Shown in pieces: positions 1 through 64,000 of a stretch of 64,000 nt of DNA. Below the pieces are notes generated by a model, which was not told where the DNA came from, did not search any database, and saw only the letters and a list, made by a program, of their open reading frames with translations. This stretch comes from Membranipora membranacea. Its lineage: Eukaryota > Bryozoa > Gymnolaemata > Cheilostomatida > Membraniporidae. Positions within the stretch are counted from its first letter, which is position 1; each line of letters opens with the position of its first letter. The DNA is taken from the NCBI GenBank assembly GCA_914767715.1, contig OU612067.1, forward strand, positions 12,095,001-12,159,000. Direction: 5' to 3'. Made by a program: the position numbers and the translations under genes.

Positions 1-177
1 ATTTTGTTAATGTTACAAGGTGCAATCCTCAATAAGTTATTTTGATTTGATCAAAATTCAATTCTTGAGTTTCGTATACCCCATGTTAACTCCTAGTCTA
101 TCTTAGTACTAGGAGGATGTAATATGATAGGATATGATATAATAGGAAATGATAGGATGGTTATTGATATTTTGTAG

Positions 178-2071
178 CCAATACTTGGTTGTGATAAGCC
201 AGAATGAAGCATCACATCGTATAAAGAAGAGAGCATTACCTGTTGAATGCAATGTTAATAAGCTTTATAACTCAACTTTGGCTTCTGCAACCAACCAGGC
301 ATGCTACATTACAGCCACATTCAAGGCAGAACAGATTACCATCCGCGGTCTGTTGCTTACAATTGGAAGTCAAGAACAAAACTTGGGCTACTACAACCAG
401 CTGCTACAGAAAAACCAATTCTATACTGTTCACATTGGATATCAAGGCACTATCGGGGTGAGTGAAATGTGGAATCCTTTAAAGCTACTCGCAAAATAAG
501 TTACATCTACGTTGAAAATCTGAATTTAATAGGTGCATAGAAGACATATATCACTTCTGTAATCAAAAAACATTGCTATATATTGATATAGAGAACGCTA
601 AATCCGTTTAATCATGCCTGCCCAGTTTACCATTGTCAAACCTATCTCTTCACCCAGAAGAGCGTTCTTTGATGACTCTCTTTTTCAGGGAGACAGAGAG
701 TTCATACAATTCACAGATTCAAAATCATTCCAACGTAAGTGATATGAGGTTACGGGACACTTTTTCTTCCACTGAGCAAAAAACGGCCAACAAATTTTTT
801 AAGACACAGTTCAGCTGAAAATAACCTTGAAGATTGATAGTTAGTACCTCTCTCATCTGGATTAAATGCAAGCCTATTGTACAGTGCATCAATGCAAATA
901 ACATTTAATAGTATAGTATACTCAATTATTATAAATGGTAGTCTATATTTTGAGATTGTACTTTAATTACATTACATATGATATTGAAGCTACATTTTTA
1001 GTACTTTATGTTATGCGGTGTCATATCACATCAAAAAAGATTGTATTATTTGATGGCTAATCATCTGAAAGTCTCAATATTTTTATGATATTCATCATTA
1101 TCATTACTTCTTCGCAGTGACTCTTCAGAGGTGTAGTCCACCACCTGAAATTAAAAACGCTCACCTTCTTGGCTCATCAGAAGACTACAAACTTGGTGCT
1201 CAGGCATTCTACCAATGTGATACCAATATTGTCTCGGGAGAAGGGGTATCTACCTGCAGTGAAACACCCTCAGGACTGATATGGTCTGAAAATACTCTTG
1301 TTTGCAAAGAGCAAAATTTGGGTATGTGTTTACTTCCTAGTTTGTTAATAGTTCAAATATGAAGACTTGATTGATTATGCAGGATGGACATGATACTAGG
1401 AGATTAGTATTTAAGCTGCTATCACATGTCATCATAACATCAAAATTGTGGATAACGATAATGAATTCGATTGAGATTCGGACAGTGATCATTGTTAAAT
1501 ATATTAATAATGAATATGGCACATGCATACCTTGTGGGTCAATATAATAGAAGTAGATTGGAAGATTGTATCTTTCCCACTGTTAACATAATTTCATCTT
1601 TCCTTTCCAAAACGTGTGCTCATTCACTTTTCAGCAAAATTACTTTCAATATTGATACATCTTGATGAATTATTTGTTGTTTGCTCCACAGTTCAAATCC
1701 TAGTTGGAGTGTTTGTCTCAGTATTGGTGATTGTTGGGATACTAGTGCTTGTAATCTACCTAAGAAAAAGGTCAGAATCTCCACAGACCACAGATGGGCA
1801 GGCATCCAGTGTACCAACAATGAGAGGTCCTGATGATAGATCTCCTCCTCCAACTTATGAGGATATAGAATTGAGATTCAGTGCTCTCTCCAACACAGAG
1901 TATGCTGAAGTTGCTGATACCAAAGGGGAACAAAGGGAAGACAAGATGTATGAAAACTTCAAACCAACCAGTCAAGAGAATCAGAATCAGTATGAGACGC
2001 TACAGCTTCCAGCCGGTCAAGATGCAACTGATGATGGTCATGTTTATGCAGAGGCCCCACCTAAATATTGA
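178..2071 (+). CDS. Gene A (3' end): RPTP-like ectodomain with CCP, TM and tyrosine-motif tail, no phosphatase
   Basis: Partial gene; its 5' exons lie before the window. Exons read from splice sites: 178-457 (enters in phase 2, leaves in phase 0), 689-734 (leaves in phase 1), 1118-1321 (phase 1 to 1) and 1692-2071 with the TGA at 2069-2071. The first two exons encode the membrane-proximal domain of receptor tyrosine phosphatases and align with exons 31-32 of gene B (same phases; shared NKLYNST/DKLYNST, CYITA and GYYNQ). The third encodes a sushi/CCP module. The fourth holds a hydrophobic helix (about 1692-1763), a basic stop-transfer YLRKR and a tail of about 100 residues. No PTP exon follows before gene B. 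The basic site RIKKR replaces the furin consensus RRKR of gene B. Gene B goes straight from exon 32 to its TM exon in phase 1, so the CCP exon is a symmetric 1-1 insertion. Role (inference): receptor signalling by tyrosine phosphorylation. Confidence 0.82.
1118..1321 (+). other. CCP/sushi exon of gene A
   Basis: A single symmetric phase 1-1 exon encoding about 68 residues with four cysteines in sushi spacing: C-SPPPEIKNAHLLG, FYQCD, STC, then W...LVC. A conserved tryptophan sits between the third and fourth cysteines (GLIWSEN). Sushi modules usually mediate protein binding in complement and adhesion receptors. The degraded copy in gene C (55826-56019) is nearly identical over its first half, so the two copies separated recently. 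Confidence 0.85.
1692..2071 (+). other. TM helix and signalling tail of gene A
   Basis: After the transmembrane segment the tail carries a PPxY motif (PPPTY, 1844-1858) that WW domains would bind. Several tyrosine motifs follow: YEDI, TEYAEV (1895-1912, an exact TxYxxV immunoreceptor switch-motif pattern), YENF (YxN, the Grb2-type SH2 motif), YETL (YxxL) and VYAEA. No enzyme domain is present. The motif matches are seen in the sequence. Binding to SH2 or WW partners is inferred from the consensus patterns only. Confidence 0.75.
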
Positions 2072-2510
2072 CCCACAACCTTAAATTTGGCTCATCTGCT
2101 TATACGAAAATCAATGGAAGGGGTTACTGTCTTATATTTATGTACAGGCTTTGATACAACTAGCCATCTACTAATAAATATCTCTACTGAAGTTTGTCTT
2201 ATCATTTAAAATATTAGTGCATCATTTGAGTTTGACATCATACAACTGACCAAAAAGGTTTTTCGATGTTGAAAATGCGTTTGATGAAGTAATATATTAC
2301 ACATTTATTATATATTGTTTTATTTTATTTTTATAATTACGTATAAATTAGATAACTTACCGCTTTTTGTAACAGGAATAACTGTTTGAAGCAATTGTTA
2401 CAAATAAAAATTTTATCCACCATACAACAATATTGTTAGCCAATATTTTCTTTTCACTGCCTTTCTTGTAAGAGAAAGTGGTGACAATACATCTGATTAC
2501 ATTCAATAAA
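2072..2510 (+). terminator. 3' UTR and candidate poly(A) signals of gene A
   Basis: AATAAA hexamers follow the stop codon at 2173-2178 and again near 2505-2510. Either could direct 3'-end formation. The region shows no further coding similarity to the receptor genes. Confidence 0.45.
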
Positions 2511-5500
2511 CCCAATTATTATACTGCAACTTGTACAGTCTTTTATTGATTGATATGAAGAGATTGCCTATATACCGTTGTTATTGTGTGAATTTGCTGC
2601 AACAAAATCCTATAATTATGTAGTGTGATAACAGCGAATAACATTAAATATATTATACACTACAATTCTTTTTTAGTTATAATAGGTGTCTGCGAAGCAC
2701 AAAAACTGATTTAACACACTTGACAACTTGCGAAAATTTTTCAAAATGTTTCATGTGAAATCAGAATGTAAAATTGACTAAGCTGTTGGAGACGGAGACA
2801 TGGCATTATGCTTATTAGCCAAATGTCTTGCTCATTACCAACATAATATACTGATTTATGTAATCTGCAGTAATCTTAACCAAAAAGTATATCTACACAC
2901 ATCCCTCTGCTGATCAGATTGAAAGTGGCAGGAAATGCTTGTGTATACCACCAAATGAGTGAACTACTAGATTGAAAGATGGATTGCTATTGATACATAC
3001 AGATTAGTGCTGAAATTACTTTTTATTTGGCTGGTGATGCCTCGATTCTGATTTTGATTGATTGATTTTCCTGTTTCCGATTTTACACCTTCGATTTCAA
3101 CCAACCCTTGTCTCGATTTGGATTTTCAATTTCTCCCTTTCAGTACTCTCGATTTTAGGTATCGATATATGGATTTAATGATGTGGCCAAGAAGCGAAGC
3201 ACAGGGCTCTAAATTATACATATTATATATGGCAAGATTGAGACTTTGTATGTTTTTTTCGCCGATAGCCGAAGCATAACTGACCGTTTTACTGTCAACA
3301 CAAGCTATGATAAATATGTAAAAAAGTATAAGTATGATACAGAACATACGCTATTTTGGAAAGCCAAATTTGTGTACGTATTTACAGCATCAATACTTGG
3401 ACATAGTATGTATATTAAGTTTTAAAGACATGAGGGAATAAAACCGGCCTCAAAAGATTGCCCATTAGGTTGCACATCCAAAGAGGCTGCTGGTTTCCAA
3501 CAACTGGGGCTAGTTTCAATTCGGATCCGGCTAAATTGTATTTAGCACACATATACCTGAGCTGTATCCAGATCTTTGCAGCCACTTTATCATGTTTCAA
3601 TTAGGCCCTGCTACCACTCAGTTGTCCCTCAGGTTAGTAGATTGATATTCATTTTGGAGAAATCTCACATTATCATTAAACACGACAGAGTTTATGAGTC
3701 AGTGGTTTTTATGTCTATTGTCATTGCAGATTAATTACACTTTGATGAATCTAAGTTATCAAAAATTACGATAGTATGATACTATTCAATAAATTAGCAT
3801 ATCTTACATATGAAATTGCATGGTTGCTGAGTGATAGCCGTCTGAAACAGAACAGCCAAGATTTGGCTCAGGATCAGCTATGAGTGTGTTAACTTTATCC
3901 TAATTGAAACCCGATTTGGTGAGTGGCTGAGCTTTAGCTGGCCTGTAGCCGTGAAAGCACGGCTAAATCTCTAATTGAAACCAGCCCCAGGTCTATAGCC
4001 TACTGACCACAAAAACAGTCAGAACACATATTTCAGATTATATATTTTGTCCTCAATGGAGCTCTGGTTTCAATGCCTCACAACATTGAACTCTAAATAA
4101 AACTATAATTGTCATAACAATGACTGCATAGATTTTTTCCGAACTATAAAACACATACCATACTTGCTCTGTAAAATCAAAGTTGGTATTTGAAGTTTGA
4201 AGGTGATTGAAGTTTGAAGTATAAAGTTTGTTTATTGCCTACTTCTAATATCCATCCTGTTATAGGTTGAATGCATCAAATGCACGGCACGTTAGCGGAT
4301 ATATAAAATAAACACAGACAAAGAGAACAAAGATGGCAGCCAAATCAAAACTTTCCCATACCGACTTCGATGTAACAAATGACCATTTTAAATCTCCAGT
4401 CCAGGTGTCAGTATTTGGCATTCAAGTTTGGTTTGTGTCCGTTTAAGGTAATGAAGTATCCCGTAAATTCTTGAGATCTTTCAAACTAACAGAGGAGATA
4501 TACATTGGATCAGGTAGCCGTTATATTGTTTGATTTATTAGCTATCACAAACAAAAACAGTATGGATATACTGTACCTGTAGCTGGTAATTGTGCTGTTC
4601 TGTGTTTGCGTGGTCGCTCAGTAGTAACGAGTGCATAATGAGTGAGCTATTCACAGCAGAGGGTCTAGTGCTCTGTGAAAGTGCAGACTGGCAGTGCATA
4701 TTTTGACTCTGAGTTGTCCACTAAACAATGTAAGGTTTTTTATCAAACTGTTATACTATTTAATCCACAGAATCAGAATGGATCGCAGAGGTGAGCTTGG
4801 TATTCATTATTACCTTTTTCGGATATGAAAATATTTTGCACTATCACATTAGTACACCCCAATCCTCAATCAATATGACTATACTATCTCTTAACCTCAT
4901 AAAAAACTTCGTCTTGTGCATACAGCACATGAATTTGTACCTGTCGGGCAAGTCCGGACTTGTTCTCTCTTCTTCTTTATAAGACTTTAACTAGATTTAA
5001 GTGTGTTGAATTAATGAGTGTCTCCTTGAATGCATTTTTGAAGGTCAAAACCCCCACCCCATTACTCAATAAACACCTTTTTCTTCAGTCAATGGGTCAT
5101 TATTTGAAGTTATCTCCCCGCTTGACAAGGAAAAGATACTTCCAACTGAAATGTATATGTCACACTTTAGCTTAACATCTCTTCTGTCTTATGTCCGTAG
5201 ACAACCTGAGCCGTCGCTGCAGACTTTGCCGATGATGGTCATGAACATTGTATATCTATAAACTGCAACCTAAGCAAGATACCATTTTAGAGACCAATAA
5301 GGGAGCAAAGCCTGACAAGGTGAGGTTTGAGGGCAACGGTCTTATGGTCAGATGGCCGTGGCCAGTCACGCTATGGATGGATCGCCTCCAAACTTTGCGC
5401 CATGCTAGCGTACCAACAGAGGTCTTATATGACCAACTTTGAAGACCCGTTACCGTCAGTCCGGTCACTATTAGGTAATACACCTGTAATTGGGTGAAGG

Positions 5501-5814
5501 TCAACTTGTTGCACCCATCCTCCAAAATAAAATGATTAGTATGCTGATGACAAATGAGGGTGTAGCCAATTCAAAAGCACTGCTATCAGTGACATTGAAC
5601 CCTGTAAATATTTTCAGATCCATTTGAAATGGAAATTTATTGGTTTAAAGTTTGAAATTCTTTTTGCAAAATAATTTTAGGACGATCAATACATACGAGT
5701 GGGCTTATGAAAATTAGACAGGAAAGTGTGAAAAATGCTATGGTCCTATATATAGGGCCACTGAAAAATTCTGAGAAGAAATTTTCAATCAATAGTCACC
5801 AATAGGGAAGAGCA
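2511..5814. other. Intergenic spacer between genes A and B, left part
   Basis: A+T-rich sequence with only short open frames and no match to any exon of the receptor family. I see no RNA gene or clear repeat here. The frame around 5248-5442 is open but I cannot connect it to any family. Confidence 0.5.
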
Positions 5815-6345
5815 GAAGCATACCATCATTTTGAGTGGTATGGTTGAAGAATTGAAAGAACTTGAAGCAGGCCCATTGAGGTGACAAGTCAACATAGTTT
5901 GCATGTAAGGTAATGGGGAAATAAATAGAGGTGTTGGACCTGTGTTATCCCACAGTCTAGTAATCCTGTTTGTATAGATAGAGAATAATAGTGGCGAGAG
6001 TTCATTGCCCTGGGGAGTTTCCGTGTGTCAATATTGGTGCATTATAGTTGATTGTTGACCATTATTTGCTGGATGGGTTCTCAAGAAGCATGATAAGTTT
6101 TTGATCGTTGTTGTTAGGCATGAGACAGCATCTTGTGTTGATCTTTTCTCGTGGTAGGCAAAGTGATGGTGGTCCATGGTTGTGTGTTTAGTAAAGTATA
6201 TTTTAAGTTATCTCGCTAACATTTTACATAGCTGGTTATGGCATCGGGCGGTAATCTTTGAGGTGTGTAGGTGCGGTGACTTTTGGTAGCGGTTTTATTA
6301 CATCAGATTTCCACAGCTTTGGTCTCATATGCATATTGTGGAGTT
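5815..6345 (-). mobile_element. Degenerate non-LTR retrotransposon reverse transcriptase (CR1/Jockey-like)
   Basis: Translating the minus strand gives scattered pieces of a reverse transcriptase in the right order, broken by stops and frameshifts. The pieces are a PLPKVTAPTHLKDYRPM stretch (RT block 1), a FAY-x4-ST-x-DAV stretch (block 2) and a PQGNELSPLLFSIYTN stretch (block 4). A weaker piece resembles the segment that follows the catalytic loop. This order and wording are typical of CR1, L2 and Jockey-type LINEs. It is an old relic with no intact frame. Confidence 0.72.
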
Positions 6346-7066
6346 CAGTTCCGTGGTAAGGACCCAATACACAATTTATTGATAATTTGTAAGCTCCAAT
6401 ACCTATGCCCTATTTTCCCACCAGTGACCATTGGTATAGTATGAATAAGTCACTCATTACAATGAAGAAGGGTTTAGGTGCAAATTGAATTTGTGTCCCC
6501 CTGTCATGAGGTTGGACAACTTCAATAATAATGATCAATATTTTGAGGAGGCCAGGATTTTAACTGCGGAAATCACACAATAATGTTTTACATCAGACCA
6601 TATAATCATAAATTGAATGGTAGCTGCTAAACTAGGCTGTCTCGACATGCTTTGGCAATACAGGCTACTGTTATACATGAAATATATTAGAGCTTTGTAC
6701 AAATTAACACTCAAACTAACTCCAAGGTATGTGATAAACACTGTTGCAAACATTACATCATTACCATAAGACTACTGATTATTGGCACAGAACTTCCTTG
6801 TACACTTCAAAACTCTTCTCCCAACAGAGCGATCAAATCATCATCGCCTCAATAATAGCCACAAAGGGAAAGTCCCCAACATGACTGCACATTACATTAA
6901 TCAAATTCATAGGCCAAACCTTCATACGCTTGATTTAGACCACTTAATTCAGGCGGACTGTTATTAGCTCTCAATTCACACAACTACTAACTTCAAGGTT
7001 CAATAAGATTTCAATAGAAGGACAACAAAATGAGCAAAAGCAAACAATAGAATATAATATCTGCCT

Positions 7067-7182
7067 AAATCTAACCTCATGCGCTTACTTGCTATTAACA
7101 AGGAAGTTAGCTGAGAAATGTTGCGCACTGTTATCAGAAAACAACTGCATTTGGCTGCATGATTTCTTGGTGATAACATTGT
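7067..7182 (+). promoter_or_regulatory. Conserved upstream block of gene B (putative promoter/5' UTR)
   Basis: This stretch matches the segment at 57848-57972 upstream of gene D. Shared strings include AATCTAACCTCATG, GCTATTAAC, AGGAAGTT and GATTTCTTGGTGATA. The block begins about 219 bp before the gene B start codon and about 215 bp before that of gene D. AGGAAGT contains the GGAA core used by ETS-family factors. The similarity is seen directly; the promoter role is inferred from position and conservation. Confidence 0.6.
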
Positions 7183-7285
7183 TTGTAGCTGGGAACACAA
7201 GCACTGTCATGCTTTTATTCTGATAAGAGCATTCTCGCTGTCTAGTGCCAAGACTCTCAGGATATCAGCTACTGAGGGACTAACT

Positions 7286-7343
7286 ATGGATGACTACAAA
7301 TTTTGGATTCTCAGAGTATGTCTGCTCTCCCTTTTAATATCAG
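7286..7343 (+). other. Gene B exon 1: signal peptide
   Basis: Nineteen codons plus one base beginning at the ATG. A short charged start (MDDYKF) is followed by a hydrophobic run ILRVCLLSLLIS, then the donor gtatga in phase 1. The first exon of gene D has exactly the same length (58 nt), phase and pattern, which supports this start. Confidence 0.8.
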
Positions 7344-10300
7344 GTATGACAGTAATCATTTGATATTTGTGAACGGTTCACGAAGCTTGTAGATTTGTGA
7401 TGCGAAGTGAGACTTTTGTCAACTTGGGCGATACTATTATGGATATAAATTTGTTGCAACTTTGCCCCCAAAGCGACCCTCACTCTGTACAAGTTGCAAG
7501 GTGATACGGAGAAGTCCAAATATTTGAAATTGGGTGCCATGGCTGATCTATCAATTCTGATTTTTAGAAAAACCTTTTGAGAGCTTCTCTAAACCAGCAT
7601 GGGTAACATAACAAGGTGTGACGAGTATGCTAGCAGCTAGTCTAGTGGATAGCAAAGTGCCTGGAAATGTTTTATACCAATAACAAAATTACCAAGAGAT
7701 CTTGAACAGTTTTTTTGGGTGGTCGCAAGAAAACTTGATCGCAATCTTTTGAAATTGCCCCTCCCTTATAGTTCTTGCCTCTCTTCTAGTTGACAAGAGA
7801 ACCTTGACTATTCATAAGGGTTAAAAACTGTCTAAGCCTCTCTGAAAATTGCCACCAAGGCAAAGTCATGATTGATGTCAAACAGTTCGCCACAAACTAT
7901 AACTGATCTATTAAATGTTCCCCAATTTGACCCCTCCCCCCCCCCGCCCTCTCCCCACCACATTCGGATCAAGTTCATGCAGGCAAGTTACCATGACATC
8001 GGACATGACAAAATAATGTGATGTACTTTTGATGGATGTTATTCATAACCTTAGAACTATGTTGGGCAGAAGCTGCACGGCCATTATTATCTTATGGTAG
8101 TGAATGTCAATATTTGGTAATATGACAGGTTGATAAAAATAATCTTTCTCATCCTTAAGGTCAATAAAAAGGGAGTCGTGTTATTATGGGGTCTAAATCT
8201 TCATGAAACTAGTAGAATATTGATATAAGTGAGTATGTTCTGGTGGCCTGATATGGGTAAAAAATTGAGTTAAAAATTACAAGTTTGTCTCTGTCCGAGG
8301 ATTGAGAAATATCAGTGCCTTAAGTGCACGGCCGCAATATTCAGCACCAAGTTGCTCTCAGTTTTCAGGCAGGTCGGAGCACACCTGGGGCATCAATTGA
8401 GCCAAGTAGTCAGTAGACTACAGCAGGACTCGAACCCAAGACCTCCAACACTTTTGACGGCAGGCGCTCTAGCCAACTGAGATACCTCCTACTCCTGTGT
8501 ATGCAATTGATAACATTTCTTATATGCTTAGCAGAATGACTGCATGTACACGATCTAGTAAATATAGCTTCCAGCGGTAAAGTAGGCAAAGGCAAAGCGG
8601 TCTGATGGTGCTTAGTTCAAGGCTCTAAATATGCCGATTTTACATTGGTTTGGCTGTTGTTATTGGCCCTTTTCTACATGTCATCACATTCAGATGCCTG
8701 CCAAACTAAGTTAAGAACCTTGTTAAACGAGAACAAAGTCTGAAGGTGACATTAGAATATGGCTGAAAGGACTGGTTTTCCTTGCCTGAATTAACAGGAG
8801 TTCTGATGACCAGTATATTGTTTTGTGTTTATAGCAGAATGAAGCAATCCAACAGCTGAACATGAATGATTTCACTCTACCCATTGTTATTACAAGGGTG
8901 GTCCCTGTGGTCACTAGCCAAGTGCTTGTTAATTGTTTTCCGAAAACTGGCTGAAACACCTTATAACTGGCTCTGTTCTTGAGTTTCATTAAGTTGTGAA
9001 TTCCTGCATGCCTGCGTACTGGGTAGCTGGTTGTTACGTGATAATATGTCGGCTGCCTGATAATTCAAATGCAATGTAACATAATCATAAAAGGGAGGGT
9101 GAAAGGGAGAGGCTATCCAAATCCTCCCTGGTGATAATAATACCAGTATTGTCAAGTTCTATTAAATTTATGTACTGTCTACTCTTGTTATCTGCAAGGA
9201 CAACTCCTTGCAAGGACAACTCCTAGTATTTTATTTGCACATAACTAAACTTCTTGCTCTCATGCTAATAAGTTTACTGGTATATATGCCAACATACCTA
9301 TTTATGACCAAAGACTTGGGGAAAAGGATTTTGCATCAGATCAAAGTAGTATTGTGCATGCGTGCCTTGAACAAGCTTTGTCGTCTAATCATGTTCAAGA
9401 CAGGGTATGTGGACTGAAGAATAGTCATAAATGTGATGTCAATCACATCCTACAACAACTATTACACAATCCCCAAACTTAGATACCGTTTTAAAATTTT
9501 CTCCCTTGATTAAAAGCCAGGTGAATATTTCCGTGTTTTGCTATTTTATTATGTGCATCGTGAGGCAAAAATATTTTATAAGCGTTTATTACCAAATTAT
9601 ACTTGTGTAACATATCCTACTGCTTGTATGAGAGATTATTTCATCATTTGCGTTACTAATTTTTAAATTCAGGTTCATCACAAACAGTACCACAAAATGT
9701 GGCACAAGGTAAATCAACATCAAGATCACCTGAGACCTATTGGAAATGGGGAAACAAAGAGAACCTTGTGGATGGATCAGTTACAGCTTCATTGGTGTAT
9801 GGTGGGGGTATTATAACCGAGTGTAATGGGTGTTTTGCTAGCCAACCTGTAACTGGTTTCTGGCAGGTTGACCTCGGAGACAAATACTTTGTTCCCTATG
9901 TCAAGATAGTGAGAGTAACAGGTGAGATTAAGCTTTCTGTTGTTCCATCATCCTTTGATTCCGGATAGGAAATGATAATACAGTTTTTCAATAATAGTTA
10001 TATCATTTTGAGGGGGTTGGGCACATAATCTTGTTAGCATAATCTGTATCAGAATACCTGACATAGTTCTTAATACTAACAACCCTTCTTGATTCTTCAT
10101 TCCATCACTTCAGTACAATAAAAAGGTCATTCACATATTTTTGAAGTTTAAATGCCACAACAATCATGTAGCTTAGATCAAAAACATACAATGAAGAAGT
10201 TGTCCTCTTCTTTCACAGGTGAAGACAACTAAAATGTTTAAAAAAAAACATCTTCTGATTAGAACTCCCTACTAGGCAATTAATTGACTCAATGTTCAAA

Positions 10301-13300
10301 TTATCAAAATCCCTGTTCTAGTTTGCCAAAGGTTGTCTTGTGATTTGAGCTATCAAAAAATGTGAAACATCACTTTTGTGTTAGTTGAAGAAAATCAAGT
10401 TGCTTAGGTTACATTCCTTTCCATCATCATTGGCAGCAATGACCCTCTCATTTGAATTCATTTAACAAAGTGTGATGATTTAAGGAAAGTCAACATAAAG
10501 ATCCATAAACAGAGGTCTGTTTTTATTCATGCTGATAAAGAAAGTTAAAGACTACAGGAAGACAAAGGCAGTACAATACAGTACACAGGCGTCAATACCT
10601 ATGGATGAGCAAGGGTCAGATCTTTAACACTAAACATAATTTTCACCCGAATGTGCAAAGACCCGCCAAATTATTTCTCTTATGGCCTTTGAAATTTGTG
10701 TGATTTTACAGAACGAAACCGAGAGAAGATGCATTTTGAGAAACAAATACTGACTGGGGCTGTAGGCTAGGTTACCCACATTTAACAAATTAATACGTTG
10801 ATTTCAACCTCAGGTTTCACTAGTGATATAACTGGAGTGAGTATCGTCGTGTCTGAGAATGGTGAAGACGATGAGGAGATGCAGTACACAAGAGATCCAA
10901 ACAACCGCACCACACAGCATGACCTTCAGTACGTGAGATATGTACAATATGTGAGACTCAAGACCGACACTCCCACTGATGGAATGATCTTTGATGAGGT
11001 CGAAGTATATGCATTCAGTAAGTTCTATACATTAGGTTTCACAATGAGTTTCGTTCCTGTACCGCAAATCAATACTTGTCCAGTTCTGTCCATCCGAGAC
11101 TTCATTTCTTCTGACTTATAACTTTTGGTTTGGAGATCAAGTGCATACTGATCATGTGATATATATGATATATAATATAAAATGTGTGAATTCATATCTG
11201 CGTTCAATAGAGCTTAAATAAATTCAGGCAGCCTGAGTTACAATTAAGTGGGTGTGAAAACCTTTCGTTAGTTTCTAGAATAAGTTAAGGGCAAACATGA
11301 TGTACTGGTACTCAGACTAAATTGATTGACTGGCAGCCAGAAATACACATCATATCTTTCAGATACCGAACTGTTTATCCCAACTCTAGTAACCGCAAAT
11401 GGCCCAAACGCAAATTCTTTGAGAATAATCTGGCAGCCACCACCGTCAGCGTCAGGATATACAATTAAATACCAGGTGAGTAAGACCTGATTGTATTGGT
11501 TGAATAGTGTACGTAACTAAAATCAATATAAATGAATTGAAACTTCTTAATTGTTCTTTTGAAATATTGAGTGATAGAAAATGGGATGATACACAACATA
11601 TAGCCTCTCATTATTGTGGTCACGATTATCATGATAGTTTGAGTCGGGAGCATATTATAGTCAGGAAAAGTTGTGCAAGATTTAGGCAGCTCCAATTCGA
11701 TGCTCTGTCCCTACTATGTTGCTGTCCTGTGCAAGGCCTGGTACCAGTATTTAATAAAATACACTTTGAATGTTGATTTCTCTACAAATACATTTACATT
11801 TAACAACTAGCTATTAAATACAGATCTCCTGGAAATTAAAATATTGTAGCGAATGCAGTTATTTTCAAATCATATTTGAGTGTAGAGGATATTTCATCAT
11901 CATAAAAAATATTGCATAACCTAATATGTTTTACCTGATTTTGTGATGCCTTATTGTCATGTTTCACGTTTGGTAATGATTCTATTCATCTATTTAAAGC
12001 TATAGTTGCGCCTCCTCACTTTTGGCATGATTTTGAAGGTCTCAGTCTCATTAAGAGCATCATGGCAACCTTTTAAATAGCCTATGGAAACAGCTGAAAC
12101 CATTCCCTTTACTAAAACGAAAATTGTTCTCAGTTTTTCTCTACCACTAAGGTTGTCTCCCCTTTATATATCTATAACATATAGATATGTATGAAACTGC
12201 CCTTAAGTTGGATAAATCTTTGAAAGATATGATAGTGAGCAAGTGATTGGCAATGCTTTTTTACTTACTACTATAGCTTATAGGGCACGAAGAAAATGAA
12301 TTGCAGTCCTGATACAATTGTCATGACAAGTCAATGCTAGCTATTATGACACGTTAAGCTGTGACTTGTACTGTATACATTAGTATGTTTCTCTGATTTC
12401 TAACAGTACCGGTGTGGTGATGGAAGCTGGAGTAATAAGCAGAGTTCAGACCCCCAAGTATCAGCAACAGTGACTGGTTTGACCGGTAGCAGTATCTATA
12501 CCTGTTCTGTGAGAGTAGAAAAGTCACCAGAGAACCCTAACACAGCTGAAGGATTGACTTGGTGTGCAGGTACATATTATTTTACTTGCTTAGCAAGTGA
12601 GGATGTAACAATAAAACATATTGCACCAAAAAAATGATGATGAGAATCTATGATCCCTGCACATTATTGTACTGCTGCAGAAAGCTTAAAACAAATTTAA
12701 CAATTCGTCATTAATTTCACTTCCATGTTTTGAAAAGAATTTCACTAAATAGACAAACAAATTTAACTTTGACTTGAGCAAGTTTCCTTTTGGATGTTCA
12801 AGGAAATGTCCGCCCAACACCAGTATCACTATCAGCTGGGAATCCAACTCAAGTTAATAATGATGGGAGAGAAAGATGGAGATATGACATCACATGGAGT
12901 GTAGGTATCAATTTATTATTTCATTATTATTTTTAATTCTATTGGTACTCCAACCTGTCATTGCCTGCCCGTGAATACCTTCGATAATATATTTTCGATA
13001 ATATATGTAGCTGGTACCTTAATTGCCAAAGATATAGTGCTTAGTTTTAGGAAAAACAACATTTTAAGTTGATGTGCTTGTAGAAACTTGAACGAGTAAA
13101 AATAATGTTTGTTTACTGTCTCGGTGCTGAAAATTCCTTTCATTTACATCCATAAATGTATCAGACTTTACCTTTTATGTTTTAAAACCATTTGATCATG
13201 ATGTATGCGCTGTGTAATTCTCAATTATTTTTATTTACATACTACTCCATAGATGCCATCATACTACAGACTGAGTTGCTTGACAGATGTCAATGGCAAG

Positions 13301-16300
13301 TACAAAGTTGAAGTGGATGGAACTATCCGAACTTCAGGTCAACCAGGAACAAGTTATGTTTATCATACTGATGGGAATGTGAACCTAGCAATCAAAGTAT
13401 GGTCCCGCAACAGGGAAAATAATCTATCCTCAGCTGCTACTGTATCTTTGACAACACCAACTGGATTACGTGAGCACCATTTAACGAATCCATAGTTAAA
13501 TTAATTAGATTATACATTTATCATTTATTGCATGTATAACATAACAATTGTTCCAATTCATATGTATATAGCGGGGTGCAATCAGAAAATACCATATAAC
13601 CAAACAAACCCGAGTAGCTCAATAGACTGTAGCGGTTTCGAACCTAGGAACTTTCAACACTCGCACGCTGAAGAGTTAGTACTCTAATAAACTGAGCCAC
13701 CTCTTAAACCTACAGATTTCTTTGGAAATCAAATTTGGGTTGTTCAGAAAACCCAAAAAATGAACTCGCTGAAGAACTCAGAAACTTAGAAAAAATTTAT
13801 TTTATTTTAAGTTCAGCCTCATAAACACAAGGTAGTATCAGCAACTTGGTCAACTTTATTCAACTCAAATTGTGCGCAGTAATTGTCTGCAGTAATTGTT
13901 TGCAGTAATTGTTTGCAGTAATTTTTTGCAGTAACTTTTTGCAGCAATTTACTCAAGTAAATTTAAATTTTGTTTCATTTCATTTTATTTTATTTTATTT
14001 ATTTATTTTTTTTTATTTTATTTTGCTTTATTTTTTTTCATTTATTTTTTAAATATATCAATATTATTAATTTTGTTAAATTTACTTATTTAAAGGGCAA
14101 CCAAGGTTTCGCAGCAATGCGTTAATGGGTAGGAAATAATGTGGTGGGCAGCATCAGATTTGTGCATTATGCGATGCAAAACTCAAAGTAGTTGCTGACT
14201 CTAAGCTGGGAAACACTTCTGTTTAGGAGAGGTTCCAAGACTTTGCTGTAATAATTATAGAGCACAGGCTAAATAATAACAGGAACAGGAAACTGCTATG
14301 TGGTATTCTCTTTTAGCTGAGTTTGAGTGCCTGATGGAAGAAATGTTTCACAAGAATTCTGGCTGAATAATCATCCGAATTATATTTTGACTTTTTCCCC
14401 ATGCAGAAGGTGCAATCTGCTATTAATCGATGGCCATCAATGAGAAGTTGTTTGAAACCTTGGTTGCCCTTTAATAGAGTAAAAACTCAAGTAAATTGAG
14501 TAATTTACTCAAGTAAATTAACTTAATTTATTAATGTTAATGTTTGCAAAAGATTTACTTGTTTGCAGAAGATTACCCGCCTGGATAACAGTTATAAAAA
14601 CCAAATCATTTCGGTCAACACTTCTATTTTAAGTTCAGCCTCATAAACACAAGGTAGTATCAGCAACTTGATCAAATTTATTCAACTCAAATTGTTTGCA
14701 GTAATTGTCTGCAGTAATTGTTTGCAGTAATTGTTTGCAGTAATTGTTTGCAGTAATTTTTTGCAGTAATTTACTCAAGTAAATTTAAATCTTATTTCAT
14801 TTTATTTCATTTTATTTTTATTTTATTTTACTTTATTTTATTTTATTTTGTTTTGTTTTGTTTTGTTTTATTTTATTTTATTTTATTTTATGTATTTTAT
14901 TGTATTTTATTTTATTCTATTTTATTTTATTTAACTTTGCTTTATTATTTTTTATCATTTGTTTTTTTTCAATATATCAATATTATTAATTTTGTTAAGT
15001 ATATTTATTTAATAGAGTAAAAACTCAAGTAAATTGAGTAATTTACTCACTAAATTAACTTAATTTATTAATGTTAATGTTTGCAAAAGATTTACTTGTT
15101 TGCAGAAGATTACCCACCTGGATAACAGTTATAGAAACCAACCCATTTCGGTCAACACTTCTGTTTTAAGTTCAGCCTCATAAACACAAGGTAGCATCAG
15201 CAACTTGGTCAAATTTATTCAACTCAGATTGCCATACTTGGAGAAGAGATGACAAACATTAGAATCTTGCTACATTTGAATACCAGACTTCATGATTTCA
15301 CATGATGGCATGATTGTTACTTGTTACTAATGGTTTGATATCTCAATGGCCTGGCGATCACACATTCTGATTATTTCCAGCTCCACAAGTAAGACCGAGG
15401 AATGTTGGTCTTACAGCTCCAGTAGACAAATGTGTTCAGATATCACACACAGGGGTTGAGTACCCGAATGCACCTAACTCACAGATTATCTACCAGGTAC
15501 TCTATCAATTTCTTTAATAGCAAGTTAGGTACAGTAAATGTATTAAAGATGAGACACAAAAGATTCAGAATTGTTTAGAAATTACATTACAGCAAAAGTC
15601 CATATCTTTATGGGCAGTAGCCAGTTGCGTGAAACAATCATGGCTGAGGTTTGTTGGTGCAGCCTATGTTGCATGCTAAGACATATTTAAGATACTTAGT
15701 CCAATCCCACACTAGACACGACAAACTGTCTTGCCATCGATACTGATCTGATCATTGTAAACCAACAACGCTTTGCTTGTGAATATACTGTGAATATGTT
15801 GTGAATATGTTGTGAATACCTTGTGAATATATGGTGAATACCTTGTGAACATCTTGTGAACATCTTGTGAATATCTTGTGAATATCTTGTGAATATCTTG
15901 TGAATATCTTGTGAATATATCTTTTGTTTAGTACATGTGTACCAGTATGACAAATTGGCTGACCATCCCCTCTAACAACAGACGTTGTAGTTACTCAGCT
16001 TATCAGATGGTTTCATGTCAAATCAGAGCTCATAACACCAACAACAATAAGAACAGTGAGACTGCTACAACTGCTTCCATCTACACAAAATGTGAAAGTA
16101 AGAATTTAAATGTTGAATTACCAAAATACAGTGCTATGTTTGGGGAAAGATGTCCTGCATACATTTCCAGTCTGCATGTGTCCAAAAAATTAGGCTTCGG
16201 TGAAAAGAAAAGTATCAATGGGTGTGGTACTCTTAATCAAGTAAACTCTTTTAGCACATTTATTGACGTCAACTCACATCTCAATGATATTCCCCAATTA

Positions 16301-19300
16301 TGTCAATTAAACCAAAATAAATGCTATGTGCAAACCACTTAATTCAAACCTCTTGGGACCATCAAATTGTGCCCAAATAAGCAAAATTTTGAATTGAGTG
16401 CCATTGGAATGCATAGAAATTTGACTGAAGGGACTAAGTTTGAAATATATATGCTGTATTAAGACAAAGTTCACATGGTCAAGTCCATATTGAATGGTTG
16501 AAAGAAAGTACTTTTTTACATTACATAACTTCTTCAAGGATGTAATTTTGATCCAGATTGTAGCTGTTAAAGTTGAAAGTTAAGTTGGGTCAAGTTCGAA
16601 TAAACTCACCAATAACACTTACCTATCTATCCACCCATAATGATTTTTTGAATGAAATTACTAAGCGCAAGCATAAGTCTGATGAATTTATAATAAATAA
16701 AATCTTAATAGTTCTTTGACTCCCGTATTTGCGGCAAAAATCAGTCAGGCAACACATTCTGTAACGGTTTCTATGAGCCACATCTTTTTTGGAGCATATC
16801 ACACTTTCAGTAAGCAGGCAATGAAAATGACACATTATTAATATGTTGACTCATCAAATCATGGATATGGAGCTGAATATTGCCGAATCAGCAATATGTG
16901 TAAGCAAAGACCAGTTAATCTGACTATTATGAGATGCCTGCTCACAGGTTGATAATTTATGTGATATGTTGGTGTCTTGTTAACAGGTCCTGATAAAGTA
17001 ACCACAAATTCTCAGCCCAGCAGATCAGGATCACCAGAGATGAACAATGGAAGGCTTCGCTGGAAATATATAGTCACCTGGCAGGTAAGAATCAAATGTA
17101 AACAACAGCTAACATCTTTCATCTGTGTGAGCAGTCTTTGAATCTCATTCAGCCGTAAATATCAGGGTGAATGAAACCTGCTGATCAATTGGGTCAATTG
17201 CCCATTTACATAGCAGCACATATAATGTTATTGCAGCCATTATTCAATAATTTGCTTTTATTGCCTTCTAGAATCCAATCAATATCAAGTGTGCAAGTAT
17301 CCGAACGAGTAACCCATACCAAATACGTGGATATGGCAATACATCATGGACCAACCTACAAACTAATATTTATGAGTTATACACAGATGGTAACGAGGAA
17401 ATCTCGCTTGGTGTCAAAGTTTATAATAACGACGGTATTAGTTCATCAGAAAAGATCATATCATTTACATCTAGCAGCAACATAGGTAAGTTGGAAAACT
17501 TAATATGTGTCAAAAGTCTCACATATAGGTGCACAATGATAGATGCAAGTCTTATGATTTGAATTTACGATGATGTGAGTATGGTTTCAAGCATAAGAGT
17601 GAGGTGCCTGGTGGCCATAAGAAAATACTAGAATTTGATGTTAGAGTGAGAGTAGGGACATATGCAGCATATGCAACATGCCCCACAAAAAAAAAAGATT
17701 TTTCAACTAAATTAGACAACCATTTTGGTGCCGGCTGCATGGTTAATATCAAATGCTCCTTTTTTCATTCAAATTATCTATATTAGTCCTCTTTTTTTTT
17801 CTTTTTCTTTAACATTTTTATTGGCAGTCTCTTTCATTCAAGTAGGGGAATGTTTTCTAAATAGTGCCGAAAAAATCTTAAAGGGCAACCAAGGTTTCAA
17901 AGAACTTCTCATTGATGGCCATTGATTAATAGCAGATTGCACCTTCTGCATGGGGAAAAAGACAAAATATAATTCGGATGATTATTCAGCCAGAATTCTT
18001 GTGAAACATTTCTTCCATAAGGCACTCAAACTCAGCTAAAAGAAAATACCACATAGCAGTTTCCTGTTCCTGTTATTATTTAGCCTGTGCTCTATAATTA
18101 TTACAGCAAAGTCTTGGAACCTTCCCTAAACTGAAGTGTTACCCAGCTTAGAGCCAGCAACTACTTTGAGTTTTGCATCGCGTAATGCACAAAGCTGATG
18201 CTGCCCAGCACATTATTTGCTACCCATAAATGCATTGCTGCGAAACCTTGGTTGCCCTTTAAGCCATTGATAATCCAACACGGTATAACTGTGATAGGAT
18301 TGAAATAAAATACAAGTCTTCAAGAAAGCTACAATATTGTTGTTGGTAATTGGTGAATTTAATAATATGCAAACGTAAGAGACAAACTTATCAAGTATTA
18401 GCTTGGATTACATTTCAGCTCCACAGACTAGACCAAGGAATGTTGCCCTCACAGCTCCAGTAGATAACTGTGTTCAAATATCGTATACAGAAGTTGAATA
18501 CCCAAATGCACCGACCTCACAGATTGTCTATCAGGTACTGCTTATTGATTTATTTCTTTTTACTGTAGTGAATCTCGCGTGACACTATGTGTTTTCATTA
18601 TGAAACAATTTATTGGTATTCAAAGAGGTTCCACCTTAATGCTGAGTGGAATAAACGTACTAGCAGGTTAGGTTCTCCATATTCACATGGAAAACTTCAG
18701 CCCACAGTCCTGGAAATTCTGTATTATTAGAAAATGACTGCTCTCTTTTACCATCATAAAACATTACCACCACCGCGATAACATCATGTGACATTCACTT
18801 CAGCCAAGGTGGTTACTACTATCTGGAGAGCAAACATGGAACACAAATTCCGTGTTTGGTCATATGAAGTACTTGTTGTTCTTATCTGCACTGCCTGGTG
18901 CAAAGACTGCTTTTTGAGACACATTTGCAATGTGTTATATTAATAATACCATTTTTTAACCACTTTTCAATGATACTATTTTTGCATACAAGGCAACTTC
19001 ATTATATTTTAGCAGAGTACGTGTACCAGCAACCTTTTACTCGCAACTTTTACAGTTAGTGATATAATACAAATCAATCAATCAAATCATATTTTCCTGT
19101 TGGTATTAATGAGCTGAAATTGAAATGCTGACTTATTTCTTAATGATGTCATGAATTGCGTTCGGCATTACATGTTGTCATTACACACTAGGCATTAGCA
19201 TTTAAACGTGACACAAAGTTTTGGTATTAGATCGGCTAGCAGGTAAGGTTCTCAATATTCACATAATAAAGTCCAATTCACGGTCTTGGTGATTCTGTAT

Positions 19301-22300
19301 CCTTGAGCAACGACTGCTTTCATTCTCCATCTGGGACCATTAACACCTCCATTGCACCATTACACTTTACACCATGTGGCATACATTTCAGCTCAAATGG
19401 TGACTAAGATCCAGAGAAGAGATCGAAGAAGAAATATCCATTTTAAAATTATTCTATTCTCTCTATAGTCACAGTAACTTCTAAATAATGTCTTCAGAAG
19501 CCCAATTTCTAGACTTTCATCTTACTTTTTGTGATCACAAACTGCAGACCAAATAAACAAATCAAAGTATTTTATCATTTTATGCTACTAGGAAAACCTC
19601 TTAATATATAAATGTATATAAACCTTAGAATATTTTGTTTCAGTATCAATGCACATCAATGACTAACTGGCAGAATATCCCCCCCAACAAAAGAAGATGT
19701 GGTTACTCGGCTTATCAGATGGTCACATGTGAGATCAGAGCTCGCAATAACAACAACAACAACAACAATAAGAACAGTCTGACTGCCTCGGTCTCGAACT
19801 ATACGAAATGTAAAAGTAAGATTATAAATAAATTTTTTGCTCAAAATAAAAAACAGGTATATTTTCTTCTGAGACAATATTAATACCAATGCTACACCAA
19901 AAATAACTACTCAAATGGCTGAAATATGACCAAATTTACAAATCGAATGCAGCGTGCCATATTTTGATAATTTGGAATTATACGCTTTCAAAATCTCACG
20001 CTCTTATTCATTCATTTTCGCTACTATGCTGATGCATTCACTGATTTCTCCCTACCAATTTTTTGTCTACAGACCCTGATAAAGTAAGAAGTATCCAAAG
20101 AACAAAATCTGATTCACCAGAGATAAGGAATGGGAGGCTTCGATGGAAATACACAGTCACTTGGGAGGTACGAGAAATGACGTAATATACACATGACAGA
20201 CACATGTTTTAATTCTTACCATACTCCTGTTTTTTTGTAAAAAAATTGACTTCTGATTATCGATATCAATTATTTGAACTTAAATAAAAATTTAGACAAT
20301 TAAGAAACATTTAACAAATGATTCAAATTGTGTTCCAGAATCCAATCAACATCAAATGTGCAAGAATCAGAGGAAACAACCCATACCAAGTACGTGGATA
20401 TGAACTTACAGGATGGAACAACTTACCAACTAAACGATACGAGTTCCATACAGATGGATATGAGACAATTTCACTTTATGTCAGAATTTACAATAATGAA
20501 GATTATGTCTCATCTGAAGAACAGATAACTTTTACAACAGACAGACTCAGTGAGTGTCCATAATAATAATGTAAAAAAAAGTAATTGGGATTGTACAGCA
20601 CACTCAATTCTATTCCTTATAACTACACGTCACAGCAAGAATTGTAATAAAGAAGCCGCCACACAACGTGGCGGCTTTTTTGTTCTCTCTGATGGATCTG
20701 GAATTTCAATAGTGCTTTTTCATGTGTGAAATTTCCAACTCATAGACTCTTGAAACATGATTTGTAGCAGCTCAACGGATAGAAAGTTATACATAATCTC
20801 CCAGGCAGACGGCCAGTATCTAGAAATAGTCAACTGGTCATGGGAACTGAATATTTAAACAGACACAAATATTTACATCGAGATATTTTCTTTGATATTT
20901 TCAGGTCCACAGACAAAACCTCAGGATTTTGTTTTAACATCAACTTCTTCCAGTTGTGTTGGCTTATCTTGGAACCCTCCGGCATATCTCAATTCACCTC
21001 CAGCTGAAGTTTCTTACCAAGTATGTACATTTTAAAAAATAGTTAATACATTTATAACATTGATCTTCAATTGCAAAGTTACAATCAGGATTTTAGCCAA
21101 TCTGTCCTCAAGTTTAGCATGTTGGACATTGTTATTTACAGGTACACTAGAAAATTTGTAATTTTACTCGGATTTTCCTTTGACAGCATAGCTGCAATTC
21201 AAACGGATGGAGGAGAGCCAACAACAATGAACAAGTGTGCACATTTTCACCGTTCACAGAAGTGACTTGTTTACTAAAAGCGATTAATAATATGGGAGAC
21301 AGTTCTTTGGCAACCTCTACTTCAACAACACACTGTGCAGGTAAATTTGTATCCAAGTTAAAACATGAAATACATTTATGTAGACCTGTGTTAATTGCAT
21401 TGTTAGTAGATATTCACAAGGCTTGAAGTGCGTATCACAGAGTCATAGGTAAGATGTAAAATATTTCAATAAAAAAATTTCCAATCCCGTATATAACATA
21501 ACACCTGATAAAAATTGGGATATAGTTTGATTATTGTCACCATCATTTGTTTCAATAATCCATTTTGACATAACTATTATATAACTATTTCTATTTTTTT
21601 GTAATTCATCAGCATCCTCCTCTCCAAGAAACATCACTTTCACAGATCAGGGCACAACTATGAATTCTGGACGCGTCAGACGCAAATACAGTATAGGCTG
21701 GACTGTAAGTAAATAACTTCGACTCTCTCTTTCCCAAACTTACCACATCAAGTTAATTCAATTAGATTTACAGTTTGCAGAGTATCTATGTCACCGGCAG
21801 AGGCTGAAAAGCCGTTATTAAATCTGTTAATTCTTACCATCAAATTTAACGAAGGTTTGTAGGACAGCATAGATTAGAGGTTTAGAGAGGCAAATTTCTT
21901 GGATCTGGGGTTGACAAGATAAAATCTGGGGTAGAAAAGATCTGGGGTTGAACTCATTGATCTGAGATTGAATTCCACACCCCACAGACCCCCACAACCA
22001 GTATGATGAGGAGGCCTGTGCCCTCGAGGCAGTCAAGGCCAACTAGTAGTGTGTAGTGACAAGTACCAAGGAGTAACTCCTTACATGTACTCCCTCTCAG
22101 CAGTATCATGTATGTGATTTGAACTGACCACCATTCTCCCAGATCGCACCATAAAATGATGATTCTATTTCAAATTGGCTTGCAAACATAACTAAACCTA
22201 CTTAAAATGAACATATCCTTTGAGTAACCAACTCTTCTTCATTCCTCCATACAACCACCTGCTAGGCATAGTGTGCCTGCAAATTACCAATAACTCATTG

Positions 22301-25300
22301 GAGTTTTTATCAGAGAGACAACCAGTTAAAACACAAGTATGATGATGATGGTGGTGCATGAGTGGGTCCAGGTTATTAACCTGAATTGAATAGGGCACAG
22401 TTTGGGTGGGGTGGGTGAAGTGAGTAAGAGGAATGAGACTGAGAGAGAAACAGTTTCCTCTATCCACCCACCAAACAATCTTAATCTATTGGTCAGGAGC
22501 ACATACACTGTGGAATGTATTAGAATTGACTCACCTCTAGTCTTGGAGAACTGAAATTCAGACGAGATTGTTGTTATTCCATAGGAAAAGCATTGGGCAA
22601 ATTATACTATTCTCATAATAAAACAACAAAAAAAACAAATATTTTAAAGAGTTTTGACGGCTTGGGTGCTACCCCGTGCTGCTGCTGGCAGGTTTTCAGG
22701 GTCCCCCCAGACCACCCAGCCCGCAAAGTGATGGAGCACCAGATATAGAACCCAGCCAACTTGTCATGTTTGACACTCATGGGAAAACCACTGAGCTTGA
22801 AATTTGCTTTAGCAAGAATATTGGATTATTTCTATAGAATAGAGTCAAATGTGCACTCTCCCCATCAAAAATCTGTAAACATGTGAAATTCAAGCTATGA
22901 CCTTTGACTGACCTGGCCGAAATCCAGATGAACGCGCAACAGAATAATTTCAGGAAGCATGTTCCAAACAGAAGATTTTTTGGTTTGAAATCTTTGGAAA
23001 AGGAGAATTGAATATAAATTCCCTAGTAACGGTCCTTGACAACACGAAATTAGAGAAGAAAAACTTATGTATCCGAATTGACATTTATTGCCCATTGTTT
23101 AACTCACCCCAATGCTGATGATGGAGCGTTGGGCCTACTCCAACATCAAAAACTATTACCCCAATGTCATTTGGCACTGTTGGGGCTTCCCAACACCACT
23201 TTAATGCAATTGAAAGTAAGTTTAAGCCTGTTTTAGCCTGTTATACTTCTCAACCCCTGATTTTCTCTCCCAACTCCAGATCTATTCAACCCAATGAAAA
23301 TCTGGAGTTGTAAATTCAACCCCCGATAGGCCCTGTGAGAGGCATCATTATAAATTATAAATACAGGTAATGTTAACCTTACTTGTTATAGGAGCCGGAG
23401 GTGATCAATTGTCAATCTCTGAGATCCAACAACAAGTACGCCTTTAAAGATCCTAATGGTAACTGGCATAACACTAATAACAGCAATTACGTCATCTTCA
23501 CAGAGGGAAATTTCCAGGTCACTGTAGGAGTAACAGCTACTAATAACCAAAACTTTGTATCAACCGAGGCAGCCGCAACATATACCACTCACTCATTCCG
23601 TAAGTCATAAAATCTGTCTCCTGACTGAAAACAATATGAATTAACATCATACAGAAGGCCCAGAGAAGAAGTCATTGGGAGAACATAGGCTGTAATTTCA
23701 TGATTATTTTTATGTTTTAGTTGCATCATTGTTCTTTAAATAATCCTCAATAACCTGTCAACATTTGGAGTACACACGCAATAGCTGTAAGATCTGACTT
23801 CACCGCGACCAGTGGTGGCTGAGATGGAGTGTGTATTTGTTGTTCCTGTTATAATTTCCGGAACTTTAACATCAAAGAAAACATCAATAAAAAAATTCAC
23901 ACTTGAACCAAAAGAAGCGCGCCATCCTAAACTTGCCTTTTCAACAAAGTCTCTGTAAAGATGTGTGTTTAAACAACTAGGTGGCTCAATTTTATTCATG
24001 CATCAAATTATTCTCTGATTCTTCAGCTCCGTAATGATGTGCTTCTTTAGAAAATTGGTCCACTCTTAGTGCATTTTATATCTATCGCAGTTGAGGCCTT
24101 CCCGAAAACGCTCACATCAAGCCAGACTAACGTTTTGGACGTCAGAGAGCTGTTTGAGTGATCAGCCTATTGTAAAATCAAAACAAACAGAGCTATCTTG
24201 TATTCAATACAGCAGAAAATCCATGGTGCTGATTTTCATCTTCCACTTTGAGCCTTTGCATCCACATCTCAATTGCAACCTCATGGAAGGGCACTGGCAT
24301 CCCCATCCCCAAATTTGAGATATGATGTTCTAAAAAGTCAGCTTATTTGTGTGATTTCTGCAAATGTAGTTCAACACAGAGCACTGAACTAAGGCTATAT
24401 TGTGTAGTAAGGTATTCTATGAAAGGCCCCCATTGAATACAATACTCCACTGAAATCCACTGGCTAAGTAAACAAACTTGGAATTTTATACTACAACAAG
24501 CACGGCGGTGTGTGTGTTCGATTGAGAATAAATGACACATGTTATAAACTGAGGTAAGACGCAGGTCAGATAATAAAATAATCGAGCGATAGCTGAGTCA
24601 TCGGCTGCACGAAGTTGGTGAAAATAGGGCGACGACGGAAAGGAGATCAAGAATTTTTAGACCTTAGCATTCCAATTTGTTTTAGCTTTAGACTTTAGAT
24701 GAAGCTTTAGACATTAACTGTGTTACTGTTCTCACATTCTTGAAACTGACAAGCTTATCAGTATGCCTGCGTGCCGTTATGTATAATAATGTGAACTTTA
24801 CTAAAAACTTTCAGTGAGGACCTGCTGTTTGCCATCCATTGTATATTTATATTTGGAGATTTTTAATTGATCCAACTTTATCAGCAGACAAATATTCTAT
24901 GTGATGATAAAGTTCTAAATAATGTTCTGATTAGATGGCGTGCCGAGGTAAATCCAAAAAATACTGTGCTGCGGCTAACTGTGACAAAGATTCTTTTTAT
25001 TTGTTTAAATAGCCAGAAAATCAACCACATTTTTATTTACACAAATTTTTGCTGATTATGTAAATCAAAATCCATTTGTCATCAATTATTGTAATGTCCA
25101 TTGAAATATTATTGTCTTTCTGCTTGAGAAACAAGCCTACCTCTACTGCATGTCTTCCACGGTCAGTTCTTGGGAAGAAACCTATTCCTTCACCATCAGT
25201 TGCCTGCCCTATTCTTCTAGAAGGGCCCCAGAAGCTTCATTCTCTGAATCAACAGATCTGTCACTTAGATAACATCAGTTATCTGACGACATTATTGCCA

Positions 25301-28300
25301 TTGAAATATTTTGCACAAAACTAAGGATCGTGAATTTAATAATGTGTGTTGAATAATGTTAGACAAATTGATCGTAGCTAATAAACTCTGGCTTTGTGAA
25401 TTGGGGCTTGTATCATTCCTGTAGTAATGGATGTTTATACGATGAGCATATTTTGCAATCATCAATGAGGTAATTTATTATGAGCCACAATAATGTTTGT
25501 TTTGACAGCAATGTGATAATTTATGTGGGGAGAGCCTTGTCAAACATTATAAAACATTGGCCATGTAGACAAAACCCGCATCCAATAGGATACTGTGTGT
25601 AGTCAACAAAGATGTTGATGCGTGACCTATTTAGCTAAAGTTGTTGAGGAATTTCTATCAACACAGCGCACTAACAGCTCTGTGACGTCAAACATCACAC
25701 CCTTTTCAGCGTTAATTTTATGCGAGCGTTTTTAGGAAGGCCTCTACTGCGATAGATATATAATGCACTTAGAGTGGATCAATTTTTTTAAGAAGCATAT
25801 CATTACGGAGGTAAAGAATCAGAGAATAATGTGATGCATAAGTAATATTGAGCCACCTAGTGGTTTAAACAATCACAGTTTCATGTGGTATTGGTTTCGG
25901 TACACGTGGTCAGAGTCTAACTACCTCGGGATACAGAATATCAACCAGGATTACCTTCATGTGCAACTCACACATCAGCCATATTGAAGCCTTCTTATAG
26001 ATACTTTTACATCAAGGCAGGAATGGGGAAATGACAAATAGTTATTTGTGCATCTAATAATTGAGCCTGAGGACTTCAGTTCAGGCTTATCACATCCACT
26101 TTTCATGATTTGGGAATTTGTGTGTGTTACAGGCCCTCAAAAGGCCCCTACAATGATGCAGCTTTTCTCATCTAGTCCTCACTGTGTCACTATGACCTGG
26201 AACCCTCCACTGTATCCCAACGGACTGCTACAATATTATCAGGTACAATTGATTAGTCTATAGTTTGATTTCCTATTTTACAAATTAAAGTTGTTCCATT
26301 TGAATTAAATTCAGTTTTGAGCGAATTCGGCTCTACTTTGATTCTCATACTACACTTAATATGCTTATATTATTTATTCTAAATTCAAGCATTTTTACTC
26401 ATAAAGCTGCGTTTACATTAGGCCGTCTCCATCAGCTGCCCACCAACTCAAGACTGAGCAGTCTTTAACCCCAAGTCTGAGCCAGAGTCTGAGACTGGCA
26501 TGTGTTTACATAGCAACGGCTTAGCCAATGTCAGTCTCAGAGTAATGTAAACAGAAAATAAATGTGAGTGATAGAACAAAGGGCAGTATTGTGATCGCTA
26601 AATTAGGAATTTGTGTTAAGACTGGCAGTCTTGAGACTGCAAAACGAGCACTGCTCGAATTGCCAGATACCGTCTTTAAAGCCGGTCAGACATGGTCAGT
26701 CAACCGTTTTTGTCATTCACACTACGCAGTCTCAGCCTCCGTCTTAGTCATTTGTCGGTCAGACTCAAGACTGGGCCAAAAGACGGTAGGAGTCAAGCCA
26801 GCAGATTGTTTTCATCTCAATTTGTTTAATGGTCATTAGTAGATACACATTTTAACAATGTAATATGGGTTGTGATAACGATATTCACTTGGTATTTCAG
26901 TACAAATGTACGGACGATAATGACTGGGCAACGTTCAGTGGTAATCGCAGTGGAAACAGATGCGATTACAGCCCCCGTTATTCAGTCTCGTGTAGAGTAA
27001 GAGCAAGAAACAATCAAGGGTGGAGTGATGAAGCCTCTGTTGGGTCAATAAAAACTTTGTGTGATGGTGAGTATTTGCGAAATTAAAATTAAACAGTGTC
27101 AGATAAGCCCTTTATCAACAGACCTTGCTTGTTTGAACAATAAATTGTTTATGGAGTAATGCATCCAGCTTGTCAGAAAATAAATCAACCAAACAACAAA
27201 ATTAATGAGACTGAAATGATAGATCGGGTTAATAAGTGGTATGAAGCATTGTTAGAGCCTAAATGTATCAGAAAGCAGCAACTATGTCAATGTGAATATA
27301 TAAGTATGTTGCGGTACTAAAAAATATTAGTGTCTATATTTCAGCTCCAACAAAACCACTAAATATTCGAATAATATATATCAATGAGAGGAATAATGGA
27401 GGTAGAAGAAGATTAAGATACAGAATTAGTTGGCAGGTAAAGAAAAACAACAGAAAGAACACAACCTATAATCTATATACACCTTGATTAGTCATCAAAG
27501 TATCTCAATGTTGTCCAGATTTGCTTACTCATGATCCATAAAATTGTTTTATGAGGTAACGAAAGACAGCAAAACACTGTTCTGTTAATCACTAGAATAT
27601 TATGACTATTATACTATACTACGTTCATTGAAGTTTCAGATTGCGTTGTGATCGTTTATACACCCGTCTACTTTGGAAAAGTATGTTGACACTGTTGTTA
27701 CTGATTCTTCTAAACAAACTCATTGATTCTACTAGCCAGAAACCACTGAAATTGTATTATTTTTCATAGATAACTCTGCACACTCATTGAAATACATGTG
27801 ATTGGTCAATATCAAATAAATATGCTCCATTCTTTTTTGCAACTTACCAGAATCCCAATGCTCACAACTGCGAGAGACTAAGAACATTAAACACATTTCA
27901 AGTGTCTTCTTCAAATTTAAATGGTCAAAGATACACCACAGGGAGGACTTATGATATATATGCTGACGGTGTTACAGATGTCACTGCAGCTGTTGAGGCA
28001 TTCAATAATCATAACAACAAATCCCTTCCGGAAACAAAAGTGATCACAACTCAGCCTATGAGTATGTTGCCAGAGGCTTATATTGAATGAATAAAAATTT
28101 TAAGTAAATAATTTGTATGAGTTGATGTTGAAAAATTTTATTCTGTTATTCTCAAGGTTTACCACCATTCATATTTGCTCACATTCTACCAGAAAATTAA
28201 ATATCATTGTGTCTCCTTACCTGACAGTTAGTTGCCTTGCAGGAAGCCTCATATTGATATATTACCTTACTTCACACTGTCAAATGACAAAAGTCATGAC

Positions 28301-31300
28301 ATATACCACTCCTGTCAAAAATGTTTGTTTTACAGGGCCTCAGACTATTCCCACAGCCTTCAGTGTTGTCTCAAAAACCTATGAGTGTGTTACATTGACA
28401 TGGGGAGAACCGCAATACCCGAATGGAAACATTTCTCATTACCAGGTTTGTGTTCTGTTGATGAAGACTTCCATGCGATACAATGGTGTTGCGGTAATAT
28501 TCCTAACAAGTATACCGTACTGATTGATTATATATTTTTTGTGATTGTAAACCGTCATCTCATATGGTAAAGCAACAACAATTGAGAGGGCAATCATCAA
28601 GTCGTATTAAGGTAAATGAAGTTGTTTAGCAGACGGAGCTGCTAATAAATCAATTTAGATTCCGTCATAAAACTATGATTTTATTGCAACAGCAAATACT
28701 CAAGATATTTTATTTCAGAAAATTATCAAGCTCTGTTTTGCAATGCTATACAACCAGAAAATGTGATTAACACCCTGTGGTGAATGCTCAATAGAATAAT
28801 CAAAACTTGATTTGGGTCTAAAGATGCATGGATTAAGGACAGCATGACAAACAGCAATCTGCAACCAAAGTTCACGAAAAGATACTACCTAGTTCACTGG
28901 CAAATATAATTCATGAGTTGCATCTTCTCCCTCAACTTATTGTTTGGGCTTTCAGAGCAGAAGTCAACAACAGACAATCTCAAATCCGATCCAGATCAAA
29001 ATAATTTTATTTTAGAAAATAATCAAAGATTCTCTTGACCTTGTAAACAGGGTATTTGAACAATTTTCCCATTCATTGCATTCCATTCTCTATTTGTTCC
29101 TCATAGTTCAAATGCTCAGGAAACGAGACTTGGACTAATACAAGCAGAACAAGCTTCACCGTAGATCATTGTGTATATGATGCACACAAAGAAGTAGAAT
29201 GTCATATAAAAGCTACAAACCAAATTGGAGACAGCAATGTGGCGAGTCAAGACACAACAACCCTCTGCACATGTGAGCTACGACAGTTATTTATTCACCG
29301 TGACTGTTCCATTATTTTGAATAAAACTCTTTTTATTTTCGTTGATTAACTTAGGGGTTGTGGTTGAGAAAAGAATAAAGAGAGCTCACAACTTGAACTT
29401 TAAGTGAAGGCACTCATATAGAAAAGTAAAATTTGGTGACTATATCAGGCACTGGTTGTTTTTAGTCAAGAGTTGTTCATTCTTCCACCTGACCTCAACT
29501 TGACCAAGAATAAGAACAAGAACACATTCAAGCATGTATCATGTATTTACACAACCATTGTTTGAAATGTTATAACCTGGTATATTACCAGAACCTTTCG
29601 TTATTTAACACCCATAAACCAAATCTTTCCACTCAAGAAGTTACTCCACCAGTATAAGTCTGCTCTAATGTGATCACAGCTCTGAGTAGTCAATTACAGG
29701 TTTTCTAATGGTTAGCATGCTTGTTGTTCACTTCCAGGTGATAAGTGTCACAGATGTCAAGAGTTCAAGTTCAGCATCCTGTAGTGTCCCTAGTTCATGC
29801 TCAAATATTTTACCACGCAATGGATATGCGTGGGAAGTCACATTAGAGTTGTCAAACCTATCAAAGAAATAATCTATTAATGTATTGATGTATTTTTATC
29901 TTTGTTTCAGACCCGGTGTTGCCTGAAGATCTTGCAGGCTATCTAAGTCAGGACATAGATAACTCGACAGGTACACAGAAGCGGAGGATCAAGTTGAACT
30001 TGCCAATTCAGGTGAAAAAAACACAAATCAGTTTGATATCGGTTCAGTTTTAACTTTATGTCACGACTGTCATCAGAGCCACATGGCTTAAATATATCAC
30101 AAAATTTAATCGCATTTGATTAAGCAAACAGATACTGATATCTTTTGCAAATATCTTCACATAAATAAATGTACTTTGTGTCTTTCAAATATTAGGATAT
30201 TAATCCGAAATGTGAGGAGGTTAATGACAATGGAATATCATTCCTGGTTGTCGGAACAGAGAAGGAGGCACAAAATACATTCCCTATTACTGATCTGGAT
30301 GCAGTGACAAAATATTCAGTACGTATCATGGTGATGAATGACCAAGGATTCCAGACAAATACTACTGTTGTGTATGAGACAGGAGAGTTAGGTAAGTATA
30401 CTGTCCAGTTTCATTGTTGCCAGCCTTACAATATGCTGGCAAACAAACATGTGAATTAATTCTATTGATATAGTCCACGATGCTGTTATATGTACTGAAA
30501 AAAGCTGTTTCAACACATATACAAATATTCACATCAATTTCCCTACTGCTGCGGGTATTGAAATAGAAGTGTGTGATGGTGAAATTGCCTGGCTGCGAAT
30601 TGCTATCATAATCATTCCAAAGGCATAATCAGTCAGCTTGTGACTCATTGTCAAGTATAAGCAATTGTTCGGGCATTATTGGTCATTCGAGCTTTCTGCC
30701 AGTTTACTCAACCGCTTTTTAACATTAATGAAAAAGTCTAGGGTAGGGATGGGCCCGAAAAAGGAATCAACAGAATATCGGTGTGTGTCGCTGCCATAAT
30801 GGTTTCTAGATACTTTTTTTTTTATTTTCAGCGCCTTCTTCAGCACCAATATTGCAGCTTAACTTCAACAGTTCTTGCGCTATTTTGAACTTGACGCTGC
30901 CAAACGAGCCAAATGGCGAAATCACACATTATAAGGTAAGTGAGCATTGATTGGTATTATATTATACATGACCATTGCATATCTATGCATAGAAATTTTC
31001 TCCCACACTGCACGAGCATATGGCTATTTATGTATGGTAGAAGGATCGCTTTCAGTTTGCACTTTAGTTCAGATTAGCTACTTACCTTTAATCAACTATA
31101 AAACTTTGCCTGAGTTTGAGACGAATGGTACTAGGACTACGAATGCATATCATAATACTGTAAGATTCAGTTCTGAACACAAAGTTTGATACTGATGGTA
31201 ATTCTGTGTTAGTAACTGTGTATTTCAACACTGATCAATTAAATCATATTGTTCTTTCATGCACTCAATGAATTTGGTAGCGCAGGGCATTTCCAGCCAC

Positions 31301-34300
31301 ATATCAATGCATATTATGGTATGATGGCAAAACATTCTGCAAAAGGATAATCATATTTTCAATTTCCTTCTATTTCAGTATGGTTGCTGGTATTTTGGCG
31401 AGGTGCAGGATTTGAATCAAACAGTAAATGCATCAAATCTTATTGATCGTGGAAACCAGACAGAAGTTTGTGGTTTGGAATCAGCGTCCCGCATCCAATG
31501 CGTGGCAAATGCGGTTAATAGTATTGGAGCAAGTCCAACAGCAGAAAGGGAAGGATACACAGTTGTGGCAGGTACTATCGATTGAATTGAACTCAAATGA
31601 AACAAGCTAAATTTGAATATTATAATAAAAAACTGCATGAAGCAGGTCTGATGATCTGATTTTCTTGTATCTTTGACTTTTGTTGAAAACTCCACATAGA
31701 TACCTAAGCTTGCACATAATAAAACAAAACTTCCCTTGACATACAACTGTATAGAATAACTGACACCACTTGACAAGGATTGATCGATCTTAGTAATGTT
31801 TAATGTTCCTTGTAAGAATACAACCATCCTTTTAATCAGAAAATGCTTCAATTTACCAGTGAATACTATCAAAGCACCAGAGGTTGGGGCGATAGATGAA
31901 TCTACTGGTACTGTAGACATCAGAATATATCCAGTTGTGCCAGAAAATGACAACGTAAACATAACGTAAGTAACTATCGTAGAACCATCATGCTTCTCTG
32001 CATGGTTTTTCACTTAGAGCTTCTGTGATAATTGGTTAGTCACATTCTTACTTTCTCATTATATCCATCAGTGTCTCAAATTACATATCGTACAGTTTTG
32101 AGGATGGATGAACATAACTTCCTGCGATAAAGCCAGATAAAAAAGCCCCTCTCGATTTCGTTAATTTGCTTGTTTTGATTACTCCCTGCAGGTCATATGA
32201 CTTGTCACAACGCAACGTTTTTACAGTCTAATGAAAGTATTGGCTGTTGTGATAAGAGCTTTTATGGTAGCGATATAAACAGCTTAGGAAATTAGTCTTG
32301 AGCTATTCTACAAACTTCATGAATTTCTATGTACACCCTCTATCTGTGTAGCACTTTAGGTGTGTTTCCAACGTAAAAATACAATGCCCTGGATACTTTA
32401 GATAGTAAGAATAAAAATTTAAGATGTTGTCAATCATTCAACAATTCAAAGTTTTAGCATTTTAGCGATCTAGCATGGTATATATTTTTGCAGTCTATAT
32501 ATGGTCGTGATAAGCCAGGAAGGGAGTGGTGGGCCAAATAACAGAAGGAAGAGATCGCTACCAACAGAATGCAGTGTTGACAAATTATACAACTCAACTG
32601 TGGCAGCTGCAAATAACCAGACATGCTACATTACAGCTGTTTTTGAACCTAAACAGCTAAAGACCAGTGGTCTGGACTTCACAGTAGGCAGTAAGGAAAG
32701 CAACTCAGGCTACTATAACCAGCCACTGGAGAAAGATAAAACATACATTGTTCACGTCGGATATAAAGGCATCATCGAGGTGTGTGATATACCCAGACAG
32801 CATTTGTCCATTCCACAACCGAAAATTGTTACCAAATACGAATATATTTATTTTGAATATTCATTCATAGATATTTTTTACTTTTGCAGAATGAAAAGAG
32901 TTTCACACAGATCACAGATTCAACCTCATTTCAAGGTGAGTGGGTTGTAATGTTTGAATCAGTGTGTGTTTAAGCAGTCTGTTTATCACAAAAGTAGAAT
33001 GAGAATGGTGGAGGTTGTCCCTCAGCAGTTGTTGGTATCAGCAGTCCCGCATCAAAAAAGCTTTGCTGCCATCAGGAAATTGAGAGATATTATAGTTTAT
33101 TAATTTTGAGTACACATTTAATTCACTGTTGTCTCAACATTATGATGAAATCATTCACAGTCATAACAATTGATTGTTTTACTTTTTAGTAACAGAAGAA
33201 CTGCTAACAACAACTGCAAAACCCATTGCTGCCATAGTAGCTGGAACCATTGTTCCTGTGGTCGCCGTAGCCTTGGTAATAGGTGCTGTGTTTTTATATA
33301 TCAAAAGGTAAGCAGTAAATTTTATTCATATTTGTTGTCTGTTTCCTTTTTACACACCATGCCATGTAATTTCTAAGCCTAGTATTTCGATTGGTGTCAC
33401 AGCTCGTTGATATTTATGATCAGTAGAAAAACAAAGTTGACGGTAGCGCAGGCTCAGGTTAACAAGACTGTGAAAAATGACTCTTAACCCTTGTTTGATA
33501 TGGAATGGGTTTTTTTCACGAAGTTTTAACATCCAATATGACCAATTCAATTGTTTTAGATTTAGAAACAAACCTGACAAAAACGACAAAGAAATTGAAT
33601 TCACCCCGCTTCAGAAAGCTAAACCATCACCTAAGCCTATGACAAAGCCTACACTAAAGCCAAAGCCTGTTGGTAAGTTTTTTTATTTTGGGTTTACCCC
33701 TCAGCTCATTTTGTTAATCAGATCTGTCTCTGAATGAGTTTTAAGTTGCTTCATAGCAAAACGGTATTACTATCCGACAAGAGTACCTATTAGCGGGAAC
33801 CTAGTATGAAATGACAACCTTCTCTTTCTGAAAAAACTTTACTTCTTTTCAATTATTTAACTGAGTAGGGATTGCTCGACAATGAAGCATCAAATGGATA
33901 GATATTGAGACTTTACCAGCATTATTTCCTTGACCTTTTTCAAAGACTCTAAAACCTTGTTTAAAGACTTTTACTCGAAGCTATATACTATTGTAATTGG
34001 TGAGCGGCTTGCTATTAGTTTTGGTATCTGAGTCTCTACAGAAACTGTAGACCCTGCAAACACAAGGCAAACAGTCAGCTCCAATAGCCTAGAAATTACT
34101 CTGCTTGATTGTATGTGATAATGATGTCATATCTTTTAAATTTTTCACATCCCATTTTAAATACCAGACCGAGAAGAGTGGAGCAGCTGAGAAAAAGAAG
34201 TATAATAAACGCTCCATATTAATGATCGATCCCGCTTGTCACTAAATACCAAATTCAAATTCAACCTCTAAATATATTCTTTCTAAACTCTCTACAAATA

Positions 34301-37300
34301 ATGCAGATCCTTACCACTTCGCATCAGTTTCACATTCCTTGGTCTTGTTTCTTTTTAGACCGTAATCCTCTCCAGATATATGACGAAGTAAGAGTCACTC
34401 ACATCACCAAGCTACTCAACTTAGCCACCACACAAGAGGAATCACTTATAGAGGACTACAAGGTCTGTATGATAAGGGCACATCAACTTTCCTGTACTCA
34501 CTGTTGCGGGCTTTCATTTCTTTCATAGTATAGAGATATTTATATTCAAAGTCATGCCGTTGTCATAAATATGTGTCCTGTCAAATGCTTCTCAATGCAA
34601 TGCATTGCTCTGTTTTGTATTACACCGGTAGGTGTTCAAACCCATCCAGATTGGTTTGTAACCACACATGACTGTTGTTGCCAATGTGACAGTTGCGACC
34701 AGATAACCATCGATGGGAAATATTTACAATGCAAGCTCATACAAATGTGTTAAAAACGGTGACAACCCCATAGACAAATCATGTGTTTTGTCAATGTACA
34801 ACCATTTCAAGAGGTGACCATTATCAATGGTGGAACCATTTTTACCTGATAGAATGTAGCCAACATATCCAGTTGTGGCCATCACATCTGCATAGATTTG
34901 TAAATCAAATATTTTGTTCAAAACATATGCGTTGGTACTCAGATGTCAAGATGAGATATGTGTACCGATTTGCAATATCGATTTATAACACAGCGTAAAA
35001 CACTCTACAAATGTGTCCAGCTTGGTTTGCAACAGCAATGCTTCTCCATCGAATCCATCTGGATGGTTTTTTTTTGTGTAAAACTTACTGAACAAGCCAC
35101 TTCAGATCGGTCAGTCAATACCATTTTTATTTAAGAAACTTGGAGCCTTACCTAAGCCGATTATGGAGGTAGCTAGTCGCCCAGAGAACAAGGGAAAGTG
35201 CAAATACAAAGGTCTCTATCCAGGTGAGCACAAAATTATGTATTATTATGTGTTACAACAAAGATGTCACAAATTCCAGTACATTTTTTGCCGTTATTAT
35301 AGCAGGGTACTAAGGAAGTAAGCTTTCATTGTCAATGTATGTCAAGTGAACTGAATGAAAGAATGAAGGCTCTTGCTCAGTTGTATTATAGGTATACAGT
35401 GTAGCAGCTTCTGTAAAGTCATATTATAGGTGTACAGTGTATCAGTATCAGTGTATATCATCTTATAGGCTAAAACTTCTTTTCCTTCAGGTGATACTAA
35501 CAGAGTGGTTCTCGATACTGAGAGCCCTGATCGCAGTGATTTCATCAATGCCTCTCATATTCAGGTTTGATGAGTCAGTTATCATCATTTTCCTGTAGTA
35601 TACCATAGACTTAATATACTATGTAGTATATTAAGTCTATGTAGTATACAAACAGAATGTGACACATTGCGGATTGTTGAATAGTTATGGCTCCTGCCTC
35701 TCTATTTCGCATGCAAACGTCGATCAACCTTCATGCTCAAACTCGTCTAAATCATTTACGCTGCCATGACAAATTAAATTATTTCTGCCTACAGAGTACA
35801 AAAATCAGCAGCAAGTTTCATCAACCAGAGTAAGTCATGATCATCCTAAATTTAATTGATTATGAAGAGTGGGACTGTTTGTAGTGATGCTCTTTGTTCA
35901 GAGAAAAAAATAGACACAATCATCTCATTTAGTTTTTAACAAAATAATTTAAGACTGCTTGAATATTTTAAAATCATTGGTTCTCCATTTCATCATATTA
36001 AATGCACCCAATTAAAATCATGAACAGGGAAGTTCCTGGTTCGTTTTGTATTATTAGAAACACAAGTTTCATAATGTTTACTTTAAACTGTTTATTCAAG
36101 ATATCACATTCATATTTTACAGGGCTATACAGGGAAAAATGAGTACATTGCTTCACAAGGTAAAGTTATAATCATGGCTTGAATCAACTTCCTCATTCTA
36201 GCCTCAAACTTTGCGCAGCGTCTAAATCTAAGCACACTACAATATGAGTCAGACTATGAGCGTTAAAAAGTTAGGATCAAAACCATATAATACACAAACC
36301 TGCTAGTAATGCATATGGCGGTGGTTTCTATAGAATATGGTATCATTTATACCATTGTATGACTGTGCTCTTGTAGGTCCCCAGAAAGCAACCATTGATG
36401 ACTTTTGGTTGATGATATGGCAGCAGAAGGTCAAGGCTGTAGTAATGGTTACAAATCTAGTTGAAAACGGCCATGTAAGTCACTATAATACTATATAATG
36501 ATCCCCGCTAATTTGTTTGTTTGTGTATTTAGCATTGCAATGATCACCAAGACCTATAAAGTAATTTCTTATTATAATATTCTGATTTCATAGAATTCAG
36601 TCCCAATGCTGTTAGACTCACATATAATATCATAGTATATTATATCCTACTTTATACGTATGACAATATTCCTGTCGATCATGTCTCTTTATTAAAGCCG
36701 AAATGTGAGATGTACTGGCCCATGGATGAGACAAGCCCAATATCCTTCCGAGATATAACTGTCAGCATGACTTCTTATGTTATGTGGGCCGACTTTGTCA
36801 TACGAGAGCTGGAGGTATCAAAGGTATGTGCATAATGTTTATCATCGAATATTTCCTAGGATTGTGATGGGCCTCAGTGATAGCCTTAGTCTGCATACTC
36901 TATCAGCTGAATATTTTGTTATGGAGTTAATTATAGCTAGTTTGGCTATAAAAATATATCTTATTTCTGCATTGTTTGAATGTTTGAATGTGATCTACTC
37001 TATTTCACTAGGATGGTCAAACTAGGAAGATTAAACAATTCCACTTCACGTCTTGGCCGGATCATGACGTGCCGAACGAAATGAGTCCTTTCATTACTTT
37101 CTACAGAAGAGTTCACTCTGAAACATTCAGACTTACTGGTCCTCTTCTTGTGCACTGCAGGTAAATCAGTAATCATGAAATTCTAGTTATTTTGGACTGT
37201 TTTAGGTACCTTTTTAGGCCCATAGTTCTAGAGGAGGCAATGCCTCCTCTGGAAATATAAATATAGTTGCCTAAAAAGACTGAGATTGAAAAATTTATGC

Positions 37301-40300
37301 CAGAATAGGCTCCACTGGGATTAACATTTCTCTAATTGCTTTGGGAGGAGCTCACAGCACCCCCTCCTAATGATGCTTCGGACTAACCTCCCCTACAATG
37401 TTTACTAACCTACGGCTCTGGTTTTATGGTAGTTGTACACTGTATACATTGCACACTGTTCCTTTTTTAAGATCAAAAGTAAAATAAAAGCAATATTTTT
37501 CCTATTGTGCTTTGATCATGTTTAGAATTTGTATCTCTATAACAGTGCCGGTGTTGGGCGGACGGGTACATTCCTAGGACTGGACACACTGATGAACCGA
37601 GCGGAGAAAAACCCACAAGTTGATCTATTTGACTGCATACGACTGATGAGAGAGAGGCGACCAAGCATGGTCCAAACTGAGGTGGGGCAACATTGAAAAT
37701 TGGTGATGGTGTCAAATCCTGCTTTTTATTTTTCTCATGACAAAGATCATCATTGGCTTGTGACAGGGTTCATCTTTCTCTATAGAATCAAGGCATCCAC
37801 AACTGATTGCTCAAATATTCCCATCTGTCCAGCACATTTCATATGGTGCCATTTCTAAGATTTAAATGTGCTAGCATACTTTATTTCCATTCAATAATCA
37901 TATCACAGGTGCAGCGGTGTAAGTACAGGTTCCATAAGCTACAACATAGTTTTGAACTGCTTTCTTTTGCAAAAGAAAGTTTGCAATGGACCACATTTGA
38001 GACAACGCAATGGTTCAAAATAACGATAAAGTAGTATGCAGTTAGCGGATGGTGAAAAGCGCTTCCTCCAAACTTGGCGTTTACTAGGTAGTCTAAGCTA
38101 AACCTTTTTTTATCACTAGAGCTAGCTGAACTTACTGATCTTCGGGATAATTTACATGCTCTGTAAGTATGTACAATGACAAATCTAGATATAATGAGCG
38201 ATATTACAGGACAATCATGGACTCAGTATATTATTTCATCTACTTATTGTTTCTTGATTGGCTCTTTCAGCCGAAACAGTATATAATACAATGATACGTA
38301 CTTATATTTTTTGTTAACAGAAGCAGTACATATTCCTTCACAAAGTGATTTATGAGGCTTACACTACATCGAGCTACGTGGTGCCAGCAAACGAGATTGA
38401 AAGCCGATTATCTTCCTGCCAGATATACTCCAACACCGAGAGTCCCCTTGCTGACGAGTTTGAAGTAAATCAATTTTTATATATCATCATTGTAGTGAGA
38501 AAAGGGTAGTGGGCTATCTTATTGCCCCCTTGCTAAATATTTGTCTTTAATTAGATTTGGAACTTTTAATCATACAGTGCAATGTAAACTGGTATATAGG
38601 AACAAAGGTTGAAGAGTTTTGAACCGAAAAAAAAACAGTTCTGTATCTGAGCCTACGTAAATAACTTTATCTGCGGTTGGGAACTCTGCGACAAACTTAG
38701 CTTGATCTAAAAATTGTTTCCTTCATTTTTTAACCTAACTGGGTGCAGTGAAATCTCTCATATCAACACCATGTACCACATGTGTTTACATTGCTGCCGT
38801 AGAATGGAGGCTTTAACCCCATTGGAACAGAGTGAGTGTTGTGATCTTAATGTTACATTTTTTTACATTCAGCATCTACAGATGATGATTGGACTGCATG
38901 ACCTTGATGTCTCTGAAGGGAAGAGTCTGGAAAATCGGCGAAAGAACAGAAACCAAGATATCCTGCCTCCAAGCAAACCGAAAAGTAAGGAAAAACATTT
39001 TAAATTTGAAAAGATGCAACAACTTCTTTCATTCAAGCTAATTTTAATAGATTAGTCTCAGAAAAGGATTATGCAGCCACTTCTATATATATTGATGTTC
39101 ATTCGTGTCAGTCAAAATACATACTTTCAAAGCCTAAAACTTATACTGATTATGGAGACCTTACAAAGCTACATAGTCCGTTAGTTAAAAGTGCTGAAAT
39201 GACATAGCTCGCTCTTAGATGGCAAGCTAGAAAGCTTAACGGGAGTTGTAAACAATGACTTTATCATTTTTATATATCCTAACGTGATGTAATTTTCTTT
39301 TATCAAAAAGCTGATAAGGAAAGACTTCTGAGGCCGAAGGTCATGATCTCTGCAGAAGGAGACTATATCAATGCTGTTCTTATTGATGTAAGTAGAATCA
39401 GATGAATGTTTGTTTAGCTGCATAACTTGATTAAAACTTAAAAGGAAGAAGCCTTAGCTTGGTTCCAGTGCATGCAGTGGTGATACCAGGAGCATCCGAC
39501 CGCAATTGCTCCTGCATGTCCTTACAAGTCTTTGGGTGATGTAACAAGCATGATTCAAGGCATTTCACAACACTAAACAATAAATAGATCCATGCCCCTT
39601 CTCACAGGGTAGTGACAGACCCTCAATTGTATCTACTGGTAGGCCAGCGAGTTTTTTAACTTGGTTATGTTACGGCTTCATGCCATTTCTGCACACAAGC
39701 AATAGCGCAGTTCGAGACTTATATAGGGTGTCCACACAACGCTGTACTTAACTTGTTACTTACTCTTATGAAATATGAATTATATGAAGATTTCTTGGTA
39801 AAAACAGATACCAAGTACTTTAAAGTGTCTAATCGCAAAGATAGATTATCCCAGATTGGCTGCTTTCACCCTAACAGTGTCTTGGAATGGGGGTTTAGGA
39901 TACATCTCCGTCCTTCTGTCACATAAATCTCTGAAGGAAAACTTATGGTCCAGATTCCAGAAGCCACCCCCTGTACTTGAATGGCGTACAACTGAATGAT
40001 AATAATGATAATCCTCACCTATCCTTACCTATCTCCGCTCTGTCCTGTTCTGGTAGCGGGTGGCTGCCGGAGGCCTAGCTCTATCAAACTTCTCCATCTA
40101 ATCCTGTCCTGTGCATACTCTTCACTGAGGGAACAGGATTGGAGATCTTTCCTGATTGTATCCTACCATCTATGCTTTGGGCGTCCCCGATTTCTCCTTC
40201 CTTCCACTCTCATCTCATGTACTCTTCTGATGTCATCATCTCCCTCTCTTCTGCACACATGCTCAAACCACTGCAACCTTCTTCTTCTCATCAAGTCTAA

Positions 40301-43300
40301 CACACTCATGATATTCGCTTCTTGTCCTATACTTTCGTTGGTTTTGTGCTCCTCAAGACTAATTTCAAGACAGTATCGCTACATTCTCATCTCACATACA
40401 CTGAATCTTTCAGCAAGATAATCTGTCAATAGCCAATTTGCCACTGTCTTATAGAAAAGCGCCTTCAACTTTTGAGGTACTTTCCTGTCGCGGGTATTTG
40501 AATGTGGTTCTTTGAGGCAAAGTGGCATGTGCAGGGCCATCACACTCCTTTAATCTGATGTTGTCACTGCTGTCTTTTGGGGGTAGGTACTCAGTTTTAG
40601 ACCTGCTGACTTTTAGGCCCACATCCTCTAATCTTCTACTCCAGTCCTCGAATCTCTCTTGCATATCGTGTCGACTCTCATCACAAAAACCAAATCATCT
40701 GCAAACAGTATACTCCACGGTGTGTCTTCTCTATTGTCATCCGAGATAACATCCATTATAATCATAAAAAGTAATGGGCTAAGGGCTGTTCATTGGTGTA
40801 GTCCAACTTCCACTCTTATTTCTTCTGTCTCTCCTGCATTTGTTCCCACTCTTGTTGTTGAGTCCTTGTACATATCCTTGATGATGTCAATGTATACTTC
40901 AGGCACATGACGCTTCCTCAGACAATGCCAAATTAGCTCTTTTGGGATGGTGTCATACGCCTTTTCCAGGTCAACAAATACCATATGCAGCTCCTTGTTG
41001 AATTCCCTATACTTCTCCTGTAGCATATGTAGGCAAAACATGGGCTCTATGGTTGATTTGCCTCTCTCTAAAACCCATATTGATTGTCTTTAATCTTGAC
41101 TAACTCTCTTAACCTCGACTCAATAACTCTCTCATAAAGTTTGAGGGAGTGGCTGAGGATCTTTATACCTCTGTAATTACCACAACTAAGGGGGGTCACC
41201 CTTCTGCTTGTAAAGTGGGACAATTTTGCTTTTCCCCCACCCATTTGGTATCCCTCATCTTATAGCCTCCCTAAAATATGATGTTATCCATGTTGTTCCT
41301 GTGTCCTTAAGTTTCTTTATAATTTCTATGGGGAGCTCATCAAGTCCCTTCGTTTTATTCAATTTCATCCTTCCTATCTGATTTCCTACTTCCTCCTCCG
41401 AGATGTCCTCAACTGGCCCCTGTACCTTCTCCATTGCTCCTATTTCTGGCGTTCTGTTTTTGGTGTTTAGTAGTTTGTTGAAATAATCCTTCCATCTTTC
41501 TTTGCTGTCCTTATCTTCACTTATGATCCTTCCTTGTTCATATTTGATAAATACTATCCTATCTATGTCCTTTGAACTCCTTTGCCTTGTTCTTGCTAAC
41601 TTATAAATTTTCTTCGGGCCATTTTCTTCTAGATCTTTATACAAATCTTCATAACCTGTCTCTTTTGCTATTGCACACTTCTCTTTGCTGATCTTATTCA
41701 GTCGTTTCATTGTCTCCTTATCTTCATCTGATCTCGTTCTTTTCCAGTCTTTGAAAGCTTCTTTCTTATTTTTCACAGCCTCTTGGACTTCTTCGTTCCA
41801 CCGCCATGATTCCTTCTCTATGTACATTCCTCCTTTACTGACTCCTAATGACTCCTGAGCTGCTTCAATTATTTTCGGGTATGTCTCATTCCATGTCAAA
41901 TCTCTCACTTCATTTTGTTCTACCAACATCTCTGTAACCTTGCAATCCAGCTCGTCTCCCTCTTCCTCTTTGATTTTCCACCAGATTTTCATCGGTCTCT
42001 CTCTCTCACTATCTTTTTCCTCTTTCTGATCTTGTAATCCATCACTAAGAGCTTGTGCTGTGGTGCTATTGGTTCACCTGGGATCACTTTACAATATTTC
42101 ACATTGCCAAAGTCTTCTCGTCGTATCATGATGTAATTAATCACTGTCTGGTTAAGGCAGCTTTTGTATGTGTAGGTCTTCTCATCCGTTTTGGCAAAGA
42201 TAGTATTCGCCAGCGCCAAATCTGTACTTCTTGCGTAATCCATAATCTTTTCTCCCTCGTCATTCCTCCTACCTGCTGACTTCCATGCCATCTCTCCAAG
42301 CCCTCCAATCTGTCTGCTCATACATGTCCATTCAATTCACCCGCTAATATCAGTTGTTCTGAGGCCGAAATCCTCCTAGTAACTCCTTCCAGTTGGTTCC
42401 AGAATCTCTGTCTTTCCTCCTCTTCACATCCTTGTTGGGGCGCATATGCTGTCACAATGTTTTACGTCTTTTCGGGTGATACCAGTTTCATTGTCATGAT
42501 TCTGTCCGACGCTCTCTCAGTCGCTATCACTCTATCCTGCCACTCTATACTAAGGCATATCGCCACTCCATTTCTCGGTCGTCCGCCTCCGCTATATTAT
42601 AACTTGTACCAATCTCCAATTGTTCTCGCTTTTCCTCCTGATTTGCCACCAGTCCATCGTGTCTCTTGCATAGCATAGTATTTGTGTCTTTCTCCTTTTC
42701 ATCATGTCTGCTACTTCTCTGCTCTCTCGTTTTCTTTCCACAGCGTCAAGGCATATATGCCGCTGCGCATCGCTTCCGGGGTATGCCCTAGCATTATCAG
42801 TCATTCTGATTGTCTCCGGCATGATTATTTTTGTGGCTTGCTTTATTAAGGACCGGATGCTCTTCCTGATATCACCCTCTGTGTATACCCGGGCTTGGGA
42901 CCGGCTGTCTGCTCCGCTGGTTTGCTGAACATCCAGGCCACATTGATAATAATGATAATACAACAAGCAATTAAATTGCTCAATTACAGGCATACAGGAA
43001 GCAGACGCATTTGATAGCTACTCAGGCTCCTCTTCCATCCACAGTTGCAGATTTCTGGAATGTAATTTGTGATCAGAAGATCAAAGTGATTGTTCATCTG
43101 GATTCGTTGTTGGTAAGTATAATCAGTCATTTTGTTGCAGTATATTGCAACAGTATCAGCACCAAATTGATCATAGGTTCATCCATTGGCACAAAGGCTG
43201 CTGATGCCCCAACCGCAATAAAAAAGAAATGATAGCAAGAACATAATATTTACACAAAGTTGGTAAGAGGTGGGCTAAACCAGCCAGAAATATTAGAAAG

Positions 43301-45197
43301 AAACATAGACTTAGTATATTAAGTCTCCGGAGACAAATCACATGGCAGTCAATGGCTTTCCCTATTGCACCATTGGCACAAAAGAGGGTAGCAAGGCGCA
43401 CTCATTCTTCCTACTAGAGTACATCCTAGAAGTTTGAAACCATTAAAGAAATCCACGAAAATGCAGAAAGTAATTTTTCCCTGCCCATTTTATTTATAGA
43501 AAGGAGAGGAATTCTATCCTGCATTTGATGGTGGTCAAACTGCCATTGATGATCAGAATAAGGTAGTCAGGAGAGTGCAAACCACACAGGACAATGGTAT
43601 ATCATTCATCAAACTTCAGTTCAGCACTTTTTATGAGGTGAGAACTGAAAACCATAACCAATATTTTTGTCCCAAATTAATTTTCACATTCCAATCAACA
43701 ATAAAGATGGCAAAGATTGAATGGCCTAGTCACATTTGGCCATTATTATCTTAGGTTTTATGATAGCATGTGGGGTCAAGTTTTACTTTTAGAACTTAAT
43801 TTCGCTCAAACATTGAAACCTGAAAACAGATAAGTCTAGACTCCAAAAAGGTCAAATTTTTATTCACAAAGAACGTCAGCATATACAACACATTGATTGC
43901 ATCTATAATAACATTGACAAAGTGTGGGTATTTGTGAAGATATGCCATGAGTATAAACTTCATGTTTCAAACTGGATAAAACCTAAAATCTGGCAGCTGG
44001 TCAGCTATGTACCCCTCCTTCAGTTAGTATTATATCAATGATAATTATGATTATTATCTGACTGTATCTGTAGGATTGCGAGGTTATGGTGATGAGCAAT
44101 GATAGCTGGCACACTGTCAGTATCCCCGCAGTAACAGATATGTTACACTATCTGGAGAGTCTGGAGAAATGTCAGCAGCAGACAGGGGATAATAGAATCT
44201 GCATAGTTAGCAAGTAAGACAGGAATCAAGAAAATAGATATCTATTATTTTCTTTGCTTTTTCTGACTATTTATTGCCTCAATTTATTAAGATTATCATA
44301 TGTTAATACTAGATCATGGGGTGACAGATGGGGTTTTTTGAGACAAAAAACCATCAAAAATTTGATATGATTGTTTTTTGGCTAAAATAATCTATAAAGT
44401 GGAAGAATTTTTATTAGAGCTGATAGAAGATCATATTTAGGCCAAACAGCTGTCTCCGATTCGCAGCTGGGTAGGGAGAGCCCCATAGCCAATCTTAGCC
44501 AACACATTGGCTACCTATGTCTTATGCGTCTTTCATCTGCTAAGGCCATAGCTTTTATGTGTGCATTTCTCAATACTATTAAATTTTAATGCAGTTGCTT
44601 CTTAAAACCCACTGTGTTATCTTTGTAGCGATGGTGGGATGAAATGTGGACTGATGATTTGTGCTTACAATGCTGTTGAGAAGATGAAAGCAGAGCAGGA
44701 GGTTGATGTCTATAACTCTGCCCTCATGGCAAAATACAGACGGCCACAATTCATAAATTCCATGGTAAGTGTGAAAATACTTGTGAAGCTAACCAGATAC
44801 AAAAAGAATTTAGATAACATTCAACAACCATTACGATCAAATTTGAGTTTTACTCGTGCTTCAGATCTGCATGGTACAGCTACCCCATTACATTCTTTAC
44901 CATTCATAAAACTATTACTAGTCCTAGGGCTTAGACGGCTGCGATGCGAGTTAGTGACATTACATTATCAAAGACTCAATTTTGGTGTTTGAAAATGTAA
45001 TGCCCCAACTCGCATTGCAGCCGTCTGAGCACTTAGACCATGTTATCACATAGATTGGTGCTGTAGCAGCTTTGTTCTTTCTTACTAATGATTAAGGTTA
45101 TCTTAACCGGTTTTTGTAGGATGAGTATGCATTCCTTTATGATGTATTGAAAAGCTACGCAGATCAATTCTCAGACTACGCAAACTTTGGAGTGTGA
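7286..45197 (+). CDS. Gene B: receptor-type tyrosine phosphatase (F-lectin-like, 14 FN3-type domains, TM, PTP D1 + dead D2)
   Basis: Complete gene, 2245 codons plus stop. Exons: 7286-7343, 9673-9921, 10814-11017, 11363-11475, 12407-12569, 12803-12900, 13253-13469, 15381-15496, 15932-16097, 16987-17084, 17272-17485, 18419-18534, 19644-19815, 20073-20167, 20339-20549, 20905-21020, 21187-21340, 21613-21704, 23392-23599, 26133-26242, 26901-27066, 27345-27436, 27851-28061, 28336-28445, 29107-29272, 29911-30011, 30196-30391, 30832-30935, 31379-31571, 31860-31965, 32494-32779, 32890-32935, 33190-33307, 33560-33672, 34359-34462, 35136-35223, 35491-35564, 36123-36159, 36377-36474, 36698-36823, 37012-37160, 37546-37681, 38321-38464, 38873-38984, 39311-39387, 42990-43112, 43500-43637, 44074-44213, 44629-44764, 45120-45197. 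Every junction keeps frame and the lengths sum to a multiple of three. Domains: signal peptide 1-19, lectin-like 28-170, FN3 1-13 170-1436, membrane-proximal 1437-1582, TM about 1595-1618, D1 about 1660-1978, D2 about 1995-2245. Known role of the family: dephosphorylating phosphotyrosine proteins at the plasma membrane. The ligand is unknown. Confidence 0.88.
8418..8492 (-). repeat. tRNA-derived SINE head in gene B intron 1
   Basis: On the minus strand this contains an A-box-like stretch (TCTCAGTTGGCTAGAGCG) and a perfect B box GGTTCGAGTCC (complement of 8426-8436). The arms do not form a clean cloverleaf, so it reads as a SINE promoter head and not as a working tRNA gene. Its 3' boundary is not clear; similarity may continue down to about 8340. 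The rest of this 2.3-kb intron (7344-9672) shows only a C-rich run near 7930 and no exon. Confidence 0.6.
9673..11017 (+). other. F-type lectin / F5-8C-like galactose-binding domain of gene B (exons 2-3)
   Basis: Two exons (9673-9921 and 10814-11017) encode about 150 residues. Motifs follow the order usual in this fold: an NVAQGKSTS start, NLVDG, a C-x2-C pair (CNGC), FWQVDLGDKY, VKIVRV, then GVSIVVSE and a final FDEVEVYAF strand. These match the discoidin/F-type lectin layout (xNVAxGK, AVDG, WWxVDLG, EVEVxA). I do not see the clear His and Arg-x-Asp fucose-binding signature, so sugar binding is uncertain. Gene D carries the same pair of exons (59600-59866 and 61371-61577). Confidence 0.72.
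11363..13469 (+). other. Gene B FN3 domains 1 and 2
   Basis: Domain 1 (alpha type) is split over 11363-11475 and 12407-12569. It has LRIIWQPP and IKYQ before the split and YRCGDGSW, YTCSVRV and WCA after it. Domain 2 (beta type) is split over 12803-12900 and 13253-13469, with RWRYDITWS before the split and a YRLSCL to NREN stretch after it. In both, a phase-0 intron cuts the FN3 fold in the middle and a phase-1 intron marks each domain edge. The same four-exon unit recurs down the gene. Confidence 0.75.
13600..13705 (-). repeat. tRNA-derived SINE head in gene B intron 7
   Basis: The minus strand holds an A-box-like TGGCTCAGTTTATTAGAGTA (complement of about 13680-13699) and a perfect B box GGTTCGAAACC (complement of 13634-13644), about 36 bp apart. 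The head differs from the one at 8418, so it may belong to a different SINE lineage. No intact tRNA cloverleaf is apparent. Confidence 0.58.
13800..15235. repeat. Tandem-duplicated intron segment with (ATTTT)n tracts
   Basis: A block starting TTAAGTTCAGCCTCATAAAC occurs near 13805, 14635 and 15170. Each of the first two copies is followed by a GCAGTAATTGTTT tandem array, an (ATTTT)n run and, further on, a TAGAGTAAAAACTCAAG segment. The first unit (about 13805-14634, including the inserted MITE) and the second (about 14635-15169) are recent copies. The third is only a fragment ending near 15230. Confidence 0.78.
14094..14470 (-). mobile_element. 377-bp MITE, copy 1, flanked by TTAA
   Basis: The ends are inverted repeats AGGGCAACCAAGGTTT / AAACCTTGGTTGCCCT. 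TTAA lies at both edges (14090-14093 and 14471-14474). The second tandem unit of this intron, near 15010, has the uninterrupted sequence TATTTAATAGAG at the corresponding place. The unoccupied site is therefore visible and confirms a TTAA target duplication. There is no coding capacity. TTAA targeting points to the piggyBac or Kolobok/T2 group. Confidence 0.87.
15381..17485 (+). other. Gene B FN3 domains 3 and 4
   Basis: Domain 3 (15381-15496 and 15932-16097) has the alpha-type signature APVDKCVQI, EYPNAP, IIYQ, then CTSMTNW, AYQMVSCQIRA and a closing TKC. Domain 4 (16987-17084 and 17272-17485) is beta type, with RLRWKYIVTWQ then NPINIKCASIR and VKVYNNDG. Domains 5 and 6 are near copies of this pair, so a four-exon unit was duplicated recently. 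An NTNNNKN loop in domain 3 is longer in domain 5. Confidence 0.78.
15776..15922 (+). repeat. 11-bp minisatellite abutting exon 9
   Basis: About a dozen copies of CTTGTGAATAT or close variants run up to ten bases before the acceptor of exon 9 (exon start 15932). The array supplies most of the sequence where a branch point and pyrimidine tract would normally sit. Confidence 0.85.
17882..18258 (+). mobile_element. 377-bp MITE, copy 2, flanked by TTAA
   Basis: The same family and exact length as the element at 14094-14470, but in the opposite orientation. The inverted ends AGGGCAACCAAGGTTTC / GAAACCTTGGTTGCCCT are intact. TTAA occurs on both sides (17878-17881 and 18259-18262). It sits in the intron between FN3 domains 4 and 5. 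Confidence 0.87.
18419..20549 (+). other. Gene B FN3 domains 5 and 6
   Basis: Domain 5 (18419-18534 and 19644-19815) repeats the domain 3 wording: APVDNCVQI, EYPNAP, CTSMTNW and AYQMVTCEIRA. It contains a run of eight asparagines encoded by an AAC microsatellite (about 19747-19770). Domain 6 (20073-20167 and 20339-20549) repeats domain 4: RLRWKYTVTWE and NPINIKCARIR. This is the clearest recent domain-pair duplication in the gene. Confidence 0.78.
18650..19440. repeat. Direct duplication inside gene B intron 12
   Basis: Two related segments of about 200 bp, near 18655-18850 and 19235-19440, share landmarks in the same order: CTAGCAGGT, AGGTTCTC, ATTCACAT, GATTCTGTAT or its variant, CACCACC or CACCTCC, and ATGTG(A/G)CAT before CATTTCAG or CACTTCAG. 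They are diverged. I do not recognise a family or terminal inverted repeats. Confidence 0.6.
20653..20681 (+). other. Perfect hairpin with T-run inside an intron
   Basis: A 10-bp arm AAGCCGCCAC, a 5-base loop ACAAC and the exact complementary arm GTGGCGGCTT run directly into a run of T. The shape is that of a bacterial intrinsic terminator, here in an animal intron about 100 bases after exon 15. No function is claimed. Confidence 0.7.
20905..23599 (+). other. Gene B FN3 domains 7 and 8
   Basis: Domain 7 (20905-21020 and 21187-21340) is alpha type: CVGLSWNPP and VSYQ, then HSCNSNGW, VTCLLKAINN and THC. Domain 8 (21613-21704 and 23392-23599) is beta type: RVRRKYSIGWT then EPEVINCQSLR and VTATNNQNF. 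The intron inside domain 8 is 1.7 kb and shows no exon or recognised repeat. Confidence 0.73.
23961..25880. mobile_element. 1.9-kb DNA element with ~200-bp inverted ends
   Basis: The segment at about 23961-24165 is repeated in inverted order at about 25665-25880. Shared strings include GTTTAAAC, CTAGGTGGCTCAAT, TTATTCTCTGATTCTT, TCCGTAATGAT and TCTATCGCAGT. Similarity runs further inward through GACGTCA and AGAGCTGTT. Long inverted ends with a short, largely non-coding interior suggest an internally deleted DNA transposon. It lies wholly in the intron between FN3 8 and 9. I could not fix the target-site duplication. Confidence 0.72.
24935..25012 (+). pseudogene. THAP-like N-terminal fragment inside the long-TIR element
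   Basis: A short frame starting at ATG 24935 reads MACRGKSKKYCAAANC followed by FYLFK and a stop. The YCAAANC cysteine pair near the N-terminus and the following LF resemble the start of a THAP zinc finger, found in P-element and Kolobok-type transposases. The frame is only 25 residues and the zinc ligands downstream are missing, so this is tentative. Confidence 0.35.
26133..28061 (+). other. Gene B FN3 domains 9 and 10
   Basis: Domain 9 (26133-26242 and 26901-27066) is alpha type: CVTMTWNPP and YPNGLLQYYQ, then YKCTDDNDW, VSCRVRARN and TLC. Domain 10 (27345-27436 and 27851-28061) is beta type: RRLRYRISWQ then NPNAHNCERLR and VEAFNNHNN. Phases and exon lengths (110, 166, 92 and 211 nt) follow the repeat unit. 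Confidence 0.77.
26402..26790 (+). mobile_element. Second MITE family, copy 1 (left end complete)
   Basis: It starts with TAAAGCTGCGTTTACATTAGG and is closely similar to 45253-45606 through most of its length, for example AACCCCAAGTCTGAGCCAG and CAAAACGAGCACTGCTCGAA. The right terminus is lost or diverged. It is non-coding and inserted in the intron that splits FN3 domain 9. Confidence 0.8.
28336..30391 (+). other. Gene B FN3 domains 11 and 12
   Basis: Domain 11 (28336-28445 and 29107-29272) is alpha type: CVTLTWGEP, YPNGNISHYQ, then FKCSGNETW, VECHIKATN and TLC. Domain 12 (29911-30011 and 30196-30391) is beta type but more diverged: RRIKLNLPIQ then DINPKCEEV and VRIMVMNDQG. Several N-x-S/T sequons (NET, NTS, NTT) mark likely glycosylation sites. 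Confidence 0.73.
30832..31571 (+). other. Gene B FN3 domain 13
   Basis: Exons 30832-30935 and 31379-31571. An alpha-type domain with a SCAILNL strand and EPNGEITHYK, then YGCWYF, EVCGLES and IQCVANAVNSIG. It has no beta partner and leads directly to the membrane-proximal domain. The exon at 47855-48047 in pseudogene C is its paralogue, with identical length (193 nt). Confidence 0.75.
31860..32935 (+). other. Gene B membrane-proximal RPTP domain with furin site
   Basis: Exons 31860-31965 (leaves in phase 2), 32494-32779 and 32890-32935 encode about 146 residues. The layout is the divergent last FN3-like domain of RPTPs: a YMVVIS strand, a basic RRKR-S (about residues 1489-1492, a full furin consensus), CYITAVF, FTVGS, then GYYNQPLE and IVHVGYKG. 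In the family, cleavage here leaves an extracellular subunit held to a TM subunit. Gene A has the homologous exons with a changed basic site. Confidence 0.8.
33190..33672 (+). other. Gene B transmembrane exon and juxtamembrane linker
   Basis: Exon 33190-33307 encodes a single hydrophobic helix of about 24 residues (from IAAIVAGTIVPVVAVALV on), then LYIKR. Exon 33560-33672 is a basic, proline- and lysine-rich linker with repeated KP units (KPSPKP, KPTLKPKPV) leading into PTP D1. Sequence unlike gene A begins at the phase-1 junction before this exon. Confidence 0.83.
35604..35641. repeat. Perfect 38-bp palindrome in a PTP D1 intron
   Basis: CATAGACTTAATATACTA, then TG, then the exact reverse complement. 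Related sequence (CATAGACTTAGTATATTAAG) lies near 43313, which suggests a small dispersed palindromic repeat. It is in the intron after exon 37. Confidence 0.85.
37210..37278. repeat. Nested inverted repeat in a PTP D1 intron
   Basis: Outer arms CTTTTTAGGC (37210-37219) and GCCTAAAAAG (37269-37278) enclose an inner hairpin AGAGGAGGCA / TGCCTCCTCT with a one-base loop (37230-37250). It lies in the intron that divides the catalytic loop. It may be a very small foldback element. Confidence 0.65.
40449..41992 (-). pseudogene. LINE reverse transcriptase region (interrupted)
   Basis: A 245-codon minus-strand frame (41255-41992) covers the linker and early RT: ESWRWNEEVQEAVKNKKEAF, GRMKLNKTKGLDELPIEIIKKL. 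After frameshifts come HMVFVDLEKAYDTIP with the first catalytic Asp, LIWHCLRKRHVPEVYI, and a LFADDLVFV catalytic box near 40690-40715. About 440 bp of 3' region follow, down to 40013. The wording is RTE-like (BovB relatives). Several breaks make it inactive. Confidence 0.82.
41989..42720 (-). pseudogene. LINE endonuclease region (interrupted)
   Basis: Minus-strand pieces in order: a DMMKRRKTQILCYARDT start (the usual CxQET is changed), RNGVAICLS, DRIMTMKLVS, AYAPQQGC, NDEGEKIMDYA, LALANTIFAKTDEKTYTYKS, INYIMIRR and a final PQHKLLVMDYK. These follow the apurinic endonuclease layout of RTE-like LINEs. Frames shift and a stop interrupts the middle. Confidence 0.78.
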
Positions 45198-45252
45198 TGA
45201 TCTTGATATCTCCACATCATAACATCAGGTTAACAGAAGGACATTTGTTACT

Positions 45253-45606
45253 ATAAAGCTGCGTCTGCGCAGTCTTTAACCCCAAGTCTGAGCCAGAGTC
45301 TGAGACATGCATGTGTTTACATAGCACCGGTTAGCCAATGTCAGAGAAATTAAATGTGAGTGATAGAACAAAGGGCAGTATTGTGATTGCTAAATTAGGA
45401 ATTTGTGTTAAGTCTTGAGTCTTGAGTCTTGAGACTGCAAAACGAGCACTGCTCGAATTGCCAGACATCGTCTTAAAAGCCGGTCAGACAAGGTCAGTCA
45501 ACCGTTTTTGTTATTCACACTACACAGTTTCAGCCTCCGTGTTAGTAATTTGTCGATCAGACTCAAGGCTGGGCCAAAAGACAGCCTAATGTAAACGCAG
45601 CTTTAT
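45253..45606 (+). mobile_element. Second MITE family, copy 2, in the gene B 3' UTR
   Basis: The homologue of 26402-26790, starting TAAAGCTGCGT and ending with the complete right terminus GCCTAATGTAAACGCAGCTTTA. It lies about 55 bp after the gene B stop codon, so a transcript ending at 45.9 kb would carry it. The left terminus has lost the inner bases that copy 1 keeps. Confidence 0.83.
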
Positions 45607-45875
45607 GTATTCCCTGATTGTCTAAGTTTAATCTTCTAGTTTTGAAATCTCGATCTTCTGATTCAATCAACTTTAATTTGTTACTGTGGTAATGACTTCA
45701 CAGCTTTATCTGTTTCATCGTAGCCTAAGAAAATAATTGCCCTGTGCAAAGATTTTTGTGCCATAATGCTCATATATATATTTTTTTTTAATTTTTATGC
45801 ACACCTTTTTTGTTATTTGTAACAGACAAAACTAAGCATAACAAATATAAACGATATGTTTTCATAAATCATCAT

Positions 45876-45881
45876 AATAAA
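45876..45881 (+). terminator. Candidate poly(A) signal of gene B
   Basis: An AATAAA hexamer about 680 bp after the stop codon, beyond the MITE. Other A-rich hexamers occur nearby, so the true 3' end is uncertain. Confidence 0.4.
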
Positions 45882-47854
45882 CATTATCTACTGGTTTAGA
45901 TACTTTTGTTTTGAGAGAAGATGAGTTTTTATCACATAACTATTTGCAACGTCTAATCTTATTAATCCGTAACCTTTTGTTATTCTCACCTACTGATATT
46001 ATGATATTTCACAGGTACCTCATCACAAACATTCCAAACTATGACTAAGTCTGATTTGAATAAAATTAGATCAACTTGATTGCAACATCTTAATTTGAGA
46101 AACATGTTTTGTTGTTGCGACTACCATTGAATCAATTTTATAGCTCATCCCTTTTTATTTTTGTTTTGGTATTTTCTGTTTGCTTTTCCCTGAATCTAAA
46201 GTTTTCTTACCCTAGTATTTTATATCAAATTTTTTAACTGTACCGCTTTTTACCATTTTTTTATTATATTTTTGTTTTCAAAATAATAAAATTGCGGGTT
46301 GCACCTTCGACTCCAATTCTAGGGTTTTTAACTACTACATTATTGAGTGGCTTTAAGTGGCACCTAGGCGCAATACCTAATTGTGTAATTGGAGTGTCCT
46401 CCAACACAAGCGTCGCACAACTAGCCTGATTGGCCGTATACCGAAGAGACATATATGCTGTCGACTGTGTTCTGACAGTCGCCAGATCTGACCGTTAAGG
46501 ATTGTGCCCACTGCCAGAACTCGGCCATATGACAGTTGAGGAGGAAATCCTGGCAGTTAGGGATTGTCCCACTTGGCTGTGGGTTTCAGTAACATTTTGC
46601 AGCATATTTTATACCTGCTAAAACAAGTGATTTATTTGGGAGTTGTCACCGCATGACTTAGGATCACATAACTCCAATGTTATCAATGGCAAACAAGCAA
46701 GAATAAGTGCCATGAGCCGTGATTAAGAAACATTAACTAGGACTTATTTGAGCTAGTTTAGGTGTAATCAGTCTGAGCAAGCACTTTTCAGTCGATAAAT
46801 GGTTAAAGGAAGGTAATATGAGGTTGATTAATATTAGCTGGCAATAAATTGCAATGTTTCAAGTCCGCACGAAATAGTCAAATATTTACTCCTGTGAATA
46901 CTTTACTCCTCAAGGGTTGATTCTCTCAATCGATTTTGTTAGCTCATTTACTTGTCTGATCATTTCAGATGTGCTGAGTGGAAATCTTATCAAGATATTC
47001 TAATATGAGACTGTTAAGTGTATCCCTTCTCTACTCAGCTGCTTGATTGCACCTAAGGTGGGACGAAGTGATGTCTTTGAGAAATTGCTAAAGAAGACCT
47101 GTTTAGTCTTTAGTAAAGTGGCAGTAAAGTTTGGGTATGGAATCTCTAATTTGTAATTGGTATATGGAACCATCTGAGTATATGTAATCCAGGTGTGATA
47201 TGTGCTGATCTTCTGACACACAATACCGGCAGCATTGTGTAGCGTTACGCCAAATCACTTTAAATCACTATAAAAGGACGTACTTGGATTGAATTGATTA
47301 TAATTTCCAACTGATCAGAGATATCTGGATAACTTTTACCATGATTATTCTCAAGACATCTAAACAAATTCCATAGAAAATTGCATAAAAAGTTTCAAGA
47401 TGATAGACACAAGAAATTAATGTAATGTCATGACGTTGCACTGTTAGCCGCAGATCAACAATCTGGGTAAGTGATTTTTAATTTCTATGAACAGCTAATG
47501 ATATCAGGCAGCTATATCCAGAGTATTAGCTCTAAATATGGAGAACTTTTATCACAAGTTAAAGATATGTACTGAAAAGTTGCTCATGAAAAAGTTGTCC
47601 CCCCTGTCTATCATGAGTGAAATTTCATAAAACCCCCTTTGTGATTCCTGTTCTGAGGGTGGAATACAAAATTATAACACTTCTTCTCAATAATGTATGA
47701 AATTCAGCTTTTACACTTTTAACATGGATTTTGACCCCGGGATCCCTGACTAAATTTAGAGATCATCCTTAAAATAAATATCCAACCAAATGGTGCATCA
47801 AAATTATCATCAATTCAGGCCCAAAAAATCAGTCCAATAATTTTTTTTTTTCGG
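45882..47854. other. Intergenic spacer between gene B and pseudogene C
   Basis: No exon of the receptor family, no RNA gene and no repeat that I can name. It includes a region of higher G+C near 46290-46560 that encodes nothing recognisable. Confidence 0.5.
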
Positions 47855-48654
47855 TATGACTGCGGATACTTTGATGAAGACTTGAACTTGAATCGCACTG
47901 TGAATGCTTCGGTTCTCAATGATCTCAGCAACAAGATAGAAGTCTGTGGTTTTCACTCAGAGTCCCACATTAAATGTATGGCGGAAGCTGTCAATAGCAT
48001 AGGATCAAGCCCATCAGCTACAGGGGAAGGATATACAATTATTGAAGGTAATGTTGAATGGAATCAGTCAAATTTTCGGATCTGTTAAACAGATATCAGT
48101 ACAAAAAGCCCCAATATATCGTTTGCACCTTGGAACACAGCTCAGCATCAAAGGATTTCACCAATGTTCTGGTTATTAGAGGCAGCTGACTGCCACATAA
48201 CACCTGGTTCTCAAAACTATTTCAATCAATGATAAGGCAGCATTAACAATTTTAATCTGTCTTGATATGGGCAAAGCACCCTGGCAGATCACCAGCATCA
48301 CGCTTTTCTGCTACAATATTGGTTTATTTTGTGTGCCTGCCCTAGATCAAGAATGATCCATTTTTCCCACATTGGAATTGCCCCCCCTCTACTGACACGC
48401 CGAAGGAAAAATAGATCAAGAAAATTCATGCTATTCGTTGTAATTATCTCCCATGCCCATGGCTGAAAACCAGTAAGAGAACACAAGTTTGATTGTAAAA
48501 GTCTCCCACAATGCATTTGCTTTGGTTAACACCTTCACATGACTAGAGAGCTTCAGTACAATTATTGTTCACTCTCTCAGATCAAGAAGTAACTCATTGC
48601 TCAGTGTCTGTTTTAAGTTAGTGCATACTAGTGCTTTACTGTTCTCTACCTACT

Positions 48655-50623
48655 CTCAGCTGGAAATCTGCACGCTTCTATTATCCAACAAATATCTAAC
48701 TCACTTAAGTCATCAGAGTAAGGATTGAGGAGGATTGAAGAAATCGATGTACAGATAACAAATTCTACACTACAGGACATTATGAATTGTGAATCTATCT
48801 CTCTGGCTCTTGATGAGACGAATGACATCAGAGATACTGCACAACTTGCTGTTTTTGTGCGATACTATTCAAACGAGCAATATCATGAGCGACTGCTAAC
48901 ACTTCTTAACCTAAAAGGCCGAGCAACTGGTGCCCTCATATTTGATACTTTTGAGACTTTTATGATAGAATCAAAAATACCATGGAACAAAATCGTTGGT
49001 GTTGCAACAGATGGAGCGCCAGCAATGATAGGAAAGCACTCTGGCTATGTAAAGTATCTGAATGATAAGTTCCCGAATCTATTGGCGTGTCATTGCATCA
49101 TACACGACACCGTTTTATGTGTCAAGCTAAAAGACAGCTATGCTGATCTGATGGTAAAAGCCATGAAGATGATAAACTTCTTGAGGTCTCGATCTGGCCT
49201 GCGTCACCGCCAGTTGATATCGTTTCTCCAGGAAATGGAGACTGAGTACGATGATTTGCTGACATACAACAGTGTCAGGTAAATAATCAATTACATGTAA
49301 CTCACCATCCTGATCATTAGAAAATGTAGCCGATTTACACTGCTTGTAATTATTAATAAAAATACTTATTGATATAAAATAATTCATGCAAGCTCAATAA
49401 ATCTAACTCATAGCTAGCATGAATTTATATCAATTCTCAGTAATTTTTTTTTTGGGCACAGATGGCTCAGTAAGGGAAAATCTCTTCAACGTCTCTGGTG
49501 TTTGAGAACTGAGGTATCGGAGTTTCTTCAGAGTCAAACTAGTGCCGATGCACACAGCTACATCGAAATACTAAATGACTTACAAAAGATGTGTAACATG
49601 GCATTCTTGGTAGACATACTTGCAAAGCTGAATGATCTCAATCTACAACTACAAGGTAATTTTAATTGAAATCCTTAGATGTGTGTCAGTAAATCCATTG
49701 TAATTGGCTCCTTTTTTTCCAAAAAATAATCGCGCGCTCGCTGTTTACAATTTTAGAAGAGACAAAGATATAGCTACAATGTGGGTTTCTGTAAAAGGTT
49801 TCCTGAACATGCTCGATGTCTTTCATCATGATGTTATGAATGATATGGATCATATTCCTACTCTGAAGGCATACTTAGACACACTTGACAACCCCGATAC
49901 TGTGACAACTTACTGCAGCTGCAGCTACATTTATAACTCAACTTGTAACAGAATTCAACAGTAGATTTAAGGCTTGCAAGAACTCAAACTCGGATGCATG
50001 GAAAGAGCAGCTTTCTCAGTTTAAACCTGCAATAAGAGCATCTGATGTTGTCCTTGAGCTCTGTGATTTTTTGGCTGACACAGCCAGGACCAGAGAGCTT
50101 GCTGAGAAGGGTATTGTTTTCTGATCACGGCCAGTAGTAAGGGAATAGTGTGTGCTGTTAAGTCAAATTGGCATGGGATTTTTAGTTTTGTTTGGGAGTT
50201 CATATTCATGTGAGTCTTTGTTCTCCAAGTTGGCTTTCATAAAAAACAAATACAGATCCCAGATTACTGATGAACACATCAAACAGCTACTGATGGTGGC
50301 GTCAGCAGAAAATGCTCCAGACTTCATGGGTATTATAGCCAAAAAACAATGTCAGGGCACCCATTGATTTCTAACAGACTTTTGCTTTGTTACCTTCATA
50401 TTATATCTGTAACAAGTTTACTTTTCTTTTACTCTTGACCATCAAAACTGTGAAGCAGTAATAAAACCTTCCATGGCTAAAACATGATATTTTGTTCTGA
50501 TAGCACACAAATGTGTATCTAAGTCAAGTGTTTCCTATTGGTGTCGGTAGGTGCGGCTCATTACTGTGTTGTAAAATTTGAAGTGGCTCATTGTTTCAAA
50601 AAGGTTGGGCACCCAGGATGTAG
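48655..50623 (+). mobile_element. hAT (ZBED/Charlie-like) transposase relic
   Basis: The frame at 48725-49278 holds ALDETNDIRDTAQLAVFVRY, VGVATDGAPAMIGKHSG and LLACHCIIHD, all typical of the ZBED5/GTF2IRD2/Charlie hAT transposase core. A probable intron (49279-49461) joins VR to WLSKG. Later pieces lie in shifted frames: DKDIATMWVSVKGF and, at 50152-50367, the C-terminal dimerisation segment with SCESLFSKLAFIKNKYRS. The right end has CAAAAAGGTTGGGCACCC near 50607, matching the terminal repeat of this group. No left terminal repeat was found. The frame breaks make it non-functional. Confidence 0.82.
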
Positions 50624-52160
50624 ACCCTGCAGACAAGGAAGTACGCAAACCCAAAGTGCAATGAAAAAGTACAGCACTGAAAGACAAGCCGGATTCAGTT
50701 AAGGTAGAGAATTTCTCGACCTGGACAAGCCTCACCAGAGGAACCAGTCAAATCCGAATGATCGCCAAGAAAGCTAAACAAGGTATGAAACCCTTCTGGA
50801 AATATCAGAAGATGACCAGAGAGGACCTCATGGAGACTTTCTTGTAAAATCAGATCAGGAGAAACACTTCCCCGTTGAAATATCAGCATTGAAAGCTGGA
50901 AGAGCCATAAGCACAAGAAGCAGGATTGGTAAGCTCTCACCATTTCTGGATGCCGCTGGACTCATGAGAGTTGGTAGCCGTGCTGCAAAGTCGTCAGTAT
51001 TTACATCAGAAAAGACACATCCAAGAATCATCAGCAAGCATGCTGGCTGGCCAATCTAATCATCAGCCAACATCACTCAAAAGTTGATCACCAAGGAAGA
51101 ATCTTCACCCAAGCCTCGTTGCGACAGAGTGGATTTTGGATTGTAAGCGCACACTGCCTAACTAAGTCTCTCATCAGGAAATGTGTGACATGCAAGAAGT
51201 TGCAGAACACTCCTATCGCCCAGCAGATGGGACTTCTACCCAAAGATCGAGTGGATCCCTCTCCCCATTCACCCATATTGGTGTTGACACATTTGGACAC
51301 TTCACAGCCAAGGGAAGGCGGTCGGAGATTAAGAGATGGTGCATTGTGTTCACATGCATGTTCTCTAGAGCAATACACATCGAAGTAGTGAATGACCTGT
51401 CAACTGCCAGCTTCTTCCAGGCCTTCCAGTGCTTGGAAAGTATTTGTGGGCCAGTGTCAACAATATACAGCGACAATGGCACAAATTTTATGGGCTCTAG
51501 ATCTGCTCTATCCCACATTCTATTCAAAACAAGTACTCCAGCAGCGAGCCATCAGGGCGGAGCAAGGGAGAGATCTATCCGCACAATCAAAAACATTTTC
51601 AGTAAAATCAAAGGCAGATACACAGCAAGGCTCGACACTGCAGCATTAAGAGCTGCCATGTATGAAGTTGCCAAAGTGATCAACTGTAAGTCACTAACCA
51701 TAGACAACCTGGATAGACCCAGATGAAAGGGTAATAACTCCCCAACATCTGCTGACAATGAAACACAACCACTTACTGATACCGGGTACAAATCAGGAAA
51801 CTACAGATAAGGACATCCACGGACGCCAGATGTCCAAAAAGTCTCAGCAGTTTGCAAAGGAGTTTTCCAAGCAGCGGAGGGATCACCTAACAAAGATAGA
51901 GATTCGACAGAAATGGAAAAACCCTTGTGACAACATCAAGGTGGGAGATGTAGTAGCAGTCATGGATGAAAACGTGGCCAGGACAGAGTGGAAAACTGGA
52001 GTAGTGGAGGAGGTTAAACTTGGAACTGATCAATAAGTTCGATCTGCATCTGTTAGACTGGTCGCCAGTGAGCGTATCAGCTCCACCACTGGCAAACGAC
52101 AAGGTAACTGCACCATATTGACCAGGCCGGTGCAGATCCTGATTTTGAGCAGGTAAGTGA
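50624..52160 (+). mobile_element. BEL/Pao retrotransposon relic (integrase and C-terminal domain)
   Basis: A degraded plus-strand pol fragment. Pieces in order: FSTWTSLTRG (linker before integrase), LIRKCVTCKKLQNTP with QQMGLLP (zinc-binding region), then in another frame HIGVDTFGHF and YSDNGTNF with the first two acidic residues of the integrase core. A shortened ARERSIRTIKNIFSKI segment follows. After a frame change comes VGDVVAVMDEN, typical of the C-terminal DUF5641 domain of BEL/Pao. Stops and deletions break all parts. No protease or reverse transcriptase remains. Confidence 0.82.
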
Positions 52161-52344
52161 GATCTCTACAGAGAGACAAATAATTTACTATTATTATTAT
52201 AAACATCATGTAATACACAAGTATTTTACCAACAGCAATTAATATTGCTTCTCATAATTTAACCAGCTTAGACTTAGTAGCGTAATCTTTGTCAGAACAT
52301 TTATGTTCACATTGATAGTGTTCAATATATTTTCAAGTAAATTT

Positions 52345-52360
52345 AGGTGGGAGGATGTAA
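52345..52360 (+). other. Possible polypurine tract and 3' LTR start of the BEL/Pao relic
   Basis: GGTGGGAGGA is followed directly by TGTAATAATTTG, about 200 bp after the end of the pol remnant. A purine tract before TG is what precedes a 3' LTR. I found no matching 5' LTR and no clear LTR end, so this is weak. Confidence 0.3.
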
Positions 52361-55184
52361 TAATTTGTTTTCTGCAAGCTAAATTTACTTAGGTAAGCAT
52401 CATCTAGCAGTAGTATTATTCCTAGATTTAAAGCGATGTGAAAATTTTGTGAGAAAAATCTGCTATTGTGTGTGGTTTCCTTCAAAACAAATTGATGAGT
52501 GTAGATATACAAATTAAAATTGGTTAACAGCAAGTTGATAACATTATATCCAGTATGTTTTGGTTTTATTAGCGAAGATGATTCAATTGTGTGCAATCAA
52601 TTTCTGTTAATACAGCTTAGCCAAAAGCCTCTTGATGTCTTCCTCTGCACTGCCTTGGTGGAAACCCTACGTTACAAAGGGATGTTTTTATTCTGAATCA
52701 GACATGGGTGTATGGGTCTTGTTGTGAGCGGGCAATTTTGTTGCTAAACTTTATTACTCAATGCAAACCACTCGCTAAGACCAAGTTATACAGCGCTATA
52801 CTTAGAAACAAGTCAAACATAAGTAAAGATAAATTAAAGCTTGGTCAAGAGACTGTCAAGGTATGTTTTTTTTTATTATTCTAATGTAATTTTTCCTCAT
52901 TTTCCTATTATTAATTGATATCAAACGGAATTACACACGAGAGAGATTTACATGACTACTCAGTTGAATAATGTTTCATATTAATTTTAGAATACTGTAC
53001 TGGCAGTTAAATCTTTTAATTTTGAAGCTGTATATCTATTTTCTTTATGTACTTATGAATGGTGATTTTTTAACATTGACAGGTTTCACTGGATCATAGA
53101 CAAGAGAAATAAACGTGACAAATAACAGTTATTATTTCTCCAATTAGCTTCCCCGTTGTGCCTAATATGCTCTTTATGACCAAGACACTAACGTAAATTT
53201 CGCTGGGAACTTTATGAGCAGGTTCCATCATCGGCGGTGGCAGTCTCTGTGGAGTTGAACCAGCGTCCTTTGTGATAAGAAAGACCTGCTCAATTAATTG
53301 TTGAACAGTTAATAGTAAATGAAGACAATTGATGTAGGTTACAGATATGTAAACCATTAGTTCGGGTAGATGTTGATTTGAAAGAGTCGGACAGTTCAAA
53401 TACAAGCAGTTGGGATGCAATATCAGGTTGAAACGCAAGCATATAGCCAATCAAGCATGCATTTAAAAAGTTAGCTTGTTCAATACCTACAATTCAATAT
53501 CTAACATCACGTTAATATTCATGAAGTTATCGAGAGCTTTTGCAAATTAACAAGTTGAAACAGCTATTTAACCATTATTACTTTGATAACCACAAATAGT
53601 AAAACGGAACCGGTTATTTTTCCACAAGACACCAATATTATTTTGAGTACCAGTAGGTTGGTTGAAACTTACTGCCTCCCAATCTTTCTGACATCAGTGG
53701 TTACTTTCTTCAGAACTTTTCAGAACCGGTTGAAGAAACTGCAGGTCATTTCAATATTTTATTCTATTAGACCCATGATGGCGCCGCAAGTTAGCACAGC
53801 TCCTGCTTCATATTTTATGCAGTTGATCAAGACTTCCTAAAATAAGCAAGTGATGGTGATAGAAAAACATCCATGCATCCTACGCAAAATGCTATATTGG
53901 AGCTTGCCCAGAATTATAGAAGCGCTGAGTCAATTTTATTTCTTTAAAGGCATCACTGAGTGTTTGATCAAGCTTTATTTGTGCTGTGCGACAAATAAGC
54001 GATAAAATCCTACCTCTATGTCTGGAATCCTGACTTAGCTTTTGATGTGTATCTTGAGGTAGAAGACTTTGGGAGAGAGTGTTTGAGCTCCTTTGTTGTT
54101 GTGCTTGTCACCATAAGTTGATTCTGTAGAGAGAAGAAATGGATAAATTGCCCTATACCTAGTTTTGCTTGTTACTTCTTTGCGGACTGGGTTGTACCAA
54201 CCTATCTAATTTTATACAAACAATGACCTCCAGTCAGAGAAGAATCCTGTGCTGTCGCACTATAGTTATCCTGTATTAGATTTTTGTTGTCAAAAACTGT
54301 CTCTCATGGAGTGTAGTTCAAGGCATCTGAATTGCAATTTGACCTAAACTAATTAGAGAGGAGCAATAATTGCTGGTGGCTCTTCCTTGCATGCACCCAG
54401 CCACAATATCCATTCAAATCCGTAGCTAAACTAACTTGAAAAAAGACGGCAGTAAAATGATGATGATCCCTATCTACACATTTAATCGATGCAAATACTC
54501 ATGTATTCACTGATTCCATACAGTGATAAACTGCTAGAAATTTTGAGACGCACTCACCATTTCACTTTTTCCTAGCCACTTCTGAATTACTTGAGTTCTA
54601 TCTAGCCTTGGCAGGCTGTCTTGTTATGTCAGGCTAAGTTCTATCCATGTTGCAGACAATCTTTCCACTTATCCACACACATGAGTTACATGTGTTCAAG
54701 TAGTGAAATTTAAATTTACCCTAGTAGGATGTTTGGATTTAGTAGTGCATGGTGGACAATTTACAATGCATTGTGGGGACAAGACATTCTGTGTTAATTT
54801 GTAGCTTATTTTTTAAAAATGGGATATCTCAGACTCTATTGCATCTATATGAGAAATAAGATGCTTTTTGGAATTAGTGAATCACAGAGAACTTATTAAT
54901 ACTTGTTACTTTTTTTTTGAGCCAAAGAAATTCCACTGTCTACATATGAGGGGAAAACTCCAGTGGATATCATGAATGTTCTTGATCCCATTTTCCTTTG
55001 GCGTGTCAGTAAATGGGGGGGAGCAATTTTAATGTGGGAAAATTGGATCAAACTTGATCTATGCCTGCCCTATGTTGTGATGGGGCATACCAGGACTATA
55101 AACCTATCATCATCATAATATGTGTTCGATTTACCACCGGGCAGTTAAGTTTCCGAATTCAATTAATTTAAACTGACAGAGAGT
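52361..55184. other. Non-coding stretch within the pseudogene C region
   Basis: A+T-rich sequence with short open frames only. It may include the 3' LTR of the BEL/Pao relic. I see no receptor exon, RNA gene or named repeat. Confidence 0.45.
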
Positions 55185-55352
55185 ATACACACCATCCGGC
55201 TAAGCATCCTAGAGGAGCAAAGAAAACATCCTGGGTAGATACGGTAAAGAAAGACATACACTAATATAACCTTTGATCAATGTTTAGATCTGGCTCGGGA
55301 CAAGAAAGTGTGGCGTACAATAGTGGCGAAGACAGTAGACGATATAACCTGA
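55185..55352 (+). mobile_element. 3' end fragment of a LINE reverse transcriptase
   Basis: The frame reads KHPRGAKKTSWVDTVKKDI to a stop, and after a frameshift LDLARDKKVWRTIVAKTVDDI to a stop. This matches the usual C-terminus of RTE-like LINE proteins (GRPxKxWxDxVKxDL ... AxDRxxWR). It is a 5'-truncated remnant. Confidence 0.68.
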
Positions 55353-55825
55353 TACGAGATGTAGCCACGCAACGAACTTCGTCTACAAGTACATGTAAGT
55401 AAGAGAGTCTGGAATGATAATTAGTCAACTGTAAACACAGGCTTATTAAATGTAGGAAAATAAATTACAAGAGAGCGCTTTGCGAGAATTGTTTGCTGGT
55501 TGTAATAAGGAAAATTCAGAATGTGTGCTAACTTGTGAAAATAATATTGATCTTATTTTCATTAAATGAAGCCTCATGTACAGTGTGCTGATTCAAACAA
55601 TATTATAATATACTATACTTTTCTCAATTCTGATAAAAGATGCGGCACCGTATTGTATTTTTTTTCTTGACATAATAATTATTATATTGAATTTAAATTA
55701 TCATGTTTTTATGTCATGTTGTGTCGTATCTCATTAAATTATATTGTATCATTTAATATTTTTATTATATTCATCGCTCAAAATACTTTACCATTTACTT
55801 TGGGAAACTTCCTCTTGTTTTGCAG

Positions 55826-56712
55826 TGTGTAAACCGCCACCAGAAATAAAAAACGCTCACCTTCTTGGCTCATCAGAAGACTATAATCTTGGTGCTCAGG
55901 TATTCTACCAATGTGATACTGATAATATTGCCCTGGAAATTGGGTATCTATCTGTATTGAAACACCCTCAGGACTGGACTGGTCGGAAAATACTCTTGTT
56001 TGCCAAGAGTGAAATCTAGGTTAGTCTTAACAAAGCAGTTCATTATGTAACATTTTCTCAATAAACTGGGTGCATATACATTTTGTGAGCTAATATTACC
56101 AGTAGTTGGGTTGGAAGAAAGTCTTGTTATATCTCACCTACCTAAAATTAAGTGAAAATAATTCAGGTACTGCATCAAACACATTGAGCTATTATTAAAA
56201 TCATTCATGAAAGACTATGAAATATGAATTGGGTTCCTTACTTTCTCTATGATTACTATTGATTCAGGGAAACTTTTTTACAATTTTGTTGCATCTGATT
56301 GGTTGATGTTTTTTTTGGCAGTTCCAATCCTAGTTGGAGTATTTGTCCCAGTATTGGTGATTGTTGAGATACTAGCGACCATGATATATCTAAGGAAAAG
56401 ATCAATACCCTCGCAGTCTATCCCTGAAACCACCAATAGGAATGAGTCCAACGTTACGGCCGCGAGTGGTCAGGATGGTAGATCCTTTCCGCCAGCTTAT
56501 GAGGATGTAGAATTGAGATTCAGCACTGTCTCAAACTCAGAGTATGCTGAAGTTGCAGATTTCAAAGGCGACCAAAGAAGCCTGAACAGAATTCGTATGG
56601 AAACTTCGATCTAACTGGACAAGAGAAACAGAATCAGTATGAATCACTCCAAATCCAAATCGGTCCAGATACAACTGATGATGATCATCTTTATGCAGAG
56701 GCCCAACCCTAA
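55826..56712 (+). pseudogene. CCP and TM/tail remnants of pseudogene C
   Basis: The CCP remnant begins CKPPPEIKNAHLLGSSEDY, almost identical to gene A, and breaks after about 35 residues. The TM exon keeps VPILVGVFVPVLVIV and IYLRKR. It also keeps a PPAY motif and SEYAEV, where the TxYxxV threonine of gene A is serine. The later YxxL and YAEA motifs survive only out of frame. If the exon were still transcribed, the in-frame product would end at 56614 with a tail of about 70 residues. Confidence 0.8.
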
Positions 56713-57346
56713 TACTAATGAAGATCCTTAAAGTCAGACGGCTCAACTGATTGATATGAAACAAATTAAGGTTATTGTTTGAAGCATATCATGCGATTTA
56801 GATATTGTATAAGCCTGTCCTGATATGAAAACGTGAAACTGTTATCTTTTCCTTATCAGATTTTTAGTGGGTAAATATGAATTAAACATCTACATGGCAC
56901 TTTAAGTTTCATAACATTTTTTTAACAATTCCTTAGTTTTAGTAAGTATCAAATTTTACTAAAACCTTTCTTGCAACATCAACATTATTTTAAGCATATT
57001 TTAGTTTATACACTATTCACCATAAAACCATGATATTTTCACCAAGCTGCTTCTGTTTTTTTGTAGTTCTGAGGCTACCATATAACTGTATTACAAAATC
57101 AACGGAAATAAAGTCAGTAACATGACATTATCAAATTTTTGTGAAAATCTCTACTGAAACTGATGGAATGTTGACTTAATGCAGTTATGCAAGACAGCTG
57201 ACAACTTATGTGTTGCTCATAGTTCAAATCCAGACCTTCCTTCTCTAAGTGATCAAAAATCCAAGGTCTATATAGTAACACTAGAACGGCGAAGTTCCCA
57301 AACTTTTCATCCGTAATATTGACAATCTTCGAATTCTAGAGGAAGG

Positions 57347-57685
57347 CTAAAGGCCTTGCTACATGAGCCCACGAAATGCGTGGAACTTTCTTCCCACCCG
57401 TGGTGGGCGTGGCTTCATAGGCTAAACACACCCCTTGTGACAACATTGCTAAGTGAGTGACCAATGAGCCATGACCAATGAGTAAGGAGTAATGACCAAT
57501 TAAATACGCTCTATTGTACCAACTGGCCAATGACAGAAGCGTAGGTTCACAACGTGGTTAACAACACGAACATGCTGGTCTTTGAAAAGACGCATCGTTA
57601 GCATGCCAAACGGCGTGGTGTGGCAAAAACAACGCGTGGAATTGCCTCCCCACGCAATTTCGTGGGCCTATCTAGCTACACCTTA
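57347..57685. mobile_element. Third MITE, upstream of gene D
   Basis: Imperfect inverted ends of about 35 bp: TAAAGGCCTTGCTAC..GAGCCCACGAAA on the left, and the complement of CGTGGGCCTATCTAGCTACACCTTAA on the right. The interior of about 270 bp is non-coding. It ends about 160 bp before the conserved upstream block of gene D. Confidence 0.72.
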
Positions 57686-57847
57686 AACACCCCCCTTAAT
57701 ACGCCTACATCATATTCACTATTTGTTTGGATGCTTTTGATTAACTACTAAACACAAGGTTAAATAAGCTATGAATAGAAATTATATCAAATGAACAATG
57801 ACCAATAATGAAGATGTAGAATTTTTGCCTTTATGAATGCGTGCTAT

Positions 57848-57972
57848 AAATCTAACCTCATGTGCTTATTCGCTATTAACCAGGAAGTTTGCGGAGTGAT
57901 GTTTGTACTAGTATAAGAAAATCACGGCATTCACCTGCTTGATTTCTTGGTGATAGCATTGTTATTGAACAT
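57848..57972 (+). promoter_or_regulatory. Conserved upstream block of gene D
   Basis: The counterpart of 7067-7182, with AATCTAACCTCATG, GCTATTAAC, CAGGAAGTT and GATTTCTTGGTGATA in the same order and about the same distance from the start codon. The sequence around it is not obviously conserved, so the block may be under selection or simply young. The GGAA core could bind an ETS factor. Confidence 0.6.
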
Positions 57973-58062
57973 CAAGCAAACTTTTTAAAGTTGTGCCTTC
58001 TGTGATATGGATAATATCTGTCTTGTGCAAGCACCGACAACTGTATAACATCCACTGAAAAG

Positions 58063-60195
58063 ATGGGTGACCTTACAAGATTCTTGACCATCCAGATTTT
58101 CTTTCTCTCACTGCTAATAGGTAATTAAACACTGTTCTATGGCTTTGAGGCGCGACTTTATCACATTCAGTTGTTTCTACCCACAATTTATTATTTGTTG
58201 TGGTATAATCAATTCATCAGTGTCGTGTCTGATCTTGTAGTGTCCTAAGTTGGGGAGGGTAGTAGTATTAGACCAAATAATATTGGGCACAAAATCCCCT
58301 GGACAATTTATTGGGGATCACAGACAGAATACATATTTGCTGTAAGATGAGTGTTTTCCTAACAGTATAGAGGTTTTGCAGTCGGGATTATGGGAGATGT
58401 CTGAGTTTGAGATGTGTATGATTTGTTTAAGTCTTGTAAATTGGTGTACTTGAACTCGACGTGGGTAGAGAGGAGCCTGTTGGAATGCTGCAAGAGGTCA
58501 GCGGGAACAAAACCTTGGACCTCACAATAGCTAGCCTCCATATTGTCATATATCTGAAACATTGCAAACATAAACGATCTAAGTGTGTTCTTTTGAAGAT
58601 TGCAGCTCCCACTGGGATTCAGTTTAGGGAGGTAAAAGAATGGTATTGTTCGTACAGTGGTTTCCCTCTCATTATTAGTGATCCTTGGTTAATTTCTAAT
58701 CTTTGGGTTCTTAGATGTTCAGACAGACTTCATAGACTGATGTTTAATCATACATTTAGGCAACCTAAACTTAGTTGTAAATTAGTAGTTTTTTTTCTTA
58801 ACATGTAAAGACCAATTTTATTTGGTTGTATTCTTTCCGTTGCCATCCTGCATTATGTCACTTCTTATTACTTCTGATGTTTTTACTTCATTGTTTTGCC
58901 TGGTGCAGGACACCAATCTGAAGGAAACCATTCATAATTTCAGGATATGTGAAGAATTTTAACTCGTTCAATTAGCGACCACATGAATTTTGATTACAGC
59001 AAAGAACATCATTTGAATTGAAAACTAATATTTAATACCATAATATACCATGTTATATTCAAAGGCAAATTACAATCACTATATTGCCGTATATCGATTT
59101 GACATCAGTATTAAGCTTGATCGATACATGGGATTAGCATTTAAGTCAGCTTGGAGTCAGGAGTGATCTGATGGTTAAGGGTGCGGACTTGTGATCTGTG
59201 AGGTCCATGTTTAATTCCCGACACCGGCAGTCATTTTTGATTTGGTACTGGCGCGCCATTCATCCTAGCCAGGTCCTTGCGGAACGGGACTAAAAATACC
59301 AGAGGTCCACTGTGTGTTTTCACACTCCACATGCAGTAAAAAGATCCCCATCTGCCACTTTGATATAAAATAGTTGCCGGAATTCCGAATGAAATTTCTT
59401 GACACGAGTACATACCTTTCTGAACCGAAGTTTTTTTCCATCATGGAAACCGTTAGCATTCATCATTCGAAATTAGAGCGGACCACTCATTTGAGGCATG
59501 TAACCATAGTGAATTACGCTCTCCCATGCTTTCATATATTGTTTCACTTTCAAGTTGAATTTCCCATTGTTTGTGAATTTATTAAAATTTTTCTCACAGT
59601 TCCAGGTTTGTCACAAAACGTACCACAAAATGTGGCACTCTATAAATCAACAACACTTCAGAAGGCCTCATCAGCACCAGCAGCTGCAAACTTTTGGAAA
59701 TTTGGAGACAAAAACAACCTTGTTGATGGATCCCATTCAGCTACACTAAATAGCGCTCTCACTGACTGCTCCGGTTGTTTTGCTAGCTTAGCTATTGAGG
59801 GTTATTGGCAGGTCAACCTTGGAGACAAATACTTTGTACCTTATATTAAGATTGTAGGAGTAGAAGGTGAGATGATTTATTTCACTTGCCCAGAATTGCC
59901 TTGGCTGCTTAAGAATGGCAACAACCAAAAACCTTTTTTTATACCAACCATAAAATCAGGTGAGCCTAGTGGTTAGCGAGTTGGATCATCGATCTGACGA
60001 CCGCGTCTGATTCCCGTGCATGTCCCCTGGTGTTACCTGAGAAGCCGAGTTCGGTAGGGTGTTCCAATGAGTACCAGCTCTTCAATAGTCAGGGTTGGCT
60101 ATGGAGTGCTTGGACCCAGTGACCAGGCGGTAATGATGTAGTGTTCACCGCTTAGAAGTACCCATTGTGGCTTACATTAAGCGGTATATTAAAAA

Positions 60196-60227
<32 letters not shown>

Positions 60228-63200
60228 AATTTCGGTACAATAAACCATTAATATTCTATCCGCTGCAGCCTCCTGTGTTAAGCATTGCACTAGGGGCATT
60301 GGGTTGGTTTTAAAATAAATGAATACACCGCTCTGTTTCAGGGTCACCATGCAGTGTTCACCAGAATTGAAAATAATTAGCAATGTGTCTCATGGTGAAG
60401 AGCCATTACATACTTTCGAATATCTTCATTGAATATGGACAAAAAAGGCCCTTTGGTAACTTCCCAAGTACACTAATGTCTGGCTGCAACCTCTAAAACA
60501 TGACCTAGTTGATGAAGGGTAACCATGATGCACCCATTTTCCTGATTCATGATCGTACAATGTATAGCGTGTACTGAGTCCCTTTTTGCAAACAACTGAG
60601 CAAAAGTTGTGTGACCTTTTGGCTATAATGACTTGTTAAAATCAGTTCAAAGATAGTTTAATTTGTTATCCAGAATTTGTCGGTGAATTTGAGGTGAGAA
60701 TTCAAACATATATGATGATTATAGGATTAAGAGGATTATATATTCAAGTATTTAAATTACCGTGGTTTAGTAAACAGTTTTGGATACTTGTAAATAACCA
60801 GTAATTTGGTAAGACCAGCTTGTTAGCCAATACATACTTGGTATAAATGGTACATATTAGCATGAGGTGAATAGGTGCATAATCAGTAGCTTTTGTTAAC
60901 TAAGGCATGCTTGCGAGACTGCAGCTAGATATGGGTGTATTTGAGATGCCAAGGGACCCCTATTAGTTCAAATGCAGTGAAATTTTTTGTAGGTATGTAA
61001 AATTACTGTTCCGCATGATATGGTTAATGATTTGTCTTCTTTGAGGAACTTTCAGTGTGTTGGCCAAAATTGGCTCGAGCCAATTAATGGTCAAACAGCC
61101 ATACAAAAATCTGTCCACCAAAAGTACCAGGAATTGAACTTTTTAAATGATTTACCTTGAATCGCACAAATTCAATTATTGTGAATTAAATCATTTATGG
61201 CTTACATGTGTGAAGCTGATCCTCTTCCATGTTCAATTTTCCTTTAATCATCAACATCGGTATTCATCAACTTTTTTTAGGATGACACAATTGAATGATG
61301 ACAAGTTCATTAAGTGTATTATGCTGACATATCAAGAAATTTGAAATAGTATTCTGCTCTGTATTATCAGGTTTCCCTCATGATCTTCCCGGAGTTAGTA
61401 TAATAGTATCGGAGAATAGTGGAGCTAGTGATGAGGAGATACAGTACACAAGAGATCCAAACAACCGCATCACACGTCATGATCTCCAATATGTGAGATA
61501 TTTAAAATATGTGAGACTCAAAACAACCCTGCCAACGGACGGAATAATATTTGATGAGGTGGAGGTGTATGCTTTCAGTAAGTCAGTTGGGCCCTTCTCA
61601 TTTGTTCTTATAGTAATTGTCTGAATTGATTCCAAGTATTGTGATTACTATTGTTCACAAGCAGCACAGTGAACTCAGAGTCATCGTATTTCAATTCAGC
61701 CCGCTTGATGTATAATGTGATATATATATAGCAATAACTCATGTAACTCAGTGATCTCAAAGTGTTAATCACTTTGTTTGCAGTTTTTTTTCTCTCAGTG
61801 CACCTTGCTACAGTTACAGGTGCTTGATTGACGTTTACCATTGGACCATTTTAGACACCCAGCAGTTTATTCCTCGGCAGGTTTCAGCCACTGGTATTAG
61901 CACTAGTGAGGTGAGGTTAAACTGGATTCGCCCTGTGTCGGCCAATGGTTATTCTATGAAATACCAGGTGAGCTCATTGCTTGCTATGATCATCTTGTTG
62001 TCGTTTTAATTTTCTCCTAAAGTATATGAAGACAAGGAACATTTGGTTTTTTCTTCTTGTCCTGTGCGAATCAAGTATGTTACCAACAAGTGCAGTGTCA
62101 CTTTTTTCATTTGTTGACTAAATCTTTCATCACTGTAGGATGCAAATTTGTTTTACCAAACACCATAATTAAATGACTTCGGAAGTCAATTAATACCTAA
62201 TCGGTGTGATAGTGAAACTGACTTACTTCCTCAAGGGCAGATTGAAGATAACTATATCCTGTTTAAAAGGAAACTTTTCACTGATTTTTGATAGTACAAA
62301 TGTGGTGATAAAGACTGGAGTACCACGCTGAAGAGTACAAACCTACAACACTCAGCTACAGTAAGCGGTTTGAATGGCAGCTGGCGTCACACTTGTTCTG
62401 TAAGAGTGCTCAAATCACCAGGGAATCCGATTACAGATGTTGGAAATACTTGGTGTGCAGGTACAATTGAACAATCCTCAGTGATGTGGCCGCTAGATAA
62501 ATCAAAACATGCATCGAACCACAATGGAAACAGCTCATGACAATGATCTCCTTTGCCATATTTCTCCTAGATTTTCAGAGTAAAAAATTCAGAATAACTT
62601 CAAACGAATTAGCATGCCACGCCTTCGGTACCAATTATGGAAGAGAATAATAATCAATAATCACAGACTAATGTTGCAGCAGTATAATAAATTTACCTAC
62701 AAACTAGGAGCAATTTGGCGCAGACAATGAAGTTTTGCCCTTAACACACGCACTATTTTGCGGTCCATTCTTGGAATGTGTTGAGTGACTGAATCCATTT
62801 CAACGTACTTTTTGTTTAACCTACATCAATTTTCCTATTTCAATTCCAAGGAAATGTCCGCCCACAACCAATAACGCTATCAGCTGGGATTCCGACACAG
62901 ACTACTAATGCTGGGAGAGAAAGATGGAGATATGTCATCACCTGGAGTGTAAGAATTTATGAGCTATCTTCTCTGTACAAAATCTCAAATAAACAACAAC
63001 AACTTGAACAATAACTTTGAGCTGTGTAGCAACTTTATTTAACATGCTTCCCAACCATGCAAGGTAAGGAGAATTTCCTACTGTCTGTCATGTATTTATG
63101 AGGTCATACAAACCTCTTTAGATAAGATTTATCATTTCATGCTTTCAGTCGAGAGACTCATAAAAAGAGTAAATCATTTCTATCGAGCTGGTATTATATT

Positions 63201-63955
63201 CAAATTTGCTCACCTAATATTTTCTTTATGCAGCGCTTCTGGGGCTGGTACTACATGCCAAGTGTGGTGCAGAGCTCATTGATTGATACATCATCGCACT
63301 GTTTTCTTTTGATCTTTTAGATGCCATCTGATTATATACTTGATTGTTTGACCATTATAAATGGAAAATATCAGGTCGAAGTGGACGGTGTAGTTCAAGC
63401 TAATCAACCATTGACAAGCTACACATATTACACTGATGGGAACGTAAACCTGAACATAACAATAAGGTCACGCAACAGAGATGATGGTCTCTCCTCACCA
63501 GCTGAAAGTTCCTTTACGACACCAACAGGGTTACGTGAGTTCTACGCATCATCCCATTTGACAATTTAATTGGATTATGAGAATAATGATAAATAACTAT
63601 TCGTCATCTATGACCAAATAAGTTCATTTTTTTAAAGAAGGTGCTTTCAAGGTGTGATTTTAGCCTAGGGAAGACTAATTTCTTATCTTTCATTTGTATC
63701 AATTTCCAATTGAACACAATTAAAAGTCTAAGACAACGATAATGTTATACATATATATATATAAATTTATGTGTTTTCAAATTGTTGCTGGCAGTTTGGT
63801 TGTTACTTTTCTTGACAGAGGTCACAAATTGTTTTTCAGCACCACACGGTAAACCACTCAGTGTCTCTCTTACTGGTCCCACTACAAGCTGTATTAAAAT
63901 ATGGTACACAGGAGTAGAATACCCAAATGCACCTACCACACAGATCACCTACCAG
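58063..63955 (+). CDS. Gene D (5' end): receptor paralogue of gene B, cut by the window edge
   Basis: Exons: 58063-58120 (signal peptide MGDLTRF..IFFLSLLI), 59600-59866 and 61371-61577 (lectin-like domain with NVALYKSTT, NLVDG, CSGC, YWQVNLGDKY and FDEVEVYAF), 61855-61967 with 62295-62460 (FN3 1, alpha type), 62851-62948 with 63321-63534 (FN3 2, beta type), 63840-63955 (first half of FN3 3, with EYPNAP and ITYQ). All phases equal those of the matching gene B exons and several lengths are identical. No frame break is seen. Whether the missing 3' part encodes phosphatase domains (B type) or a tyrosine-motif tail (A type) cannot be told from this window. Confidence 0.85.
59156..59400 (+). repeat. 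tRNA-derived SINE in gene D intron 1
   Basis: A plus-strand head with an A-box-like GATCTGATGGTTAAGGGTG and a B-box-like TGTTTAATTCCC, about 33 bp apart, followed by a body of about 150 bp. The B box departs from consensus (TTTAATTCC for TTCGATTCC), so the copy is old. The 3' boundary is uncertain. Confidence 0.6.
59957..60237 (+). repeat. tRNA-derived SINE with (ATT)n tail in gene D intron 2
   Basis: A nearly complete SINE of about 280 bp. The A-box-like TGAGCCTAGTGGTTAGCGA (59961-59979) and B-box-like GCGTCTGATTCCCG (60003-60016) are followed by an unrelated body and a terminal (ATT)n run of ten or more units. The order of head, body and simple-repeat tail is typical of tRNA SINEs mobilised by a LINE. 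Confidence 0.75.
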
Positions 63956-64000
63956 GTACATTATCACAACATGTGCATGTCATCAATATTCATGTTTTAA

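Follow-up and report, generated by a model that had tools for sequence, protein, structure and literature searches.

Gene organization in the window

The locus considered here lies on chromosome 3 (C3) of the colonial bryozoan Membranipora membranacea, and the question it raises is why, in a row of related genes, one type of ectodomain should lead in one gene to a receptor tyrosine phosphatase and in its neighbours to an enzyme-free tail with tyrosine motifs. Four units, A to D, lie in the window (the whole 64,000-nt stretch of DNA that was analysed, to which coordinates without a C3 prefix refer). Their best explanation, which taken as a whole and with a model of opposed outputs included we consider probable, if only just, is that they belong to a family of cell-surface receptors, expanded in this lineage, with one ectodomain format and two exchangeable effector ends. 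The predicted format comprises a lectin-like domain, an array of FN3 domains and a membrane-proximal (MP) domain of the phosphatase type, and the predicted end is either a receptor tyrosine phosphatase with an active-looking D1 and a degenerate D2 (B type), or a CCP domain, a transmembrane segment (TM) and a tail in which five tyrosine motifs are conserved (A type).

The phosphatase receptor, gene B, was read as follows:

6982..7189, + strand: conserved 5' flank, common to the A- and B-type genes compared (from sequence comparison)
7286..7343, + strand: signal-peptide exon, 58 nt, ending in phase 1
9673..9921, + strand: lectin-like (F5/8C or F-type) exon 1
10814..11017, + strand: lectin-like exon 2
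11363..31571, + strand: FN3 array, about 12-13 domains, mostly of two exons each (phase 1-0-1), some edges unsure
31860..31965, + strand: X exon, first half of the MP domain
32494..32779, + strand: MP exon with furin-type site RRKR
32890..32935, + strand: small exon, homologous to 689-734 of gene A
33190..33307, + strand: TM exon, the first B-specific exon
34359..37681, + strand: PTP D1 exons, with WPD at 37012-37160 and the P-loop at 37546-37681
35804..47215, + strand: 11.4-kb block that matches the PTP end of another B gene (C3:12040209-12051504) at 94-96% identity, in introns as well as exons
39014..44992, + strand: PTP D2 exons with a degenerate P-loop (CIVS..DGGMKCG), the last and some others not delimited

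That gene B ends in PTP D1-D2, as the initial annotation had it, was upheld: behind the TM there follow a D1 with a WPD loop (WPDHDVP) and an HC(X5)R P-loop (VHC/SAGVGRTG), as in receptor-type PTPs, and then the degenerate D2. Gene B matches Pfam Y_phosphatase at 325.5 bits, and the best PDB match of D1 is PTPRS. The FN3 ectodomain and the furin-type site in the membrane-proximal domain are likewise features of receptor-type PTPs (RPTPs). At the other end of the gene, the lectin-like domain matches F5_F8_type_C_2 at 25.5 bits, below the cut-off of 27.8, and the F-type lectin Sm-hPAF at E 6e-4. Gene B is also a mosaic, its front being alignable with gene A, intron stretches included, and its 3' block being 94-96% like that of another B gene.

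Gene A starts at C3:12073214 and has its ectodomain to the left of the window, where one FN3 exon farther upstream is degenerate; the 5,000 bases immediately left of the window are N, so that neither its last FN3 exon nor its X exon could be read. Its 3' end is within the window:

178..457, + strand: MP exon, which contains the basic site RIKKR and codes for the second half of an RPTP-type FN3 (start predicted from B, whose exon has 286 nt)
689..734, + strand: small exon (GDREFIQFTDSKSFQ), the last exon common to both types, homologous to 32890-32935 of gene B
1118..1321, + strand: CCP (sushi-like) exon
1692..2071, + strand: TM, tyrosine-motif tail and stop (start predicted from paralogues)

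The order is thus MP domain, small exon, CCP, TM and tail, the last with the motifs PPxY, TEYAEV, YENF, YETL and YAEA. The CCP of an A-type paralogue, G5, scored 16.8 bits as Sushi, under the cut-off of 20.7. At the other edge of the window, gene D begins:

57765..58062, + strand: conserved 5' flank (from sequence comparison)
58063..58120, + strand: signal-peptide exon, 58 nt
59606..59866, + strand: lectin-like exon 1
61371..61577, + strand: lectin-like exon 2
61855..63955, + strand: first FN3 exons, the gene continuing to C3:12172193 and ending CCP-TM-tail

The MP domain, CCP and tail of gene D lie beyond the window (C3:12170081-12172193), and it is an A-type gene. The models of D and G5 are complete from start to tail and stop, and no PTP catalytic domain was present in either as read over that length; a Pfam scan of G5 also gave no match to an Ig or MAM family.

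A decayed remnant and the question of alternative ends

Between B and D lies what is left of C:

47849..48049, + strand: last-FN3 exon
55828..56009, + strand: CCP, frameshifted
56327..56715, + strand: TM and tail, frameshifted

The initial annotation had taken A to D as four paralogues in a row with the same phases, and A and C as both ending in CCP, TM and an enzyme-free motif tail. The first statement stands for A, B and D, which are paralogues on the + strand with identical exon phases, and the second for the exon order of A; C drops out of both. Between its FN3 remnant and its CCP region no match to the X and MP exons remains, and two transposon-like ORFs (weak Pfam matches) are found there. 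The frameshifts in CCP and tail, along with the missing X and MP exons, rule out C as a live short receptor. C is thus a decayed remnant, as are all six A-type ends found downstream of B genes (at six of the seven B genes): every one of them is interrupted by stops or frameshifts, and in some no match to certain exons was found.

Such ends behind 6/7 B genes, in matching exon phases, are what might be expected if the A-type exons were alternative 3' ends of phosphatase genes, i.e., one gene with two spliced products, an arrangement that had been named in advance as fatal to the pairing of A with B. We regard it as very improbable, and for the genes of the window it was rejected on genomic evidence: the six ends are all broken, A, B, D and the neighbours G1 and G5 each have their own signal exon, and neither D nor G5, both complete A-type genes, has a PTP.

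One family in one cluster

The core observation was extended by a genome-wide count, which gave 14 A-type genes (lectin exon plus open tyrosine tail) and 7 B-type genes (lectin exon plus phosphatase), each assigned by its position in a single cluster. All matches of the lectin-like exon (24 copies genome-wide) and of the tyrosine tail (26 copies) fall inside the same 1.35 Mb, and the seven family P-loop exons of the cluster are each at a B gene. The D1 catalytic motifs are intact in 7/7 B genes.

Paralogy goes beyond chance, because the modelled genes are open frames chained across 25-48 exons, ectodomain identity is 55-75% between pairs of the four genes compared, and Pfam recognizes Y_phosphatase in B and Fn3_PTPRU in the MP domain of B (38 bits) and of G5, the one A-type gene scanned (34.5 bits), both above the cut-off of 24.7. 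Over the whole length of the ectodomain, A and B are 71.7% identical. The modelled A- and B-type genes have 5' flank, signal, lectin and FN3 exons in common and diverge after one phase-1 intron. A strict RX[KR]R site occurs in the MP domain of 7/7 B genes versus 6/15 A-type MPs, and is absent from A and D.

Probable exchange between ectodomain and effector

On a tree of the lectin exons (14 A and 7 B rows, with P7 and P9 unlabelled and the broken copy C3:11647751 omitted from alignment and tree), the effector label needs 6 changes, the shuffled mean being 6.1; at least 3 changes are forced by starred branches (4/20 inner branches are starred), and a single effector origin appeared in 0% of 200 bootstrap trees. 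Since the label is as scattered as when shuffled, while the seven D1 are 95-100% identical to that of the window gene in their exons, ectodomains and effectors seem to have recombined during evolution. Cross-type twins with lectin exons of 95-96% identity, i.e., the near-identical ectodomains in one cluster that characterize paired receptors, were found for window B and 12459 (A type), gene A and 12640 (B type), and 12292 (B type) and 11788 (A type), and the 5' flank is common to all five genes compared (2 B, 3 A). At the MP domain the exchange seems incomplete, because on the MP tree (three broken MPs unlabelled, three minus-strand A-type genes without an MP match excluded) the label needs 3 changes against 6.2 shuffled, less scattered than chance. 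For lectin exon 1, dN/dS is 0.25 (210 of 253 pairs counted), and none of the 210 pairs, from one haplotype, was above 1 as diversifying change between paralogues would have it.

That one ectodomain type is found with two alternative effectors in neighbouring genes, the core of the original proposal, was seen repeatedly: an A-type tail is the immediate 5' neighbour of every one of the 7 B genes, although in one case (12631865) the end of the tail is altered and no lectin match belongs to it. Under random order this adjacency has p 0.02-0.06, which is marginal, and it is due in part to block duplication. The pattern could also be that of an ordinary tandem family, whose ends were shuffled by unequal exchange or gene conversion and whose A and B members act in different cells or on different ligands. 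The near-identity of PTP exons and block among B genes is consistent with this, as are the modest p value, the partial tracking of effector type by the MP tree, and the recurring succession of an A-type tail, a B gene and then a broken A-type end, which accounts for the adjacency. On the lectin tree, nevertheless, the A and B labels are completely intermingled, so that either end occurs with the same types of ectodomain, and the compared A and B genes have a common 5' flank, both of which argue against it; we consider it plausible, but short of probable.

The A-type tail

An ITSM is defined as TxYxx[VI] and an ITIM as [SIVL]xYxx[VIL]. ITSM-like motifs are present in 18/21 tails and the ITIM pattern in two more, the tail of 11590 having neither; YE[AT]L occurs in all 21, and PPxY and YEN in 17 each. 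A regular ITAM pattern is confined to 2/21, ruling out an ITAM-type activating tail as the general rule, and 18 of the 20 fully read A-type helices have no acidic or basic residue, the exceptions being D and 11590. The A type therefore has the cytoplasmic tyrosine motif of ITSM/ITIM receptors and lacks what marks the activating member of a pair (a charged TM with a short tail, or an ITAM). With ITSM-like motifs so common and ITAMs so rare, the activating/inhibitory label first given to the pair is not supported.

Constraint on the tails is concentrated in the motifs, with dN/dS of 0.07 in motif codons versus 0.27 in linkers, values that are rough because mean dS is ~1.2 and is lower in motif codons (0.86) than in linkers (1.41). 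They come from 19 tails, including two (11849, 12329) from copies with a stop in the CCP and omitting 12630 (altered end), 11590 (divergent) and five broken tails; 146-159 of 171 pairs, with dS >0.05 and unsaturated, were counted. These values bear on the suggestion that the tail serves mainly in trafficking (PPxY for Nedd4-type ligases, YxxL for endocytosis), with A-type proteins as decoys or adhesion receptors competing with the phosphatase receptors. The frequency of PPxY and YE[AT]L fits such a role, but TxYxx[VI] and YEN exceed the needs of trafficking alone, as does the slower change of motif codons relative to linkers, and we think it unlikely.

The reading we favour, by which A and B types would have opposed outputs on a shared class of ligand, may be pictured as follows. 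The A tail would be phosphorylated by a Src-type kinase and SH2 proteins would dock on it (at the ITSM-like TEYAEV and the Grb2-like YENF); a B receptor meeting the same ligand class would bring its D1 to the A tails and reset them; and the balance of A to B would set the response.

Relation to known systems

Gene B resembles the R2-type RPTPs (LAR/PTPRS, PTPRU/K/M) in its FN3 array, furin-type site in the membrane-proximal FN3, TM, active-looking D1 and degenerate D2. The family differs from them in its lectin-like N-terminus, with no Ig or MAM match in G5, and in having sister genes in which a CCP-TM-tyrosine tail replaces the enzyme. Two RPTPs of Watersipora subatra (NCBI P0001, P0002) were the best two among the listed matches, drawn and scored from the 7,978 candidates sharing most words, covering 97-99% of the queried part of B at 38% identity and with the same MP domain, D1 and degenerate D2. 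On visual inspection the P0002 model seems unrelated over its first ~100 residues. No A-type partner was seen in Watersipora in searches whose reach for that end was small. Relatives of the CCP-tail end outside this genome were sought among candidates with shared 5-residue words and similar length, and none was found at E 1e-3 among 2,560 or at E 1 among 300; the reach was small, because the larger search did not pick up the Watersipora proteins with the MP domain either.

Vertebrate paired receptors (SIRP, PIR, KIR) are clustered genes with near-identical ectodomains and differing signalling ends, the inhibitory end acting through recruitment of a separate SHP phosphatase, the activating end through a charged TM and an adaptor. 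Here, by contrast, one member carries its own phosphatase, and 18 of the 20 fully read A-type TMs are uncharged. Going by the portions of the literature available, fester and the fester co-receptors of Botryllus (fuhc locus) form a large cluster of sushi-containing TM receptors in a colonial animal, with tyrosine-motif tails and with partner genes alongside; they and Alr-type receptors have Ig-type ectodomains, of which the G5 scan gave no sign. In the available part of one account, the fester family has Ig and sushi domains with ITIM or hemITAM, no phosphatase-ended member is described, and CD45-like receptor phosphatases are expressed in reacting tissue (PMC12065747). The accessible part of the Bugula genome paper expects recognition sequences and gives weak similarities to Alr1 (PMC7576161).

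No pairing of phosphatase- and tail-ended receptors was found among the matches listed or in the titles and abstract openings of the open-licence literature. That literature described no gene by which bryozoan colonies recognize each other, and yielded no paper on Membranipora colony fusion or on lineage-specific expansion of RPTPs; its papers on bryozoan gene family expansion included none on such receptors, and those on bryozoan tyrosine phosphatases were, among the matches listed, on natural products or drugs.

Implications

Going one step further, the family may have a role in self/non-self or microbe recognition. That the 1.35-Mb cluster is the bryozoan self/non-self locus, in which reshuffled, matched ectodomains are joined to a kinase-substrate tail or to a signal-erasing built-in phosphatase, so that recombination swaps both specificity and sign of response between genes, is a long shot. 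If true, allorecognition in colonial animals would have evolved here independently, in addition to the systems of Hydractinia and Botryllus, and the enzyme that opposes the signal would be part of the receptor itself. The cluster is in any case a concrete, bounded candidate for bryozoan colony recognition, and the family, in which the kind of output (a predicted phosphatase or phosphotyrosine docking tail) does not track the recognition domain, is a direct case for the study of how paired receptors arise.

Organisation of the receptor cluster

Membranipora membranacea is a colonial cheilostome bryozoan, and in its 339 Mb source genome the window corresponds to C3:12095001-12159000 (C3, chromosome 3). 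The gene cluster sampled by the window is real, well bounded and unusual, and its architecture is well shown at the level of sequence. The lectin-like exon had 25 genome-wide matches, representing 24 copies, all within C3:11.34-12.64 Mb, and the tyrosine-motif tail had 30, representing 26 copies, all within C3:11.32-12.63 Mb. The exon of the membrane-proximal FN3 domain (MP) was matched 38 times: 25 times in the cluster, once at C3:33.5 Mb, and 12 times, more weakly, on C6, in exons similar to the MP domain. All genome-wide counts for the lectin, MP and P-loop searches are lower bounds at E 1e-3.

Combining matches by position gave 14 A-type genes with a lectin exon and an open tail (11 on the + strand, 3 on the - strand) and seven B genes, in which a like ectodomain is joined to phosphatase domains D1-D2, all on the + strand. 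The three minus-strand genes had no MP match in the E 1e-3 search. Immediately 5' of every B gene there is an A-type tail, with 7-13 kb separating the end of the tail from the B lectin exon; one of these seven tails, at C3:12631865, is without a lectin match of its own. With 13-17 A units, such an arrangement would arise by chance with a probability of 0.02-0.06. Behind six of the seven B genes lies a lectin-less A-type 3' end, and each of these six ends is broken.

A-type 3' ends with defects or alterations (named by C3 position in kb, except C, the decayed remnant in the window)
11849, behind a B gene: stop in CCP
12329, behind a B gene: stop in CCP; exons not found
12061, behind a B gene: stops in all three exons
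C, behind a B gene: frameshifts; exons not found
12442, behind a B gene: frameshifts; exons not found
12536, behind a B gene: frameshifts; exons not found
11898, other A-type end: broken
12630, other A-type end: altered end
11761, other A-type end: no CCP seen
11775, other A-type end: one CCP cysteine lost
12253, other A-type end: stop close to the MP exon start

The lectin exon at C3:11930399-11930626 shares 94% identity with the one in gene B, and between it and the lectin exon at 11976616 there was no MP, tail or P-loop match.

Gene models

Models were obtained by splice-aware exon chaining backed by paralogy. Gene B has 47-48 exons and about 2,200-2,400 residues, varying with the chaining settings, and in the chain model it begins with:

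Window 7286, + strand: signal exon, 58 nt
Window 9673, + strand: lectin-like exon
Window 10814, + strand: lectin-like exon

An array of about 12-13 FN3 domains, mostly phase 1-0-1 exon pairs, is followed by the two exons of the membrane-proximal domain (X, then MP) and, in order, by a small exon, the TM exon, D1 and D2. The model is provisional at some exon boundaries, in some of the D2 exons and at the last exon. The chain models of gene D (about 1,690 residues) and its A-type paralogue G5 (about 1,450 residues, C3:12224360-12243385) start at a signal exon and finish in CCP, TM and tail without any PTP between, and the CCP exon of gene D is open by direct comparison, though the model truncated it. 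Gene A spans C3:12073214 to window 2071, with one degenerate FN3 exon and an internal run of 5,000 N (C3:12090001-12095000), which abuts the window's left edge and conceals part of the gene.

One ectodomain, two effector ends

Homology between A and B extends through the MP exon and on to the end of the small exon behind it, which reads GDREFIQFTDSKSFQ in A and NEKSFTQITDSTSFQ in B. The phase-1 intron that comes next leads to the TM exon of B or the A-type CCP exon. Among 15 A-type 3' ends, the small exon was identified in 12 and an open CCP in 14. The MP domains of both B (38.0 bits) and G5 (34.5 bits) exceeded the Pfam Fn3_PTPRU cut-off (24.7); thus the enzyme-free type retains a receptor-phosphatase membrane-proximal domain. 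Among 25 MP exons examined, a strict RX[KR]R site occurred in 7/7 B genes and 6/15 A types, and KKR was retained in six of the nine A types without it.

D1 of gene B matches Y_phosphatase, its closest PDB entry being PTPRS. All seven B genes have open WPD and P-loop exons that keep their motifs and are 96-100% identical to those of window B; the two further D1 exons compared are 95-100% identical where covered, some copies being cut or lying outside the stretch compared. D2 is without the nucleophile region (CIVS..DGGMKCG). The best outside relatives among the matches listed were two Watersipora subatra proteins with a similarly degenerate D2 (VADKLGTTRCG), which suggests that the inactive D2 is probably older than the Membranipora/Watersipora split. 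The P-loop had at least 53 matches genome-wide (E 1e-3), seven in the cluster and 46 elsewhere, the best beyond the seven being 59% identical; judged from these 46, the RPTPs of this genome are greatly expanded outside the cluster as well. They lie on C1, C3:33.06-34.0 Mb, C6 (2.9, 8.1-8.4, 11.6-12.1, 15.2-16.1 and 23.8 Mb), C8:5.45-5.80 Mb, C10 and C11:6.83-7.01 Mb; many are clustered and one has a stop.

Over the compared part, 21 of the 26 tail copies are open and five have stops or frame breaks. The open tails carry YE[AT]L (21/21), H[LVI]YAxA (19/21), TxYxx[VI] (18/21), YEN (17/21), PPxY (17/21) and a regular ITAM (2/21). Across 19 tails the NG86 dN/dS ratio of means was 0.07 for motif codons, 0.27 for linker codons and 0.13 for the TM, and, because tail dS is high, the motif/linker contrast is trustworthy and the absolute values are not. 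Limited-reach searches (shared 5-residue words, similar length) of a 5.8-billion-protein set returned no relative of the A-type CCP-tail end. The TM of gene D (C3:12171805-12172193), unlike nearly all other A-type members, has an arginine (MAILRLVNH), which could reflect adaptor pairing or decay.

Mosaic structure and a proposed history

The lectin tree comprised 23 rows (14 A, 7 B, 2 unlabelled), on which the effector label, A or B end, required six changes against a shuffled mean of 6.1; a single origin appeared in 0/200 bootstrap trees, and the nearest labelled neighbour was an A row for five of seven B. The domain is short and most inner branches are weak (4/20 starred), so the safe number is the forced minimum of three changes. 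On the MP tree the label required three changes versus 6.2 when shuffled, and by this measure MP is tied more tightly to the effector than the lectin exon is.

In pieces of at least 200 bases, B aligned with A over window 6720-30396 at 69-93%, including introns in many stretches. Against G1, another B gene, only the 5' flank and some exons aligned up to 35330 (pieces of at least 200 bases, 71-79%), together with one dispersed repeat (86%), whereas window 35804-47215 was 94-96% identical across exons and introns. By these alignments B is a mosaic, its front being A-like and its PTP block recently shared; a wrecked A-type end lies behind it. The simplest history would be that a PTP end became placed ahead of A-type ends and that the latter decayed afterwards.

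The C remnant has two transposon-like ORFs (window 48722-49279 and 51166-51723), with matches below cut-off to DUF4371 (weak, E 0.017) and an integrase core (E 1.9e-5). Gene B introns hold a mobile-element-like inverted repeat (window 14090-14474/17878-18262; 385 nt arms, 96% complementary), and a dispersed repeat occurs at window 26454-26784 and 45265-45582 (pieces 93-96% identical), with an extra copy at C3:12049550. Window 40001-44000, within gene B, is strongly asymmetric between strands and pyrimidine-rich on the + strand (GC skew -0.21, AT skew -0.19), and three ORFs scanned there had no Pfam family at E 0.1.

Comparison with known systems and proposed function

The best analogue we have seen in print is the Botryllus fester/FcoR system, in which clustered sushi-bearing receptors of a colonial animal have ITIM or hemITAM tails, and CD45-like phosphatases are expressed in the same tissue (PMC12065747). 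The Membranipora ectodomain differs in being lectin-like plus FN3, with no Ig match in G5, and the phosphatase is built into one member of the family. The Membranipora receptors are placed outside the fester/FcoR family, and also outside the classic paired receptors, whose charged-TM/ITAM feature is not the rule here. The main text of the Flustra genome paper, searched by word, mentions none of phosphatase, immune, lectin or allorecognition.

The initial annotation had proposed activating/inhibitory paired receptors; with a regular ITAM in 2/21 tails and an ITSM-like motif in 18/21, the label gives way to "opposed effectors", of either sign. All five genes compared (2 B, 3 A) have a common 5' flank of about 200 bases, which makes related expression of A and B genes plausible. 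RPTPs and ITSM receptors have established roles, and by these and the motifs, the A-type tail would be a kinase substrate and SH2 dock that D1 would oppose. The functional pairing of A and B is plausible, and the family may work in the manner of fester/FcoR or the classic paired receptors.
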